Shown here one piece after another: positions 1 to 64,000 of a stretch of 64,000 bases of DNA. The stretch's first letter is position 1. Each line of letters starts with the position of its first letter. The notes under the pieces were generated by a model, which saw nothing but the letters and a program-made list of their open reading frames with translations, made no database searches and was not told where the DNA came from. Made by a program: the position numbers and the translations under genes. Source of the stretch: Halobaculum marinum (GTDB lineage: Archaea > Halobacteriota > Halobacteria > Halobacteriales > Haloferacaceae); assembly GCF_029338555.1 (NCBI RefSeq), contig NZ_CP119991.1, positions 124,001 through 188,000 of the forward strand. Reading direction: 5' to 3'.

Positions 1-402
1 CTGATCCTCGCGAGCACCGCGGCCGCCTTCGGGTACGAGGTGACGGTGTTCTCCACGTTCTGGGGGCTGGATATCCTCCACAAGGAACGGTCGAAGAACC
101 TGAAGCTCAGCTCCGTGGGCAACCCGAACATGCCCGTCCCGAACATCGTCGCCGCGCTCCCCGGCATGGACCGGATGACGACCGCGATGATGGAGCAGAA
201 GATCCGGGACAACGACACGGCCACCATCGAGGAACTCATTCAGACCTCACTCGACATGGGTGTCGAGTTCCAGGCGTGTCAGATGACGATCGAGTTGATG
301 GACTACGACGAGGACGACTTCTACGACGGCGTCACTACGGGCGTCGGCGCCGCGACGGCCATCCAGGACATGGCCGACGCCGACATCCAACTCCTCGTCT
401 AA
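1..402 (+). CDS. DsrE/DsrF-like sulfur-relay family protein, C-terminal part
   Basis: The reading frame is open from base 1, so the 5' end lies outside the window; the last 133 residues are visible. The visible part begins with a helix and strand, then VTVFSTFWGLDIL, a PGMDRMTTAMM segment and a C-terminal stretch with FQACQMTIELM. This layout is typical of DsrE/DsrF/DrsH-like (peroxiredoxin-like) small proteins, often annotated in haloarchaea near sulfur or redox genes. The Cys in the ACQMT segment sits where this family often has a conserved cysteine. Family assignment is from recognition only; the substrate is unknown. Confidence 0.7.
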   Translation: MILASTAAAFGYEVTVFSTFWGLDILHKERSKNLKLSSVGNPNMPVPNIVAALPGMDRMTTAMMEQKIRDNDTATIEELIQTSLDMGVEFQACQMTIELMDYDEDDFYDGVTTGVGAATAIQDMADADIQLLV

Positions 403-467
403 TCCGAACGGTCCAGTTCGCAGTTTCCCCTATCCCCCATTCCCCCGCTTTCCCATTCCTCCTCGTC

Positions 468-524
468 GGCTCTGTTGGAATCCTCAAAATCTGATAGGTG
501 CCGTGTGCTGAATATAGAGGGTGT
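468..524 (+). repeat. IS/MITE-type terminal repeat, copy R0 (left of VapBC)
   Basis: These 57 bases align without gaps to 9973-10029 and 14400-14456. All three begin GGCTCTGT and carry an AGGG block at the same offset near the end. The first 16 bases (468-483) are repeated in inverted orientation at 1320-1335 with 14 of 16 matching, so here the repeat has a partner and brackets the VapBC pair. No clean target-site duplication is visible. Confidence 0.6.
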
Positions 525-582
525 ATGCAGCAAACTTCAGCTCCACCAACAGCTGTGGTAGCAAACTTTACCCAGTAGTATG

Positions 583-595
583 CTCTACCAAAGAG
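583..595. promoter_or_regulatory. Possible VapB operator, small inverted repeat at the start codon
   Basis: CTCT and AGAG separated by five bases lie directly upstream of and against the vapB start. Antitoxins of this type usually bind such palindromes to repress their own operon. A weak TATA-like stretch (around 563-571) lies upstream. The repeat is short, so this is tentative. Confidence 0.25.
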
Positions 596-596
596 T

Positions 597-872
597 ATGG
601 CAACGTCGGTGAAGATGGACGACGACACTAAGTCTCGTCTCGAACGGTTACAGGCCGAGATTCGGCTAAAGACGGGAAAGCGAGTGACGCAGCAGGAAAT
701 CCTCGCACAGCTCGTTGAGCACGCCATCGAGTCCAAGGCAGACCTCATCGACTCGTTCCGCGAGAACCGTGTTCCTCTTGCTGAATCCGAGCGCGAGAAG
801 TTCCACGATGGGATGGTCTCGTCCGGAGTGACGACGACCGAAGAAGACATCGACGATGTGCTGTACGGATGA
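597..872 (+). CDS. vapB: VapB-type antitoxin with N-terminal DNA-binding helix pair
   Basis: A 91-residue protein. The first about 50 residues (MATSVKMDDDTKSRLERLQ, then a QQEIL helix) look like a ribbon-helix-helix or similar short DNA-binding fold with a strand followed by two helices. The acidic C-terminal tail (EEDIDDVLYG) would be the toxin-binding segment. It overlaps the downstream PIN-domain gene by four bases (ATGA), which is typical of translational coupling in vapBC operons. The role is to neutralise the VapC RNase and autorepress the operon. Function comes from context and fold pattern, not from a family match I can run. Confidence 0.75.
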   Translation: MATSVKMDDDTKSRLERLQAEIRLKTGKRVTQQEILAQLVEHAIESKADLIDSFRENRVPLAESEREKFHDGMVSSGVTTTEEDIDDVLYG

Positions 873-1297
873 GTGTCTTCGTCGATACCGGCGTGTTCTT
901 TGCGCATCACGACACGGATGCCGACCGACACGACCAAGCTGTCAGTGCATTCGACGAACTGTTCGATGGGGAGTTCGGACAACCGTACACGAATGACTAC
1001 GTTTTCGACGAGACTGTGACGCTCACACGTGGTCGAACGGGTTCGTTTGAGGCTGCAGACACTGTCGCCAGTCGTATTCTTGGAGAAGACCCGTTTCCTC
1101 GCGTCTTCGAGATGATTCACGTCGAACCAGATGACGTTCGGGCGTCGCTAGAAACGTTTCGTCGATACGACGACCACGATCTCAGTTTCACTGATGCATC
1201 GATCGTCACCCTATGCGAGTCACGTGGTATCGACGCCGTGTTGAGTTTCGACACGGACTTTGATGGACTCGTCGACCGTATCGAACCAGGATATTAA
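869..1297 (+). CDS. vapC: VapC-type PIN-domain toxin RNase
   Basis: A 142-residue PIN-domain protein. The expected acidic residues are visible: Asp in VFVDTGVFFAHHD near the N terminus, Glu in YVFDETVTL about residue 50, Asp in SFTDASIVTLCESRG about residue 111, and Asp in VLSFDTDFDGL near the C terminus. PIN toxins cut tRNA or rRNA in a Mg-dependent reaction. Start and stop give a normal VapC length. The gene is coupled to vapB by ATGA. The pair is enclosed by IS-like inverted repeats (468-483 and 1320-1335), so it may move as a unit. Confidence 0.85.
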   Translation: MSVFVDTGVFFAHHDTDADRHDQAVSAFDELFDGEFGQPYTNDYVFDETVTLTRGRTGSFEAADTVASRILGEDPFPRVFEMIHVEPDDVRASLETFRRYDDHDLSFTDASIVTLCESRGIDAVLSFDTDFDGLVDRIEPGY

Positions 1298-1319
1298 GAA
1301 GCGACTCATCAGCGACCAA

Positions 1320-1335
1320 GGGTTTCAACAGAGCC
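1320..1335 (-). repeat. Inverted copy of the GGCTCTGTTG terminal repeat, right of VapBC
   Basis: Read on the minus strand this is GGCTCTGTTGAAACCC. It matches 468-483 at 14 of 16 positions. The two ends delimit an 868-bp segment that holds only vapB and vapC, no transposase. Confidence 0.6.
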
Positions 1336-1358
1336 TCCCCGTCCCCTTCACGGGACCC

Positions 1359-2030
1359 TCACGTTCCAACAGTCGGTCGAACCGTCAGCACGGCCACCGA
1401 GAGGACGTACGCGACCGTCGCGAGCAAGTACGTCTCGCCCGTGAGTGTCGTTCCGAGGCCCACGCCGGCGCCCCCGAGCGCGCTCCCGAAGGCGGCGACG
1501 AGCGGGAGCGCACAACTGGCACACGAGCCAAGCGCGACCAGTCCACCCAGGCCCGCGGGCGTGCCGTACTCGGCGACGTCACGGACGGCGAGGGAGACGA
1601 GATACGCCAGCGCTGCGTAACCGATGGCTCGGTAGGGGAACAGGAACACGGAGACGACGGCGCCGTCGTAGCGCACCACCGGCCCCCACCCCGGCGGGAG
1701 GAGGAGCACGTCGAGGCCGCCGACCGCACCCATCGCCGTGCCGACCGCCCCGGTGACACAGGCGAGGAAGAGCCCGTAGCCGATCCCGACGACAGCGGCG
1801 ACCACGCGGATCCTGCCCGTCGATGTCGGTCGACTGGCGTGGCGAACCCCGACGACGGCGGCGGTGATCCAGACGAACGGAATCGCCAGCGTCCGCGGTT
1901 CCGCCAGCCCCGCGTCGGTCGCTGCGAGGTACACCAACGCGAGCGCGGACTGGGCGCCGAGGGCGAGCACCGCGGTCTTGAGGTACGCCGACGGCTCCTC
2001 GACCGAGAACTGCGCGGCCAGTCGGTTCAC
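1359..2030 (-). CDS. Polytopic membrane protein of the copper/oxidase locus
   Basis: A 223-residue protein with about six predicted transmembrane helices. A Cys pair lies in a membrane segment (GSCASCALPLV, about residue 168), which could bind metal. Its start overlaps the stop of the upstream copper ATPase gene by four bases (ATGA), so it is the last gene of a minus-strand operon of four (5616 to 1359). No known enzyme motif is recognisable. The place in the operon suggests a part in copper handling or assembly of the ba3 oxidase encoded divergently. Function is inferred from context only. Confidence 0.75.
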   Translation of the reverse strand: MNRLAAQFSVEEPSAYLKTAVLALGAQSALALVYLAATDAGLAEPRTLAIPFVWITAAVVGVRHASRPTSTGRIRVVAAVVGIGYGLFLACVTGAVGTAMGAVGGLDVLLLPPGWGPVVRYDGAVVSVFLFPYRAIGYAALAYLVSLAVRDVAEYGTPAGLGGLVALGSCASCALPLVAAFGSALGGAGVGLGTTLTGETYLLATVAYVLSVAVLTVRPTVGT

Positions 2031-4648
2031 GCGTGTTCACCCCCTCGACTGCGGTCTGGTGACCGGTCCGGCCCCCCGTCGGCAACGGTCGCCGACCGGT
2101 CGTCGTGATCGTGGTGGCCGACGCCGGCGGCCGACGCCGGCTGTGTGCTCTCTTCGCTGTCGTCGAACTGCTCGTCGGCCACCGCCTCGTCAGTCGGAGG
2201 TGCCGGCCCGAGGGAGCGCGCGGAGTTCCCGACGACGAGGAGGCTCGATGCGGCCATCGCCACGGCGGCGAGCAGCGGCGTCACGACGCCGAGGACGGCC
2301 GCCGGGACGGCGATCGCGTTGTAGAGGAACGCCCACACGAGGTTCTCACGAACGCGGCGGCGCGTCGCCGCAAGCGTGTCGATAGCGCGGTCGACCGCGC
2401 CGAGGTCACGACCCACGAGGACGGCGTCGGCGGCGTCGGCCGCCAGTTCCGTCCCCGACGCCACCGCGATCCCGAGGTCTGCAGCGGCCAGCGCGGGCGC
2501 GTCGTTGCTCCCGTCGCCGACCATCGCCACCGTTCCCGACTCGCGGAGGCGGCGGACCGTCTCGGTCTTCGCCTCCGGCGGCAGGCCAGCGTACACCTCG
2601 TCGACGCCGTCGGCGTCGCGCAACCGGTCCGCGGAGGGACCGTCGTCGCCGGTCAAGACGACAACGCGCCGGTCCTCGCCGAGCGCTCGAACCGCTGCCC
2701 GCCACCCGGGACGTGGGTCGTCGCCCGCGACGAGCACGCCACGGACTGCGCCGGCCCAGCCGACGTACGCGGCGAGGTGGCCGTCGGCTTCGGCGGCCTC
2801 GTAGCGCTCGCGGAGATCGGATGAGATGTCGACGTCGTCGCCCTCGAACAGTGACGCGCCGCCGACAGTCACGCGGGAGCCGTCGTCGACCGCGCCGGAG
2901 ACGCCGCGCCCGGGGTGCGTCTCGAAGCCCTCGACGGCGGATTCGGGGCCGAACGCAGACTCGGACTCGGCGGCGGCGTCGACAATCGCGGCGGCGACTG
3001 GGTGGTCCGAGCGCGCCTCGACCGCCGCCGCACGACCGAGCAGGTCGGCGCGACTCGTGCCGTCACCGGGGACCGCCGCCCGGAGCGTCATCTCGCCGGT
3101 CGTCAGGGTGCCCGTCTTGTCGAGTGCAACCACGTCGACGTCGACGGCGGTCTCGACGGCGCTCCCGTCAGTCAACACGACGCCGTCCGCGAGCAGCGAG
3201 CGCGTCCCCGCGGCGATCGCGAGGGGCGTCGCGAGCCCGAGCGCACACGGACAGGAGACGACAAGCACCGCGAGGCCGGTGAGGAGTGCCTCGGTCGGCG
3301 GCGCGCCGAGCGCGAGGTGGACGACGAACGCGAGCGTCCCCAGCACGAGGACGAGCGGCACGAAGATGGTCGCCAGCGCGTCGGCGAGTTGCTGGGGTGC
3401 GCCCTCACCGCGGACGTCCCACAGCAGCGAGACCACGCGGTCGAGGGTGCGTTCGGCGCCGTCGGCTGCCTCGACGACCAGTCGCCCGTCGGAGACGACG
3501 GTGCCGCCACGGACGGTCGCGCCCGGTCCTCGCCGGACGGGGAGCGACTCGCCGGTGACGAGCGACTCGTCGACCGCGGCGGTCCCCTCTCGGATCGTGC
3601 CGTCGACGGGGACGCGTTCCCCCGACCTGACGACGACGTGGTCGCCGCCCTCGACCGCCTCGACCGGGACCTGCTCGGTGCCATCGCCGGTGTGCAGTCG
3701 CGCCTCGGAGACGCGGTCGCGCGTGAGGTCGGTCAACTCGCCGACGGCGCGGCGTTTGACCCGCTCCTCGTAGTACGTCCCGACGGTGACGGCCATGACG
3801 ACGACGACGGTCACGTCGAAGTACACCTCGACGCGACCGAGCAGTATCGCGAGCGTGCTGTAGAGGTACGCCGTCGTCGCCGCGAGCGTGACGAGCAGGT
3901 CCATGTTCGGCTGGCGCGTCCGGACCGCGACGTAGGCGCCGCGCACCAGCGGCGCGCCAGTGTAGCCGAGGACGACCGTCGCCGACACCCAGACGTTCGC
4001 GAGGAGGAACTCCCCGGCGCCGCCGCGCAGGTCGAGCAACAGCGCCTCCGGCGGCAGACCGAAGTACGTCGGATAGAGGAACAGGACGTACCACAGCATC
4101 GCCATCATCCCGAAGAATCCCCCGACGATCAGCCGTCCGATGGTGTCATCGTCGTCACCGACGCCGCCGTCGTCGGTCGTCGGCGCCGCCGCGTACCCCA
4201 CGCCGGCGATGGCGTCGGCGACGGTGTCTGGGGCGGTCCGCTCGGGGTCGTAGTGGACGCGCATCGCGTCGGCGGGGAAGTTCGCGTCCGCCGCTGCGAC
4301 GCCATCGACGCCGGCTGCGCGCCCCTCCAGGAACGCCTCGCAACTCGCGCAGTGCATCCCGTCGACCTGGAGGTACGCCGTCTCGGCATCGTCCGGAACG
4401 GTCGCGTCCGCGGACGCCGTCCCGTCGTCGCCACGAACCGCCGCTCGTGCGTCCGCCGCGTCCGCGGTACTTGGATCGTCGAGCGTTCGGGCGACGGCCA
4501 GACACCCCCGACAGCAGAATCCGCCGTCGACGTCGGGGTCCGTCAGCGGTGGCTCGGGCGTGGACAGCCCGCAGAGCGTACAGCCATCGTCTTGGGCGCC
4601 CGCGTGGCCGCCCGCGGCGTCGGCGGTGGCGTCGGCCGCGTCGCTCAC
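2027..4648 (-). CDS. Copper-transporting P1B-type ATPase (CopA/FixI-like)
   Basis: Heavy-metal P-type ATPase of 873 residues. In order: an N-terminal Cys cluster (CTLCG, then FCCRGCLAV) as in FixI/CcoI-type pumps; an HMA domain with GMHCASC; membrane helices; the CPCALG ion-channel motif; the phosphorylation site DKTGTLT; an HP motif (DHPVAAA); and the hinge GDGSNDAPAL. I place the start at the GTG at 4648, because it overlaps the upstream stop by four bases (GTGA) and the longer open frame to 4984 only shadows the upstream gene. It probably supplies or exports copper for the oxidase (CuA, CuB) and halocyanin next door. The direction of transport is not decided by the sequence. Confidence 0.95.
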   Translation of the reverse strand: MSDAADATADAAGGHAGAQDDGCTLCGLSTPEPPLTDPDVDGGFCCRGCLAVARTLDDPSTADAADARAAVRGDDGTASADATVPDDAETAYLQVDGMHCASCEAFLEGRAAGVDGVAAADANFPADAMRVHYDPERTAPDTVADAIAGVGYAAAPTTDDGGVGDDDDTIGRLIVGGFFGMMAMLWYVLFLYPTYFGLPPEALLLDLRGGAGEFLLANVWVSATVVLGYTGAPLVRGAYVAVRTRQPNMDLLVTLAATTAYLYSTLAILLGRVEVYFDVTVVVVMAVTVGTYYEERVKRRAVGELTDLTRDRVSEARLHTGDGTEQVPVEAVEGGDHVVVRSGERVPVDGTIREGTAAVDESLVTGESLPVRRGPGATVRGGTVVSDGRLVVEAADGAERTLDRVVSLLWDVRGEGAPQQLADALATIFVPLVLVLGTLAFVVHLALGAPPTEALLTGLAVLVVSCPCALGLATPLAIAAGTRSLLADGVVLTDGSAVETAVDVDVVALDKTGTLTTGEMTLRAAVPGDGTSRADLLGRAAAVEARSDHPVAAAIVDAAAESESAFGPESAVEGFETHPGRGVSGAVDDGSRVTVGGASLFEGDDVDISSDLRERYEAAEADGHLAAYVGWAGAVRGVLVAGDDPRPGWRAAVRALGEDRRVVVLTGDDGPSADRLRDADGVDEVYAGLPPEAKTETVRRLRESGTVAMVGDGSNDAPALAAADLGIAVASGTELAADAADAVLVGRDLGAVDRAIDTLAATRRRVRENLVWAFLYNAIAVPAAVLGVVTPLLAAVAMAASSLLVVGNSARSLGPAPPTDEAVADEQFDDSEESTQPASAAGVGHHDHDDRSATVADGGPDRSPDRSRGGEHA

Positions 4649-5418
4649 GGCGACGGCACCTCCGCGTAGTGCGGGAGGTGCACCATCGGGACCGGCACTC
4701 CGAGGAGGCCGAGTCCGTGTAACAGCGGGAGCACCCCGAGGAGGATGAACGCCGCGCCGAGCGCGCGGTGGACGCGCCCCCGGACAGAGGCCGGCACCGC
4801 ACCGATCACGGTCGCGTAGCCGACCATCGCGGGCGCCGTCCCCAGTCCGAGCGCGCCGAGTGCGAGCGCACCAGCCGTGGGTGACCCGCGCGCGAAGGCG
4901 TACAAGTACGCCGGGTACAGCAGGGGGCACGGCAACAGCGCGTGCACCGACCCGAGGAGCGCGATCCGTGGCCCATCGGCCCACGCGTCGGCCCGCTCGC
5001 CGGCGACGCGCGCGAGTCGAGAGAACGCCGTCGAGACGCCGGGGATGGGCACCGCACCGGGGTCGAGCGGACGCCCGCGGAGGTAGCCCGCACCGACGAC
5101 CAGCACGACACTCCCGGCGACGACGCCGGCGATACCGCGGACGACGTCGGCGCCCGCGAAGAGGCTTCCACCGGAGATAGCCGCACCCCCGAGCGCGCCG
5201 AGCACGGCGCCGATGAGGGCGTATGTGCCCACCCGCCCGGCGGTGAGCAGTCCCTGCTGGCGAACGTCGTGGAGTGTCACCCGGCCGCTGTCGTCACTGG
5301 ACGGACCGGCGTACGCCGTCACGAGTGGCCCACACATCCCGAGACAGTGGGCGCCACCGAGCAGCCCGACGAGGAAGAACGCCCCGAGTTCGACGGCACC
5401 GGCGAAGCCAGCGACCAT
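4645..5418 (-). CDS. TauE/SafE-like (UreH-type) membrane protein, oxidase copper assembly
   Basis: A 257-residue polytopic membrane protein. It begins with the typical GGAHCLGMCGPL motif of the cytochrome-oxidase-linked branch of the sulfite exporter TauE/SafE family, and a later SVHALLPCPLLYPAYLYA segment carries another conserved Cys-Pro pair. In bacteria such proteins are encoded next to FixI/CcoI pumps and serve in copper delivery to haem-copper oxidases. Here it directly precedes the P1B ATPase (four-base overlap) and follows a 64-residue membrane protein by three bases. A role in copper supply is inferred from that neighbourhood. Confidence 0.85.
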   Translation of the reverse strand: MVAGFAGAVELGAFFLVGLLGGAHCLGMCGPLVTAYAGPSSDDSGRVTLHDVRQQGLLTAGRVGTYALIGAVLGALGGAAISGGSLFAGADVVRGIAGVVAGSVVLVVGAGYLRGRPLDPGAVPIPGVSTAFSRLARVAGERADAWADGPRIALLGSVHALLPCPLLYPAYLYAFARGSPTAGALALGALGLGTAPAMVGYATVIGAVPASVRGRVHRALGAAFILLGVLPLLHGLGLLGVPVPMVHLPHYAEVPSP

Positions 5419-5421
5419 CCC

Positions 5422-5616
5422 CTATCGGGGGGTCGCGTCCGAGTGGTCGTCTCCCGCCTCGTGCGGACCGAACGCCATGTAGAGAGAGTACACGATCACA
5501 CCGACGGACACGGTGGACATCACGGCTTCGTACAGCGCGCCGCTGCCGAGCAGCGTGTACGCCCACAGCGGGACGAGTACTACGAGTGCGACCGCGGCGA
5601 CGGTTCGCGGAGTCAT
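5422..5616 (-). CDS. Small two-helix membrane protein of the ba3 oxidase locus
   Basis: A 64-residue protein with two hydrophobic helices (AAVALVVLVPLWAYTLL and VMSTVSVGVIVYSLYMAF) and a short charged tail. I use the internal ATG at 5616 because the open frame upstream runs into promoter sequence. It resembles the small subunit or accessory proteins that haloarchaea carry beside ba3 oxidase genes. It is the first gene of the minus operon; a TATA-like stretch (5642-5650 read on minus) lies about 26-34 nt upstream. Confidence 0.65.
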   Translation of the reverse strand: MTPRTVAAVALVVLVPLWAYTLLGSGALYEAVMSTVSVGVIVYSLYMAFGPHEAGDDHSDATPR

Positions 5617-5690
5617 ACGTCTGTGTCGACTCGGGGGGACTGTAAGATATTCGGGCCACCCGACTCCCAGAAAGTAGGGAATGGCCAGAT

Positions 5691-5700
5691 GTTTTTTATA
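5691..5700 (+). promoter_or_regulatory. TATA box of the halocyanin/ba3 oxidase operon
   Basis: TTTTTTATA ends 27 nt before the ATG at 5727, the spacing expected for a leaderless haloarchaeal transcript. With the TATA-like element read on the other strand around 5642-5650, the 110-bp gap forms a divergent promoter for both copper/oxidase operons. Confidence 0.65.
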
Positions 5701-5726
5701 CACTCCGTCGGGAGGTTTCGCCGTTT

Positions 5727-6965
5727 ATGGCATCGCGGCAGAGCGAATCTACCGGTCCGACTCGCCGACGGGTGTTGACCACCAGCGCGGCGGTCGCGGG
5801 TGGGGCGCTCCTCGGGAGCACCGCGCCCGCTGCGGCCCAGTCTGGACCCGATTTCGACGGCTGGTTCGACGACGTTGCCAACTACGATGGCGTCGTTGAC
5901 CAGACGGGACAGTCCGAGGTGACCGTGGAAGTCGGCGTCCAGAACGGCGACGGCCCGTATGGCTTCGGGCCGGCGGCCATCCGCGTCGACCCGGGAACCA
6001 CGGTCACGTGGGAGTGGAACGGGCAGGGCGGCTCGCACAACGTCGTCGCGGAAGACGGCTCCTACGAGTCCGAGTTGGTCGCCGAGGCCGGGCATACGTT
6101 CAGCCACACCTTCGAGAGTGAGGGCATCTCCAAGTACTACTGTCTACCACACCGGGCGCTCGGGATGAAGGGCGCGGTCGTCGTCGGCGGCAGCGGCGGT
6201 GGCGGCGGCGGTGGCGGATCGTCGGTGTCCGAGCCGGACTTCGGCGGCTGGTTCGACGGCGTCGCCAACTACTCGTCGACGGTCGACCAGCGTGGGGAGT
6301 CCGAGGTGAGCGTCGAAGTCGGCGTCGAGAACGGCGACGGGCCGTACGGATTCGGTCCAGCGTCCGTCCGCGTCGACCCGGGGACGACGGTCACGTGGGA
6401 GTGGAACGGCCAAGGTGGCTCGCACAACGTCGTCGCGAACGACGGCTCATTCGAGTCCGAGTTGGTCGCCGAAGCCGGCCACACGTTCAGCCACACCTTC
6501 GAGAGCGAGGGCGTGTACGAGTACTACTGCCAGCCACACGAGGCGCTCGGGATGAAGGGCGCCGTCGTCGTCGGCGACATCAGCGGTAGTGGGGCCGGCG
6601 GCGGCGCCAGCGGCGACGGCGGCGAGGAGGCATCTGAGTCCGGCGGTGGGCTCTCGCTCCTCGTTCCCGACGACTTCACTGGTTGGCTCGCGGTCGTCTT
6701 CGGGGGCACGGTGTTCCTGGCCGTCGCGAGCGTCCTCGGGAGCGAGGCGTACACCGAGTACCGAGACCACATGGCCGCCGAAGAGCAGTACGTCCGCGAG
6801 ACGCCGGTCGAGGGGGTTGAGGAGGAGGCGGCGGTCGAACTCGACGAGGGGTACGACCCCGTCGGAACCGCTGCGCTCGTCGTGGGGTACTTCCTGCTGA
6901 TCTCCGCGCTGTGGGCGTTCATGTACTTCATCGAGTTCATCGGCGGCCCGACCATCACTGGGTAA
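5727..6965 (+). CDS. Two-domain halocyanin (blue copper protein) with C-terminal membrane anchor
   Basis: A 412-residue protein. It starts with a Tat signal (TRRRVLTTSAAVAGG). Two plastocyanin-like domains follow at about residues 40-150 and 170-280. Each carries type I copper ligands: His in GGSHNVVA and the Cys-His-Met set in YYCLPHRALGM or YYCQPHEALGM. A Gly-rich linker joins them. After a second Gly/Ser-rich linker come two transmembrane helices (about 315-340 and 375-405). It would pass electrons at the outer membrane face to the CuA centre of the oxidase encoded four bases downstream. The C-terminal helices may be a fused small oxidase subunit. The two domains are close copies, suggesting internal duplication. 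Confidence 0.93.
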   Translation: MASRQSESTGPTRRRVLTTSAAVAGGALLGSTAPAAAQSGPDFDGWFDDVANYDGVVDQTGQSEVTVEVGVQNGDGPYGFGPAAIRVDPGTTVTWEWNGQGGSHNVVAEDGSYESELVAEAGHTFSHTFESEGISKYYCLPHRALGMKGAVVVGGSGGGGGGGGSSVSEPDFGGWFDGVANYSSTVDQRGESEVSVEVGVENGDGPYGFGPASVRVDPGTTVTWEWNGQGGSHNVVANDGSFESELVAEAGHTFSHTFESEGVYEYYCQPHEALGMKGAVVVGDISGSGAGGGASGDGGEEASESGGGLSLLVPDDFTGWLAVVFGGTVFLAVASVLGSEAYTEYRDHMAAEEQYVRETPVEGVEEEAAVELDEGYDPVGTAALVVGYFLLISALWAFMYFIEFIGGPTITG

Positions 6966-6969
6966 ATCT

Positions 6970-7506
6970 ATGCACGTTCACCGATTCGAGAAACTCTGGT
7001 TCGGCGCATCGCTCCTGCTGATCGTCGCGTTCATCGGGACCATCGTCTACGGCGCGGTCGGTCCCGGCGTGGCCATGGTAGGTGACGACGGCGGCACGAT
7101 CGACAGCGACGTCGTCGCCAACGGCAACTACGACCAAGCGGACAACTTCCGCGCGCCCGGCGTCTACGAGTCGAGCGACGGCGAGGGCGTCGACGTGTAC
7201 ATCGTCGCCCGGCAGTACCTGTTCGACCCCGGCACCGCGCAGCCCATCGAGGTGCCTGCAGGCGAGGAGGTGACCTTCCACGTCACCGCCGCCGACGTGA
7301 CGCACGGGTTCAACCTCGCGGGCACGAACGTCAACTCGATGGTGATCCCGGGGCAGGTCGCCACGTTCGACGTCACCTTCGAGGAGACCGGGGAGTACGG
7401 CATCGTCTGTCACGAGTACTGCGGCAGCGGCCACCACACGATGGCGGGGCAACTCCACGTGGTGCCGCAGTCGCAGTTCGACGCGACCGCGGAGGGTGAG
7501 AACTGA
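6970..7506 (+). CDS. ba3-type cytochrome c oxidase subunit II (CuA)
   Basis: A 178-residue protein with one N-terminal transmembrane helix and a cupredoxin domain. CuA ligands are visible: His in DVTHGFNLAG and the block CHEYCGSGHHTM with two Cys, the Glu, His and Met. The short single-helix form is typical of the ba3/B-type oxidases. It follows the halocyanin gene by four bases and its stop overlaps the subunit I start by one base (TGATG). It receives electrons from halocyanin and passes them to the haem/CuB centre. Confidence 0.93.
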   Translation: MHVHRFEKLWFGASLLLIVAFIGTIVYGAVGPGVAMVGDDGGTIDSDVVANGNYDQADNFRAPGVYESSDGEGVDVYIVARQYLFDPGTAQPIEVPAGEEVTFHVTAADVTHGFNLAGTNVNSMVIPGQVATFDVTFEETGEYGIVCHEYCGSGHHTMAGQLHVVPQSQFDATAEGEN

Positions 7507-9263
7507 TGGCAACTGGACATCCAGACGACACGGCGACGCGTAGCGAGGAGGAGTACGTCGAGACAGACGACGGGACGCGGCGCCGACGGGCGTTCGTCGA
7601 CCGGTACCCAGACGCGGCCCAGATCGTCCGCATCTGTCTGGGCATCTCGTTCCTCGCGTTCGGCGTCGGCGCGCTGTTCGGGCTCATTCAGGCGCTCCAC
7701 CGGACGAACGTGCTTCGGATCATCCCGTCGTCGGACTACTACACGATCCTGACGGGGCACGGTGTCCTCCTCGCGCTGGTGTTCACGACCTTCGGGATCG
7801 CCGGCCTGTTCCAATGGGCGAACACGCGGAGTCTCGGCATCGAACCGCCGAGTTCCACGCTGACGACCGCGTGGCTCGCCACGATGGTACTCGGCACGCT
7901 ACTGGCCGCTGGGACCATCCTCGCCGGCCTGTTCGACGCCATCCCGGCGAGCGCAGACGTGCTGTTCACCTTCTACGCGCCGCTCAAAGCGCACCCGCTG
8001 TTCTACGTCGGGGCAGCGCTGCTCATCGTCGGATCCTGGCTGGCCGGCGCGAGCTACTTCCTCCAGTTCCGGGAGTGGCGCTCGGCAAACCCGGACTCGC
8101 GCATCCCGCTGCAGACGTTCATGGTGCTGACGACGATGCTGATGTGGTACATCTCGACTATCGGGGTGGCCATCGAGGTCGTCGTCTTCCTCATCCCGTG
8201 GTCGCTGGGGCTCATCCAGCAGGTCGACCCGCTGCTGACGCGGACGCTGTTCTGGTACTTCGGCCACCCGGTCGTGTACTTCTGGCTGCTGCCGGCGTAC
8301 CTCATCTGGTACACCGTGTTGCCGAAGCTCTCGGGCGGTCGGCTGTTCAGCGACCCGCTCGCGCGGGTGGTGTTCGTGCTGTTCCTCATCCTCTCGACGC
8401 CGGTCGGCTTCCACCACCAGTACACCGACCCCGGGATCGCCTCGGGCTACAAGTTCGTCGCGATGACGAACACGATGTTCCTGCTGTTGCCGTCGCTGTT
8501 GACGCTGTTCACCGTCGTCGCCAGCATGGAGCACGGTGCCCGCCAGCGCGGCGGCACCGGCTACTTCGGCTGGCTCAAGGCGCTCCCGTGGGAGAAGCCG
8601 GCGTTCGCGGGCATCGCCCTCTCGGGCATCATGTTCGCGGCGGGTGGCTTCTCGGGGATGATCAACGCGGGGATGAACATCAACTACCTCATCCACAACA
8701 CGCTGTGGGTGCCGGGGCACTTCCACCTCACCGTCGGGACGGCGTTCGCGCTCACGCTGATGGCCGTCTCCTACTGGCTCGTCCCGCAGGTGACCGGCAA
8801 GCGCCTCCAGTGGCGGGGGATGGCCTCGCTGCAGCCGTACGTGTGGTTCGTCGGGATGGTGCTGATGTCGAATGCGATGCACCGGGGTGGCCTCGCGGGC
8901 ATTCCGCGCCGCACGGCCGAGCCTCAGTACGACCAGTTCAGCTTCGCGGCGGTCGTGGGGAGCGTCGCCGAGATTCGCATCCAGATCGCCATCGGCGGAA
9001 CCCTGCTGTTCGTCGGCGCCCTAATGTTCCTCGCGGTGATGCTCGCCACGTGGACGCTCGGGAAGCCGAACAGCCAACTCCGGGTGAACGGCTTCATCCC
9101 CGAGCCGATGTCGGGCGCTGACGACTCGCCGCGCGTGCTCGACAACATGAAGCTCTGGGTCGCCATTGCACTCGTGTTGATCGCGCTCGCGTACGGCCTG
9201 CCGCTGTACGACATGGTCGCCGACGGGGTCTTCCTCCCGGGGAGTCCCCCCGTGCCGGCGTAA
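7506..9263 (+). CDS. ba3-type haem-copper oxidase subunit I
   Basis: A 585-residue polytopic membrane protein with about 13 helices. Metal ligands are visible: His in TGHGVLLALVF (low-spin haem), the cross-linking type HPVVYFWLLPAY (CuB His and Tyr), the CuB pair in GFHHQYTDPG, and the haem His residues in VPGHFHLTVG. It reduces oxygen to water and pumps protons. A 40-residue charged N-terminal extension precedes the first helix. It is encoded between subunit II (one-base overlap) and an accessory protein. Confidence 0.95.
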   Translation: MATGHPDDTATRSEEEYVETDDGTRRRRAFVDRYPDAAQIVRICLGISFLAFGVGALFGLIQALHRTNVLRIIPSSDYYTILTGHGVLLALVFTTFGIAGLFQWANTRSLGIEPPSSTLTTAWLATMVLGTLLAAGTILAGLFDAIPASADVLFTFYAPLKAHPLFYVGAALLIVGSWLAGASYFLQFREWRSANPDSRIPLQTFMVLTTMLMWYISTIGVAIEVVVFLIPWSLGLIQQVDPLLTRTLFWYFGHPVVYFWLLPAYLIWYTVLPKLSGGRLFSDPLARVVFVLFLILSTPVGFHHQYTDPGIASGYKFVAMTNTMFLLLPSLLTLFTVVASMEHGARQRGGTGYFGWLKALPWEKPAFAGIALSGIMFAAGGFSGMINAGMNINYLIHNTLWVPGHFHLTVGTAFALTLMAVSYWLVPQVTGKRLQWRGMASLQPYVWFVGMVLMSNAMHRGGLAGIPRRTAEPQYDQFSFAAVVGSVAEIRIQIAIGGTLLFVGALMFLAVMLATWTLGKPNSQLRVNGFIPEPMSGADDSPRVLDNMKLWVAIALVLIALAYGLPLYDMVADGVFLPGSPPVPA

Positions 9264-9311
9264 CGCGCTCGTCGTCGAGTCCCCCGATTTCGCTGCGGAA
9301 CTTCCCGAGTC

Positions 9312-9911
9312 ATGAACGAAGACACGACAGACACGGATAGCCCCTCGACGGTCGCTGATGAGAGCGACGCCGACAGCCCGAGCCGTCGCCGCCTGATCCG
9401 CTGGATCGCTGTCCTCGCGTTCGCGGTCCCCGTCGTCGTCGAACTCCTCACGTTCGGCGGCCTGCTCAACGCACAGTTGCTCCCCGGCGGCGACGACGGG
9501 GAACCGACCAGCGCCGACACCGAGACCAGGTCGCCGACAGTGACCGAAGCGGAGGGTGCCGTCGGCGTCGGCGACGACCTCCTGTCGGCAGTGCCGGCGG
9601 CAGAGACGGTCGAAGTCTCCGAGATCAGAGGCGACCCCGGCTCGCGGACGTACATCCTGCGGGTGGCCGTCGAGAACACGACCGACTCGTCGCTCGAACT
9701 CCGACTCACGGGCGTCACGCTCCGGGACGAGACGAGCCTCCAGAGCGTGTCGTCGACGGGGACCATCCCCGCGGGCGGGTCCGGCGAGGTCACCGGCGCC
9801 TGGAGTCTCCCGACCGACTCGATGCCCGTTGCCGTCGACACTGTCGTGGTGCGGGGCGGCGAGGCGACCGAACAGTCGGTCCCCCTGAAGCGACCGCCGA
9901 TCCGCGGCTGA
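9312..9911 (+). CDS. Membrane-anchored accessory protein of the oxidase operon
   Basis: A 199-residue protein with an acidic N-terminal 30 residues, one transmembrane helix (about 37-57) and an outer domain with a predicted beta-rich pattern (YILRVAVENTTDSSLELRLTGV). No catalytic motif is visible. It lies 48 bases after subunit I on the same strand and probably belongs to the same operon. Homologues in haloarchaeal oxidase loci are usually left as hypothetical. A role in assembly or stability of the oxidase is a guess from position. Confidence 0.7.
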   Translation: MNEDTTDTDSPSTVADESDADSPSRRRLIRWIAVLAFAVPVVVELLTFGGLLNAQLLPGGDDGEPTSADTETRSPTVTEAEGAVGVGDDLLSAVPAAETVEVSEIRGDPGSRTYILRVAVENTTDSSLELRLTGVTLRDETSLQSVSSTGTIPAGGSGEVTGAWSLPTDSMPVAVDTVVVRGGEATEQSVPLKRPPIRG

Positions 9912-9972
9912 CAGCGAACACGAGCCGCGGTCTCTGTTCGACGTGGCGGTCGCACGGTCGTTCGAATCCACT

Positions 9973-10029
9973 GGCTCTGTCGAAACCCTCAGACCGTGAC
10001 AGAACGTGCGTGACACATGCAGAGGGTAC
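9973..10029 (+). repeat. IS/MITE-type terminal repeat, copy R1
   Basis: Aligns without gaps to 14400-14456 with about 48 of 57 bases identical, and less closely to 468-524. It begins GGCTCTGTCGAAACC. It lies just downstream of the small membrane-protein gene at 10126-10341, the same arrangement as at 14400. No inverted partner is visible nearby. Confidence 0.55.
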
Positions 10030-10125
10030 GTCGGTCAGGCTCAGACCGTCGACTGGCAACGAATCAAGCGTGTAGATTCAGCGAATACAGTGGCCAATCC
10101 TGTAACTCAGCCTACCCACATTGTA

Positions 10126-10341
10126 CTAAGCCATGACTGGTAACTGGTTCCGATAGGTGTAGAGAAATACGAACGCCCCGAGAGACATGGCGACTGCTCC
10201 GGGTACGATGTAAGAGACGTCTGGCGCACATCCCCCACCAAAACCTGAGCAGGTTGGGTTTTGAATCGCCCACCAACTTAGCACTATACCGCCGACAATA
10301 GCGAGGAGGGCGAGACCTTGCAGGAGGCGATCTTTATTCAC
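10126..10341 (-). CDS. Small two-helix membrane protein, paralogue A
   Basis: A 71-residue protein with two hydrophobic helices joined by a loop with CSGFGGGCAPD. It starts with GTG at 10341. It is clearly homologous to the protein at 14462-14683: both have MNxxR(L/V)LQG, the Cys-Gly-Cys-Ala-Pro loop, then (Y)xxPG and a second helix ending in YR. The two loop Cys residues are conserved and could form a disulfide outside the cell. The gene sits between a terminal repeat (9973) and a second shared block (about 10385-10430). Function unknown. Confidence 0.6.
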   Translation of the reverse strand: MNKDRLLQGLALLAIVGGIVLSWWAIQNPTCSGFGGGCAPDVSYIVPGAVAMSLGAFVFLYTYRNQLPVMA

Positions 10342-10384
10342 GTCTCATGATTGACGCTGGGATACCAAACCTTCTCGGGAAAGA

Positions 10385-10430
10385 CAAAGAGACGTTTGAC
10401 CGACTTGCGCGCTGTATTCAGCACGGGTGT
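10385..10430 (+). repeat. Second block of the duplicated module (GACTTGCGC...TTCAGCACGG), copy 1
   Basis: The words CGACTTGCGC and TTCAGCACGG occur here and again at about 14740-14769 with the same spacing upstream of the paralogous membrane-protein gene. Together with the 57-bp repeat this shows that the whole segment (about 9973-10430 and 14400-14770) is duplicated. Confidence 0.5.
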
Positions 10431-10559
10431 GAAAAACGGTCACCAACTCGGTGATAGAGTTACGAGCGCATACCCCCGTCTTCAGGCGGGGGTCAAGCGG
10501 ACAATAGCGTACACGCGTACCGGCGACATCACAGCCGGATTTCCAACCCGCTACAGTAG

Positions 10560-10567
10560 TTTTAATT
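10560..10567 (+). promoter_or_regulatory. TATA box of tnpA
   Basis: TTTTAATT lies about 29-36 nt before the tnpA start at 10596, within the left end of the insertion sequence. Confidence 0.45.
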
Positions 10568-10595
10568 CACAACAGAAGCATAGTGTGTAGTACGG

Positions 10596-10985
10596 ATGAA
10601 GACCACACGGCACGCGACCTACAACCTCAACTACCACATAGTGTGGTTGCCGAAGTACCGCAACTCGGTACTCGTCAATGAGGTCGCAGACCGTGTGCGA
10701 ACCATCATCCACGAAATAGCCGACAAAAAGGGACTCGAAATTCTCGACCTGACCGTACAACCCGACCACGTTCACCTGTTCGTCAGTAGTCCGCCGAAGC
10801 ACGCGCCATCCCTTCTCGCCAACTGGTTCAAGGGCATCAGTTCGCGGAAGTACAACCACCGCCACGCCGACCACGACGGCGAGAAGATCAAGTGGGCGAG
10901 AGGCTACTACGCAGGAACAGCTGGACACGTCTCCAGCGAGACGATCACGAACTACATCCAGCGACACGAGGAGGACGAGTCGTGA
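10596..10985 (+). CDS. tnpA: IS200/IS605 TnpA, Y1 HUH transposase
   Basis: A 129-residue Y1 transposase of full length. The HUH motif is seen in QPDHVHLFV (about residues 65-73) and the catalytic Tyr in ETITNYIQRHEE near the C terminus. It cuts and rejoins single-stranded DNA at the element's subterminal hairpins. Its stop overlaps the GTG start of tnpB (10982). Confidence 0.95.
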   Translation: MKTTRHATYNLNYHIVWLPKYRNSVLVNEVADRVRTIIHEIADKKGLEILDLTVQPDHVHLFVSSPPKHAPSLLANWFKGISSRKYNHRHADHDGEKIKWARGYYAGTAGHVSSETITNYIQRHEEDES

Positions 10986-12220
10986 CCGAACTCACGAAGA
11001 CGCTGGAGCTGAAACTGGTGAAGCCAAACGCTCACAAGCGGAGGAAACTCCAAGAGACGCGAGAGGCGTTCCAGCAGGCGCTTCACGCCGCCTTCGACGC
11101 CCGATGCACCACACAGACCGAAGCGAACGACGTGGTGGTCAACTACGACTTGAGCGGGTACGCGAAGAACGCGCTCAAGAACTACGTCCCGCAGCTCACG
11201 ACAACCTACAATGCGGGCGAACTTCACGACGACCACCCTGTGAGATTCACGAACGAGGGGCTACGACTCGATCACAAACCAGAGAACGCTATCGAGTGGT
11301 ATGTCAAAATCCCGCACCACGATGACTACTGTCTCTGGATGCCTGCACAGCCAAACCCAGACCAGCGGGACTGGTTGGAGGCGTTGAACGCTGGCGACGC
11401 GGAAATGGGTGAGAGTCGGCTATTCGAGCGGGACGGGACGTGGTTCCTCCACGTCACTGCCACCCGCGATGTGGACGTTGGTTCCGGGGTGTCCGCCGAA
11501 AATCGGACGCCCATCGGTGTCGATATTGGGGAAGCGTCGCTCGTCACGGTGTGTCACCGAGACGAGTGCGGTTCTCCGACCGCACCCGAACTGTGGGCCG
11601 ACGAAGGGAAGACCGTCCGTCGGCTCCGGAAAACCTACTTCACCGCTACGAGGCGGCTACAGAAGCGTGGAAGCGAGCGTATCGCTGACTCCTTCGGTGA
11701 CGACCTGTGGAACCAGATCGACGACGTGTTCCACCGCGTCACCCGCGAAGTCGTAGAGTACGCCGAGTCCGTTGAGAACCCCGTTTTGGTTCTGGAAGAC
11801 CTGACGTATATCCGTGAGTCGATGGACTACGGCGAGTACATGAACCGCCGTCTCCACGGATGGGGGTTCGCCAAGCTCCACGCTCAGATACGCTACAAGG
11901 CCGTCGAGAAGGGCATCCCAGTAGAGACTGTGAATCCGCGTAACACGTCGAAGGAGTGCCACGCGTGCGGTGAAGTGGGGTATCGTCCGAAGCAGGCGAC
12001 GTTCAAGTGTACGAACGATACGTGTTGGCTGGGGGAGTACCAAGCGGACGTGAACGGAGCGGTGAACATCGCAGATCGCTACCTCAGCGGAGAGAGTCGT
12101 TCCAGAGAATACGAGAACGACGATGACTCGGCTGAGGATGGGGCGCGTTTGACCGCGCCACAAGACAGCCAAGCCGATGCTGACACCCAGCAGAAGACGC
12201 TTGGAACGTATGCGTCTTGA
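10982..12220 (+). CDS. tnpB: TnpB RNA-guided nuclease (RuvC-type)
   Basis: A 412-residue protein from the GTG at 10982, which overlaps the tnpA stop. The RuvC catalytic residues are present: Asp in GVDIGEASLVTV, Glu in VLEDLTYI and Asp in YQADVNGAVNIA. The zinc finger is intact: CHACG, then KCTNDTC. TnpB proteins are guided by an RNA made from the 3' end of the element and cut the empty target, which favours retention of the IS. The expected guide RNA would cover the tnpB 3' end and the right-end hairpins (about 12150-12294), with the guide taken from the flank just after them. Confidence 0.93.
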   Translation: MTELTKTLELKLVKPNAHKRRKLQETREAFQQALHAAFDARCTTQTEANDVVVNYDLSGYAKNALKNYVPQLTTTYNAGELHDDHPVRFTNEGLRLDHKPENAIEWYVKIPHHDDYCLWMPAQPNPDQRDWLEALNAGDAEMGESRLFERDGTWFLHVTATRDVDVGSGVSAENRTPIGVDIGEASLVTVCHRDECGSPTAPELWADEGKTVRRLRKTYFTATRRLQKRGSERIADSFGDDLWNQIDDVFHRVTREVVEYAESVENPVLVLEDLTYIRESMDYGEYMNRRLHGWGFAKLHAQIRYKAVEKGIPVETVNPRNTSKECHACGEVGYRPKQATFKCTNDTCWLGEYQADVNGAVNIADRYLSGESRSREYENDDDSAEDGARLTAPQDSQADADTQQKTLGTYAS

Positions 12221-12310
12221 AACCGCAGGGCCGCGCTCGGCCTGAAATCCCGTGGTGGGATTCCCGCGTCTTTAGGCGCGGGAGGAGGTCAATACATCAA
12301 ACTCGCTACG
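12180..12310 (+). ncRNA. Predicted TnpB guide (omega/re) RNA region at the IS right end
   Basis: Two consecutive hairpins (12246-12262 and 12262-12283) follow the tnpB stop, as in known TnpB guide RNA scaffolds. The guide would start in the flanking sequence near 12295. Boundaries are estimated. Confidence 0.4.
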
Positions 12311-12584
12311 AATGGTCGGTCGCGAGCGACGCGGCGGGCGGCAGCGGCGAGCGGGACGGGCCGTAACGAAGAACCGGTTCAACCGGGCTCGACGCTCAGT
12401 GACACAGCCGATAGCCTGGCGGGCTCAGAAAGAGCATGGCTGACTCGGTCGTCCCCTGACCCCGCAAGCACCACAGGCACGAGGAGCGCAGCGTGGGTCG
12501 CGGGATGCCGAGCGGCCGAGGGCTTTCACTCTGTACGTTCCCGTCTCGACTGGATCAGCCGAGTGTTGCAAAATACCGAAGTCA
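12296..12584. other. Intergenic stretch without recognisable gene
   Basis: About 290 bases between the IS right end and the promoter of the HTH gene. Short G+C-rich hairpins are possible (for example around 12370-12390), but no tRNA or known structural RNA could be fitted and the open frame from 12493 lacks protein-like composition before 12616. Confidence 0.4.
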
Positions 12585-12592
12585 TTTATATA
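12585..12592 (+). promoter_or_regulatory. TATA box of the HTH/nucleotidyltransferase pair
   Basis: TTTATATA lies 24-31 nt upstream of the ATG at 12616, which fits a leaderless transcript and decides the start against the longer open frame from 12493. Confidence 0.65.
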
Positions 12593-12615
12593 TTGGTTCG
12601 CTAGTATGCAACAGT

Positions 12616-13539
12616 ATGCTCACAGAAGGCGAGGTTCGCGCCCTGGCTGTCCTCCACGGTGAGCAGACGGTCTCTGAATTCGCAACGAATCTCGATCGGA
12701 GTCTCAGCTACACTTCCGAACTCGTCGAACGGCTCGAAACAGCTGGCCTCGTCGAGGCACGCCGACAGGGGAAAACAAAGCAGGTTCGACTGTCGGACGC
12801 AAAGGCACTCGAGTTACTCACGGACCTCACCCAGCAGTATTCACACATCGACTGGCCGGAGCTGTTGTCAGGGGCTGCCCTCCGTGTCTGCTATTACCTT
12901 GACACCCCACGGACCGTGACCGAACTTGCACGCCGCGCCGACGTCCACAGAAGCACCGTCCACCGTGCGCTTGCCCCGCTTCAACATCGCGGGATCGTCT
13001 ACCAAACCGACGACGGTTCGTACGCACTAAATGACGGCTTCGAACAGCTGAGTACATTCGCTCGTGAGCTCGCTCATCAGGTCCACCGCCAGCCTGTCGA
13101 AGAACAGACCGACACGTACACCATTCTGTGGGAGTCCCTCGACGAGTTCCTTGTCCAGACGACAACTGAGATCACCGACGAACACTTCATTCCGACAGGA
13201 CCAGACCAATTCCAGCGATACGATCTCCCGCTGTTGGCGCGTGACCGTCGGTACTACCTCTACTCGGAGACGATGAGTGAACTCTCCCCGGAGATATTGT
13301 GCTGCCATATGCTCGTAATCGACTCGGGCGCACGGACGCAGTCGTACTGCCTGCTCTTGCTCAGTCACGTCGACATCGACCGCGACGAACTCCGAGCCCA
13401 AGCCACCAAGTACGGCGTCGACGACGTCGTCGACGACCTCTGCACGTATCTCGACACCAGCGGTGCCCAGCGGACGTCCCGACTTCCCGAGTGGGAGGAC
13501 TTCCTGGAACTCGCTGAGGAGTACGAGGTGGCGCCATGA
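12616..13539 (+). CDS. HTH regulator of an AbiE-like system (putative antitoxin)
   Basis: A 307-residue protein with two winged-helix regions: residues about 1-70 (VSEFATNLDRSLSYTSELVERLETAGLV) and about 95-150 (TVTELARRADVHRSTVHRALAPL). The C-terminal half is a mixed domain without a recognised motif. The stop overlaps the downstream nucleotidyltransferase gene by four bases. The layout of a winged-helix protein followed by a nucleotidyltransferase matches type IV toxin-antitoxin/abortive infection pairs such as AbiEi/AbiEii. The start at 12616 is set by the TATA box. Confidence 0.75.
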   Translation: MLTEGEVRALAVLHGEQTVSEFATNLDRSLSYTSELVERLETAGLVEARRQGKTKQVRLSDAKALELLTDLTQQYSHIDWPELLSGAALRVCYYLDTPRTVTELARRADVHRSTVHRALAPLQHRGIVYQTDDGSYALNDGFEQLSTFARELAHQVHRQPVEEQTDTYTILWESLDEFLVQTTTEITDEHFIPTGPDQFQRYDLPLLARDRRYYLYSETMSELSPEILCCHMLVIDSGARTQSYCLLLLSHVDIDRDELRAQATKYGVDDVVDDLCTYLDTSGAQRTSRLPEWEDFLELAEEYEVAP

Positions 13540-14348
13540 GGGCGAGGTTTGATAGTTCATACATTCGCTCAGAACTCGAGCGCATCGGCCAGCAGCTGGA
13601 CAATTCACTCACTGTCTTCTTGATTGGCGGTGGGTCAATGGCGTTTCGCGGACTCAAAGAGACGACTAAAGACATCGACCTCATCGTCTCCTCCGGCGAC
13701 GATCTGAGTCAGCTACAAGCGGTGCTTCTTGAGTTAGGATACGATATCGTCCGGGAACCGGACGAAGAGTACGAAGAACTTGGTGCCCAGCGCATCCTTG
13801 AGAACGATGACGGGTGTCGCATCGACATCTTCAACCAGCAGGTGATTGGCAAGCTGATTCTGTCTCCAGGCATTCGTGAGCGGAGCGAACGCTATCTCGA
13901 CCCGGGAAATCTCGTGGTCGAGCTCGTGAGTCCAGAAGACATCTTCCTGTTCAAAGCGGTTGCCGGTCGGGTGGACGATATCGAGGATATGTTCTCGTTG
14001 ATGCAGACTGGCCTCGAGTTCGACGTCGTCGAAGCGGAACTCGACACGCAGGTCGAACTCTTGGAGCAAGAGCTGTTCGTGACGTACGTGAACGAAGCGT
14101 TGACCGATCTCACCGAACAACACAACGTGACGACACCGTTGCACGACCCCGTGGCGGAGATCACTGAGCGCGTCTACGAGGAGCTCGAAGTGCTGCACGC
14201 GCTTGACGAACCGAAATCGGTGGCTGACCTGCAACAGGAGCTCGACTGGTCTGCAGCAGACGTACAGGAGATTGTGAGGCGGCTGGAAGAGAAAGACACC
14301 GTCGCGGTGACCGATGGGCGCGTAGAACGTCGCTCAACGACGATCTGA
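13536..14348 (+). CDS. Nucleotidyltransferase-fold protein, AbiEii-like (putative toxin)
   Basis: A 270-residue protein. The nucleotidyltransferase signature is visible early: FLIGGGSMAFRGLK then TKDIDLIV, that is the GG-S motif and the Asp-x-Asp pair; a third acidic residue may be in CRIDIFN. The C-terminal 60 residues form a winged helix (SVADLQQELDWSAADVQEIVRRLEEK). It is translationally coupled to the HTH gene. Such enzymes can add nucleotides to tRNA or proteins. DUF6036-like nucleotidyltransferase is another possible label. Confidence 0.75.
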   Translation: MRARFDSSYIRSELERIGQQLDNSLTVFLIGGGSMAFRGLKETTKDIDLIVSSGDDLSQLQAVLLELGYDIVREPDEEYEELGAQRILENDDGCRIDIFNQQVIGKLILSPGIRERSERYLDPGNLVVELVSPEDIFLFKAVAGRVDDIEDMFSLMQTGLEFDVVEAELDTQVELLEQELFVTYVNEALTDLTEQHNVTTPLHDPVAEITERVYEELEVLHALDEPKSVADLQQELDWSAADVQEIVRRLEEKDTVAVTDGRVERRSTTI

Positions 14349-14399
14349 CCACGGAGGGGAGGAAGTGAGGCCGTGACTACGCTGTGAGCAAGTCTACAC

Positions 14400-14456
14400 G
14401 GCTCTGTTGAAACCTCCAGACCTTGGCAGAAAGTGCGTGACACATACAGAGGGTGT
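14400..14456 (+). repeat. IS/MITE-type terminal repeat, copy R2
   Basis: Begins GGCTCTGTTGAAACC. Aligns without gaps over 57 bases to 9973-10029 (about 84 percent) and to 468-524. It lies directly downstream of the second small membrane-protein gene. Confidence 0.55.
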
Positions 14457-14461
14457 GTCTA

Positions 14462-14683
14462 TCAGGCTTGGATTGCATTCTTCGCCGGACTGCGTCGATA
14501 GGCAAACACAGCTAAACTGACCCCAAGAAGAACGGCAAGAACCCCGGGAATGAGATACACGATATTCGGTGCGCATTCTCCACCACCAGAACACATCTGA
14601 CGCTGGAATGCGTACCAGACCGAGAGACAACCGAGAAAGAGACTGAGACCGCCGAATCCCTGAAGAACGCGAGACGAATTCAT
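14462..14683 (-). CDS. Small two-helix membrane protein, paralogue B
   Basis: A 73-residue protein from the ATG at 14683, chosen because it then aligns with its paralogue at 10126-10341 from the first residue. It has two hydrophobic helices and the conserved loop CSGGGECAPN, then YLIPG. The region around it repeats that of paralogue A (57-bp repeat after the gene, CGACTTGCGC/TTCAGCACGG block before it). Function unknown. Confidence 0.55.
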   Translation of the reverse strand: MNSSRVLQGFGGLSLFLGCLSVWYAFQRQMCSGGGECAPNIVYLIPGVLAVLLGVSLAVFAYRRSPAKNAIQA

Positions 14684-14739
14684 ACTGTACAATCACTCTA
14701 GGATTGGAAAATAACTACCGCAGAAACAAAGGGCAGTTT

Positions 14740-14770
14740 GGCCGACTTGCGCCCTGAGTTCAGCACGGCC
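14740..14770 (+). repeat. Second block of the duplicated module, copy 2
   Basis: CGACTTGCGC followed by TTCAGCACGG, matching about 10398-10430. A weaker echo (TATTCAGCACGG) is at about 15169-15180. Confidence 0.45.
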
Positions 14771-14995
14771 ACAGAAATATCACCGAACGCTGTCAGAAAA
14801 ATTCGTGCAAGACTTAGAGGATGTCTGTAGCACCTCACCGCTCTTTTTCATCTGTGAGGGATGGATTGGCCGAAAAACGAGGTGCTGCGAATCGATCAGT
14901 AGTCGGCTCCCGTACTCCGTGGCACTGATCCCGCTGGGGCCTTCTGTCTGTACACCAGTAGAATGTTGTACTGTCTATGGATTTTGAGTTGTACA

Positions 14996-15148
14996 ATGGA
15001 GCCCTCCAACGCGAAAGGAATGCTCGTTGGCGTTCAGATGACCTTAGGTGGTCTCTTTCTGCGGGAACTCTTCGGAAACGACCCTCTGCTCACTGGTCTG
15101 AGTATTCTACTTGTTGTTGGGGGCGTTTCCGCAACCCTGCTCTCTTGA
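14996..15148 (+). CDS. Small membrane peptide (50 residues), doubtful
   Basis: A short ORF from the ATG at 14996. Nearly all of it is hydrophobic, with two possible helices (GMLVGVQMTLGGLFLREL and GLSILLVVGGVSATLL). There is no clear TATA box at the right distance. It is the only protein-like stretch in the 14.7-15.4 kb gap, which otherwise holds repeat debris. It may be a real small membrane protein or part of a decayed gene. Confidence 0.35.
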   Translation: MEPSNAKGMLVGVQMTLGGLFLRELFGNDPLLTGLSILLVVGGVSATLLS

Positions 15149-15448
15149 CCTGGTAGCTGGATGCTCTGTATTCAGCACGGACTTAGCAAACTACCAGCGA
15201 CTGTGGAGTTCAACAGAACCAGTCCACTCGAACTGTCGCACTGGCCGGCACTGACAGCTACCATCGAATCGAACGGAACCCGGATTCTCTCCGGTGGCAT
15301 CGTTGCTGAGGTTTTACAGAGTACCCAGAACGATGGAACCTTGGTGAACGCGTAGTCAACCGTGTTGCTCGCCGGCATGAACGCTGAGTGGGTGTGATTA
15401 GTGATTCAGCCTAGCTATTTGTGAACGCATGACAAGTATCCTATTGTC

Positions 15449-16975
15449 ATGCCAGAATCACCACCGAACATCCAGCCGCCAACTCCCGGCGAGATCCGCG
15501 AACTCGCCGAGCAACACCACATGAGCCTCTCAGACGACGAAGTGGCCGACTTCGCGGCGATCATCGAGGGGATGCTTGGCGGGTACGAGCGGATTGACGA
15601 ACTCCCGGATCCGACACCGACCGTCCAGTACCACACGCGTGACCCCGGATACCGACCCGATGCCGAGGAGGACCCGCTCAACGCGTTCGTCCGCAAGTGT
15701 GAGGTCCCCGGTGCTGACGACGGCCCGCTGTCGGGGTACGAGGTCGGCCTGAAGGACTCCGTCTCGCTCGCGGGCGTCGAGATGACCCTCGGCTCCAAAC
15801 TGTTCGAGGGCTACGTCCCCGCGACGGACGCGACGATCGTCACGCGACTGCTCGACGCGGGTGCGACGATCACCGGGAAGCTCAACATGGAGGATATGGC
15901 GCTGTCGGGGAGTGGCGAACTATCAGCCACGGGGCCAGTGCTTAATCCCCGCGACGACGACTACATCGCCGGGGGGTCCTCAAGCGGGAGTGCTGCGGCG
16001 GTCGCCACGGGCGACGTCGACGTCGCGATCGGTGGTGACCAGGGTGGGTCGATTCGAATCCCGGCAGCGTGGAGCGGGATCGTCGGCCACAAGCCCACCC
16101 ACAGTCTCGTTCCCTACACCGGCGTCGCCGGCTTGGGCCGCTCGTTCGACCACGTCGGGCCGATGTGCTCGACGGTCGAAGACTGCGCACTCATGCTGGA
16201 CGTTATTGCTGGTGCGGATGGCCTCGACCCTCGACAGGGTGCGGTGCCGACCCAACAGTACGGTGAGGCGTTGGGTGTCGACCCTGCAGAGATCACCGTC
16301 GGTGTCCTCCAGGAGGGGTTCGGCCACGACCAGAGCGAATCCGGCGTCGACGAGACGGTGCAGGACGCGCTCGACGAGTTCGAAGCGGCTGGCGCAGAGG
16401 TGACCGAGGTGTCGGTCCCGATGCACCTCGATGGCCTGCCGATCTGGAATGCGATCGGCCTCGAAGAGATCACCGCGACAGTGAACGCAGAGTGTGTCGG
16501 CCACTACGGGAAGGGCTTCTACGACACGCAGTTTGCCGACGCGTTCGGCCGTGCTCGGCGGGCGCAGGCAGACGACTACCTGACGACGATGAAGCTCACG
16601 CTGATCGCCGGCCAGTACCTCGCTGACGAGTACCGTGGCCACTACCACGCGAAAGGGCAGAACCTCGCGCGGAAACTCACGGCTGCGTACGACGAGGCAC
16701 TCGAAGATGTCGACGTGCTCGCGATGCCGACGACGCCGCAGACCGCGCACGAAGTAGACCGCGACATCTCGCGGGTCGAAGCCATCGACCGGGCGTTGAA
16801 CATGCTCCCGAATACGGCGCCGTTCGACAACACCGGCCACCCCGCGATCAGCGTCCCTGCAGGACGATCTGATGGCCTGCCGGTTGGACTGATGATGGTG
16901 GGGGAGCGATTCGACGATGCGACCACGCTCGCCAGTGCCCACGCGTTCGAGCAACACGTCGAGGTGGACCGCTAA
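15449..16975 (+). CDS. Amidase signature enzyme (GatA-like amidase)
   Basis: A 508-residue amidase signature family hydrolase. The catalytic Ser-cisSer-Lys triad is visible: Lys in [10 protein letters not shown], the Gly/Ser stretch [14 protein letters not shown], and the nucleophile Ser in [14 protein letters not shown]. It also has the conserved [11 protein letters not shown]. It hydrolyses an amide to acid and ammonia. An isolated amidase with no gatB or gatC nearby suggests a catabolic amidase, not the tRNA amidotransferase. Substrate unknown. Confidence 0.92.
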
Positions 16976-17126
16976 CGATCCCGTTCAACGGGGCGCCCCG
17001 GTTCGAGGGTGGTTCAGCGGTTGTACTGAATCGCGACGCTGCTGTCGCCGGTCCGGGAGCCGCAACCGTGACTCAATCGTGCGTGTTTTCGGCAATATTA
17101 TTCGCGCTCGGTGTGGACGCTCTCTC

Positions 17127-17333
17127 ATGACGCCCCTCCAGATGTTCGGAGCCAACCCGCTCGGTGGGCTCGTGCTGGCGCTCGTGATACCGCTCGTCGT
17201 CGTCGCGTTCGGGACGTACGTGGGGATGCTCATGGCGTTGCAGTCGTTCTTCGGAGCGTCCTCGTGGGACGAGGTCTCGACTGCCGAGAAGACTGAGGCC
17301 GGGGTGAGCGAGCCCGAGATCGACGACGAGTAG
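17127..17333 (+). CDS. Small single-helix membrane protein
   Basis: A 68-residue protein from the ATG at 17127, chosen because an AT-rich TATA-like stretch (CAATATTATT, about 17092-17101) lies 25-35 nt upstream and the longer frame has no protein character. One strong transmembrane helix (about 13-40) and an acidic C-terminal tail (SEPEIDDE). No motif recognised; function unknown. Confidence 0.6.
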   Translation: MTPLQMFGANPLGGLVLALVIPLVVVAFGTYVGMLMALQSFFGASSWDEVSTAEKTEAGVSEPEIDDE

Positions 17334-17416
17334 AGAAGGGACCGCCCGAACAGCCCAGGATCCAGAAATTCCGCCTCCCCGGAGTTGATACGGGAACCCC
17401 ACGTGTAAACCGACGA

Positions 17417-18679
17417 ATGGCGATCCGGTCCCAACTCGACGCCAGGATCCTCTCGCTGGCCATCGCGCGGATGGTCAGCGCCCTCGCGAACTCGTTCCTC
17501 GTGGTCGTCCTCCCGCTGTACATCGGCAGTCAGGCGGTGACGATGCCGTCGGTCACCGGGTCGACGGTCTCGGTGTTCGGACTCGGCATCGACGTCACGG
17601 TGGAACTCCTGATCGCGATCGTCTTGTCGCTGTTCGGGTTCCTCAACAGCCTGAGCCAGCCGATCACGGGGTCGGTGTCCGACCGGACGGGCAAGCGGAA
17701 AGTGTTCCTCCTCGTCGGGCTCGCACTCGTCGCGACGGGCAGCGCGGGCTACCTCGTCTTCACCGACTACTACCTCGTGCTTGCGATGCGCGGGCTCCAG
17801 GGCATCGGGGCGGCGTTCTCCATCCCGATCACGGTCGCGCTCGTGAACGAACTGTCCGAACAGGGCGAACGCGGTGGCAACTTCGGGCTGTTCAACACGT
17901 TCCGATTGGTCGGCTTTGGGATCGGCCCGGTGATCGCTGGCGTTGTCATCGCGGGCGGGCCGTACGTCCTCGCGGGCGTCGACGTCACCGGCTTCGACGC
18001 CGCGTTCCTCGTAGCCGTCGTCGGTGCGGCGGTCAGTTTCGGGCTGATCACGGTGCTCATCAGCGACCCCGAGCGTGCCGCGGAGTCGGCGGGCAAGGAC
18101 ATCTCGATCCGGGTCCGCGGCGAGGACGGCGCGCTCGACCCGGTGTTCGCGCTGGGACTCGCGACGATCGTGATGGCGCTGTCGATCGCGATCTACGCGC
18201 CGCTCGCGAACGTGATCAACGCCCGTCTCGACCAGGGCAGCTTCCTCTACTCGGTGCAGTTCGGAGCGACGGTCCTCGCGAACGTGTTCTTCCAACTCCC
18301 CCTTGGCCGCCTCAGCGACCGGTACGGTCGCCGTCCGTTCCTCCTCGGGGGATTCGTCCTGCTCGTCCCGGCGACGCTCGCGCAGGGATTCATCACCGAC
18401 TCGTACCTGATGATCGCCGCGCGATTCATCCAGGGGGTCGCGATTGCGGCGGTGTTCGCGCCGTCACTCGCGCTCGCGGGCGACCTCGCGAAGGAGGGCG
18501 CCTCGGGGTCGACGCTTTCGTTGTTGACCATGGGCTTTGGCCTCGGGGTCGCCGTCGGCACGCTCATGTCGGGGTTCCTCGTCGCGTTCGGGTTCGCGGT
18601 GCCGTTCATCGTCGCCGCCGGCGGCGGCGTCGTTGGCCTCGGACTGGTCATCACGCAGGTCTCGGAACCGACCGCCTGA
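17417..18679 (+). CDS. Major facilitator superfamily transporter
   Basis: A 420-residue protein with about 12 transmembrane helices in two halves. The MFS signature between helices 2 and 3 appears as GSVSDRTGKRKVFLLVG and again in the second half as LGRLSDRYGRRPFLLGG. It is a proton- or ion-driven exporter or importer of small molecules; the sequence does not reveal the substrate. No regulator is adjacent. Confidence 0.93.
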   Translation: MAIRSQLDARILSLAIARMVSALANSFLVVVLPLYIGSQAVTMPSVTGSTVSVFGLGIDVTVELLIAIVLSLFGFLNSLSQPITGSVSDRTGKRKVFLLVGLALVATGSAGYLVFTDYYLVLAMRGLQGIGAAFSIPITVALVNELSEQGERGGNFGLFNTFRLVGFGIGPVIAGVVIAGGPYVLAGVDVTGFDAAFLVAVVGAAVSFGLITVLISDPERAAESAGKDISIRVRGEDGALDPVFALGLATIVMALSIAIYAPLANVINARLDQGSFLYSVQFGATVLANVFFQLPLGRLSDRYGRRPFLLGGFVLLVPATLAQGFITDSYLMIAARFIQGVAIAAVFAPSLALAGDLAKEGASGSTLSLLTMGFGLGVAVGTLMSGFLVAFGFAVPFIVAAGGGVVGLGLVITQVSEPTA

Positions 18680-18817
18680 ACGAGAGTGCCGGGGTCGTCA
18701 ACTCGCCTCAAACGCCGAAATGGGCGATACAGACACCGGAGAGATGGATTCCGGTATTCGAGAACCAGAGTCAGAAGTATCAGCTCAGTATCTGTATCTT
18801 GAACTGGTGAACCTTCT

Positions 18818-19477
18818 ATGACACAGTTCGAAACCGGCGAGCGAACGACCCTCTCGATCCGGGGCGTGACGCTCGCGAGTCTGCAACTTGCTGGCCTGTC
18901 CTTCCTCGTCCTCGCGGCCGGGTTCATGACGGTCATCATGCTCGCAGCTGCGATGGTCCCCGGCTACGACTTCGGCGGCGCGGCCATCAGTGACCTCGGC
19001 ATACTCCCCGAGACGGCGGTCATATTCAACGCGTCGCTGGTGCTCGTCGGCCTGTTGAACCTCGCAGGCGGATACCTGTTCTACCGCACCCACGGGAAGC
19101 GCTGGCTCTTGACCGTCTACACGCTCGCTGGCCTCGGCGCCGTCGGCGCCGGCCTCTTTCCGCTCGACACTGGCGGCCTCCACGGGTTGTTCGCGCTACT
19201 GGCGTTCCTGTTCTTCAACGTCCAGGCGCTCGGGACGGCCACTATACTCGATGGGGCGATGTGGGCCCTCGCAGTAATCGCGGGCAGCGTGGGTCTCGTC
19301 TTCGTCGTGCTGATGGCGCTCGGCGACGCCGGCAACGCGGCGGCGTTCGGGCCGATCGGCCACGGCGGCACCGAACGAATGATCGTCTACCCCGTGATGC
19401 TCTGGCTGGTCGCCTTCGGCGGCTACCTGCTCGCAAAAGGCGAGGGGACGGAAATTCCTGGTCGACACTCTGCGTGA
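18818..19477 (+). CDS. DUF998-like polytopic membrane protein
   Basis: A 219-residue protein with about six transmembrane helices. A helix followed by PGYDFGGAAISDLGILP and later FPLDTGGLHGLFALLAF resembles the DUF998 family of uncharacterised membrane proteins. No catalytic motif. It lies upstream of a serine hydrolase on the same strand (127-base gap). Confidence 0.75.
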   Translation: MTQFETGERTTLSIRGVTLASLQLAGLSFLVLAAGFMTVIMLAAAMVPGYDFGGAAISDLGILPETAVIFNASLVLVGLLNLAGGYLFYRTHGKRWLLTVYTLAGLGAVGAGLFPLDTGGLHGLFALLAFLFFNVQALGTATILDGAMWALAVIAGSVGLVFVVLMALGDAGNAAAFGPIGHGGTERMIVYPVMLWLVAFGGYLLAKGEGTEIPGRHSA

Positions 19478-19604
19478 CTCCTCCCGCTGAAACGCCGACC
19501 GGAGGAGAATCGTGCCCGTCCGAGTCCCCGAGCTCGGACCACTCTGCCCGATCGTCACCGGGACAGCGCTCCCGACCAGATACCGCTGCCGCGAGATTCC
19601 GACG

Positions 19605-21569
19605 ATGAAGCACCCGTCGATCCACACCGTGGTCGTGCTGGTGCTCGTCGCCGTACTCGTGAGCACACCGGCCATCGCGACAGGCGCTACACAGCCTGTT
19701 CACTCGATCGACAGGGCCGCGGAGGTCCAGTCGAGCGATGTGTCCGACCGGGCCGAGCTCGAACGCTGGCTCGACGAGACGATGGCCGACCAACTCGAGC
19801 GGCACCGCGTCCCGGGTGCCTCTGTCGTCGTCGTCAAAGACGAAGAGGTGCTTCTCTCCAAGGGGTACGGCTACGCCGACCTCGAGTCCGGTCGGCAGGT
19901 CGACGCCAACGAGACCGTCTTCAGCATCGGCTCGACCGGCAAGCTCGTGACGTGGACGGCGGTGATGCAGGGTATCGAAGACGGGCGGCTGGAACGCGAC
20001 AGCGACGTGAACGACTACCTGACCGACTCTGCCGTCTCCGTCCCTGACACGTATTCCGAGCCGATCACGCTCGCATACCTCGGCACCCACTCGGCGGGCT
20101 TCGAGGACTCGCTCGACGGGATGATCGTCGACGACCCCGTGGAGATCCGTCCGATCGAGGAGATTCTCGTCGAGCACCGGCCGGCCCGTGTCCGACCGCC
20201 GGACGAGTTCGTCGCCTACTCCAATTACGGGACGGCACTCGCCGGGCACGTCCTCGCCGAGCAGTCCGACACGACGTTCGTCGAGTACGTCGACGAGCGA
20301 ATATTAACCCCTCTCGAGATGGACGACACCACGTACGCCCAGCCGCTCCCCGCCAACCTCGAATCGCGGCGCGCCATCGGGTACACGTACCAGGACGGAG
20401 ACTACCAGGCTCACCAGCCGCTGGTCTGGACGCTGCCACCCGAGGGTGGTTCCTTCCAGACCACAGGCGCGGACATGAGCCGGTTTATGCTAGCCCATCT
20501 GAACGAGGGGTCGTACGACTCTGCACGCATCCTCGAGGCCGAGTCTGTCGAAGAGATGCACGGTCGTCAGTTCACGAAATCGCAAATCGACCCCGAACTC
20601 AACGGGATGGGCTATGGGTTCATCGAGATGGATCAAAACGGCGAGCGGATTGTCGGGCACTGGGGTGACATGCCCCGATTCAAGAGTCTACTCGCGCTCT
20701 TTCCCGACCGTGACGTCGGCCTGTTCGTCGTGTACAATGCACCAGGTGATGGCCCCGGTCGCTTCGAGCTCCTCGACGAGTTTACCGACCGGTACTACCC
20801 GAATTCGGACGAACCGGTCGTGGACCCCCCGGAAGGAGCCGCCGACAGAGCCCGATCACTGACCGGTGACTACCAATCGCTGACGGTCTCGGAGTCCTCC
20901 TGGCAGCGGATCCTCGGCGTGATGACTCGAACCTACACGGTTGGGGCAACCGACGACGGCTATCTCACGACTACTCGACTCGGTGAGGGGACGCGTCGGT
21001 GGGTCGAGGTCCAACCTGGCGTCTATCAAGAGAGTGGCGGTGACGAACGGCCCGTCTTCCAGTTCAACGAGGACGGCAGAGGGACGCATCTGTTCCGTGG
21101 GGCGTTCGGGCCGGCGACCTACGAGCGCGTCCCGTGGTATGAATCGCTGGCCGTCCTGCAGGGCGTGCTCGCCGTGGGAGTGCTGGCGTTCGTCTCGGTA
21201 CTCCTGCTGTGGCTCGGTGCGCCGCTGTGGCGGCGGCTGCGTGACCGCGCTGGACCGAGCGACAGCGAGCGACTCGCTCGGGGGCTCCTCGGTGTCGTGA
21301 GTCTCCTGTGGCTGGTGGTGCTGGTCATCTTCCTGCTTGCCTGGATCAACTTCAACGCGGAGGTCGCCTCACCGTCACTCGCCCTCCAGACCGGGATGAT
21401 ACTCCGGTACGTCGCACTCCTCGGCACAGCCGGTGCCGTCGTCGCGGCGGGATTCGTCTGGCGTGACGGCTACTGGAATACGCCACTCAGAGTTCACTAC
21501 ACGGGAGCAACTCTCCTCGCGATCCTAGTGGCCTGGCAGCTGTATCTGCTCCGCGTCCTGCCCCTCTAG
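19605..21569 (+). CDS. Secreted/membrane serine hydrolase (beta-lactamase / class C PBP-like)
   Basis: A 654-residue protein from the ATG at 19605, which begins directly with a signal peptide or anchor helix (VVVLVLVAVLVSTPAIA). The hydrolase domain (about residues 45-400) shows the SxxK motif in SIGSTGKLVTWTAV, the YxN motif in AYSNYGTALAGH and the HxG motif in IVGHWGDMPRF. A beta domain follows. The C terminus has about four transmembrane helices (from about residue 520). The active site is outside the cell. Family members act as peptidases, esterases or D-amino-acid enzymes; archaea lack murein, so the substrate is unknown. Confidence 0.9.
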   Translation: MKHPSIHTVVVLVLVAVLVSTPAIATGATQPVHSIDRAAEVQSSDVSDRAELERWLDETMADQLERHRVPGASVVVVKDEEVLLSKGYGYADLESGRQVDANETVFSIGSTGKLVTWTAVMQGIEDGRLERDSDVNDYLTDSAVSVPDTYSEPITLAYLGTHSAGFEDSLDGMIVDDPVEIRPIEEILVEHRPARVRPPDEFVAYSNYGTALAGHVLAEQSDTTFVEYVDERILTPLEMDDTTYAQPLPANLESRRAIGYTYQDGDYQAHQPLVWTLPPEGGSFQTTGADMSRFMLAHLNEGSYDSARILEAESVEEMHGRQFTKSQIDPELNGMGYGFIEMDQNGERIVGHWGDMPRFKSLLALFPDRDVGLFVVYNAPGDGPGRFELLDEFTDRYYPNSDEPVVDPPEGAADRARSLTGDYQSLTVSESSWQRILGVMTRTYTVGATDDGYLTTTRLGEGTRRWVEVQPGVYQESGGDERPVFQFNEDGRGTHLFRGAFGPATYERVPWYESLAVLQGVLAVGVLAFVSVLLLWLGAPLWRRLRDRAGPSDSERLARGLLGVVSLLWLVVLVIFLLAWINFNAEVASPSLALQTGMILRYVALLGTAGAVVAAGFVWRDGYWNTPLRVHYTGATLLAILVAWQLYLLRVLPL

Positions 21570-21606
21570 AAGGACAAAAACTTGATATGTTTGTCAAGAA
21601 ATAGAT

Positions 21607-22497
21607 TTGCCACTGGAGCATCGATCAATGACCCAGCAGAGGATTCGGGATGTAGTGGACGCTCACCCCGTTGCAACGTTCTTCGTCCTGGCGTACGCGT
21701 TCTCCTGGATTGGGTGGTTCCCGGCCGTCATTGGGATGGCGGAACCGATTCGGACGCTCAGTTTCGTCGCCGGGGGGTTCGGCCCGGCTCTCGCCGGTGC
21801 GGTGGTGACGTGGCTTGACGGCGAGTCCGTCCGTGAGTGGGCTCGACAGATCGTTCGCTGGCGTGTTCCAGCGCGGTGGTACCTCGCTGCGTTCCTCCTC
21901 CCGCTGGTCGTCGTCGGCCTGGCGAGCGTGGCTATCGTCTTCTTCAGCGTCAACGTCGACCTTGCGGTGCTGCCCGGACGGGTCGCCCTCGTTCTGGGGT
22001 CGTACGTCTTCGTCGCGCTGATCGGCGGAGGAAACGAGGAACCAGGTTGGCGAGGGTTCGCTCTCCCGAGGCTCGAGGCGCAATACGCTCCAATCCCGGC
22101 CACACTCATTCTAGGTGTGGTCTGGGCGTTCTGGCACCTTCCCCAGCTGGTCGCGGACCCGAACACCGTCTACAGCTTCGCGTGGCTCGTCGACGAGATC
22201 CCCGGAATCGCCCTTCGCGTCGTCAACATCGTGGGATTCGCGTTCCTCCTGACGTGGATCTACAACGGAACGGAGAGTGTTCTGCTCGCGTTGCTTCTGC
22301 ACGCGGGTATCAACACGGCCAACAGCACCCTCGTCCCGCTTCCGGTCGAATCGATCACTGGCGAGAACTTCATGACGGTACTGATCGCCGTCGACATTGC
22401 AGTCTGGGTCGTTGCCATCGTGCTTATCATCGCGACCCGTGGACGGCTGGGCTACGATACTCACCGGAGCAGTGCCAGTCGACAAGCACCCCGCTAA
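21607..22497 (+). CDS. CPBP family intramembrane glutamic metalloprotease
   Basis: A 296-residue polytopic membrane protein. It has the CPBP (CAAX/Rce1-like) motifs: EEPGWRGFALPRL (Glu-Glu-x3-Arg), FWHLPQ and the HAGINTAN block. An alternative start at 21628 (MTQQRI) is possible and perhaps better. It would cleave prenylated or other membrane-linked peptides within the membrane. It is convergent with the lipoprotein gene that ends at 22507. Confidence 0.88.
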   Translation: MPLEHRSMTQQRIRDVVDAHPVATFFVLAYAFSWIGWFPAVIGMAEPIRTLSFVAGGFGPALAGAVVTWLDGESVREWARQIVRWRVPARWYLAAFLLPLVVVGLASVAIVFFSVNVDLAVLPGRVALVLGSYVFVALIGGGNEEPGWRGFALPRLEAQYAPIPATLILGVVWAFWHLPQLVADPNTVYSFAWLVDEIPGIALRVVNIVGFAFLLTWIYNGTESVLLALLLHAGINTANSTLVPLPVESITGENFMTVLIAVDIAVWVVAIVLIIATRGRLGYDTHRSSASRQAPR

Positions 22498-22506
22498 CGC
22501 TTCGGT

Positions 22507-23034
22507 TTAGACGGGGTCGTCGCTGCACGTGACCGTGGAGTGGAGAGCCCCATCGGGTCGGATGACGATCTCGATGTCGGTCGATTGGGTACCAGCCGAA
22601 CACTGAGCCACGCCAACGCCCCGAACAGTCTGGGGGGCGCCGTCTTGCAGCACGAAGTACACAACCGTCGCGTTCGGGGGGGCGTCTTCCAGTGTCGCAC
22701 TGATGCCGTTTGCCGGCCCCACTTGGAACTCTCTCGTCAACTCCGCCGAGTCCGTCGTGGCGATCGCAGTCGCGTTTCTCAGTCCCTCTCGAGGCAGAGC
22801 GTCGAACGACGACACGTCGAACCGCTGCGTCGAGCCGCTCTCGTAGGTGACTGTGAGCCCTTCGACCGCTGCGGGAATCGTGGTCACCCTGACGACGTGG
22901 CTCTCGTTGTACTCATTCGAAATGTCGATCGAAACGGTATGCTGTGGCGCATCGGGTGTTCCGTCCCCGGGAACTGCGCCACAGCCCGCAAGCACGACGA
23001 GGATCGCCACGGTAGCGTAGAGGGCTCGAACCAT
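22507..23034 (-). CDS. Secreted lipoprotein of unknown function
   Basis: A 175-residue protein from the ATG at 23034. It has a short signal helix followed by a lipobox (VLAGCG) at about residues 14-19, so it is likely anchored at the outer face by a lipid. The mature part has a beta-rich pattern. No family recognised. Upstream ATG frames are discarded because the signal sequence should be N-terminal. Confidence 0.7.
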   Translation of the reverse strand: MVRALYATVAILVVLAGCGAVPGDGTPDAPQHTVSIDISNEYNESHVVRVTTIPAAVEGLTVTYESGSTQRFDVSSFDALPREGLRNATAIATTDSAELTREFQVGPANGISATLEDAPPNATVVYFVLQDGAPQTVRGVGVAQCSAGTQSTDIEIVIRPDGALHSTVTCSDDPV

Positions 23035-23223
23035 ACATCCAATCTCAGATGAAAGGTTAGAACCGCGTCGATTCGGACAGGTCGATCCTGTGTCGTGACA
23101 GTCCCTCTTTGTCGGCAATAGGCGTTGGTTTCAGAACCAAGGGCTGGGTCGACCCTGGTCAGTGCCTCCGATGGGCGATCTGACTCAATACCTCCCTGAG
23201 GTTGGTCGCCCTCTGTGAGGAAT

Positions 23224-24255
23224 TCACTCTGCCCGCTGTTCTCGCAGGTTCGTGCTGAGCATATCGAGGAGCCGAGCAACTGCGTCGTCTGCCTCCTCCA
23301 TCGTCGCGACGCGACAGTCGAGATCGGTGAACACTAGCCGGACAACCACGTCTTGGGTCGGATCAGCGGCCTGCAGCGCCCCAGCGTAGGCGAGTAGGTG
23401 TGGCTCGTGGTGAGCCATCCGGGCCTCGATAAATTCGTCGGCGTCTTGGGATCCGGCGCGGTCAGTCTTGTAATCGAACACGTGGTAGGTGTTGTCGGTG
23501 ACGGCGAAGTGGTCGATCTCGCCACCGAGATCGACGCGGTCGACACCGCGTTCGCCGCCGTCGATCTCCACGTCGAGTCGGTACTCGTCGTATCGGGCGA
23601 GGACATCCCCGTCGACTCCCGCGAGCACCTCGTCGATTCGTGTCCGAGCCGAGACGGCAGTCTGCGCAGCAACTTCGATCGCGTCGTCGATGCCCTCCTC
23701 GTCGACGGCCACCGGTTCGTCGTGTCCAGCGAGGACTTCTCGCGCGAAGTCGGGCACACGGTCACCCGGTGGCTGGACCTCGCACAAGCGGTTGAGGAGT
23801 TCCCCGTACGCGGTCGGTGGAAGGTCGCCTGGCGTAGATGTTGGCGTAGACTCACCGTCCGCTTCCCTGTGCTGGGTAGTGTCCCCTGTATCGGTCGCGA
23901 TGATCCGATCACCGTGTCGCGCTAGCGTCATCTCCCCCTGCTGAAGAGCCGTACAGTTACTCGGCGACAGATCTAGTACTGTTGGCCCGGTGACCGTGAC
24001 ACCGTCGACGAACCCGTCGAGGCCCAGGTCTGGCTCCGATGCGGGCGGATCGTAAGACGCCGTCACCGGCGGGAGTCGAACGGTGATCGTGCCGACCTCG
24101 GACTCTCCTGTACGCTCGTACGGAAGCGGGCGCTGATAAGCGCCCTCGTGGCGAAGCCCCTCGACGACAGCTACCGCCCCATCTGTCCCCGGACAGCCGA
24201 CGCTATCCAGCGATTCACCAGAGCCGTAGATACGAAAGGTGAGTTTTGGAACTGA
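23224..24255 (-). pseudogene. 5'-truncated UvrD/AddA-type helicase-nuclease, only RecB nuclease end left
   Basis: The frame is open from 24255 (in-frame TAG at 24258-24256) to the stop at 23224. The first possible start is a GTG at 24066. The C-terminal 150 residues are a RecB-type PD-(D/E)XK nuclease: GEIDHFAV, then HVFDYKTDR and HEPHLLAYAGAL with the Asp, the DYK pair and the aromatic end motif. All helicase motifs are missing upstream, where an AT-rich orphan gene begins within a few bases. This looks like the 3' remnant of a large helicase-nuclease cut by an insertion or deletion at the island border. Some may annotate the shorter frame 23224-24066 as a PD-(D/E)XK nuclease gene. Confidence 0.65.
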
Positions 24256-24267
24256 CTACTTGTGAAT

Positions 24268-25146
24268 TTAATAATATATACCGGTTGGAACCCACCAATC
24301 AATACTACTAGATCCAATATATTCAGAATCAAACGCATCCAATTTTTGACGCATCTGATCAATATCACCCCACGATTCTCCAAACACTGTCGCATCTTCT
24401 ATTTCATGAAATTCAATTCGATTTCGCTGGTCAGTATGTGTGTATATAATCGACTCTTCCGGGGGTTCCGACTGATACCATGACGGTCCTTCAACTTCGA
24501 ATGCGACATTTTCCGCTACAATATGTGGTTGAATATTTGAGTCCTGAATCTTGTTAAACATAAGTGTCTCATCACCGTAGGTATTATTGAAGAATTCAGT
24601 TTGATCTTCAATTGTGTATACTTCTATGTCCAAGAAATTCTTCTCATTTTGGCACACTACAAAGAACTCGGTTGACTCTCTTGTCGGATCGACTCTTGGT
24701 TCTTCTAGCTCCCGGACTTCTTTGTTAACTTTCTCAAGATCAACTATCCCAGACAATTGAGTTACAATTTTATGCCAGAGAATTCCTTTTAATTTACCTT
24801 CGGTTGTTGAAGGTGGCCCGTATTTTGATAAACTATTAGCAAGTCTGTCACTGTCAATCTCAGTCTCTATTGCTGAATAAATCCGCTCCGAGGTGCGATC
24901 GGCTATCACTGAGAGAACATCAGATACTTCATCTTCTGATCGGAACCGGTCAGCGGTATCTGATGGAAAGAAGTTCACCCAATTAATTTCTGACCCCATT
25001 AGTGGATGGATGTGAAATTGGAGATGTTCGGGTAACGGTTCTTCAAAGCCAATTTCCTCAAAATAGTCTTCTGAAAGAGCTTCGCGTTCTCCCCACCAAG
25101 ACGGAGTCTTTTGTTTCACCAGTTCATCTACTAAGCGTTCGTTCAT
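24268..25146 (-). CDS. AT-rich orphan protein of unknown function
   Basis: A 292-residue acidic protein. Its DNA is far more AT-rich than the backbone and even than the rest of the island. No family or motif recognised; there is no transmembrane helix. The sequence contains many Glu, Asp, Trp and Tyr residues and may be a mixed alpha-beta domain. It sits alone between a truncated nuclease and a noncoding AT-rich spacer. Recent transfer, perhaps from a virus or plasmid, is likely. Confidence 0.7.
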   Translation of the reverse strand: MNERLVDELVKQKTPSWWGEREALSEDYFEEIGFEEPLPEHLQFHIHPLMGSEINWVNFFPSDTADRFRSEDEVSDVLSVIADRTSERIYSAIETEIDSDRLANSLSKYGPPSTTEGKLKGILWHKIVTQLSGIVDLEKVNKEVRELEEPRVDPTRESTEFFVVCQNEKNFLDIEVYTIEDQTEFFNNTYGDETLMFNKIQDSNIQPHIVAENVAFEVEGPSWYQSEPPEESIIYTHTDQRNRIEFHEIEDATVFGESWGDIDQMRQKLDAFDSEYIGSSSIDWWVPTGIYY

Positions 25147-25377
25147 AGTAGGGAGTCAACAGAGGACCGAATAAGTCTAAGGGCTTTCATACGATACTCA
25201 TAGGTTCACTCATTTGCCAAAATATGGCTCGTTCGACTCAGACAGAGCGGAGCACTTAAAGAATCTAATAGATTTTCCAGAGTTGTATCTGTGTAAAACG
25301 GTGGGCGTGGATAGGGTTATCCTCAATGCCTTGTGGAAATCTTTGAGAAAATGTGCAAGGCCGAAACTTAGTACCCA

Positions 25378-25533
25378 CTAATTTTCTGAGACTACCTTGA
25401 AAATTGACCCAATGACAGAAAATGTCTTTCCATTATTTTTCGTGATGTGTAACTTCTCGTGTTCAGTAACAATCTCACTTACTCCAGAATATACTCTGGC
25501 CTTCCCTCGGTCGTTCATAATCTCAACTACCAT
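25378..25533 (-). CDS. 51-residue basic peptide behind a palindromic promoter
   Basis: A short ORF from the ATG at 25533 to a TAG at 25378, missed by length cut-offs. The peptide starts MVVEIMNDRGKARVYSGVSE and is a plausible small beta-rich domain. A TATA-like TTAAATAA (25556-25563 read on minus) lies 23-30 nt upstream, good spacing for a leaderless gene, and a 9-bp perfect inverted repeat flanks it. Possibly a small regulator of an AT-rich mobile element. Function unknown. Confidence 0.45.
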   Translation of the reverse strand: MVVEIMNDRGKARVYSGVSEIVTEHEKLHITKNNGKTFSVIGSIFKVVSEN

Positions 25534-25551
25534 GTGTTTCAAACCATCAAT

Positions 25552-25589
25552 TTGATTATTTAACCCTACTCATAAATTTGAATAATCAA
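25552..25589 (-). promoter_or_regulatory. Palindromic promoter/operator (TTGATTATT ... AATAATCAA)
   Basis: TTGATTATT (25552-25560) and AATAATCAA (25581-25589) form a perfect 9-bp inverted repeat with a 20-base spacer, directly upstream of the 51-residue ORF and overlapping its TATA-like element. Confidence 0.45.
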
Positions 25590-25696
25590 TTTCACCCATA
25601 CAGACAGAATAATTCCAATTCCATGACTAAAATGACAAGAGTTACACCGTGGTCCACGCGAGAGGACGAGAATTAACAATTATCTTGATAGTTCCC

Positions 25697-25942
25697 TCAT
25701 TCGTAGTAAGTTCGGACCCCGACTATGTCGGTCAAGAGATCTTCTAATGACAGGCCTGGCGGCAACGAGACCATCGCCCCGGTCCGTAAAGGGACCATCA
25801 CCGTCACCTCAGTCATGTTCCCAACGCCAGTTGCCCGCGCTCTCGGTTGGGGCCACAAGGTCCTCACGCTCCCGTTGTAATCCTGCGCACTCACGTCCTG
25901 CTCGTACCACGTTATCCCAGTCTCCGCTGCCGCGTCGGCCAT
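25697..25942 (-). CDS. 81-residue ORF, possible gene fragment
   Basis: The frame from the ATG at 25942 gives an 81-residue protein with acidic segments and haloarchaeal GC content, unlike the AT-rich DNA beside it. The frame stays open upstream of the ATG (through SDEGSGRTAHTDR), which suggests that this is the 3' end of a longer lost gene. No family recognised. It lies between the AT-rich spacer and the end of operon A. Confidence 0.3.
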   Translation of the reverse strand: MADAAAETGITWYEQDVSAQDYNGSVRTLWPQPRARATGVGNMTEVTVMVPLRTGAMVSLPPGLSLEDLLTDIVGVRTYYE

Positions 25943-26099
25943 CCGGTCCGTGTGCGCTGTTCGCCCCGATCCTTCGTCACTAATTCTTAGACAGGATTTT
26001 GAGCGAGACAGGATGTCGGGTAGTTCGCCTAAGCCAGTTGAATGAAGGCGAGTTGGAAGACAGCAACCAACCGATCTTGCTAATGACTCGCTTTAGTCG

Positions 26100-29000
26100 T
26101 TATTTTTCAGGGAGATCTACGTGATATAACTCCAGTGTCGTGTTCTCTGCTAACTCGGTGTCGAAGTCGTGTGCCTCTCCACGTGCTGCTGGCGAGACCG
26201 ACTCATCGAGTGCCCCCGTGAGTTCGTATAACCGCTTCCAGGCCAGTTGATCCTCATACCGGTCCGCGTTCGGGTGTGACGTTTGGAACACTGCTTCGGA
26301 TGCGACGATGATCAGCTTTCGCTTCATACGACTCGCTGCGACGTTGAATCGGTACGGGCTGAGCAGGAACTCGCTCAACTGATTCACGTACCCTGGATCG
26401 CTCGCGACCATCGACATCAGGATCAGGTCTCGCTCTCCGCCCTGGAACTTCTCGACGGTCTGAGCTTGAACGACGTCGTCGAGCGTTCCCTGCAGTTTGT
26501 CTCGCTGGGCGGTGAAGGGAACTACAACACCGGCGGAGATCTTACCCCCAGCGAGATCCTCGTCGGCGGGCGGTACAACGTCGAATTCGTCGAGTACTGC
26601 TTCAGTGATCGCACGCTCAATGTCGCTCGACCGCTCATCGCGTTCGCCGGAGTGCACGACGACCGAAACCCATTCATCAGGATTGGCGACTTCCCGAACC
26701 AGATCGTTGTCGGTGTCGATGGACGGGATCGGTTCTCTGTCGTCGAGGCCGCCGAGTTCGATGCCGTCCTTTTCGTAGAACAACTCTGTGAGGAGGTTGG
26801 CGACGGGTTGGGGAAGTCGGAAGGAGTCCTCAAGCGGATAGATAGGAAGTACTGCCTCCTCCTGCTCCTTCGGACCAAGGCCAACGTCAAGTTCCGGCGA
26901 TTGCCGCTCAATGTACTCCATCTCAGTGATGTCCCCTTTCAAGAACCGAACGAAGTCGAGCGCCGAAAGGAACGGAACCGTGTCCTCGATCGTCTCGCGC
27001 GTCTCCGACTCCCAGTCGTGGGTCCGGATCGGTTGCATCTGTCGGTGATCGCCGGCGAGCATCAGTTGACCGTCCTCGTGCGCGAACGCGCCCACCAGGA
27101 ACAGTAGGGGGAGATCCATCATACTCGCCTCGTCGACGACTGTGAGATCGAAGAGATCGCTGTCGCCCTCCTCGATCAACTCCCAGACGCTCGGGTCGTA
27201 GTCTTCGTCTCCCTGGCGATCGAGGTCCTCGACATCGAGCAGGAGCGGAGCGATCTTGTCGACTGCACCTCGGATCGATGTCGGCGGGCCGAACAGGACG
27301 AACTGCGTGGGATCATCGTCTTCGGCCTCAAGGACGAATTGCTCGTAGAGATGGCGAAGGCGGCCCTCCCCTTCCTCGTGATGATACGCAATATGCTCCA
27401 CTAATTGATCATCGTCGCGTCGATCATATGGGTCAGCCTCGTCAGGAAGAGAGCTCGGCCGAACGCGGACGAGCTTCATCTTGTCAAAACAGTCGTCATC
27501 GCGGCAGTCGGCGGCGACTGTGCAGACTTTTTCGAACAGTTCGTCAACGGCATCGTGCGAGAGCGCCGATACGGCCGCCGTGAATGGATTGTCGTCCTTT
27601 TCAAACGCGTAGGCGCGGCCCAAGACGGCCGGTGAGGTGGTGTAGCTCGTTTTGCCTGTCCCTGGGGGCCCTTGGACAATGACGAGTTGTTGACCGGTCT
27701 CTCGAATGAACCGCCGCTGTGGCTCGTTTGGTTCGAAATCTATCGACTCCGCCTCGACAAATTTTGACTCGATGAAACTCTCAGGCTCTCCCTCGATGAG
27801 GTCGGCGGCACAGAAGTCTGTCTCGAGGTCGGCTCGCGCTCCTGTGAGAAGGTCGTTCAGCCAGTGGAGAACGTGGTTGGAATCGCTTCTCTGGAGGGCT
27901 CTGCCGCAATGGTAGCTGACGACGTCATCGTGAGCAGGGTCGAGAATGAACGCGGCATCCTCGTCGATCACTACACGCGTCCGATCATAATCGTTCTTGA
28001 ACACACGCCGTGTGTCCAGGTCGACGTCCGAACGGGGGAGGTAGCGGTGGTGGCTGTGGAGGTAGTCGTATCCCCCGCTCGGCCAGTGATCCCAGCCGTT
28101 CCATGGAGCTGAGACGGTGATCGAACCATCACTACTGATCGATTCGATATGTACGAGCGGCATCCGTGCGATGTCGCTGGCACGGTTCACGCCCACCTCG
28201 ACAGGTGGATCCTGAGAGTCGTCAACGGGGGTCATTACGACCCAGTCTCCCTCAGAAATACTGCTTTCGGTGTACTCGGCGTCGTCGTCACCGGGTATCC
28301 AGAGTTGACCTTCGATCGCGTGTGTCTCGTCATCCACCTCTGGTTCACTGGTACACCGGAAGAGCACCGAACGCCCTTCGCGTGCACGATACGGGATTGA
28401 TTGCCTCCATTCTCGCCGGAGTTGGCGGTCCTTCGCCCCGAACTCTAAGTCCATGTATTCCTTGGCAGTAAGCGCCAACTCAACACCGGTGAACTCGAGT
28501 TCGAGTAGTCGGTCGATGGGTAGCGGGCGTTTCGGTGTCCCCGAGTTCTTCGACCACTCGGAGATCGACGCCTCGATATGTTCCACTCCCTCGGCCATCT
28601 TTTCGGCCAGAGCGCGAAGATGCTGCGTATTGATCCGCGGTCCGTTGCCATCGCCTGTGTGACGGAAGTGCCGGATCATCTCTTGAAGGGTCTGTGGGTC
28701 CTCTTCGTCGTCGAACGCGTCCGGGTCGATCCAGTCCGTATCGAGGACGTCGAACGCTGCCCAGAGATACTCCAGTGGGATCGTGTCGGTGTGGCGGTGG
28801 GCGAAGGGGAACTGGTCGGAGTAATTCTCTCCCTCACTGACCGACTTGAGTCCGTTCTCCAAGTCGAACGAGACTCGCTGCGACAGGTCGAACTCGACCG
28901 CGCTGTCGAACAGATGCTCTCCGAAGAATTTGTTGAGTGGAAGGGATGTTTCCCCCTCTACCTCGTGCCACCAGCTAAAGTCTAGACTTTCGCCTTCGTC

Positions 29001-30887
29001 GGTTCGATAGTCTGGAGGTCCGGCTTCAAAGTCGGGGTCAGGCCTTTCGAACTGCTCTATCGTCTGGATTAGTCCAAATCCGAGGAACCGTAACAGGTGA
29101 CGAGAGACGAACTCCTCCTGCAGCACGGAAACCATCTCCTGGTCGATATCCTGTTCACCGATTTCAGACCGCAGTCCGAGGAGCGTCCGTAGCGCCTCGA
29201 ACTCCTCACCGTGCTCCGCATGTCGTTTCGCAGCACGGGTCAACGACTGCCGTTGAGTCGGACTGTAGAGGTAAATATGGACGAACCCGGGGACCTCAAA
29301 TTGTGTATCCTCGTCTCCCAATTCGACACCGTTGGGCGCCACCTGCCGGATCGCGTCGATTAACCCATCGCTGTCCTCTCCGCCTCTGAGAAATCTCCGA
29401 AGGAGTCTACGCTCTGTTTCGTCCTTATCATCCACCGTGGCGTGTTCAGCGTCGCTGTGAATTGCCCCGGGAAGATCATCAGTGATCGCCGACACGTATC
29501 GAGCACTCTTACTGCCGGATTGGTGATTCGTGACGTATCCTCCTAACAGCGAGATACGTTCACGAATGGTGTCCTCCTGGACGTACAAGTAGACCCTTAT
29601 GAGCGATCGGTTGGGATACGAGACCAGAAAACCGGGGAGTGGAGAGTCTTCGGGCTCACCAGCTGGGAGATTGTATCCGCTGTCCGGGATCATATTCGCT
29701 TCGGATGGACGGTTCCGCCCTCCTTCCGTTGAGAAGATATCCGCAGCGATCGCGTATCGTTCCAAGTCTTTGAGTCCCACGTCATCACGGATACTGGAAA
29801 ACAGTTCCTCGTCCCGGATACGGACCTGATCCGAGGTCCGCCGGTTGGGATAGATGTACTGGTGTTGTTTCCCTCTCTTTGTGAACTTCCCGTAGTCGAC
29901 TAACTCTCCGAGGTCACCGAGTGTCTCGACACCTTCGTCGTGAAGATCTTCCTGTGTGCCTTCCGGAAAGCCAAGTAGTTCGAGGCCGTCTTCTTCGACG
30001 GCACGTGTATAACAGACATCGTGGAAGTCGCACCCGGAACACCTTCGGGACATCCGGTTCGTCATGTCCCATGCGTCAACCTTCTCGACGTCGTCAGCAT
30101 CACCGCTTTCCGTCGACTCGAAGAGGATCTGATCGAGGCGACCACCATCTCGAAGTAGCATCTCGATATCCGTCTCCGTTGGGCCGAGTTCAAACTCCTC
30201 CAAACCGCTATATCCCCGCTCGGTAATGGCATTCGACCTAGTAACTACACGCCCCTCAAAAGAGACGGTCCCCGAGATCTCTTCATCTCGATCAGTTGCC
30301 TGCCGCAGAAGGATGCTGTAACAAGCTGCCTGCACGAGGTGGTGGGTCTGTCGCTCTTTGGAGGACTTCACCTCAAGGATGTCGACGACGATCTCACTCG
30401 AACTGCCGGAGGAATCCGATCTGATGACGATGATGTCCGACTTTCCGGCGAGTTCCCACGCGCCTATCTGTCCGGAGAGGTGCGCCTGTGAACAGACAAT
30501 CGTATAATCGTCCGAATGGCGTTGCGCCTCCTTGATGAGTTCGAGGACGTCCTCGATCCCGGTATCCCAGGGAGACCTCGATTGAGACAGGTCCTCCCAT
30601 GTTTCGTCGAACGTGGCCGATTCGGGTTCCTCTTCAGGTACGCCGACCGATTTGTGGACCAGTCGCTGCTCCAACAACTCCGTTAATTGCTCCTCTTCGA
30701 AACGAGTCCCGGTTTCTGCATAGAGGGGGCTGAGGAGCGACTTATCGAATCGGCCGTCCCCGAACAGGTCGTCGGCCAGATACTCCCACGCGAGATATTG
30801 ATCGCACCGCTCTAATTTCACAAATGATCCAAGCTTTGTCGGGCTCACTGGCCCGAGGTCCGCCCTGAGATCTGTAATCGAGACCAT
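26100..30887 (-). CDS. Dna2-like protein: Cas4/RecB-type Fe-S nuclease fused to SF1 helicase
   Basis: A 1595-residue protein. N-terminal PD-(D/E)XK domain (about residues 20-300): first Cys in LERCDQYLAWEY, GKSDIIVI, DILEVKSS, then HLVQAACYS, closed by the cluster CSGCDFHDVC, the four-Cys Fe-S pattern of Cas4/AddB/Dna2. A long middle region (300-1050) has no motif I recognise. The C-terminal SF1 helicase (about 1050-1550) has Walker A GPPGTGKTSY, DEAS in TVVDEASMMDLP, GDHRQMQP, KFQGGERDLI and SPYRFNVAASRMKRK, of the Upf1/Dna2 type. It is the last gene of operon A, 112 bases after the previous gene, with a weak TATA of its own (about 30913-30922). It probably unwinds and cuts foreign DNA. Confidence 0.85.
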   Translation of the reverse strand: MVSITDLRADLGPVSPTKLGSFVKLERCDQYLAWEYLADDLFGDGRFDKSLLSPLYAETGTRFEEEQLTELLEQRLVHKSVGVPEEEPESATFDETWEDLSQSRSPWDTGIEDVLELIKEAQRHSDDYTIVCSQAHLSGQIGAWELAGKSDIIVIRSDSSGSSSEIVVDILEVKSSKERQTHHLVQAACYSILLRQATDRDEEISGTVSFEGRVVTRSNAITERGYSGLEEFELGPTETDIEMLLRDGGRLDQILFESTESGDADDVEKVDAWDMTNRMSRRCSGCDFHDVCYTRAVEEDGLELLGFPEGTQEDLHDEGVETLGDLGELVDYGKFTKRGKQHQYIYPNRRTSDQVRIRDEELFSSIRDDVGLKDLERYAIAADIFSTEGGRNRPSEANMIPDSGYNLPAGEPEDSPLPGFLVSYPNRSLIRVYLYVQEDTIRERISLLGGYVTNHQSGSKSARYVSAITDDLPGAIHSDAEHATVDDKDETERRLLRRFLRGGEDSDGLIDAIRQVAPNGVELGDEDTQFEVPGFVHIYLYSPTQRQSLTRAAKRHAEHGEEFEALRTLLGLRSEIGEQDIDQEMVSVLQEEFVSRHLLRFLGFGLIQTIEQFERPDPDFEAGPPDYRTDEGESLDFSWWHEVEGETSLPLNKFFGEHLFDSAVEFDLSQRVSFDLENGLKSVSEGENYSDQFPFAHRHTDTIPLEYLWAAFDVLDTDWIDPDAFDDEEDPQTLQEMIRHFRHTGDGNGPRINTQHLRALAEKMAEGVEHIEASISEWSKNSGTPKRPLPIDRLLELEFTGVELALTAKEYMDLEFGAKDRQLRREWRQSIPYRAREGRSVLFRCTSEPEVDDETHAIEGQLWIPGDDDAEYTESSISEGDWVVMTPVDDSQDPPVEVGVNRASDIARMPLVHIESISSDGSITVSAPWNGWDHWPSGGYDYLHSHHRYLPRSDVDLDTRRVFKNDYDRTRVVIDEDAAFILDPAHDDVVSYHCGRALQRSDSNHVLHWLNDLLTGARADLETDFCAADLIEGEPESFIESKFVEAESIDFEPNEPQRRFIRETGQQLVIVQGPPGTGKTSYTTSPAVLGRAYAFEKDDNPFTAAVSALSHDAVDELFEKVCTVAADCRDDDCFDKMKLVRVRPSSLPDEADPYDRRDDDQLVEHIAYHHEEGEGRLRHLYEQFVLEAEDDDPTQFVLFGPPTSIRGAVDKIAPLLLDVEDLDRQGDEDYDPSVWELIEEGDSDLFDLTVVDEASMMDLPLLFLVGAFAHEDGQLMLAGDHRQMQPIRTHDWESETRETIEDTVPFLSALDFVRFLKGDITEMEYIERQSPELDVGLGPKEQEEAVLPIYPLEDSFRLPQPVANLLTELFYEKDGIELGGLDDREPIPSIDTDNDLVREVANPDEWVSVVVHSGERDERSSDIERAITEAVLDEFDVVPPADEDLAGGKISAGVVVPFTAQRDKLQGTLDDVVQAQTVEKFQGGERDLILMSMVASDPGYVNQLSEFLLSPYRFNVAASRMKRKLIIVASEAVFQTSHPNADRYEDQLAWKRLYELTGALDESVSPAARGEAHDFDTELAENTTLELYHVDLPEK

Positions 30888-30999
30888 AGGATTTCGCCGA
30901 AGTGTAGTGTGTTAAATCATGTCATGTGATATGAACTCTAAACACGAACTATCGGATTCAATCGATCTCAAGGGCGCAGTCAATTCCTCCTGATCCCGA

Positions 31000-33900
31000 T
31001 CAGCCTTCGTACGGCGTCGCCGTATCGAGGAGGTTGGCGAAGTAGTCTTTCGTCGAGAGAGTCGACTCGTTCCCGACGAGGACGAGGTCCTGCCCAGCGG
31101 ACAGAAGTTCGTAGAGGATCGCAGGCGAGTCGAGCGGGGAGCGAACAATGTTCGCCGCGTTCGATACGGCGAAACTCACGAGTGCGGTCCCGTTACACCT
31201 TCCTGAGAGAGCTTCCGGCCGTCGAACGGGAACGTCGATATCAGCCTCCGCAAGTTTCTGTTTAATCGCCGTTGCGTGCGCTTCGAACGGAGTCACAACA
31301 ACGTCGACATCATCCGATTCTACGACTTGTGAGACGATCCGCTCGGCGATGGAGTTTGTCAGTAGTGCCCTATTGAACTGCGGGAGTTCGGCCGCATCCG
31401 CCCGGACGATGATCTCGTGGTCGTTCGTTCGTTCACCCTCGATGTCGCCTGACTCGATGAGATACAGGCTCATGTCGTCGATGAGGACGACCGATTGCTC
31501 AGACAGTTTCGTCGCGTCAAGGGAGAGTCGCTGTTGGAACAGTTCCTGTGCCTCGATCGGACTCACGGGCGTATCGGTCACGTCGAAGACTAGTCGACGT
31601 GCGGCGTGTTCGGCTTTGACCGTCGTCGTCAGCTCAACCGAATCAAGCGCTGTTTCCTCGTCCCCGTCGATCGAAAGGAACGTCACGTCGCCGTCGATTG
31701 CCTCCCAGGGCCCGTCGGGATACAGAGACTGAATCGCCGGTGGAGCTTCGCCGGAGAGTTGGAGACTTACCGCCTCTTCGCTCGGGAACGACCGATACTG
31801 GTTGAACGCCTGCACGAAGTACGACCGATCTAATCCCGCGTCGGTCGCCTCCGAACTTACCATCGTCGGCCCACCGCGTCGTGTGTCGCCGACGATGACC
31901 ACACGGTCAGCGAGGTCACTCAGGAAGTGGAACTCAGGTTCGGTGATCTGTTCGCCACCGAGAATGACGACGACGTCAAAGTACTGCTCCGAGTGGTCGC
32001 GTCGGGTTGGATCGTCCGCGTCCTTGTAGTCGCCCTCTGCGAGTCTGTGGAAGAACTCAGAGATCCCGTCGGGTCCAGTGTCACTCATCGCGACGTGTGT
32101 CGAGGAGACGAGTGACCGGGCCTCGCCGATCTTCGTCTGTATCTCGTGGTAGGTGTCGTCCGAGTCGATCACGGAGTCGCCGCCGCCGGTTCCATCGAGG
32201 CGGTAATGTGGCCCGGTCGGTTGGGCAGCGACCGCCGTCTCTACGAGTTCGGGAGTCGATCCGAGAACCAATGCACGCGAGGCGGGTTCTGGAATATCGA
32301 CGTCAGTCGAGTCGGGAAACGGATACGACGCCGTAACCAGGGACCCTACCAACTCGGCTAGTTTCTCGGCGCGATTCCGATGGATCGGGAGGTCGACGAA
32401 CACCGACTCTCTGTCGAGGTAGTCGACGACGTCCGTTACGTCGACCCCGTCCATCTCCGAATCTCCCCCGAACTGACCGTCGTCGAACCCCGGCGCGATC
32501 CCTCGCCGTTCCGCGAAGTCCAGATACGGGAGAAGCTTCCGATCGACGGACTCGGGAGCGAACCGATAGAGCGCCTCGAACGACGCATTGGAGCCTAAGA
32601 CGTCCGCTAAAGCAAGCGCGGAGGACTCCGGTTTGAACAGAAATGCACCATCCGATTCGCCGTAGTACGTCGCCCTCGCGGACAGGGATCCGTCGTCCGA
32701 CTGTAGTGTGACCGAGTCACCGGGTTTGAAGGCGGGGACTACCACGACGTCGCTCTCGAAGCGGAGTACCGTCCCCGCTGCGGCGGCCCCGACACAGTTC
32801 AACGACGGAATCAGGAACCCAGAGTTGTGGAGGAGTTCACGATCAAACTGTTCGAGGACCTGAGTTGCCGTCCGGCGCGCGCGCCGCTCCGTACGGAACG
32901 CATTTCGGTGTCGATTGTAGTAGGCGGTCTGCTCGGAGTCGCGATACTGGAGTCGCTGTTCGCAGTCATCGAACCGGGAACACTCTGTTGTGACTTCTCC
33001 GCCGTCAAGTTCGTAACACGGCCATCGGCGTTCGTTCTGACAGTGGAAAGTACAAGCCGGCGCGAGAGCGTCGTCAGGGCCGGAGATCCATTCGTCGACG
33101 GCGAACTGGCAGCCCTCACAGTCGCGGTTGTACGGCGACGACGGCGCGGAAAGGGCGCTTCCGGAGACGGCCTCGTTCCGCAGTTTGAGGAACTCTCCGA
33201 CGTCCTTCGGTTCGAGGTCGACGGATTCGAATCGAACGGTACCGTCGGACGTATTCGGGTAGATGAGCACACCGGGTGGTGCATCATCGATCGCGTCGGT
33301 CAACGATTCTCCCTCCTCCAACGACTCGAGAAGCAGCGCGAACGTGTACAACCGAACCTGATGCGAATGCTTCCAGACCGTCTGCTCGTCCGGGTCACGG
33401 GTCGATTTAATGTCGTACGGCGTCCCATCGACGAGGAGGTCGACCCTACCAGCGTAGCCGTATGCCTCGTTCAGGAACTCCTCGGTCGCGAGTTCGTCGG
33501 CGTCGGTCACCAGTGACTGGAACTCCGTATCGGTGAACAGTACCGTCAGTGTCTCGACGATGTGTTCTCTGACTGTGAGTCCCGCGCCGGAGAGCACGAG
33601 CAGGGCTTGCCGAAAGCCAAACTCTTCCTCGAGAACCTGCTTACAGAACTGTTCAATGTTATCCTCCGTCCATGCGGCTGACTCGAACCGGTCAAGATGG
33701 TTCTCGACGGCGCGTTCGGCGATCCGATGGATCGCGTCGCCACGGAGGATAGACTGCTGATGGTGGGGCGGATTCGAGTACCGGTCTCCGGTGTAGACGT
33801 TCTTCACGTAGCGGAGGTAGTTCTCCCGCTGACAGTTTTCCTGCGTCCGAAGTCGGGACTTGCTGACGAGCTGCGCCGGATCCCGTATCGCTACGGAGGT

Positions 33901-34275
33901 GACGTTGAGATAGAGGTCCGCCTCGCTCGCCGCCGATCGGTTCGGCACGGCCCGAACAAGGACTTCCTCGCCTCTCTGAAGCGGTTTCCCGGTCCCGTCT
34001 TCAAGTTCCATCGGGAGGCCGAGAGAGTCCAGAACCGGGTCGTCAGTCTTGTCAATCAGGCTCTTGAGCGGTTTAACGGTCGGAGGCGAACTCCAAAAGG
34101 AGAGAGCAACCGATTCATCGGTCGACTGTCGGGGGTCGTCGATCATGTACAGGCTCTTCATTCCGTTTCCCTCTGTGCCGGGGATTCGATTGCTCTGGAT
34201 CCTGCATCGAACGGTTAACTCTTCACCTAACTCGGCTTCTGGTCGATCGAGTACATCTGCTATGTCGTGAATCAT
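31000..34275 (-). CDS. Cas4/Dna2-type nuclease fused to a degenerate SF1 helicase
   Basis: A 1091-residue protein whose start overlaps the upstream stop by four bases. The N-terminal part (1-110) may be an OB-like domain. The nuclease (about 130-420) has Cys in RTQENCQRENY, the RGDAIHRIAE helix, YAGRVDLLVD, PYDIKST and HQVRLYTFA, then DCEGC and further Cys clusters (ACTFHC, CSRFDDC). The C-terminal 500 residues follow a Dna2/Upf1 outline (VVVILGGEQITEPEF, RVVIVGDTRRGG, then TALVSFAVSNAANIV) but have no Walker A and no DExx box. So the nuclease looks intact and the helicase is a pseudoenzyme, perhaps a structural partner of the intact Dna2-like protein encoded next. Confidence 0.75.
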   Translation of the reverse strand: MIHDIADVLDRPEAELGEELTVRCRIQSNRIPGTEGNGMKSLYMIDDPRQSTDESVALSFWSSPPTVKPLKSLIDKTDDPVLDSLGLPMELEDGTGKPLQRGEEVLVRAVPNRSAASEADLYLNVTSVAIRDPAQLVSKSRLRTQENCQRENYLRYVKNVYTGDRYSNPPHHQQSILRGDAIHRIAERAVENHLDRFESAAWTEDNIEQFCKQVLEEEFGFRQALLVLSGAGLTVREHIVETLTVLFTDTEFQSLVTDADELATEEFLNEAYGYAGRVDLLVDGTPYDIKSTRDPDEQTVWKHSHQVRLYTFALLLESLEEGESLTDAIDDAPPGVLIYPNTSDGTVRFESVDLEPKDVGEFLKLRNEAVSGSALSAPSSPYNRDCEGCQFAVDEWISGPDDALAPACTFHCQNERRWPCYELDGGEVTTECSRFDDCEQRLQYRDSEQTAYYNRHRNAFRTERRARRTATQVLEQFDRELLHNSGFLIPSLNCVGAAAAGTVLRFESDVVVVPAFKPGDSVTLQSDDGSLSARATYYGESDGAFLFKPESSALALADVLGSNASFEALYRFAPESVDRKLLPYLDFAERRGIAPGFDDGQFGGDSEMDGVDVTDVVDYLDRESVFVDLPIHRNRAEKLAELVGSLVTASYPFPDSTDVDIPEPASRALVLGSTPELVETAVAAQPTGPHYRLDGTGGGDSVIDSDDTYHEIQTKIGEARSLVSSTHVAMSDTGPDGISEFFHRLAEGDYKDADDPTRRDHSEQYFDVVVILGGEQITEPEFHFLSDLADRVVIVGDTRRGGPTMVSSEATDAGLDRSYFVQAFNQYRSFPSEEAVSLQLSGEAPPAIQSLYPDGPWEAIDGDVTFLSIDGDEETALDSVELTTTVKAEHAARRLVFDVTDTPVSPIEAQELFQQRLSLDATKLSEQSVVLIDDMSLYLIESGDIEGERTNDHEIIVRADAAELPQFNRALLTNSIAERIVSQVVESDDVDVVVTPFEAHATAIKQKLAEADIDVPVRRPEALSGRCNGTALVSFAVSNAANIVRSPLDSPAILYELLSAGQDLVLVGNESTLSTKDYFANLLDTATPYEG

Positions 34276-36362
34276 CGAGTCGAAAACACCTCCGCCAGCA
34301 GACGGCGGTTAAGCGTCGCTTCCTGCTGACTCGCCCCCCGGACGCACACGCCGCCATCAGTCTTCAGGCAGTCGGGACAAGCCGTGATACACTGCACCGT
34401 TAGTTCCTCCAGTCGCTCGCCGATCTCCGCGATGTCCCGCCGCCCGCTATCGCTCGCGAACTGTTCGTACGTCGCACGTATCGATGGGTCTCTGAATACG
34501 TGCCTGTCGAGGTGAAGCGCGAGGTCGGCCGGTCGGGGTGTGCGCCCGATTTCCGATTCGACTGTCGAGTACTCTGCTGCGATGTACGAGTAGAACCGCG
34601 CCAACTCGCGTGTCTCGAACAGTAACTGTACGCGCTGATCAACGTGTGAATGGAGATCGTCGAGCGAGTAGGCATCCTGCTCTGGGACCAGACCGTCGAT
34701 AGTCTCCTCGACAAGTTCCCGAAACTGCGATCGGTTGTTCCGGTGAAGGTCGTAGAGCGACCCGTCGGGATAGCGTCCAAGGAGGTCGATCGTCGCTGTG
34801 TCCGCCATCGCAGAGTGACAGTGCCCCTGTTCTGCGAGTCCGGAGTCGACACCGATCTCTGTGCGGTCATCAAGCCGACGTGAAACCTCCTTCGCGATGC
34901 CTGCACCACCTTGTATGGGGTCGTAGACCGCGATTCGAGCGGCGTCACCACCGTTTGCCTGAAAGTTGACGTCGTACCACAGTTCGAAGGCCGTCCCCGA
35001 CCCTGTGAGTTTGTTCGCCCACCCTGAGAGCGCGTGTTCTGCGGAGTGGACGACGACGTCCTCGGCGAAGTCGAGTAAGTAGTCGTCGTTTCGACACAGC
35101 GCGAGGATCCGAGCGACTTTCTCCGTATGCGCCTCCAATATCTCCAAGATCGCGGAGTTCTCCGCGGAGTCGTGACCGAGGAGACGAAGTCGCGTACTGG
35201 TCTCCGAGGGGAGAAGCCGTTCAACTGAGTGTACCAGTTTCGACCCTGAAAGCGGAAACACCCCCTGTTCGTTGTCCTGATCCACTCGCTGCCAGAAGTC
35301 CGCTCCGAGGAGGTGTTCTACCAGCGGTCGGACTTGGTAGGTATGATCGAGTGCCTCCTCTTGGAAGAACAACTCCTCCCAAACGAGCGAATGAAGGAAC
35401 GCGAACTGGAGATCCCGCCGAAGGTGGCCGTCAGACTCGAGGATGTCCTCGATCGTATCCCGGAGCGTTGGGCGATCTATCTCAAACGTGAGCAGTTGGC
35501 TTCGCTCTTTGCTTCCGATGAAGGCCGTTCGTCCGTCGTTCTCCTCCCGGTAGCGCATGATCCCAGACTCGACGCGGGTTGATTTCATCGGGTAGAGCGT
35601 GAGCAGCGACGCGTAGTAGCAGCGCATGAATCGATGATCGTCGTAGAACCGGTACCCAGAGACGAGATCGCTGTCCGTGACCGGCGTTGTTGATTCCTCG
35701 AAGTTGTCGACTGCGTGTTTGAACCACAAGTAGTTGGTCGTCGGATCCGACGAGAGACTGCGAGTGGTTCCTGGCGGCGATCCGGTCCAGACGATCCCCT
35801 TGTCGACTACCCAGACGTAGTCTGGATCGTCACTAGAGAGACGCTCGACGTTCATCGCCCGGGGCGTATAGACAGTGACGTTGTCGGGATCGAACTCGAG
35901 TTCGGTATACGCGACATCGTCGACTGAGCCGAGGAGTTCGGTCAGCGGTATCGAGTCCGACCACTCGAACATCGGGCCAACGTCCGCATGGCCGATCTCG
36001 GTGTCGTGATGCCAGGCCCCGCGCCAGAGGTAGAAGCCCCCCCAGCGCCGTTTGTACCCACCTGGGAGGAAGTTATTGAGCATCTGGTTGATGTTCTCCT
36101 GTGCGAGACTCTCATTCTCCACAGAGTCGAGTATCGTTATTGATCCGCCGACCTCCTCAGAGATGAACGTCTCCGGGATCACGAACGGACTCCGGGCCAC
36201 CGGGTCGAGTCCGTAGATATTCGGAAGTGACAGGAAATCGAATCCGGTTCGATCCAACACCTGCAAATGTTGTTTGATTCCTTGGAGGCGACCTACCCGT
36301 TCATCGAGAGTCAGTGACCGGTCGGACGAGTCCTCTCCGGGGCCGCGTGCATCGTCTGTCAT
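34272..36362 (-). CDS. DUF1998/MZB-domain protein, DrmB-like
   Basis: A 696-residue protein from the ATG at 36362, chosen because it overlaps the helicase stop (ATGA); the longer frame has no support. The C-terminal half has the features of the DUF1998 (MrfA zinc-binding) domain: HSAEHALSGW (about 440), YDPIQGGAGIAKEV (about 485) and CITACPDCLKTDGGVCVRG (about 657-675), the four-Cys site. In DISARM, DrmB is such a protein acting with the helicase DrmA encoded just upstream, as here. I see no DISARM methyltransferase nearby. DrmB-like is thus a family-level label. Confidence 0.75.
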   Translation of the reverse strand: MTDDARGPGEDSSDRSLTLDERVGRLQGIKQHLQVLDRTGFDFLSLPNIYGLDPVARSPFVIPETFISEEVGGSITILDSVENESLAQENINQMLNNFLPGGYKRRWGGFYLWRGAWHHDTEIGHADVGPMFEWSDSIPLTELLGSVDDVAYTELEFDPDNVTVYTPRAMNVERLSSDDPDYVWVVDKGIVWTGSPPGTTRSLSSDPTTNYLWFKHAVDNFEESTTPVTDSDLVSGYRFYDDHRFMRCYYASLLTLYPMKSTRVESGIMRYREENDGRTAFIGSKERSQLLTFEIDRPTLRDTIEDILESDGHLRRDLQFAFLHSLVWEELFFQEEALDHTYQVRPLVEHLLGADFWQRVDQDNEQGVFPLSGSKLVHSVERLLPSETSTRLRLLGHDSAENSAILEILEAHTEKVARILALCRNDDYLLDFAEDVVVHSAEHALSGWANKLTGSGTAFELWYDVNFQANGGDAARIAVYDPIQGGAGIAKEVSRRLDDRTEIGVDSGLAEQGHCHSAMADTATIDLLGRYPDGSLYDLHRNNRSQFRELVEETIDGLVPEQDAYSLDDLHSHVDQRVQLLFETRELARFYSYIAAEYSTVESEIGRTPRPADLALHLDRHVFRDPSIRATYEQFASDSGRRDIAEIGERLEELTVQCITACPDCLKTDGGVCVRGASQQEATLNRRLLAEVFSTR

Positions 36363-39100
36363 CGTTCCTCCTGAAGTCGCTGAAGTAGTGATTCCAATTC
36401 GGGGGTGGTACCGTTCTGTTTCTGCTTGATCGCCCGTCGGAAGAACTTCCAATACGGGTCCTCACTTTCGCCGACGGGAGCATCGAGAAGTTCGCTATAT
36501 CGGTCGAACTCGTCGAGAACCTGTTGTACCTCCTTGCTATCCGCGTCGAACGCCCGGTTCAGCCACTGTCGGATCGGTTGGCGATGCCGCTCGAACTGAT
36601 CGCGAAGGTAATCGACGTCGGGACCCGGACCGTATTGGCTGGTCGAGAATCCGCTGAACAGTTTCCGCGCATTGGTTCCGTCTGTGACGTTGAAGTAGTC
36701 GATCACAGCTGCAGTCATGTGCTCGGCCCGAACGAACCGGTTCTCCTCATCGAGTGGAATCTCGAGGTGCTCGTCCCGAGGGTCGCTCAGATAGTTGGAG
36801 TGGTGGAAGTAGTAGGAGTCGGTCGGTGTCGACCCGAGGACCACGACCGTGACAGGTTCGTCCTCAGCGTCGCGTCCGCCGCGGCCCTTCCGCTGGAGGA
36901 ACCCCGGGACGTTACGCGGCGCTCGGTACTGGAACGTCCCGATGATACTGGGATGGTCGAACCCGACCTCGAGCGCACTCGTCGAGATGAGTTGGTCCCA
37001 CTCATCGCCGAGAGGGCGGTCCTCTCCGGCATGCTGTGTGCGGCCGCTTTTGTGGATCCCGACGGTCATTGACTGGAGGTCCAACCGCTCGTCCCTCATC
37101 GTCCACCAGCACTCGCCGTCCTCGTAGACTGGGCACGGATTCACGTTCGGATCGGGAACAACCGATTCGCACACTGCCGTCTCCTCGTACTCATCGTCGG
37201 TCCCCTGTTGAAATCTGTCCGACGGACAGTCCGGATTGTTCCCCCGTGTGTTGAGGAGGGCGTCGGGGATCCGGTACTTGAACAGCCCCTTTTCTTCGGC
37301 ATCCTGCACGTAGCCGCCGAGTCGACTCACCGAGTCGATCGAGTCGACAAACCCGAGGATCCGGTCCTTGTCGTTGTCGAGTCCCTCGCGACTTCCGGCG
37401 CGTTCCTTCCGCATGGTGTGGTGGAAGGCGAACGCGATCTGGATCATACAGGAGAGGTTCGTCGCCGTTGAGGTGGTCATCTCTGTCCACTCCTCGCGCG
37501 GTTTGAACACGGAGTCGCCTATCGGGATCTGAACGTCACGCGGGTCGGTCGCCTTGACGAAGACGAAGTGCTCTCGACCGAGTGTGGTCTTCTCGTCCTT
37601 CCGTGGTTTGACCCGGTTGACGGCTTCGGACTCGACATCGAAGATCCCGCTTGTGAACGACTCCGCGTTCTCAATCGTCGCGCTCGATGCGACTAACGTC
37701 GGGGATTGGTTCCGTCCCCTGTGTCGAAGCGCCTGCTTGAACCGTCGAACGACGTTCGCGACGTTCATGCCGGCCTGATCAGTGTAGATGTGGACCTCGT
37801 CGAGGACGAGGAACTTCGGCGGGGACTGTGCGGACCAAAAGGCGTCATCGCCGTAGTGATCCATCAGCCGCCGATGGAGAGAACTCTGTGTCGTCACGAT
37901 GATGTCGGCCGGTTCGGACCGATCGACTGTCGCATACCGGATCTCGTGGCGGTCGGACTGCTGACAGACGAAGTGGGTGTTCTCGTAACCCTCCGGGACA
38001 GCCAGTTCGCCGTCACAGTACGGACAGGGGAGCGTCACGTCGTCGCGACCGCCGTGCTGGATACCGATCGTCAGGTCCGAGGACTCGAACGGCCCGTCGA
38101 TTCCACTTCCGAGTCGGTTGAGCTCGGTGATGTAGTCGAACGCGCGCTCAAACTGATTGTCACAGAGGTCACGTCGGGGGTACGTGAGCACGCCCTTGTT
38201 CCCCTCTAGTCCTGCTCGATTCGCCGTGAGGGCGTACGCGAGAGTGGGAAAGAGAAACGCCTCCGTCTTTCCACCGCCGGTGCTCGCCGTGACGACGTGA
38301 GCCTGTTCAGGGTCACTTCCGGAGTCACTGATCGCATCCAAGTAGATATCTCGAAGTGCTCGCCCCTGAAACGCAGCGAGTGAGTCGAAGTCTTCGGGGA
38401 GTCGGTCGGTAAAGAACTCGCTCAGGGTCTCGACCGTGTCTGTGACGTGCCTTCGCCAGTCGCCGGTTCCGAGCGCTCGGAGTTCCCATGCCGGGGTGAA
38501 CCCCTCAGCGTCGATTCGCTCGGAGATCTCGCGGAGGGGAGCCTGAAACCGCATCGCCTCGGGCTCATCCTTCCCCATGATCGGTTGTTCGCGGGGAGCA
38601 GACGCGAGTTTGACCATCTTCACGAGATTCGGCGTGAACGAGTAATCAGTGTCCACGTTGATGCGCTGGCGGATAAGCGCGAAGTACCGAGCCATCTCGG
38701 CGACGTGACTACGGACCTGCTGACGATTGTGAACGTAGAGAAGTTCGCGGTCCTCGACGAGTTCCTCTACCAAGCGGTCGAAGACCACGTGGGCGAGATT
38801 CTCTTCGCCCGCCGACCCCAGTTCGAGTGTGATCATCTGGGTTTCGCCGCTCTCTAGTACCTCCTGCCGGAATGCGGCGTCGGTAGCGAGGTGTTCTCCC
38901 TTGAACTCTCCGAAGACCTCCGACAGCGACGCGGCCGAGTCGTAGGTACCGGCGTTGATCTGCCTGCGACACATCTCGGTTACTATCCGGACGATGTCGT
39001 CACGGACGTCTCGATACACCTCCGTGGACTCAGTGAACTCGCTCCATATCTGTTCGATCGCTGCTCTGTCGACTGTTTGGGATGCACCCCTGTTGCTCAT
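36359..39100 (-). CDS. SF2 helicase of the YprA/DrmA type
   Basis: A 913-residue protein. After a 260-residue N-terminal domain come Walker A STGGGKTEAF (about 272-281), a Cys pair domain (CPYCDGELAVPEG, then HFVC, about 355-380), DEVH in FLVLDEVHIYTDQAG (about 433), SSAT (about 470), and in the second RecA domain TSALEVGFDHP and QRKGRGGRDAED (about 738). An inserted Cys region lies between (CPSD, CESVV, CPVYEDGECWW). It lacks DUF1998, which is provided by the next gene. This split helicase plus DUF1998 layout is that of DrmA/DrmB. It probably loads on or moves along invading DNA. Confidence 0.82.
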   Translation of the reverse strand: MSNRGASQTVDRAAIEQIWSEFTESTEVYRDVRDDIVRIVTEMCRRQINAGTYDSAASLSEVFGEFKGEHLATDAAFRQEVLESGETQMITLELGSAGEENLAHVVFDRLVEELVEDRELLYVHNRQQVRSHVAEMARYFALIRQRINVDTDYSFTPNLVKMVKLASAPREQPIMGKDEPEAMRFQAPLREISERIDAEGFTPAWELRALGTGDWRRHVTDTVETLSEFFTDRLPEDFDSLAAFQGRALRDIYLDAISDSGSDPEQAHVVTASTGGGKTEAFLFPTLAYALTANRAGLEGNKGVLTYPRRDLCDNQFERAFDYITELNRLGSGIDGPFESSDLTIGIQHGGRDDVTLPCPYCDGELAVPEGYENTHFVCQQSDRHEIRYATVDRSEPADIIVTTQSSLHRRLMDHYGDDAFWSAQSPPKFLVLDEVHIYTDQAGMNVANVVRRFKQALRHRGRNQSPTLVASSATIENAESFTSGIFDVESEAVNRVKPRKDEKTTLGREHFVFVKATDPRDVQIPIGDSVFKPREEWTEMTTSTATNLSCMIQIAFAFHHTMRKERAGSREGLDNDKDRILGFVDSIDSVSRLGGYVQDAEEKGLFKYRIPDALLNTRGNNPDCPSDRFQQGTDDEYEETAVCESVVPDPNVNPCPVYEDGECWWTMRDERLDLQSMTVGIHKSGRTQHAGEDRPLGDEWDQLISTSALEVGFDHPSIIGTFQYRAPRNVPGFLQRKGRGGRDAEDEPVTVVVLGSTPTDSYYFHHSNYLSDPRDEHLEIPLDEENRFVRAEHMTAAVIDYFNVTDGTNARKLFSGFSTSQYGPGPDVDYLRDQFERHRQPIRQWLNRAFDADSKEVQQVLDEFDRYSELLDAPVGESEDPYWKFFRRAIKQKQNGTTPELESLLQRLQEER

Positions 39101-40173
39101 GTTTCGAACTCCACAGTGATATCGGCGATGACGCCGTCAGTATACAAACGAGATATTTCCTCGAGAAACGCCTGCTTATCCATCTCGCTCCGTTTGACTG
39201 CTGATGCGACACTTCCGTCTGTCTCTTCAAGAAGTCGCCGTACTCGAGTCGAGATCGTCGAATCGACTTCGGCGCCGATGACGGAGGTGATGCGTGCGAG
39301 AAGGTCGTCCGTGTCGCCGCTCACGACCTCTTCTTCGATCTCTTCCTCGGCTTCGAAGTCGTGGCTTGTGAGGAACGCTCCGAGCGCACGGGCGAGTTCG
39401 GTGTCAGCTTCGATCCTCGTCAACTCGGTGTCGATCATCAGTGCTCCCTCGAACGCTTCTCGGATGGTCGCGACAGCAGCAGAACCATCATCAGCCTCGA
39501 GGAGTTCTTCCGAGTGTACACGTTGGTCCTTGACCGCTCGAAGCGCCTCCTGATACGTAGTCACTCGCTCTGACTCCGACGACAGATCTTGCAGAACGGT
39601 GTGGATCCGCTCTAACGCCGTGTCTACTCCGGACTCGTAGCCGTCGACGTATTCGGCTGCGAGGAGCGCTTCTTGGAGTTTGGCGTCTACCTTGCGGAGT
39701 GATTGTTCGATCTCCGGCGGAGTGAACCGTGAATTCGATACGATCTGGGCGTATTCATCCTTCTCGAGCAGCGTACAGAGGATCTGATACTGCCGCGCTA
39801 TCATCGAGACCTCTTCCGCTATCTTCCCAGAATCCATTGGGGTCGGAGTATCTTCGAGGGCTGAGATCCACCATCCAAGCCGGTGTAACTGTTGGCGAAT
39901 AAGCGTTTCCTGGCGAGTCTGTGTGGCGAGGAGCGCGTCGCTCAACAACTCTGCACGTTCTCGTGTCTCCTGAGCTACCTCGAGTTGCGATTGGTTGACG
40001 CTCGTCGCCCGCTCCAAGGACTCGAGTTGGTCCTCGAGTTCGTGTATCGCCTGGACGAAAACCTCGGGAGGTTGCTCCAGAGCATTTAGTTCTTCGTACC
40101 GGTTGCGTGCACGCTCTAGTTCATCTCTAATCCCGTCGAGTGATGATTCGAATTGTGAGCTAAGGTTCGACAT
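39097..40173 (-). CDS. Coiled-coil protein, first gene of operon A
   Basis: A 358-residue, strongly acidic and helical protein. Heptad-like Leu/Glu patterns run through about residues 5-80 and again about 150-230. The C-terminal 80 residues look like a winged helix (VRRLLEETDGSVASAVKRSEM, then FLEEISRLYTDGVI). Its stop overlaps the DrmA-like helicase start by four bases. No family recognised; it may be a sensor, adaptor or oligomerisation subunit. A TATA-like TTTATTAA (about 40213-40222 read on minus) lies about 40-50 nt upstream. Confidence 0.75.
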   Translation of the reverse strand: MSNLSSQFESSLDGIRDELERARNRYEELNALEQPPEVFVQAIHELEDQLESLERATSVNQSQLEVAQETRERAELLSDALLATQTRQETLIRQQLHRLGWWISALEDTPTPMDSGKIAEEVSMIARQYQILCTLLEKDEYAQIVSNSRFTPPEIEQSLRKVDAKLQEALLAAEYVDGYESGVDTALERIHTVLQDLSSESERVTTYQEALRAVKDQRVHSEELLEADDGSAAVATIREAFEGALMIDTELTRIEADTELARALGAFLTSHDFEAEEEIEEEVVSGDTDDLLARITSVIGAEVDSTISTRVRRLLEETDGSVASAVKRSEMDKQAFLEEISRLYTDGVIADITVEFET

Positions 40174-40296
40174 TAATTGGCTAGCTGTCTGACAACCCCG
40201 ATGACGTAGCGGTTAATAAAGTATTGTATCAATAGCATAGCCACCGAACGGTGATCACCACCAGTATTTTGTACGTGATGCTGGTCGGTCTGAACT

Positions 40297-40434
40297 GGCG
40301 CAGTCGCCTGCGCCACTGGTGACAACCAGCAATCAGCGTTGGTCGGGCCCCTCCGACTACGCAAGATCGGTGGGTAGTGGCCAACGCGACCCGGCGGCAA
40401 ACGCCGTCAGGTCGATCGGCCTCCAGGGCCGATT
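40297..40434. other. Cluster of three hairpins in the divergent intergenic region
   Basis: Three perfect stem-loops follow each other: 40297-40314 (GGCGCAG/CTGCGCC, loop TCGC), 40392-40406 (CGGCG/CGCCG) and 40415-40433 (ATCGGCC/GGCCGAT). The 627-bp gap between the two operons (40174-40800) is otherwise without a convincing gene. The hairpins could be a structured RNA, transcription stop signals or protein-binding sites. Confidence 0.4.
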
Positions 40435-40470
40435 TCGCTTACGTCCGCTTGGTTAATCGAGATACGTAAT

Positions 40471-40497
40471 TTCACCCACAGTATTATAATGGGTGAA
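40471..40497. promoter_or_regulatory. Palindromic operator around a TATA box (TTCACCCA/TGGGTGAA)
   Basis: Two perfect 8-bp inverted arms (40471-40478 and 40490-40497) enclose an 11-base AT-rich core with TATTATAA. This is a textbook layout for a repressor that blocks TATA-binding protein. If used rightward it would give operon B a leader of about 280 nt, since no good TATA box lies near 40770. Confidence 0.55.
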
Positions 40498-40800
40498 TAT
40501 ATTTGATGGGACAGGACCGGTGCGAACCAAAATTCGCACTGCGCCGATAGTCCGAAATTCGGCGCAAGACCGGTTGTCACCAGAGATGAAAGCACGTCCG
40601 CACGATAACAGACGAACGGGCTGGTACGTGAGAAGCGATACCGGCACACGGAAGGGTAGCGTCACAGGCCATGGGATTCGGCCTTGGGGAACCACAGCCA
40701 CTGGGCCACAGAGAGGTTCAGGGCCACCAGAGCAAAAGAGTTCAGTCGGACTCGATAATCAGAGGCGTTTGGAGCGCAAATCGGTTCGGGTACTGCATAG

Positions 40801-41652
40801 ATGACCGGAGAGAACGATCTCTCGACGTTTCTTGGAACGAGCGAGTCCCCCGTCATCGTATATGACGAACATCTGAAAAAGCGTGGTCAGCAGGAACGCG
40901 CACAGCTCCGGAGCATCCCCCTCCTCTACGAATTGGGGGTTGAAGAGTTCGTATACGACGACCTCTGGGCTCGAGAGTTTCGACTCGTCGAACACGGATA
41001 CACGGACCCGAACGACGTGTCTCCAGCGGACGTCTCGTTTCCGCTTGGCCACATCGTCACCACGCCGCAGTTGCTCCCCCGTCACGAACAGGAGTTCGAC
41101 TACGAAGGGATCTCCCAGGCGGACGTTACGTGGGAGTTGCTCCGGGTGGCGAACGAACGGATCGGTGACGGCCAATACGTCCTTGTGACCGATACCGACG
41201 CACCAGAGATACCCTCACGAACCCCGGTCAAGGGTCGATCCGCGGCGGACCAGTTCAACGCCGTCACGTTCGACTATCTCGACCTTGTTCAAGAGTACGT
41301 CTCCAATCACGTCGACTCGGCGCTTCCGTTGGACTACACAAAGAACGTATTCTTCCACAGAGTGTCGGAGCACCACTCGAAACACGGAGCACCAGCGTCA
41401 ACCCTACCGGAACTGTTCGAGTACGACGAAGCACCGGCGGGGAGTCCCGTCTGGGACCCGCTGTACTACTTCCTCGAACACGACCTTCAGGATATCCTCG
41501 ACGAGTATGAGGAGCACGTCATGGAGGCGCTTCGCTCTTGGATCGAGCGGGGCGATACGGGCAAGATCGCGAGACGGATGATTGCGACGCTTCACCGGTG
41601 CGACTTCGACGCGGAACTGCTCGCCGAATATCAGAACGATACCAACCGATGA
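40801..41652 (+). CDS. First gene of operon B, unknown protein
   Basis: A 283-residue acidic soluble protein. No motif recognised. It begins with a possible alpha-beta region (SPVIVYDEHLKKRG, then LLYELGVEEFVYDDLW) and has a helical C-terminal third with repeated Glu and aromatic residues. The stop overlaps the next gene by four bases, so it belongs to operon B. It lacks the HKD motif of DpdK, so it is not that subunit in a recognisable form. Confidence 0.7.
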   Translation: MTGENDLSTFLGTSESPVIVYDEHLKKRGQQERAQLRSIPLLYELGVEEFVYDDLWAREFRLVEHGYTDPNDVSPADVSFPLGHIVTTPQLLPRHEQEFDYEGISQADVTWELLRVANERIGDGQYVLVTDTDAPEIPSRTPVKGRSAADQFNAVTFDYLDLVQEYVSNHVDSALPLDYTKNVFFHRVSEHHSKHGAPASTLPELFEYDEAPAGSPVWDPLYYFLEHDLQDILDEYEEHVMEALRSWIERGDTGKIARRMIATLHRCDFDAELLAEYQNDTNR

Positions 41653-42512
41653 GTTACACCCACGCCACAGGAAAGTCGAGGAAGGACTTAGTCAGCTATC
41701 AGTCGGTCCGTGGAGCGGACGTCAAAGCGATCTTCCAGGAGATATCCGAATTAACCCCACTGAAACAACTGTATTCGGACTTCGGTCGTCCCCGGACGGA
41801 CGGGAACTCGACATCGACCATCGACGACGCCGTTCAGTTCCTCCACGCGATCGATTTCGTGGAACGACCTGACGACCGGACAGTGAAACCGATCGAGGGA
41901 CAACCGTTCGCCGACCTGCCCTTCGAACTTCGAATCCTACACCATCTCAAGCAGCAGTCTGGGAACCAGGAACATTTCATGGAATTGCACCGACTCCTCG
42001 CGAAACAGGACACGCAGTTCTATAACAAGGAACTGCTTGTCGAGGAGGCCAAACGAGAGTTGGAGTACTCGTTCGATTGGAACACCGAGAAGGTCCAAAC
42101 GTGGTACAACCTTGTTGGTCCGCTCGGACTGGTCTCCGTCCACGACAACCAGGAGATCCTCACAAGTCCGTCCCCGCGTCTCGTCTACGACCTCCTTTCG
42201 GCGTTCATGGAGTCAGAAGACGGGTCGAATCGAATCCGTGATGCGCTGAACTGGATCGAGGACCAATTCTGCTCTTGTTTTGCCCAGCGTGGGGGTACAA
42301 CACCGACCGTCCACAGAGGACTCGCTGAGACACTCAGTACGATGCAGTACGACGACTCAGTAACACTCACTTCGATGAGCGATACACACAAAAACGTCTC
42401 AATTCCGACGCTACAATCGAGGACGACAAGTTCGTTCGAAATCGGGGAACGCCCGACAAGACCTGCGTACGAATATCCCCTCGCTGCACACCGGGTGGAG
42501 GTGTCCCAATGA
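41649..42512 (+). CDS. DpdG-like protein (by position and size)
   Basis: A 287-residue protein from the ATG at 41649, chosen for its four-base overlap with the previous stop; the longer frame shadows the previous gene. It is mostly helical with a winged-helix-like part (FELRILHHLKQQSGNQEHFM). Its stop overlaps the ATPase gene by four bases. In Dpd clusters a protein of this size (DpdG) precedes the ATPase DpdH, then DpdI and DpdJ; the same order of sizes is seen here. No residue-level proof. Confidence 0.55.
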   Translation: MSYTHATGKSRKDLVSYQSVRGADVKAIFQEISELTPLKQLYSDFGRPRTDGNSTSTIDDAVQFLHAIDFVERPDDRTVKPIEGQPFADLPFELRILHHLKQQSGNQEHFMELHRLLAKQDTQFYNKELLVEEAKRELEYSFDWNTEKVQTWYNLVGPLGLVSVHDNQEILTSPSPRLVYDLLSAFMESEDGSNRIRDALNWIEDQFCSCFAQRGGTTPTVHRGLAETLSTMQYDDSVTLTSMSDTHKNVSIPTLQSRTTSSFEIGERPTRPAYEYPLAAHRVEVSQ

Positions 42513-45500
42513 GTCTGACCAAAGAGGTTCGACCGTGGGATGATAACGTCGTGAGAGAGTATCTGACGGCGACATCACAACAGAAATCTGACCCGGAGAA
42601 GTTCTACAAGACACACCTCAATATCGACCGGATCTATGCGGAGTTCCTCGCCGATAAACAGGACACGATCGTCACACAGGCGGATCTCCGTGACACGCTT
42701 CTGAGCGGAGAGCTCGACGACGACATCCGTACGTACATCCTGAAGGGTGAAACCGGGTCGGGTAAGAGCCAACTTTGTCAGTGGCTCGATTACGAACTGC
42801 AAGGTCTCGGTCAGGATACGCCGGCCGGTGTTGAGGAACGCATTCCGCTTCACATCAAGGCCAGCGAAACCAGCCTCGAGCGGATCGTCGAGACACTGGC
42901 CGAACCGCTTGGCATCGATCCAGAGATCTCTCAGGTGAGTGGTCTCGATCCCTCTAAGGTCGCGAACGCGATCGCCACGAACCTCTCCGCGAACCCCGGA
43001 CAGAAACTGGAGGACGCGGACATCGACCAGATCATCGAGGAGGGCGATCTCACGGAGATGTTGCGATCGAACATCGAACAGTACCAGCGCGGACTCGAGG
43101 CCGAAGACGAGACCGACTTCGATCCGAACCTCATCTCGAAGGACGACTACCGAGACCTCGCACTGAAGTTAGGAAGCGACAGCGTCTTTCACTCCAACCA
43201 GCGTGTCCTGCGCCAGGTCCTTCGGGACGAGATCCACCGACACTTCTCGCACGTCATCGGTGTCACGGACTTTCAGGGCCAACTCCTGCAGTACACAGAG
43301 CAGTATATAGACGAGATGGGGAAGCGGCCGGTGATCATCTGTGAAGACGTCACTACCTTCTCCGTCCTCAAGGAGCAACTGCTCGACCAGATCATTCAGG
43401 TGGAGAGCGCCTCGTTCGACATTGTCCTCGGATATACCACCGGGTTCGAGCAGGACGACCTCCAGGACGCGCTCGGAGACCGTGAGTCCCAGGACGCACT
43501 CACGTATCTGAAGGACCGTGCGGAGGGGTACATGACGCTCACCGAGAACGGTGAGGCGCTCTTCCTCGACGACGACCTCTCCATCGAACTCGTCCGGAAG
43601 TACCTTGACGTGATCAAAGCTGAGTCTGGCAGTACGATCAACGAGGCGACTGAGAATGCGTTCGATGGACTTTATCCGTTTAACCAGGTCGCCATCCGTG
43701 TCGCGTACGATAACCTCATCGAGGACGGGAGTCCCCGGCGAACACCCAGAGTGCTGTTGCAAAAGGTCGTCCGTCGATGCCTACTCTCGGACGAACCAAC
43801 GTTCGAGACGCTTGACCGGAGCACCAACATTGACGCTGTCATCTCTCCGATCGACCAGGGAAGGTACTCTACTGAGTTACGGAAGATCGCGACTTGGTAC
43901 GGGTACAAGAAGGAAGCGGGCGTTTCCGCGGGCGACAACCCCATTCTCGTCCCCATCGGAGTGCTCGATCACTTCGGGGTCGCTCCCCCAGACGGGCACA
44001 AAAGGTACGAGAGTGAGAAGACCGGTCAAGAGTTCGTCGTCTTCCAACTAAACAAACAGCTCAGCCTGACCGGCGGGGAGAGAGCTCGTCCGTCAGTGCT
44101 CGACAATGGAGGCATTGTTGGCCCCAAGAACGGGCTGAACGCTTCCTTCCTTGACAACGCCGCGCCCGGCGAGAACGCCACAGTTGAGGTGACGGACAAC
44201 GGCTCCGTCATTGAGAACGCAATCGTCACTATCACTCAGAAGGTAGGTGACGAAGAGACGACCAAGACGTACGAGACTGGCGACGATGGGACGGCGACGT
44301 TCGCTGTCGCAGATCACGCCACCGAATTGGCCGTCGAGGTGACCGCAGACGACGCCAAGGCGAAACTCGAACGCGAGTTCGAGATTGGCCCCAAGAACGG
44401 GCTGGACGCTTCCTTCCTTGACAACGCCGCGCCCGGCGAGAACGCCACAGTTGAGGTGACGGACAACGGCTCCGTCATTGAGAACGCAATCGTCACTATC
44501 ACTCAGAAGGTAGGTGACGAAGAGACGACCAAGACGTACGAGACTGGCGACGATGGGGCGGCGACGTTCGCTGTCGCAGATCACGCCACCGAATTGGTCG
44601 TCGAGGTGACAGCAGACGACGCCAAGGCGAAACTCGAACGCAAGTTCGAGACCGTCACTCCCGTTCAACCCGACACCCGTCGCGATATTAGCGCCAGCGT
44701 CCTCGAGTTCAACAATTGGTACGATACCGGCCAAGAGTACGATAGTTCGAACGTCCTCAGATCCGGTGCCGAGGAAGTTCTAGGGAAGTGGTACGACAGT
44801 ACTCGGGTCGCGAACCCGAACGCATCAACCACGGGTGTCGGGGGTATCTACTTCACCCACGGGAGTTCGGTCCCCGTCTCGATCCAGGGTCCCGATGAGC
44901 GCAAGGACCTCTCCGTTATGTTGGAGTTCAACGACGGGAACCGCGACCTCTACTTCGACATCCTTCAGGTTGGAATGCACGACGGCGAGGGCTTCCCGGA
45001 CGACGTAAACGCTGAGCGACTTCACGCTTGGGCGACGGATTCGGTCGTTCAGTTACGACACGACATCCGTGAGCGGGTTGAGTCATGTCTACCAGAGAAT
45101 CTCTCTATCGAACACGTGGTCGTGTTTTCGAAGTTCCTCCTCCGGAACGCGGAGTTTGGCGATCTCGAGATTACGAGAGACCTTGTCTTCGACGAGGGTA
45201 CGCCCAGAGACGACCGTGATTATGATGATCCAATTCGGGCGGCGATCGGGAGCAACAGCCCGCTCGCCGAGCAGCTCAACACCCTCAAGAAGCGTCGGAC
45301 CGACATTACTGCTCTCGTCAACGGGTTCTTCCTCTTAAAAAAGAACCTCGTGGACCATGACCGACTGCGTACAGTCGAACGGGAGGTCGCGGATGACCCG
45401 TCGAAGTACCTCGATCTTGCCCAGCAGATCAACACCGAGGAACTTGACTATCCCAATTGGTACGAGATCGGGACGAATCGCGCTAACGCGAACACCAATG

Positions 45501-46024
45501 TCACGACCTTCCTTGACGCAGTATCCGACTATGCGGTACAAGTGTCATTCCTCTCTGAGGACGACCTTGAAGAGCACTTCGCGGACCACCTGGCCGCTGT
45601 TGAGAGTTGGTTCGATCCGAAGCATACGAAAGCTGACCTTCTGGACGCGTTCGACACACTCGACGAGGCGCTAGGTGTCTTCGACGTGACGAGGGACGGA
45701 GACTGGAAGGAGGCGAAGGCGTCACTCACCACAGATGGACACGACCTCCACCTCAACGAGTTTAATTCGGTCCTTTCGGACCTGAGATCGACGGGCCGAA
45801 ATACTGCGTTTGAGCGACTCGCCTTGCTACACGACTTCCAAGTAAGCCTCGAGACTCACGATGCGTGGGAAGTCTACAAAACTCTCGATGAGATGATCGA
45901 GGTTCTCAGCGATCAGGAAATCGACGACACTGGCGATCTTGAGGAGCAGGTCAAGCAACTGAACGAACTGCGTCAATACGAGCAAGTACGTCAGAACGCA
46001 ATCAAAGCCACGGAGGAGTTCTAA
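42509..46024 (+). CDS. Large P-loop ATPase with tandem Ig-like repeats, DpdH-like
   Basis: A 1171-residue protein. The N-terminal part is a P-loop ATPase: Walker A LKGETGSGKSQL (about residues 77-88) and Walker B RPVIICEDVTTF (about 273-284), of the AAA/STAND kind. At about residues 537-714 lie two nearly identical 89-residue repeats (GPKNGL(N/D)ASFLDNAAPGE, then a beta-rich Ig-like pattern ending KAKLER). The C-terminal 450 residues are helical. ATPases of this size before a coiled-coil protein and a YprA-type helicase match DpdH. ATPase is certain; the DpdH label rests on context. The Ig-like repeats are unusual for a cytosolic protein. Confidence 0.75.
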   Translation: MSLTKEVRPWDDNVVREYLTATSQQKSDPEKFYKTHLNIDRIYAEFLADKQDTIVTQADLRDTLLSGELDDDIRTYILKGETGSGKSQLCQWLDYELQGLGQDTPAGVEERIPLHIKASETSLERIVETLAEPLGIDPEISQVSGLDPSKVANAIATNLSANPGQKLEDADIDQIIEEGDLTEMLRSNIEQYQRGLEAEDETDFDPNLISKDDYRDLALKLGSDSVFHSNQRVLRQVLRDEIHRHFSHVIGVTDFQGQLLQYTEQYIDEMGKRPVIICEDVTTFSVLKEQLLDQIIQVESASFDIVLGYTTGFEQDDLQDALGDRESQDALTYLKDRAEGYMTLTENGEALFLDDDLSIELVRKYLDVIKAESGSTINEATENAFDGLYPFNQVAIRVAYDNLIEDGSPRRTPRVLLQKVVRRCLLSDEPTFETLDRSTNIDAVISPIDQGRYSTELRKIATWYGYKKEAGVSAGDNPILVPIGVLDHFGVAPPDGHKRYESEKTGQEFVVFQLNKQLSLTGGERARPSVLDNGGIVGPKNGLNASFLDNAAPGENATVEVTDNGSVIENAIVTITQKVGDEETTKTYETGDDGTATFAVADHATELAVEVTADDAKAKLEREFEIGPKNGLDASFLDNAAPGENATVEVTDNGSVIENAIVTITQKVGDEETTKTYETGDDGAATFAVADHATELVVEVTADDAKAKLERKFETVTPVQPDTRRDISASVLEFNNWYDTGQEYDSSNVLRSGAEEVLGKWYDSTRVANPNASTTGVGGIYFTHGSSVPVSIQGPDERKDLSVMLEFNDGNRDLYFDILQVGMHDGEGFPDDVNAERLHAWATDSVVQLRHDIRERVESCLPENLSIEHVVVFSKFLLRNAEFGDLEITRDLVFDEGTPRDDRDYDDPIRAAIGSNSPLAEQLNTLKKRRTDITALVNGFFLLKKNLVDHDRLRTVEREVADDPSKYLDLAQQINTEELDYPNWYEIGTNRANANTNVTTFLDAVSDYAVQVSFLSEDDLEEHFADHLAAVESWFDPKHTKADLLDAFDTLDEALGVFDVTRDGDWKEAKASLTTDGHDLHLNEFNSVLSDLRSTGRNTAFERLALLHDFQVSLETHDAWEVYKTLDEMIEVLSDQEIDDTGDLEEQVKQLNELRQYEQVRQNAIKATEEF
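44118..44651 (+). repeat. Tandem 267-bp in-frame duplication within the ATPase gene
   Basis: Two direct copies, 44118-44384 and 44385-44651, each 89 codons. I count only about six or seven base differences, about 97-98 percent identity, so the duplication is recent. It keeps the frame and changes the number of Ig-like domains. Confidence 0.9.
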
Positions 46025-46025
46025 C

Positions 46026-46826
46026 ATGAGCGAGTCACCATCACTCAAATCAGCCGTTGAGCAGATCGAGGAGGAAACCGTCCAGAAACGGAACGCCGAA
46101 AATATCGACCAGAAAGTCGACCGAGCCGGAATGCTCATCTCGAGCCTCGAGAGGGATATCGACGCTTTGGAGGGTTCGATCCGAAAACTCCAGTTCTACC
46201 GCGAGATCCTCGACCGTGGGTTCGACATAGCTCCCCCTGGAGACGCGGCGATCAGACGCGCTCGTAGTTCAGTCGCCAAGACGCCGGAGGAGGTCGCCAG
46301 TGCACTCGTCGAAGAGGGACTCGACCAGCAGAGGACTTCCTCGGGGAAATTGAGTGGTGGCCCTCAGTTCGACCGATATCGAGATGAGATTTCGGAAGCC
46401 AAAGAGGACGTTGACAGGGCGGCTGAGCACGCCAGAAACACATATATATCGGAACGGAACGATTGGAAAGAGAAACTCAATTCCGCACAGGACCTCCTAT
46501 ATGCTCTCGGCTCCCAAGAGAAGGACTTCTCGAAGACCATCAGTTGGCTTCGCACGATCGTCACGAGTAAAATGGACGACCCGTCGAACTCCGCTTCGTC
46601 CGTCGTTCAGGAGTGGAAGAGAGCTCGAAAGAAGTGGGAGAAGAGCGAGGAACTCCACGACACGGCAGCCTTCCAGGAGGAGCACGGCATCAGCGACGAG
46701 ACGATGGAGACGATTCTCGAACTCAACCAGCGGACAAATACAACCCTCGCTGACGTCGAATTGAGTACACTACGGGAGATCAAAGAAATCCCACAACTCG
46801 CCGAGTCGGTGAAGATAGAGATCTGA
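46026..46826 (+). CDS. Coiled-coil protein, DpdI-like (by position)
   Basis: A 266-residue protein, mostly helical, with heptad-like stretches at about residues 10-65 and 120-160 and many charged residues. It follows the ATPase gene after one base. Size and place between the ATPase and the large helicase correspond to DpdI in Dpd clusters. No catalytic motif is visible; it probably bridges subunits. Confidence 0.6.
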   Translation: MSESPSLKSAVEQIEEETVQKRNAENIDQKVDRAGMLISSLERDIDALEGSIRKLQFYREILDRGFDIAPPGDAAIRRARSSVAKTPEEVASALVEEGLDQQRTSSGKLSGGPQFDRYRDEISEAKEDVDRAAEHARNTYISERNDWKEKLNSAQDLLYALGSQEKDFSKTISWLRTIVTSKMDDPSNSASSVVQEWKRARKKWEKSEELHDTAAFQEEHGISDETMETILELNQRTNTTLADVELSTLREIKEIPQLAESVKIEI

Positions 46827-46881
46827 CCGCTGACGGGCCGACTCCAGGCATCGACTAACAATAGATCTATACTTGTGAACA

Positions 46882-49800
46882 ATGAACGAACCAGCACACC
46901 ACGCGGAAACAATGCGGGAAGCGTACCAGACGTATCTGCAGGGACGAGGTGGTCTCCCTGCGAAGAGCGTCGCGAGTCGACTACAACCGGACTCGGCTGG
47001 CGAGTCGACACTCGCGGGGATGCGCGGTCCGTATCTTCAAGCGCTTCCCATCGCGAACTGGAGTCACCAGGACTGGTCGACGTTCGCGGGGTCACAGTCG
47101 CTCCACCCCAACATCAAACGCGCATTCCATCAGGAGGGATTCCGTCGTCTCTACGATTTCCAGGAGCGCAGCGTCGAACGAATCCTCGCGGGGGACGATA
47201 CAGTGATCAGCGCCGCGACTGGACGGGGGAAGACCGAGGCGTGGCTCATCCCGATTCTCGACCAGATTGTCAAGTCGAAGACCACGACCGAACAGTCTGG
47301 GCGGACATCGACTAAGGCGCTTTTGATGTATCCCACGAAGGCACTGGCACAGGACCAGTTCAAGCGTTTGGTCCAGATCCTCTATCGAGTTAACCGGAAC
47401 CTCAGGGAGAAGGAATGGGTCACTGTAGGGATTTACGATGGCGACACCCCACGTCATAAGCACGAGTCCAACGCACAGGGGTATCTCAATCGAACCTTCC
47501 AGCACTTCGGTTGCCCGGGAGCGAATGACGACCTCGATAAGTGTCAGTCGTGCGGACAGGGTGTGTTTGTCGAAACCAGTTCGAGCGGCTTCAGACTCCG
47601 ACCCGACAAACCACGCTGTGAAGACGACCGGCCGCACGAAGTCCCCTTAGACTTCGTCCACCTGACCCGGACGGAGTTGATAGAAAACGGCGCGGACATT
47701 ATCCTCACGAACCCCGACACGGTCAACTACCGACTGTTCAACATCAACGGCGAGACCGAACGGGAGGCGTTCATATACGAACCGGAGTTTCTCGTCTTCG
47801 ACGAGGTCCACACCTACGACGGGCTGTTGGGGAGTTACACCGCGACGCTCGTCAAACGACTTCGCCGCCTCCGGGAGCGTCGAGACAGCGATCCGCTCCA
47901 GGTGATCGGGAGCAGTGCGACGGTCGCCAATGACGAGGAATTGTTCAGACAGGTAAGTGGGGCGAGCGAAGTCACATCGGTCAGAGAGGATCCGCGATCG
48001 CTGGATAGCTACGACGTCCAGGTTCCGGAAGCGCTGTATGAGGACATCGTCGATTCCGAGTCGATCGTCGACGCAGGTCGCAGCGATAGCGAACCGCCCA
48101 GCCAGTTCGGAGACGTCGACGTCCAGATCGAGAACGCGAGACACCTCGATAACGACCGATTGGAGGACCAGGTCGCGGACGAACTGTTCAACTATTACAC
48201 TGCTGACAGCACTGACGACCCGGTCATCCAGACTTTCCAAACGCTCTATATGGATTTATCGAGCGAGCCTCGAACACCGAAGGAATTCGTCACTGACACT
48301 GCCGAACGCTTCGATCTCACGCGGGAACAGGCTAGCCGTGTGGTCGAGAACTTCCAAACGGTGGGCCAGTTCGCCGGATTACTTGAAAGCCGCCATCATC
48401 TGTTTTCGTGGCCCCTTGATGGGTTCTATGCATGTGTGTCTTGTGAGGCGGTGTACCGGTCCCCGCAAGACGAGTGTGGCGTCTGTAGTGGTGAGTTCGT
48501 CACACGGGCAACTTACTGTAACAACTGCGGTGAGGAACATCTCGTCGCCGACGCCTGTTCGAACTGCGACCGACTCATCCCCCACGTTCACACTGAGGAG
48601 GGACTGATCGGCGACGAGGAGTTCCAGCCCTGTCCGTTCTGCGGGACCCACGAGGATACTGGGCCTCTTATGCACCGAGTCACTTTCTCGCCGTTCGTTC
48701 GTTGCGCCGACTGCGGCCACGCTGAGCCTCGCTCGATGACTGATAGCTGTGACCGATGCGGGACTCAAGGCGTTCCGACCGACAAGGGGACGTTCGTCTG
48801 CCGTAACCCCTCTTGTGGTCACACGTGGGAACTGACGCGGTCGTGTTCCTCTTGCAGCGGATCGGATCTCCAAGCGGTGGGGCTCAACGGCTCGATCGAA
48901 TGTAGCGACTGCGGTGAGCCCTACAGCGCCGCCGAGGTCCCGACGGACTGTTCGTGCGGGAACAGGGTGACGAATACTCGGTACGTTCCATGGGTGTGTG
49001 CCGACGGCGACTGTGAGGCAGTTCACTTCGAGCAATCATCACCCGAGAGGTGCTCCTGTGGATCGACGGAGTTCGTGAAACGCGGTCTCTATGAGGTGTC
49101 GACTGTTCATACCTGCTCCTCCTGCGACACAGAACACCTCGATGGTGGTGGTTGCGATTGCCCCGACCCCTCCTATCGAACTACGCAGGAGCCGTACCGT
49201 CGATATCGGACGTGGAATGGCGAGCGGCACGTCCGATCGCCACTGGGTATCCCTCAGGCGATCCCGTGTGAGCACAGCCTTCACTCGACAGTAGTTGGGG
49301 ATCCGTACACCGAATTGATGCGAAGTCCGACGAACGCTGCGGTGACGCCCTCCCAATATCTGCTCCGGGATATCGCGAGCGAGGAGGGTCTCAGCGACTC
49401 GAAACTGCTTGCGTTCTCCGACTCGCATCGCGACATGAAAGAGATTGACCGAGCGTTCACGGAACCAGAGGTCGACACGGCGCTCGACCAACTCGTGCTT
49501 GCGGGGTTGGAACTCGCGCTCGCTGGCCGACAGTCGGCAAACCTCGGCAGCACCGATCTGGCAACCCTCACAATCGGAGCGAGCACAAACGAACAACCAC
49601 CGGAGGAAGCAGACTCGATATGGGTGGATCTCGAGAGGGTAGCCGAACACGGCTACGAACTCCTCTCGGCGCTCGAACAGGAACTTGGTGACGGTGATGT
49701 TCGAGACCAGCAGGGAGTCGACCTCGCCAGTACGATCTTCAGTACCGAGTACCTGTCTGACCCCGAATCCGCAGTCAAGGACAAACTTCGACGGCGAGCG

Positions 49801-52476
49801 GTCCGTCACGTCGGTGAGCGACCGTCAACGGGAGTCTCTCTGGAGACGGACGGACTCGTTGATGTTCGGCTATCGCCGTCCGTCCGTGACAAACTTGTAC
49901 CGGAGGAGGAAGCCGTCATCGCTGCGTTGGTCGACGCTGGAGACAGCGCCGCACTTACCGACATAGTGGGCGAGGAGGACGACGAACGGCGTCGGATCAT
50001 CGACCTGCTGGTAAGTAAAGGGGTCTTGGAATTCCGGAACGACGACCGGGTGGCATTCGATCCGACCGTGCTCGAACTGACACTCCCACAATGGGGGTCC
50101 GTCCAGTACAATCCGAGTGGTGACGAATACTACTCCCAACGGCAGCACGAGTATCAATCACCGACGGGTGTCGTTCGAGCGGAGGACAGCGTGCTCGATC
50201 GGGCCGAAAGAATCCACCCACGCTTCACCGAGCGAGCGTTCACCGCGACTCGGTCGCGGGTCGCATTGCTGTTGAGCGAACTGTACTTCGGGGCGACACC
50301 GAAGATGCGGCGCCGCGAGATCGAACACCTGTTCCGGGAGGGGACGTACCCGCATTTCCTCTCGTCGGGGCCAACAATGGAGATGGGGGTCGATATCGGA
50401 TCGCTCGATACGCTCCTCCTGTACGGTACGCCGCCGAACATGAACGCCTATCTCCAGCGGATCGGACGAGCAGGTCGACGTTCCGGATCCGCACTCGTTC
50501 ACAGCGTGAGCCAGCGAAACCCGATCGACTACTACTACTACGACGAACCGATCGAACTCATCGACGCTGACAAACAGCCTGTTCCGCTCAACGAACACAA
50601 CGAGCGTGTTCTCCGTGTCTCTCTGGCCTGGGGTGTTCTCGATTACCTCGCAGCAGAGTTTGTTGTTCCGTGGGAGACGACTCAAAACAGCGTCAAGGGA
50701 GGAGAATCAGTCCAACGTCGCTCGGAAGTCTCAGAGGAACGACGTGACGAGGTGGCAAAGTTTACGAAGGTACTGTCGCGTAACGTTTCCCAACTCGAAC
50801 TCGGGACTGACAAGTCGCGACTCCGTCCTGTTGAAATCACGATCACGGACCACGAACGGGAAATCCGTGAGTATCTTGAGTCAATGCTGTCGTACGCCTA
50901 CTGTATAGGGTGTCACCGACACTTCGACGAATCGAAAGCGGGTACGGAATGTCCTGAATGCGACTCGGATCGGCCACTGGTCGGGGCACTAACCGAACAC
51001 GGTCATCTCGTCGATGATGCTGTCGACGCGGCGAGACGCGTTTTCGTAAACGGGTATCGAACATACGCGGACAAACTCCGAGAGCGGATCCGAGAGTATG
51101 CGTCCCGTCGAGACGAAATCGAGTCCCGACTGGAAGCGGCCACCGCAGAGGAAGAACCCCGGCTAGAGCGACAACAACAGCAGTTCGAGAATCGGAGACG
51201 TGTTCTTGAGGAGTACCTGGAGCAGTTGTCGGGGAAGAGTTACCTGACGGTCCTCAAGGACGCGTTCGCGGAGTACGCGTTCAGCCTCCGCACTGTCTCC
51301 GACTCCGTCGGGATCGAGGTCGTAGACGAGACGGGCAAACCCGAACCGATCGGCGATGATCGAAGTGGCCGGTCGAGCCGACTCGCCATCGGTGAACTCC
51401 ATCCGGGAGCGGCGTACCTGCACGAACGTCGGCCGTTCGTCGTTTCACAGGTGTTCATCGACGACAAGGGATCGGCTGACCTGCGGGAGACCATCGAGAC
51501 GCATGCGGAGACCGCGGTTGAGGACATCGACGGACTTGCGGAGGATTTTGTCTGTCAGGAGTGTGGGTCTACCGCTGACTCGCCTGACACCGACTGTTCG
51601 TGCGGGGCAACCGCTTGGCAGCAGCGACGGCTCTACGCACTCGAGTCCGTCGAGGCGACGCTCGACACAGAGTCGCTTCCGAACGAACTCGACCGGGCGC
51701 GTCAGATATACGAGCGTTCCGGGGAGCGCGTCCAGAACACGTACGCCCACCGAGAGACGGAGATCCTCGATTTCGACTCCAAGCAACAGTTCGAACTACA
51801 GACAGCCGACGGAACACCAGTCGGCACCCTCGCGTTCGGCGAATACGAGATACTGGAGTTCACCGAATCGTATCGGACTAAGTACCAGTCAGGTGCGGTG
51901 GACGACGAGGCGACGACATTCGAACTCTGTGGAGAATCGGACTGCACCGGGATCATGTATGAAGACGAAAATGATGTCCGCCGCTGTTCAGTTAACGCCG
52001 ATCACGTCGTCGATACGGGGGGTTCAGAGGCCACGTACGCCCGCTTGGGATACTCGTACTCGACTGAGGGTGTTCGGGTAAGTCTGAGTGAGGGGGAACG
52101 CCACGCAGATCACACGCTCATTCACGGCCTTCGGTTGGCACTTCAGAAACTCTCTGGTGTGACGATCCGGGATCTCAACGAGTATATCGGGACGGGATAC
52201 GCCGACGTGTTCGACTCTCTCGAGGGAGGGGCAGCTGTCTCTCGTCTCCTGATCGAAGAGGAGGACGGGGCCTTCGAGAACTTCCAGTCCGCGATGGACC
52301 TCATCTCGACGCAGTTCAGTTGTGACTGTTCAGATGGGTGTCCACGTTGTCTGTATCAGTACGGGTGTACACACCGGAATCGACCCCATTCGTTTGAGCG
52401 CGATGACGTGCTTGATCTCGTTGAGAACGGACTTCGTCTTCATCGGATATCCGGTGATACGACAGAGGAAGCCTGA
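46882..52476 (+). CDS. Very large YprA-family helicase with zinc ribbons and DUF1998, DpdJ-like
   Basis: An 1864-residue SF2 helicase. Near the N terminus: FQERSVERIL, Walker A SAATGRGKTEAW (about 110-121), YPTKALAQDQ, FDEVHTYDG (about 303-311) and SSAT (about 341). An array of Cys pairs, at least eight zinc ribbons, follows at about 513-760 (such as CVSCEAVYRSPQDECGVC). The second RecA domain comes at about 1166-1200 (TMEMGVDIGS, QRIGRAGRRSGS). The C terminus has the DUF1998 four-Cys site CDCSDGCPRCLYQYGC (about 1812-1828). This plan is shared by DpdJ, DruE of Druantia and MrfA; place and neighbours favour DpdJ. It is the last gene of operon B, 55 bases after the coiled-coil gene. Confidence 0.82.
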   Translation: MNEPAHHAETMREAYQTYLQGRGGLPAKSVASRLQPDSAGESTLAGMRGPYLQALPIANWSHQDWSTFAGSQSLHPNIKRAFHQEGFRRLYDFQERSVERILAGDDTVISAATGRGKTEAWLIPILDQIVKSKTTTEQSGRTSTKALLMYPTKALAQDQFKRLVQILYRVNRNLREKEWVTVGIYDGDTPRHKHESNAQGYLNRTFQHFGCPGANDDLDKCQSCGQGVFVETSSSGFRLRPDKPRCEDDRPHEVPLDFVHLTRTELIENGADIILTNPDTVNYRLFNINGETEREAFIYEPEFLVFDEVHTYDGLLGSYTATLVKRLRRLRERRDSDPLQVIGSSATVANDEELFRQVSGASEVTSVREDPRSLDSYDVQVPEALYEDIVDSESIVDAGRSDSEPPSQFGDVDVQIENARHLDNDRLEDQVADELFNYYTADSTDDPVIQTFQTLYMDLSSEPRTPKEFVTDTAERFDLTREQASRVVENFQTVGQFAGLLESRHHLFSWPLDGFYACVSCEAVYRSPQDECGVCSGEFVTRATYCNNCGEEHLVADACSNCDRLIPHVHTEEGLIGDEEFQPCPFCGTHEDTGPLMHRVTFSPFVRCADCGHAEPRSMTDSCDRCGTQGVPTDKGTFVCRNPSCGHTWELTRSCSSCSGSDLQAVGLNGSIECSDCGEPYSAAEVPTDCSCGNRVTNTRYVPWVCADGDCEAVHFEQSSPERCSCGSTEFVKRGLYEVSTVHTCSSCDTEHLDGGGCDCPDPSYRTTQEPYRRYRTWNGERHVRSPLGIPQAIPCEHSLHSTVVGDPYTELMRSPTNAAVTPSQYLLRDIASEEGLSDSKLLAFSDSHRDMKEIDRAFTEPEVDTALDQLVLAGLELALAGRQSANLGSTDLATLTIGASTNEQPPEEADSIWVDLERVAEHGYELLSALEQELGDGDVRDQQGVDLASTIFSTEYLSDPESAVKDKLRRRAVRHVGERPSTGVSLETDGLVDVRLSPSVRDKLVPEEEAVIAALVDAGDSAALTDIVGEEDDERRRIIDLLVSKGVLEFRNDDRVAFDPTVLELTLPQWGSVQYNPSGDEYYSQRQHEYQSPTGVVRAEDSVLDRAERIHPRFTERAFTATRSRVALLLSELYFGATPKMRRREIEHLFREGTYPHFLSSGPTMEMGVDIGSLDTLLLYGTPPNMNAYLQRIGRAGRRSGSALVHSVSQRNPIDYYYYDEPIELIDADKQPVPLNEHNERVLRVSLAWGVLDYLAAEFVVPWETTQNSVKGGESVQRRSEVSEERRDEVAKFTKVLSRNVSQLELGTDKSRLRPVEITITDHEREIREYLESMLSYAYCIGCHRHFDESKAGTECPECDSDRPLVGALTEHGHLVDDAVDAARRVFVNGYRTYADKLRERIREYASRRDEIESRLEAATAEEEPRLERQQQQFENRRRVLEEYLEQLSGKSYLTVLKDAFAEYAFSLRTVSDSVGIEVVDETGKPEPIGDDRSGRSSRLAIGELHPGAAYLHERRPFVVSQVFIDDKGSADLRETIETHAETAVEDIDGLAEDFVCQECGSTADSPDTDCSCGATAWQQRRLYALESVEATLDTESLPNELDRARQIYERSGERVQNTYAHRETEILDFDSKQQFELQTADGTPVGTLAFGEYEILEFTESYRTKYQSGAVDDEATTFELCGESDCTGIMYEDENDVRRCSVNADHVVDTGGSEATYARLGYSYSTEGVRVSLSEGERHADHTLIHGLRLALQKLSGVTIRDLNEYIGTGYADVFDSLEGGAAVSRLLIEEEDGAFENFQSAMDLISTQFSCDCSDGCPRCLYQYGCTHRNRPHSFERDDVLDLVENGLRLHRISGDTTEEA

Positions 52477-52814
52477 GAATCAATCGCAACATCGGCGAAT
52501 TCGCTCCGGTTCCTCAGCGCGTTTACCAAGAGTTGATCACTGACGGGGCGGTGAACCTCTGTTTGTTCGTCGAACCTATCCCTGACAAAATACGCGTGGA
52601 GGTTCACGACTATCGAGGACGCTGTCGACGACTGCGGTCGGTGATTCGGGGATACGGAACGGTGGATAGTCAAACGACTCCTATTGTGAGTGCGTACGAA
52701 TACCGCATCCTCCAGCAAGGGTGTGCTCAACTCATTCGACTCACTTCATTGGTGTGATCCAGTTCAGGCAGAATAAAACTATTCAAGAGGATGATTGTAG
52801 CGCCAGTCTTGGCG
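52477..52814. other. Intergenic stretch, possible gene debris
   Basis: A 338-bp gap downstream of operon B. It contains a 74-codon frame at 52533-52757 with the phrase DKIRVEVHDYRG, slightly reminiscent of ATP-binding kinase-like proteins, but it is basic and has no clear start signals. No terminator with a T-run was seen. Confidence 0.3.
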
Positions 52815-53156
52815 TTAGCGAAGGTACCGAGCGAACTGTGCAAGAAGAGCATACTGTCTCACACGGGATGTCGGCGTGACGGTCTTTCGGGTATCGTTGT
52901 ATTCGACCACGCCATGTGCGGCGAGTTTTGGAAGGTGTGTCTGAATGAGTCCGTTATACGCAGATTCATATTCCTTTGACCCGATTTGCCTTGGTGGTTC
53001 ACTGAGTTCGATCCCACGAACGATCCTCGCCAGATGACGAACCTCGACGCACTCATCGCGACAGAAAAGGGAGAGGTATTCGATGACGAGCAGTCGACGT
53101 CGATTCCCGAGCAGACCGAAGAGCGTCGCCGTATCGATAACTGATTTAGCAGACAT
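52815..53156 (-). CDS. DUF7344-type winged-helix transcription regulator
   Basis: A 113-residue protein with the pattern typical of haloarchaeal DUF7344 regulators: LLGNRRRLLVIEYLSLF at the start, then LARIVRGIE, then SAYNGLIQTHLPKLAAHGVVEYNDTRKTV, a winged helix with the TH-LPKL recognition stretch. It is encoded alone, convergent to operon B. It may regulate the island or its mobility. The DNA is less GC-rich than the backbone. Confidence 0.75.
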   Translation of the reverse strand: MSAKSVIDTATLFGLLGNRRRLLVIEYLSLFCRDECVEVRHLARIVRGIELSEPPRQIGSKEYESAYNGLIQTHLPKLAAHGVVEYNDTRKTVTPTSRVRQYALLAQFARYLR

Positions 53157-53439
53157 CGGCTATGCCTCCGAGTAGTTCGTGCTGTTGGCGGTGCTGCCGA
53201 TTATTTCTGAGTATTTCCATGATCAAGGCAAGGCGAGTGATTTCGCCTTCGCCCGTGCTGGGTGAGAGAAATTCAGGTCATAGGCAGACTACTCTAGACT
53301 TTCTCCAGTCCGTGAGTCGCCCTATTCGGTCGATGATGGTCGCGTCATTGACGGTCAAATGGTACTACGGTAACGCCTAACTCGGCTTCGGTGCGCCGCA
53401 CTCGAGCCATATCTCCAGCACCAGCGCGACCGTTCGCTC

Positions 53440-53915
53440 TCAGTCACCGTCCCAGTCAAGCATATCCGAGGCACGTGGCGTCTGCTGGTAGTTCTTAAGG
53501 ACCTTCGCCGACACCCACGCGAGGGACTTGAGGGTGCCGTCCTTCACCACGTCCGGGTCGGTGGTCGAATCGTCCTCAGCGAGTCGCTTCCCGAAGACAC
53601 GGAGCGCGACGCGGTAGTCTCGGTTCGTCTCGGCTTGTCTTATATGGTGTTAATCCACGCGACGACGTCCCGGCGTCGAGGCGTCCCGCGAACCGTTCGT
53701 GCTCGTGGACGACTAAGATGGGTGTCACGCTCTCCGTCTCGATAGAGGACGTGCGGGAGGTGTTCATCTTCGGTCTGTTCCGACTCGTCGAGTGTGAGGA
53801 CGATCGGCGAATCTCCGTCTTCCAGTTGTGCGAGGTGCGACGACGTGTTATCCGCCTTCGGTGATGAGCGGGTCTTGAACCCTGCGTCGACTAGCGCCTC
53901 TTCGAGGTTTCATCA
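53440..53915 (-). pseudogene. Degraded integrase (tyrosine recombinase) N-terminal region and neighbour
   Basis: Reading minus-strand frames piecewise gives ETNRDYRVALRVFGKRL, then LAWVSAKVLKNYQQTP and ASDMLDWDGD before a stop at 53440. This is the start-domain pattern of haloarchaeal phage-type integrases (SAM-like core-binding domain). An in-frame stop and a frame change occur before it (around 53640), and the catalytic domain is absent. Further upstream, frames give acidic haloarchaeal peptides (EEALVDAGFKTRSS, PILVVHEHERFAGRLD) from another decayed gene. The remnant marks a recombination scar between operon B and the UvrD gene. Confidence 0.5.
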
Positions 53916-54035
53916 TTTGATCCTCTTCCAAGGAGGTGGCTACTTGTCGTTTTACACAACTATTATCTAGTAGGAGGTACCCATACTATAGAACCACCAA
54001 TGAATATTTGGTGACATTTAAACACTGAACGATCC
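53916..54035. promoter_or_regulatory. AT-rich upstream region of the UvrD-like gene
   Basis: The last 100 bases before 54036 are AT-rich, with TATA-like candidates AATATTTGG (about 54004-54012, 24-32 nt upstream) and ATTTAAAC (about 54015-54022). The first has the better spacing. Confidence 0.35.
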
Positions 54036-55421
54036 ATGGACACGATATCATTAGCTGAGTTCGAGCGTCGCTGGGAGAAGTTGAACGATTGGGAGATCGA
54101 AGGAGGAAAACACGATATTCTTCACCATGAGAGTGGTCCATTGTGGGTCCTCGCCGGTCCTGGCAGCGGGAAAACTGAGGCCTTGATCATTAAGACTCTC
54201 CGCCTGTTGGTCGTCGACGGTGTCGCTCCCGAGTCGATAATGCTGACGACGTTCACAGAAAAGGGAGCTGAAGAACTTGAGGATCGTATTGCAGTCGCGG
54301 TCCATGCGTTTGGCTACGGCGATGAAATAGATGTCACGAATATTCGAAGCGGGACTCTCCACAGCCTCTGTGATTCACTTATGGATGAATACCGCTATCC
54401 AGGCTATCTCGACCTTCAGCTTCTCGATCAGCATGATCAAGAGTTCTTCGTAAGACGCCACGCCGACGAACTACGAACGTGGCTGAAAGACGATGAGTAC
54501 GGTGCATACGAGTTCTTTGAATCACTCCGTCAACCCTGGAAGACGAACTATCCACCGAACACGTGGGAGGCAACACGGCTCGGAATACAACTACTCAATA
54601 AAGCACGCCAGTACCGGACTGACCCAGAGCGGTTAGCTGAGAGCGACGAACCTGTTCTCCGGCAACTAGGCGAACATCTGGAAACGTACCAGGAACTCCT
54701 TGAGTCCCCTGACCAGCAACGGTGTGACTTCGCCGCTCTTCAGGAGCACTTCCTCGAGTTTATTGAGTCGACTTCGAGCGATCGCTTGTTCAATGGCGAT
54801 CCCGAGGTCGACAAACCACCGCTTGAGTACGTCCTCGTCGACGAATATCAAGACACGAACCCACTACAGGAGCGAATCTACTTCGAACTGGCCAAAAGAT
54901 GCGATGGCGACCTAACAGTCGTTGGTGATGACGACCAAGCTCTGTACCGCTTTCGTGGGGGGACTGTCGAATGTATGGTGCGGTTTGGTGAGCGGTGTGA
55001 GGTTGAACTCGGAGTCAGTCCTGAAACAGCACAACTCACCGAGAACTTCCGCTCACACAATGAGATCGTCGAGTGGATAAACCGGTACATCCACCATCAT
55101 AAAGAACTCAGTGCAACACTCAGGGCCCCGAACAAGGAGCAGTTAGACCCAGCTGCGGAACTCGATGGCGACTACCCAGCGGTAAACGCAATTCTCGGGG
55201 GCAACAGACAGGATACCGCCGCGATTGCGGCTGAGCTGGTTGAGTACATACTCGAAGAGGGTATTCTAGAGACGATCCAAGCCAGATTGCACTCCTGGTT
55301 CGGTCCTCTAAGGAGTCTCCACAGAATGCAGGTCCGTTCGTCAACGAACTCCGCAGTCGCGGCATCGATGTATACAATCCTCGAAACAAAGCACTTCTCG
55401 ACCAGGAAGAAATTCAACTAG
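54036..55421 (+). CDS. UvrD/Rep-like SF1 helicase, N-terminal part (frameshifted)
   Basis: The first 410 residues are a normal UvrD-type helicase: Walker A VLAGPGSGKTEAL (about 38-50), LTTFTEKGAEEL, GTLHSLCDSL, VLVDEYQDTNPLQ (about 267-279), VGDDDQALYRFRGG and ENFRSHNEIVEWIN. After about residue 410 (near 55270) the protein becomes basic and unlike a helicase until the stop. The correct continuation (DPSQIALLVRSSKES) is found in the frame shifted by one base, leading straight into the frame of 55433-57127. A single base lost around 55265-55275 would explain this. The joined protein would be about 1030 residues. Confidence 0.8.
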   Translation: MDTISLAEFERRWEKLNDWEIEGGKHDILHHESGPLWVLAGPGSGKTEALIIKTLRLLVVDGVAPESIMLTTFTEKGAEELEDRIAVAVHAFGYGDEIDVTNIRSGTLHSLCDSLMDEYRYPGYLDLQLLDQHDQEFFVRRHADELRTWLKDDEYGAYEFFESLRQPWKTNYPPNTWEATRLGIQLLNKARQYRTDPERLAESDEPVLRQLGEHLETYQELLESPDQQRCDFAALQEHFLEFIESTSSDRLFNGDPEVDKPPLEYVLVDEYQDTNPLQERIYFELAKRCDGDLTVVGDDDQALYRFRGGTVECMVRFGERCEVELGVSPETAQLTENFRSHNEIVEWINRYIHHHKELSATLRAPNKEQLDPAAELDGDYPAVNAILGGNRQDTAAIAAELVEYILEEGILETIQARLHSWFGPLRSLHRMQVRSSTNSAVAASMYTILETKHFSTRKKFN

Positions 55422-55432
55422 CCCTCGGCGGG

Positions 55433-57127
55433 TTGCTACGGGTACTTGACCGTGATCTCACCGTGCTCGACAGCAACCGTATCCGCGGGAACTTCCAGAG
55501 TTCTGCTCATGATTGGATCGAAGCGTTCGACGAACTCCGCGCTGAGGCCGCTAGTGATGAACTCGATGCATATGTGAAGAATGCTCATGAAAACCTCGAC
55601 GGGCACGATACTGATGAATGGCTTGAGTCGGTGATGGACGTGTTTTACCGGCTCATGGCACACGACCCGTTCAGTACCTGGCGTGAGGAAGACCCTAACC
55701 GTGCGAAGCGACTTGCGACACTTACCAATCTGCTTGAAGCCTTCACCAATATCTACAATGGAAAACTTCGGACATCGGGCCACTATGAGGGGCAGATATC
55801 ACACGGGTGGTTGGTGAACTTCTACTACAACTTTGTCCAGTACGTTGCAAACTCTGGATTCGACGAACCTGAAGATCCCTACGACAAGATCCCGGAGGGA
55901 TTCGCTCAGGTAATGACGGTCCACCAGGCAAAAGGTCTCGAGTTCCCAGTCGTTCTCGCGGCCGACATTGACAAAAGCGATGGTCCTGATGGTACCCACT
56001 TCATGGAGGATGTTCTCGCTCCGTACTCCGACCTCGACACCGACGAGAGTAGCGCCAAAGTCCGTGCAGACGGAGATAACATCCGCCGGTTCTTCGTTCA
56101 GTATTCACGTGCACAGGACGCCCTCGTGTTGGCCGGGGCACGCTCAAATGTTGAGCAGATTGCTCTGGGGAACAGTGCCGATGGGACACCGATTACGCCG
56201 GACGATCTTGAGGCAGCAGGGAGAGTACTCACCGACAGCAATGACTTCTCACGGTTCGACGTGATTGACCGAGAGTTCGACCGAGGTGCCGGAGTCCGGC
56301 GACGGTATAGCGTCACGGGTGATATCCTCTCGTATCGACGGTGTGCCCGCCAATATGGACACTTCTCCGACTACGGGTTTTCACCAGCACAAGCCGCGCA
56401 ATTGTATTTCGGTACTGTCGTCCACGAGACTCTCGATCGGATGCACCAACAGTACCGGGGTCAGTTAGACGAAGTTGAGGCTAGCGTCCCAGAGGAGGCG
56501 GATATTGAGCGATACTTCGAACAGGTCAGTAACGCACTCATCGCCCACGGTACGAAACCGATGAGCGGCGAGGCAAAGGAGCGGGCACTTGAGTATATCA
56601 AGGAATTCAACGAAGAGATGGCTGAGGAACTCTACCCTCGCGTCAAAGACACCGAACACCGTTTGCAGGCCCAACATCAGGACTTCGTAATTGAGGGAAC
56701 TGTGGACGTGCTGATTCGAGAGGATGGCACTGACAGCGAGGAACCAAGCGATTGGGAGATCTGGGATTACAAGGCGTCACAACTCCCGGACAAAGGGAAC
56801 ATCGACTTGGAGAATTACCGCTACCAGATGCAGGTGTACGCCGGACTCTACGAGCAGAAGAACGGTGTTCTACCATCACGTGCTGTGCTCTATTTCATGG
56901 GCGAGTCTGACCCCGAGCAAGCACAGGTGGAGATTGAGTTCGATCGTGATCAGATTGATAGTGCGATGGAGACGTTTAGCTCGACAGTCGGGAGCATCGA
57001 GCGGAGCCGAGAATCTCAAGAATGGAATCCACCTGAGAAGCCCCCATCCAAGGAAACTTGCACGTCTTGCGACCTTCGATGGGACTGCCCTGTAGTTGAG
57101 GATGAGTATCCCATGCGGGCACCCTGA
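55433..57127 (+). CDS. UvrD-like helicase C-terminal part with RecB-type Fe-S nuclease (frameshifted)
   Basis: This frame, open already from about 55272, carries the remaining helicase motifs (MTVHQAKGLEFPVV and RRFFVQYSRAQDALVLAGA) and a C-terminal nuclease of about 290 residues: first Cys in SYRRCARQYGHF, FVIEGTVDVLI, IWDYKAS, YRYQMQVYAGL and the cluster CTSCDLRWDC. So the whole is an AddAB/UvrD-type helicase fused to a Cas4-like nuclease. The gene may be dead, may shift frame, or may be a sequencing error. The two halves are otherwise perfectly conserved in motif, which argues for a very recent change. Confidence 0.8.
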   Translation: MLRVLDRDLTVLDSNRIRGNFQSSAHDWIEAFDELRAEAASDELDAYVKNAHENLDGHDTDEWLESVMDVFYRLMAHDPFSTWREEDPNRAKRLATLTNLLEAFTNIYNGKLRTSGHYEGQISHGWLVNFYYNFVQYVANSGFDEPEDPYDKIPEGFAQVMTVHQAKGLEFPVVLAADIDKSDGPDGTHFMEDVLAPYSDLDTDESSAKVRADGDNIRRFFVQYSRAQDALVLAGARSNVEQIALGNSADGTPITPDDLEAAGRVLTDSNDFSRFDVIDREFDRGAGVRRRYSVTGDILSYRRCARQYGHFSDYGFSPAQAAQLYFGTVVHETLDRMHQQYRGQLDEVEASVPEEADIERYFEQVSNALIAHGTKPMSGEAKERALEYIKEFNEEMAEELYPRVKDTEHRLQAQHQDFVIEGTVDVLIREDGTDSEEPSDWEIWDYKASQLPDKGNIDLENYRYQMQVYAGLYEQKNGVLPSRAVLYFMGESDPEQAQVEIEFDRDQIDSAMETFSSTVGSIERSRESQEWNPPEKPPSKETCTSCDLRWDCPVVEDEYPMRAP

Positions 57128-57244
57128 AAAACAGTCTCTGCCATCTGCAGGCTTCTAACCGGGCGGGGGGCATCGTTCTATTTTGGCACCGTGCTAATCG
57201 GATCGGTAGAACGACGCGTCACGTTGCACGGAGAGAGTGAGGTG

Positions 57245-58336
57245 TTAGACTGAGTTCCGTGTTGTCGTCGACCGGATCAGAGACTTTCCTTCGTCAATCG
57301 CGACGTGGGCAAGCACGTCGTATCCTTCTGGTGTGATGTAGAATGCCCCATCAACAACGGTCACAAGTCCGAGCTCCTGCAGATAGTTCCCTACCCAGCG
57401 AACGGCATCAGCTCTAGTTCGCTCACCCCAGGCAGAGCCTTTCCCGACTTTCTTCGCATACCAGTCATCGATATCGTCACGCGCAACAGGGTGGGAGTTC
57501 TTCGAGAGCTCGAACACACTTTGGAGCAGGGCTGCCATGCTGTAGGTGAGATCTGAGAAGAACACATTGTCATAGAGCAAGTCAGTAATCACCTGTGCTT
57601 GCTCCGTTGTGAGTTCCCATCTCGACTCCACCTCATCACCTCCTGCGACGTACGCTTCACCACGGGGTGTGAGGTAGATCCCATCGGAGTCTTCCGTAGT
57701 GAGGCCAAGCGCGTCAGCTTGCTGGACGAACTTTCGAATCCTAGATCTTGGACTGCTCGAGTTCCCCTTGCCAAGTCGATCGTACTCACTTGCGGCGTCT
57801 GTTATCGAAACAGGGTCGTCTCGATCTTCAAGGAATCTGAGGTATTCGTTGAAGAGCCCAAACCGGGCGACTGCCGTCACATCGCCCTTGACTTGGAACT
57901 GTCGAAGGTCACTGAATATCGTGTCATGGAACGCATCGAGAACATCGCCGATCTCGTACGTGACCGCCTCGAGGTCGCTCTGCCTGCACGCAGTTCGGAC
58001 TGACGAGGGGATTGACGGTGCGAGCAAAACTGGGTACAGTGTACGACCCTCGGCGAATTCGGTATTATCTGCTACAGCGTCATAATCCTCTTTGTACCCC
58101 TTCAGTTGAGAGACGTGGTCTTCGGTAGCTTCGACGACCTTCAATTCGATCAGGAGGACCTCCTCGCCCGCGAGAAACACCAGATCAGCTCGGCCACTCG
58201 GTAGTTGCTGCTGTCGCTCGACCAGTCTCAGCGGGGGATCGATGTTGGGAAGCACATTCTCGAGTACCTCAGGGAGTTGCGCAAGGACGTCCTCGACAGC
58301 TCTCTCTGAGGCGGTCTGTGACTGAGCCATGGCCAA
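57245..58336 (-). CDS. PD-(D/E)XK nuclease-like protein with winged helices
   Basis: A 363-residue protein. The N-terminal 110 residues form a PD-(D/E)XK-like fold: SGRADLVFLAGEEVLLIELKVVE with Asp, Glu and Lys in place, then HVSQLKGYKEDYD. The rest contains two or three winged-helix-like repeats (TPRGEAYV and ITPEGYDVLAHV wings). It resembles proteins that pair a NucS/DUF91-like nuclease fold with DNA-binding domains. It is convergent to the UvrD-like gene. It may act in the island's defence, but this is inferred from position. Confidence 0.7.
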   Translation of the reverse strand: MAMAQSQTASERAVEDVLAQLPEVLENVLPNIDPPLRLVERQQQLPSGRADLVFLAGEEVLLIELKVVEATEDHVSQLKGYKEDYDAVADNTEFAEGRTLYPVLLAPSIPSSVRTACRQSDLEAVTYEIGDVLDAFHDTIFSDLRQFQVKGDVTAVARFGLFNEYLRFLEDRDDPVSITDAASEYDRLGKGNSSSPRSRIRKFVQQADALGLTTEDSDGIYLTPRGEAYVAGGDEVESRWELTTEQAQVITDLLYDNVFFSDLTYSMAALLQSVFELSKNSHPVARDDIDDWYAKKVGKGSAWGERTRADAVRWVGNYLQELGLVTVVDGAFYITPEGYDVLAHVAIDEGKSLIRSTTTRNSV

Positions 58337-58651
58337 CGATTTGCAATCGGTGTGTATGTGTGTTTCCTCAGTATCGACTGGCCACGAGGACCAACGGGGA
58401 CACCCGGACAGAAATTCTCGTGAAGCCAGGAGACGAGTCTCTCAATCTGTTCTCTTTCCTCGGTTGATGACCACCCAATCATCCTGCTCGGGTAATCGTA
58501 GGTCTTGGTCGACTCGTTCTGCACCTGGTCATTCTCTAGGAGTTGAACCTCTTTCCCACCGAAATACCAGAAGTGCAAACTAATGAGGCCCTGGTCTCTA
58601 CTCGATTACTACGCGCTGAAGCCTCCAGTGTTGTAATCGCTGCTTTCTCGA
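58337..58651 (-). other. Gap with a possible short ORF upstream of the nuclease gene
   Basis: A frame from the ATG at 58578 begins MHFWYFGGKEVQLLENDQ and looks protein-like for about 75 residues, then runs into the nuclease gene in another frame (to 58228). It may be a small gene, or the true N terminus of the nuclease gene separated by a frameshift. Left undecided. Confidence 0.3.
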
Positions 58652-59350
58652 TCAATCCTCCGAATATTCCGGGCATTCGGCGTATTTGATTGGGTCGCGA
58701 ATACTGATGTTCTGGAATGCCTGAAGGCGAAACGCGCAAGCATCACACGTCCCACAGGCGGGTTCTTCATCTTTGTAACAGCTCCATGTTAGTTCGTAAG
58801 GGACGTCGAGTTCGGTCCCAGCCTCAGCGATATCCGTCTTGGACCACTCTACGAACGGAGATTCAATGCTGATCTCGGTTTCGTCTTTTGTGCCGACGTC
58901 GACGACCTCCTGGAAGGCGTCAAAGAACGCGGGCCGACAGTCTGGATAGCCGGAGAAGTCCTCGGAGTGCGCTCCAATGAACACAGCATCACACTCGTTG
59001 GCTTCGGCGTAGGAGGTCGCCATCGCGAGAAGGTTCGCGTTCCGGAACGGCACGTAGGAAGTCGGGATTTCATCGCTTTCGAGGTCGGCTTCCTCGATGT
59101 CTATCTCTTCATCGGTCAAGCTTGAGTCGCCGATCTTCGAAAGGTGATCTGTGGTAAGATGGAGGAAGTCTGCAGCGTCGAAGTAGTCGGCTTGGGCCTT
59201 CGCACACTCATACTCCTTATTTTCTGTCCGTTGGCCATATGAGGTGTGCAGGAGGTAGAGTTCGTAACCCCGATCTTTGGCAATGGCGGCGGCGGTCGCC
59301 GAGTCCATCCCTCCAGAAGCAAGAACCACTGCCCGCTTCGCGCTGCTCAT
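58652..59350 (-). CDS. queC: 7-cyano-7-deazaguanine (preQ0) synthase QueC
   Basis: A 232-residue enzyme, normal length. PP-loop VVLASGGMDSATAAA at the N terminus and the zinc site CYKDEEPACGTCDAC at the C terminus. It converts 7-carboxy-7-deazaguanine, ATP and ammonia to preQ0. Its start overlaps the folE stop by four bases; it is the last gene of the operon queD-queE-folE-queC. In archaea preQ0 normally feeds archaeosine in tRNA; here the adjacent DpdA suggests supply for DNA modification. Confidence 0.96.
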   Translation of the reverse strand: MSSAKRAVVLASGGMDSATAAAIAKDRGYELYLLHTSYGQRTENKEYECAKAQADYFDAADFLHLTTDHLSKIGDSSLTDEEIDIEEADLESDEIPTSYVPFRNANLLAMATSYAEANECDAVFIGAHSEDFSGYPDCRPAFFDAFQEVVDVGTKDETEISIESPFVEWSKTDIAEAGTELDVPYELTWSCYKDEEPACGTCDACAFRLQAFQNISIRDPIKYAECPEYSED

Positions 59351-59949
59351 TGATTCCCCTCCGCACGGGCAACTGCGGCTTGGAACTGTTCGCGTTCGAC
59401 ATCGGTGAGTTCACCGATGGTGGTACGAGTGGTTGTCGTGCTTTCAGTCTCGACGCCGCGCATGGCTTCACAGAGATGGGTGGCATTCATTTCGACCAGT
59501 ACCATTGGTGCGTCAAGTTCCTCAGCAAGGCCAGACGCAAGGTCATTCGTGAGGGATTCCTGCATGGTAAGCTGACGAGACTGCCAGCGGACGTACCGCG
59601 CTATCTTTGATAGTCCAACAACTTCCTCGCTGGGGCGATATGCGACGTGTGCTATCCCGTGGAACGGCAACAAGTGGTGCTCACAGAGCGAGTAGAATGG
59701 AATGCCAGTCTTCACAACGAGGTCATCGTTCTTTGCGTCGAAAGTGCGCATCGTCGGCTTGGCCTCGTGGCGATTACCCTCGGTGAGCGTCGTGAACGCG
59801 TCTGGGATACGGCGCTCCCAAGTGTCTTTGAGGCCCAGCCGATCGGGGTCCTCACCGAGCGATTCGAGGAGGATGCGCGTCCCTCGCTGGGCTTTCTCTC
59901 GGTCAATATTCTCTCCTTCGGGTTGTGTGAGTTGTGAGTGTTGTGTCAT
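59347..59949 (-). CDS. folE: GTP cyclohydrolase I (FolE type)
   Basis: A 200-residue FolE. Zinc ligands are seen in FYSLCEHHLLPFHG (Cys and His) and THLCEAMRGVE (Cys). It turns GTP into 7,8-dihydroneopterin triphosphate, the first step to preQ0. Most archaea use other GTP cyclohydrolase types (MptA or FolE2) for this step, so a bacterial type I enzyme here is a sign of transfer with the preQ0 operon. The gene lies four bases after queE. Confidence 0.95.
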   Translation of the reverse strand: MTQHSQLTQPEGENIDREKAQRGTRILLESLGEDPDRLGLKDTWERRIPDAFTTLTEGNRHEAKPTMRTFDAKNDDLVVKTGIPFYSLCEHHLLPFHGIAHVAYRPSEEVVGLSKIARYVRWQSRQLTMQESLTNDLASGLAEELDAPMVLVEMNATHLCEAMRGVETESTTTTRTTIGELTDVEREQFQAAVARAEGNQ

Positions 59950-59953
59950 CGTA

Positions 59954-60733
59954 TTAGGTGGCGGGGGCGTCGTTCCAGAGATCGACGTGAAGTCGGGGTG
60001 TGTAACGGTAGCCGTACTCCATTGCGAGGTCTGCGACTATGTTTCGCGAGTCATCGAGTTGCTCGCGTGTTGTTCCTTCAGGCATCAGGAGGATGTCTGA
60101 ATCAGGGATCGTAGTCGCAGTGGCGTCTCGAATACGTGCGAGCAGATCTTCGATCTCAGGCAGGTCGTCTTCGCCGGTTACAACGAATTTCAACTGCGAG
60201 TCGTAACTCTCGACGAGTCTGGCAAGGGCGTCGATGTCGATGCGGCGTTCTTCGTGGCGGTCAGACCACTCTCGATCACCTTTAGGATCTTTCTCAGGGG
60301 TGGGAGTACTGGAAGCGAGTTTCGGACTGATTCTGGCGAGGTCGATGGGGGCATCGCGATAGATGGTGCCGTTCGTCTCGACGGTCGTGTGATAACCCAA
60401 CTCGTTGAGGCGTTCGAGGAGTTCTACCGAGTGGTCGTGGATGAGCGGTTCACCACCAGTGAGGACGACGTGCTCAGCCATCTCGTGAGACTTGACCTCC
60501 GCAACGATATCTTCGAGGCTCAACTGACCGTGCGTCGGTTCCCACGACGTATGGTATGAGTCGCAGAACCAGCAGCGCAGGTTGCATCCAGAGGTGCGGA
60601 TGAACACGCTGGGGATGCCCGCAAGTGTTCCCTCTCCCTGGAGCGAGTAGAAACACTCGTTGATAGGAAGCATCGCGGCGTCAGAAGTCTCTGCGATCGG
60701 CGATTCGGGATCTAGGGTCGAGTTGACAGGCAT
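59954..60733 (-). CDS. queE: 7-carboxy-7-deazaguanine synthase QueE (radical SAM)
   Basis: A 259-residue radical SAM enzyme. The cluster motif is CNLRCWFC (CxxxCxxC), preceded by SLQGEGTLAG and followed by LTGGEPLIH, both typical of QueE. It converts 6-carboxytetrahydropterin to 7-carboxy-7-deazaguanine. The start overlaps the queD stop by one base (TGATG). A later ATG (MLPINECFYS, about residue 21) could be used instead. Confidence 0.95.
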   Translation of the reverse strand: MPVNSTLDPESPIAETSDAAMLPINECFYSLQGEGTLAGIPSVFIRTSGCNLRCWFCDSYHTSWEPTHGQLSLEDIVAEVKSHEMAEHVVLTGGEPLIHDHSVELLERLNELGYHTTVETNGTIYRDAPIDLARISPKLASSTPTPEKDPKGDREWSDRHEERRIDIDALARLVESYDSQLKFVVTGEDDLPEIEDLLARIRDATATTIPDSDILLMPEGTTREQLDDSRNIVADLAMEYGYRYTPRLHVDLWNDAPAT

Positions 60734-61185
60734 CAGTAACTCCCTGCACAGAGTTCCGAAGTTTCGCGAACGGAGACTGCCACATCAGAGACGCGATCTG
60801 GGAAGACTTGGGAGAGTTTTTCTTCGAGAATAACACCCATCACTTCAGCTGTCGGCGGGTGTTCGAGGATGATGAGTCCATCAGAATCGCCACTAGACTC
60901 AAACGCCTCGACAAGTGGGTCACCAGCCTCAACGAGGAACCGATGGTCCCACTCGTCGATGACGTCTGTGACGTCTCCTTTATCGACGACCCACCCCTCC
61001 TCGGAGAGTGTACCGGTCACTTCCACGGTAATCTCGTAGTTATGGCCGTGGGGCCGATTGCATTTCCCGTCGTGGTGGAGAAGCCGATGCCCGGCGCTGA
61101 TGCGTATCGGCTGGTCGCGGCCGATTTGGAGTGTTCGTTCTCCGGCGTCGACAAGTGGTGACGCGCGCTGTTGTTCGGAAGGCAC
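60733..61185 (-). CDS. queD: 6-carboxytetrahydropterin synthase QueD
   Basis: A 150-residue QueD/PTPS-type enzyme. The signature is HRLLHHDGKCNRPHGHNY, with zinc His residues and the catalytic Cys, then WVVDKGDV and the terminal VRETSELCAGSY with the Glu. It makes 6-carboxytetrahydropterin from the FolE product. It is the first gene of the operon. Confidence 0.95.
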   Translation of the reverse strand: MPSEQQRASPLVDAGERTLQIGRDQPIRISAGHRLLHHDGKCNRPHGHNYEITVEVTGTLSEEGWVVDKGDVTDVIDEWDHRFLVEAGDPLVEAFESSGDSDGLIILEHPPTAEVMGVILEEKLSQVFPDRVSDVAVSVRETSELCAGSY

Positions 61186-61203
61186 GGACGCGGATTCTTC
61201 GAG

Positions 61204-61212
61204 TATTTACTA
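61204..61212 (-). promoter_or_regulatory. TATA box of the preQ0 operon
   Basis: On the minus strand TAGTAAATA lies about 20-27 nt before the queD start, in an AT-rich stretch. It fits a leaderless transcript for queD-queE-folE-queC. Confidence 0.5.
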
Positions 61213-61304
61213 AGTAATATCGGTGGAGCCCCCTACGATTATCCAAGTACGCCTAAGTCGTTTTGTGCGCACATTATTGACTGACTCCGAGGTACGATCG
61301 GTGT

Positions 61305-61526
61305 ATGCCCGCAAGCAAAACTGACCTGATAGACTACTATCCCTCTGGATGGCCTGAGGAGATTCACGAGAGAGTTTATGTAGAATGGTACTACGAAGAT
61401 AACCCGAGCATAATCGTTCGGCTTGATGGGACCATGGGTGACACTCAGTACACCGTCACCCCAATTACTGGTATCAACAATAGCGGGGAGGAGTTCGTCA
61501 CTCGCCCCATCTCTAATCTCACGTGA
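61305..61526 (+). CDS. Small acidic protein between queD and dpdA
   Basis: A 73-residue acidic protein with many aromatic residues (ERVYVEWYYEDNPS) and a probable small beta-sheet fold. A TATA-like ACATTATTGA (about 61270-61279) lies about 27-35 nt upstream. No family recognised. It may be linked to the Dpd genes by position only. Confidence 0.45.
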   Translation: MPASKTDLIDYYPSGWPEEIHERVYVEWYYEDNPSIIVRLDGTMGDTQYTVTPITGINNSGEEFVTRPISNLT

Positions 61527-61693
61527 GAGGACGCGTTTCAAATAGCTCATGTATTAATATATGCGATTAACGGGGCAGTCGGCCGCACCCGTGGTGATGA
61601 CGAGTTTAGTGGAGATGAAAACCACTAATGGATCGGTGACACCTGACGCGACTCCTAACCCAAGATTAGAACCAGCCGACCGTCCAAAGAGAC
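61527..61693. other. AT-rich gap without gene
   Basis: About 170 bases without a convincing ORF on either strand; the minus frame at 61554-61799 is a shadow of dpdA and noncoding DNA. Confidence 0.4.
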
Positions 61694-61698
61694 ATTCA

Positions 61699-61730
61699 TA
61701 TAAATGTGTGCTGTAACCGTGAAATGGTGA
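61699..61730 (+). promoter_or_regulatory. Promoter and ribosome binding site of the dpdA-like gene
   Basis: TATAAA at 61699-61704 is followed by GGTGA at 61726-61730, nine bases before the GTG at 61740. GGTGA can pair with the 16S 3' end. The ATG at 61724 opens another frame that ends after 11 codons, and an in-frame TGA at 61728 excludes an earlier start. Confidence 0.5.
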
Positions 61731-61739
61731 ATCGAATCT

Positions 61740-64000
61740 GTGCGATTCTATGTTCCTGAGTGGGACGATGCAGTCGACGCTCACTACGACTTCGAACACG
61801 ACGAACTCTCTACGCTCGACCGCCAGGAGCGTGATCTAAACTATATCTGGGATATCTTCGAACCAGAGACGACACCGATTGACGGTGTGCTTATCTCTCG
61901 CGAACAGGTCGAGGAAACTGATCGAAAGGCCGACCGACTTGCCAAGTACGGCGTCTACGATGATCCAGTACTCTCTGTGCCAAACTGGCTCCCGACAATC
62001 AGCGACTGTGGCGCCTGGGGGTACAAATCCTTGCCTTTCCCTCCCTACGGGAACGAAGAGATGCTATCTTTCTATAAGACACTCAAAGTCACTGTCGGGG
62101 TCACAATCGACCATCTCGTTCTCGGGTCCGGGAAAGAAGAGGGCCGCCTCTACCTCAATGAACGGGCGTTCGATGGCGACATGACGAAGGACGACATTCC
62201 GGACGCGGTAACGGAAGTTGTCGACGTGATGACAGACGAGTGGCCGGAGGAGTGGCCTGCGTACGTTGATGAGTACGAACCTACGATTCGAACGGATGCA
62301 AACAGTGAGATCGAACCGTTCACCGCGGCAGACTTTCAAGGGGAGATTGAGAGCGTACTCGAACGTCTCTCACAGGATCCGCGCGCCGTCTACCGGGAAG
62401 ACGATGCAGAGTTTCGATACGAGCTGACGCTGCGGAACGCCCAAGAGATGTATGCCCTCTATCAGCGGCGTGACTATCCGTTCCGCTTGATGGTCGCGGT
62501 TCAGGGGTGGGATTCCGACTCCTACGCGAGGGCTGCAGAGGAAGTCCTCGATATCGGCTATGACTATCTTGGGATCGGCGGCGTCGCAGGAAGCCCGATT
62601 CACGATGTTCGAGAGATCGTGAAGGCCGTCGGGAAGACGGTGAAAGCGTTTGAACGTGATCATAACACACGTGTGGATTCTCACGTCTTCGGTTTCGCAA
62701 AGACCGAAGGTTTCGAGACAATCGGACGGTCGGGAATGTCGAGTTTCGATAGTGCGAGTATGCTTCGGTCGGCGTGGACCGGAGGAGGGAACTACCGACT
62801 TGATCACGACGAACGCTATGACGCCATTCGTGTCCGCTATCCGTCGAGCAGTGCTAATATTGCGGAGTCTGTCGAGGCATCACTTCGTAGCCGCGAGGTG
62901 CTTGTTGCCCTACGGGCGTACGACGCAGGTGGCTCGATTCGTGATGCCCTCAACGACTGGCATTCATCCTCAGTAGATATTCTCCCGGCGGTCGAACACT
63001 ATCTCCGTGAACACCGTCACGATAACCAGTTTGATGAGCGTCTCTTAGAGGTCGTCGAGGCGGCATTCCGAGAGGACTTCGAATATGGGCGTGAACTACA
63101 GGCGAGTTTCGGCGGCGACCTCCGCCGGAAGCTCGCTAAGCTCCTTCGTGAAGACGGCCCAGAGGATCCGGTTCCGTTCTCTCAATACAGTGATCTACTG
63201 AAGACAGCTGATGAGATATTCGATCAATTCCCACATGCGCCAGTTCTCCTCAACGACTCAGACATAGTGACTGACTACGATCGCGTTTGGGCGATCGTCA
63301 GAGAGTACGCGACATGGGTCGGGGACGACGACCTCTTAGAAGAGTATCAAGAGACACTCCGTGAGCGCCCTTGGGATCGCTGTGACTGTCCACTCTGTCG
63401 TGAGGAAAGTATTGACATCTGTATCTTCCGTGGAAACGATCGAAACCGACGTCGGGGGTTCCACAACACGCGGAGGTTCTACGATGAGTTTGAGGAGGAC
63501 CTACCGAAGATTCTCGTTGCGACGAAGGGTACAGCTAAACTTAGCGGCTTTGAAACTGTCGAAAACTATCTCCGCGATGAGCATCCTGAATTCTGGGAGC
63601 AGACACACGACCTCCCTATTGCTGAACTTGGTATGTTGGATGCAAGTGGTGTGAACGAGTGGTGGGATGACACTCCTTCCATGGCGTCGTTTGACCCCGA
63701 TCGAATGGCCGCAAATATTGGTGAACAGGCCGCACGCTACCAGTATCTTTTCTTACAGGATGATGACGGGTCGATCGACGATGCGGTTATTGAAGCAGCA
63801 CGTGAGAAAGAATGTGCTGTAGAGACATACAGTGATCCAGCCGATCTTCGTGAGCAGGTGTTGGAGACTTGTGGCGAAAACTATGTTGCTGGCGAGGATT
63901 TCCTCCCACATCCACCAGAACTTGATGTGGACAACCTCGACATTTTGGTCATTGACCAGTGCTCTGGATCGAAGGATGTCCCTGATAATGCGCCAGTCTT
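61740..64000 (+). CDS. dpdA: DpdA-type DNA 7-deazaguanine transglycosylase, N-terminal part
   Basis: The frame is open from the GTG at 61740 to the window edge: 753 codons, no stop. It follows the tRNA-guanine transglycosylase plan. The first strand region is VRFYVPEWDD; about residues 247-280 have LMVAVQGWDSD and YLGIGGVAGSP; about residues 320-345 have SHVFGFAKTEGFETIG, then SSFDSASMLRSAW, with Asp337 as candidate nucleophile. A zinc site CDCPLC (about 547-552) and a His (RRGFHNTRRF) follow. Near the edge is VIDQCSGSKD. This is the DpdA pattern: larger than tRNA TGT and acting on DNA, swapping guanine for preQ0. The adjacent preQ0 operon supports this. Further dpd genes may follow beyond the window. 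Confidence 0.9.
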   Translation, partial: MRFYVPEWDDAVDAHYDFEHDELSTLDRQERDLNYIWDIFEPETTPIDGVLISREQVEETDRKADRLAKYGVYDDPVLSVPNWLPTISDCGAWGYKSLPFPPYGNEEMLSFYKTLKVTVGVTIDHLVLGSGKEEGRLYLNERAFDGDMTKDDIPDAVTEVVDVMTDEWPEEWPAYVDEYEPTIRTDANSEIEPFTAADFQGEIESVLERLSQDPRAVYREDDAEFRYELTLRNAQEMYALYQRRDYPFRLMVAVQGWDSDSYARAAEEVLDIGYDYLGIGGVAGSPIHDVREIVKAVGKTVKAFERDHNTRVDSHVFGFAKTEGFETIGRSGMSSFDSASMLRSAWTGGGNYRLDHDERYDAIRVRYPSSSANIAESVEASLRSREVLVALRAYDAGGSIRDALNDWHSSSVDILPAVEHYLREHRHDNQFDERLLEVVEAAFREDFEYGRELQASFGGDLRRKLAKLLREDGPEDPVPFSQYSDLLKTADEIFDQFPHAPVLLNDSDIVTDYDRVWAIVREYATWVGDDDLLEEYQETLRERPWDRCDCPLCREESIDICIFRGNDRNRRRGFHNTRRFYDEFEEDLPKILVATKGTAKLSGFETVENYLRDEHPEFWEQTHDLPIAELGMLDASGVNEWWDDTPSMASFDPDRMAANIGEQAARYQYLFLQDDDGSIDDAVIEAAREKECAVETYSDPADLREQVLETCGENYVAGEDFLPHPPELDVDNLDILVIDQCSGSKDVPDNAPV

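What the first reader, a model, noticed from the sequence alone, without database searches (positions are those of the whole stretch)
40801..64000. Archaeal 7-deazaguanine DNA modification-restriction (Dpd) island
A DpdA-type transglycosylase, a full preQ0 operon (queD, queE, folE, queC) and a separate operon with the sizes and order of DpdG-DpdH-DpdI-DpdJ lie within 23 kb in a haloarchaeon. Seen: TGT motifs and zinc site in DpdA, all four pathway enzymes, the ATPase and the YprA-type helicase. Known: Dpd clusters in bacteria replace guanine in DNA with preQ0 or ADG and restrict unmodified DNA. Inferred: the same function here.
Basis: partly seen in the sequence, partly recalled or inferred. 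Interest (0 to 1): 0.92.

Follow-up and report, generated by a model that had tools for sequence, protein, structure and literature searches.

The report
Haloarchaeal Dpd-type DNA-marking island, DpdB-less variant
A salt-loving archaeon carries a gene island that very probably swaps guanines in its DNA for a modified base and attacks DNA without the mark; it resembles a known bacterial system but replaces one of its parts with a second base-swapping enzyme, a DNA-binding-like protein and a BREX-type ATPase.

Summary
61740-64000 is the start of a 968-aa protein (ends at 64646, beyond the window) that passes the curated DpdA cut-off, keeps all catalytic and zinc residues, and has a DpdC-like domain fused at its C-terminus. 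A second, paralogous preQ0 operon (queD-queE-folE-queC) lies next to it. In the left operon, DpdH and DpdJ are real but divergent homologues; DpdG is weakly supported; DpdI rests on position only. R299, the marker of that trio, is in 55 of 56 DpdA-positive haloarchaeal genomes (of 391 searched), while DpdB reaches its cut-off in none. So this is a Dpd-type DNA deazaguanine system in a DpdB-less haloarchaeal form. A DpdA homologue in Haloarcula vallismortis was already published (2019). The same full cluster, DpdA-DpdC fusion included, lies on that contig and supplies a candidate for the 'unidentified protein' behind the dADG found in halovirus HVTV-1 DNA. Restriction is inferred; no DNA chemistry could be tested here.

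The parts
36359..39100 (-). Second, shorter DpdJ-type DEAD/DEAH helicase (913 aa), possibly an alternative restriction-module helicase
   Evidence: PADLOC DpdJ 201.9 bits; 28% identity over 803 aa to the DpdJ of Scytonema. Next to BrxD on the same strand in G349. Link to the island is inferred.
39097..40173 (-). 358-aa predicted coiled-coil-like protein paired with the helicase above
   Evidence: 4-bp overlap with the helicase gene; homologue adjacent to the same helicase in G349; no informative family
40801..41652 (+). B1, 283 aa, first gene of the restriction-like operon; no known family
   Evidence: Conserved before B2-DpdH in 6 other haloarchaeal islands, about 40% identity; AlphaFold model poor, pLDDT 58
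41649..42512 (+). B2, DpdG-like (weak)
   Evidence: Directly upstream of dpdH, as dpdG is in bacteria. Best of 27 profile comparisons is DpdG, full length, score 30.3; the best of 30 column-shuffled controls scored 17.9. HHalign probability only 12%.
42509..46024 (+). DpdH-like ATPase, 1171 aa: N-terminal P-loop region, Ig-like insert, C-terminal region
   Evidence: NCBIfam DpdH 44.8 bits, cut-off 450; HHalign 98.9% to bacterial DpdH over residues 1-491; full-length homologues in 39 of 391 haloarchaea, all with R299
46026..46826 (+). B4, 266 aa, in the position of DpdI
   Evidence: Position and size only; no profile similarity to DpdI
46882..52476 (+). DpdJ-like helicase, 1864 aa
   Evidence: NCBIfam DpdJ 124.7 bits, cut-off 800; PADLOC DruE1 160 and DpdJ 134.5 bits
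54036..55421 (+). UvrD-type helicase, N-terminal half
   Evidence: PF00580; 41% identity over 395 aa to the UvrD protein beside dpdA in Scytonema NIES-4073
55433..57127 (+). UvrD C-terminal half fused to a PD-(D/E)XK nuclease; candidate restriction nuclease
   Evidence: PF12705 and PF13361; nuclease part 38% identical over 311 aa to a protein in the Scytonema dpd cluster; paired proteins also near Picosynechococcus dpdA
57245..58336 (-). NucS-like protein downstream of queC; candidate nuclease
   Evidence: Weak NucS hit, 34.8 bits; a 41% identical homologue follows queC in the divergent cluster of G131
58652..59350 (-). queC
   Evidence: TIGR00364 188 bits; 67% identical to the chromosomal QueC
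59347..59949 (-). folE, GTP cyclohydrolase I
   Evidence: 167.5 bits; the only GTP cyclohydrolase I in the genome
59954..60733 (-). queE
   Evidence: QueE families, best 97.8 bits; 61% identical to a chromosomal QueE
60733..61185 (-). queD
   Evidence: TIGR03367 74 bits
61740..64000 (+). dpdA-dpdC fusion gene, runs on to 64646: DpdA transglycosylase (residues 1-590) and DpdC/DUF6884 domain (about 730-968). The unit continues beyond the window on the same strand (contig C3 coordinates): TGT2 193781-194815, R299 194812-195711, BrxD-like ATPase 195708-196865.
   Evidence: NF041059 265.5 bits; phmmer E=3.5e-39 to the solved DNA-guanine transglycosylase 7UI4; DUF6884 and PADLOC DpdC; separate 233-aa DpdC ORFs in 7 relatives. 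TGT2: PF01702 91.4 bits, no PUA, catalytic and zinc residues invariant in 19 sequences. R299: no family in the libraries scanned, model pLDDT 81, winged-helix hits. BrxD-like: PF10923 58.2 bits, cut-off 22.2.

Best explanation
A horizontally spread DNA modification-restriction island of the Dpd kind in a DpdB-less haloarchaeal form. Island FolE, QueD, QueE and QueC make preQ0 (family assignment shown; flux inferred). The DpdA domain exchanges selected guanines in DNA for preQ0, together with TGT2; the R299 winged-helix protein and the BrxD-like ATPase choose or open the DNA target and take the place of DpdB (inferred). The fused DpdC domain turns dPreQ0 into dADG on the DNA (inferred from the family). 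The left operon (B1, DpdG-like, DpdH, B4, DpdJ-like), with the UvrD/PD-(D/E)XK pair or the NucS-like protein as possible cutter, attacks DNA that lacks the mark (inferred from homology to the bacterial restriction operon).
For: DpdA passes the curated cut-off, keeps every catalytic and zinc residue in 28 sequences and falls with bacterial DpdA in a tree. DpdC domain: fused C-terminally here, a separate adjacent 233-aa ORF in seven relatives, fused N-terminally in cyanobacteria and Paenibacillus, with shared motifs. Chromosomal TgtA, ArcS and a second QueC exist, so the island set is not the tRNA pathway. DpdA and R299 share 55 genomes, with 56 and 57 carriers of 391; DpdH and DpdA share 38 of 39. 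DpdA-TGT2-R299-BrxD is one contiguous operon in 16 of 20 neighbourhoods read. G+C drops to 52-58% in the main island blocks against 62% on both sides. External chemistry: HVTV-1, which has no dpdA, grown in H. vallismortis, contains 152 dADG and 22 dG+ per million nt besides dPreQ1 (PMC6884629); that host carries this same cluster on AOLQ01000002.
Against: No DpdB over cut-off in any of 56 carriers, although DpdB is described as needed in the bacterial model system. DpdH and DpdJ are far below equivalog cut-offs; DpdI is not detectable and DpdG is weak. DpdD, E, F and K were not seen among the island proteins scanned. 18 of 56 DpdA genomes lack a full-length DpdH, so restriction is not obligatory. 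In this genome TGT2-R299-BrxD is separated from dpdA by 5 kb holding an Orc1 gene. The HVTV-1 data are viral DNA, not host DNA, and the authors also allow chemical oxidation as the source of dADG. Co-occurrence P values ignore relatedness.
Confidence: 0.83

Rival explanations
1. Modification only: the island marks host DNA with dPreQ0 or dADG for regulation or to protect mobile DNA, and the left operon is an unrelated neighbouring defence system (Druantia- or BREX-like helicase operon).
For: 18 of 56 DpdA genomes lack DpdH. The 1864-aa helicase scores higher on Druantia DruE1 (160 bits) than on DpdJ (134.5).
Against: 38 of 39 full-length DpdH genomes carry DpdA; DpdH profile match 98.9% to the Dpd family; the two modules lie within 20 kb in about half of the neighbourhoods read.
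Confidence: 0.2
2. A tRNA archaeosine or other RNA pathway: the TGTs modify tRNA or another RNA and the que genes simply boost preQ0.
For: TGT2 is closest to archaeosine TGT (142 bits; 31% identity to the own TgtA).
Against: The genome has its own TgtA and ArcS; Pfam sees no PUA domain in DpdA or TGT2; DpdA belongs to the DNA-specific family with a solved DNA-guanine transglycosylase; helicases and nucleases surround it.
Confidence: 0.05
3. A BREX-related capture (BRC-like) system that recruited a TGT, as described in PMC12839542, rather than a Dpd system.
For: BrxD-like ATPase adjacent to a TGT; those authors propose that a STAND ATPase stands in for DpdB in BRC systems.
Against: No PglZ anywhere in the genome; DpdA proper, DpdC, DpdH and a dedicated preQ0 operon are present, and that paper reports no DpdB or DpdC in BRC systems.
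Confidence: 0.05

Closest known systems
Bacterial Dpd (7-deazaguanine in DNA) islands, dpdA-K, Salmonella Montevideo type
   Same: DpdA transglycosylase, DpdC-type domain, preQ0 genes nearby, DpdH and DpdJ homologues in a separate operon with the same order
   Different: No DpdB; DpdC fused to the C-terminus of DpdA; second transglycosylase; R299 and BrxD-like ATPase; DpdI not recognisable; DpdD/E/F/K not seen in the island
Two-TGT dpd clusters of Paenibacillus sp. 37, Nostoc NIES-3756 and Picosynechococcus PCC 73109
   Same: DpdC-DpdA fusion protein plus a second small TGT in one cluster; a UvrD plus PD-(D/E)XK pair nearby in Picosynechococcus
   Different: Domain order is DpdC-DpdA, not DpdA-DpdC; no R299; helicases or a DpdH-like NTPase flank TGT2 instead
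DpdA homologue of Haloarcula vallismortis (EMA11768, PMC6884629)
   Same: Same contig, same cluster, DpdA-DpdC 75% identical to this one
   Different: Published only as a DpdA homologue as far as the passages read show; the fused DpdC domain, TGT2, R299 and BrxD-like ATPase were not described there
BREX-related capture (BRC) systems with TGT (PMC12839542)
   Same: BREX-type ATPase next to a TGT
   Different: BRC has PglZ, a BrxC-like protein and HerA; none was seen in this island, and PglZ is absent from the genome

Membership tests
Dpd system | DpdA-family transglycosylase with catalytic Asp pair and zinc site | tested here: met
   265.5 bits against cut-off 200; residues invariant; tree
Dpd system | DpdB (DGQHR/ParB-like ATPase) | tested here: not met
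   Not in this genome; no match over cut-off in 56 DpdA-positive haloarchaeal genomes, two weak ones
Dpd system | DpdC (dADG formation) | tested here: met
   DUF6884 and PADLOC DpdC hits on residues about 734-890; aligned motifs with bacterial DpdC. DUF6884 scores right at its gathering cut-off (30.0).
Dpd system | preQ0 supply (queD, queE, queC, folE) linked or in the genome | tested here: met
Dpd system | Restriction operon dpdD-K | tested here: inconclusive
   DpdH and DpdJ homologous but below equivalog cut-offs; DpdG weak; DpdI undetected; D, E, F, K not among the scanned island ORFs; not searched genome-wide
Dpd system | dPreQ0 or dADG in genomic DNA and restriction of unmodified DNA | not testable with these tools
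   Needs nucleoside mass spectrometry and transformation assays
Archaeosine tRNA-guanine transglycosylase (TgtA) | PUA and C-terminal tRNA-binding domains on the transglycosylase | tested here: not met
   Pfam shows only the TGT domain in TGT2, and TGT plus DUF6884 in DpdA
BREX / BRC | PglZ | tested here: not met
   No PF08665 match in the whole genome
BREX / BRC | BrxC/BrxD-type ATPase | tested here: met
   PF10923 58.2 bits against 22.2

The most novel reading that the evidence does not exclude
A hybrid of Dpd and BREX logic: two catalytically intact transglycosylases of different ancestry (DpdA, and TGT2 from the archaeosine-TGT side) work as one machine on DNA, with target choice by a multi-winged-helix protein and an AAA+ ATPase instead of DpdB. 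It is a separate class of DNA deazaguanylation in archaea that viruses such as HVTV-1 hijack to modify about 30% of their guanines.
Probability: 0.35. Interest if true: 0.78.

Novelty: new variant of a known kind. Interest (0 to 1): 0.62.

Why it matters
The dpd survey read here covers bacteria only and required dpdB (PMC11888242), so it would miss this form, which occurs in about 14% of sampled haloarchaeal species. It gives archaea a candidate host-encoded DNA deazaguanine system, replaces the least understood part (DpdB) by three defined proteins, and offers a concrete, testable source for the unexplained dADG, and possibly for the DpdA-independent dPreQ1, in the DNA of halovirus HVTV-1. 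Culturable carriers are known (Haloferax gibbonsii, Haloferax alexandrinus, Haloarcula vallismortis), so gene deletion plus mass spectrometry is realistic. Carriers in the PLSDB records are annotated as 'queuine tRNA-ribosyltransferase' or 'hypothetical protein', so the system is hidden in databases.

Tried and rejected
AlphaFold of B1 (7 sequences) gave pLDDT 58 and was not used. Profile comparisons of B1, B4 and R299 with every protein of nine bacterial dpd loci gave nothing. PHROGs had no family for TGT2, R299, B1, B2 or B4. Viral contig scans: one weak hit for TGT2, none for DpdA; the DpdA scan used single-sequence patterns and finds close relatives only. BREX membership rejected for lack of PglZ. 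The DpdH search at E 1e-3 returned 294 genomes; most of the weak ones match only the Ig-like middle segment, so only matches outside it at E<1e-100 were counted. Key Dpd papers (Thiaville 2016, Yuan 2018, Gedara 2023) are not held in the library, so statements on bacterial DpdB/DpdC roles rest on PMC12839542, PMC11888242 and general knowledge. An earlier mention of archaeal dpd clusters in those papers cannot be excluded.
Full report
WHAT WAS CLAIMED AND WHAT IS THERE. The window is bases 124001-188000 of a 326,684-base contig (C3) in a 3.5 Mb genome of class Halobacteria (neighbours). The last one is cut by the window edge; the contig continues and the gene ends at 64646, giving 968 aa.

DPDA. 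The protein scores 265.5 bits on NCBIfam DpdA (cut-off 200) and only weakly on tRNA TGT models. Its one relative among solved structures is 7UI4, DNA-guanine transglycosylase, E=3.5e-39. In an alignment of 28 distinct DpdA proteins from haloarchaea and bacteria, D89, D337, G280-G281, H315 and the zinc ligands C548, C550, C553 and H575 are invariant. In a tree it falls with bacterial DpdA, apart from the genome's own archaeosine TGT (the dividing branch has moderate support, 79/95, and some long branches).

FUSED DPDC. Residues about 734-890 match DUF6884 and several PADLOC DpdC models. In seven of 20 relatives the same domain is a separate ORF of 231-241 aa directly downstream of a 720-738-aa DpdA. 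In Nostoc, Scytonema, Picosynechococcus, Allocoleopsis and Paenibacillus the domain is fused to the N-terminus of DpdA instead. Two opposite fusion orders plus an adjacent split form are strong contextual evidence that the two activities act together. Motifs around C741, Y782, SAG 810-812 and PY 824-825 are shared with most or all of the dpdC products of Enterobacter, Agrobacterium and Caulobacter clusters.

PREQ0 OPERON. queD, queE, folE and queC are confirmed. The chromosome has its own QueC (67% identical) and QueE (61%), TgtA and ArcS, so the island set is paralogous. Its folE is the only GTP cyclohydrolase I in the genome; Haloferax volcanii, a control genome, has none by the same search.

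THE PART BEYOND THE WINDOW. Five kb to the right (an Orc1 gene and small ORFs lie between) three genes with 4-bp overlaps encode TGT2 (344 aa), R299 (299 aa) and a BrxD-like ATPase (385 aa; PF10923 58.2 bits); in window numbering continued past the edge they are 69781-70815, 70812-71711 and 71708-72865. TGT2 is nearest to archaeosine TGT but has only the catalytic domain, with both Asp residues and all four zinc ligands invariant in 19 sequences. R299 has no family. A confident model (pLDDT 81) resembles tandem winged-helix proteins such as RPC62 and FokI; the whole-chain TM scores are low, so only the winged-helix nature is claimed. In 40-kb neighbourhoods of 20 other DpdA-bearing genomes, DpdA-TGT2-R299-BrxD is a contiguous same-strand set in 16; three more have the trio within about 16 kb, and the last has it beside a second DpdA elsewhere.

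CO-OCCURRENCE. Of 391 haloarchaeal genomes, 56 have strong DpdA and 57 have R299; 55 have both. Full-length DpdH is in 39, of which 38 have DpdA and all 39 have R299. Fisher P values are below 1e-37 but ignore relatedness; the R299 carriers span 37 genera. DpdB reaches its cut-off in none of the 56 DpdA genomes. Two genomes of one genus have sub-threshold DpdB-like matches, 3.5-12 kb from dpdA. A pattern scan of 84,980 species genomes for R299 found it only in Halobacteria.

LEFT OPERON. DpdH: profile match 98.9% to bacterial DpdH over residues 1-491. DpdJ-like helicase: 124.7 bits on DpdJ, far below the equivalog cut-off, and also close to Druantia DruE. The gene before dpdH matches DpdG best of 27 comparisons, full length, above 30 shuffles, but with only 12% probability; second best is the Paenibacillus protein directly upstream of its DpdH-like NTPase. 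The gene between dpdH and dpdJ has no detectable relation to DpdI. B1 is new. The UvrD/PD-(D/E)XK pair at 54036-57127 has counterparts next to dpdA in Scytonema and Picosynechococcus, and a fused version sits between the two operons in G010, so it is probably part of the system. A NucS-like gene follows queC here and in the divergent cluster of G131.

MECHANISM. Shown by sequence: a complete preQ0 pathway, two transglycosylases with intact active sites, a DpdC-type domain, two ATPases, DpdJ-type helicases and nuclease candidates. Inferred: preQ0 goes into DNA by base exchange; R299 plus ATPase replace DpdB; the DpdC domain makes dADG; the left operon restricts unmarked DNA. PMC12839542 makes the parallel suggestion that a STAND ATPase substitutes for DpdB in a different system.

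PUBLISHED CHEMISTRY THAT BEARS ON IT. Hutinet et al. 2019 (PMC6884629) noted a DpdA homologue in Haloarcula vallismortis (EMA11768, AOLQ01000002). They found 88,607 dPreQ1, 152 dADG and 22 dG+ per million nucleotides in HVTV-1, which infects that host and has no DpdA, and invoked host DpdA plus 'another unidentified protein' for dADG. That contig carries queC-folE-queE-queD, the DpdA-DpdC fusion (75% identical to this one), TGT2 (84%), R299 (67%) and BrxD-like (82%). The fused DpdC domain is therefore a candidate for the unidentified protein. This is a hypothesis; the authors also mention oxidation of dPreQ0.

NOVELTY. Not a new kind of chemistry. The dpd survey that could be read covers eight bacterial phyla and required dpdA and dpdB (PMC11888242). 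No description of the haloarchaeal cluster was found in the library, but the main Dpd papers are not held there. Hence: new variant of a known kind, with part of it (a DpdA homologue in one haloarchaeon) already on record.

Noticed in passing
L133:9139-41208 (Haladaptatus sp. YSMS36 plasmid NZ_CP119784.1) and L132:4133-6735 (Natrinema sp. SYSU A 869): A second, different haloarchaeal deazaguanine-like cluster: three TGT genes, a small DUF6884 protein, a DpdK-like PLD protein, a DpdJ-like helicase and a 518-aa ATPase next to a PUA-less TGT with intact motifs. No gene annotated DpdA was seen in the stretch. The TGT-ATPase pair recurs in Natrinema.
   Followed up: partly
window 36359-40173: A 913-aa DpdJ-type helicase with a 358-aa partner lies divergent from the left operon and scores higher on PADLOC DpdJ than the 1864-aa helicase does; in G349 the pair directly follows BrxD.
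   Followed up: partly
window 26100-34275: Two very large genes on the minus strand with PD-(D/E)XK nuclease domains, one also with helicase/AAA domains (1595 and 1091 aa); possibly another defence module.
   Followed up: no
L087:19142-19801 and L130:29540-30190: A gene annotated csa3 (CARF-domain regulator) stands next to the DpdH operon in Natronorubrum aibiense and Haloferax alexandrinus, hinting at regulation by a CARF ligand.
   Followed up: no
window 42509-46024: DpdH of this genome carries an Ig-like middle segment (about residues 470-720) common in haloarchaeal surface proteins, so records call homologues 'S-layer protein'; many relatives lack it.
   Followed up: partly
L086:9573-11543: Deinococcus taeanensis plasmid: a DUF6884-TGT fusion protein next to dpdE, dpdF and dpdH, with no separate dpdA in the stretches read.
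   Followed up: no
G162:C4:122047-123102 and G273:C1:843077-844132: DpdB-like (DGQHR) genes below cut-off within 3.5-12 kb of dpdA in two genomes of one genus.
   Followed up: no
L006:2327-11962: A 3211-aa protein with weak TraD/HerA-like motifs lies to the right of the island with a VWA protein nearby, like parts of a conjugation or large ATPase locus.
   Followed up: no
window 10892-12220: TnpB-like gene (Cas12f1-like TNB domain), sign of insertion sequences left of the island.
   Followed up: no
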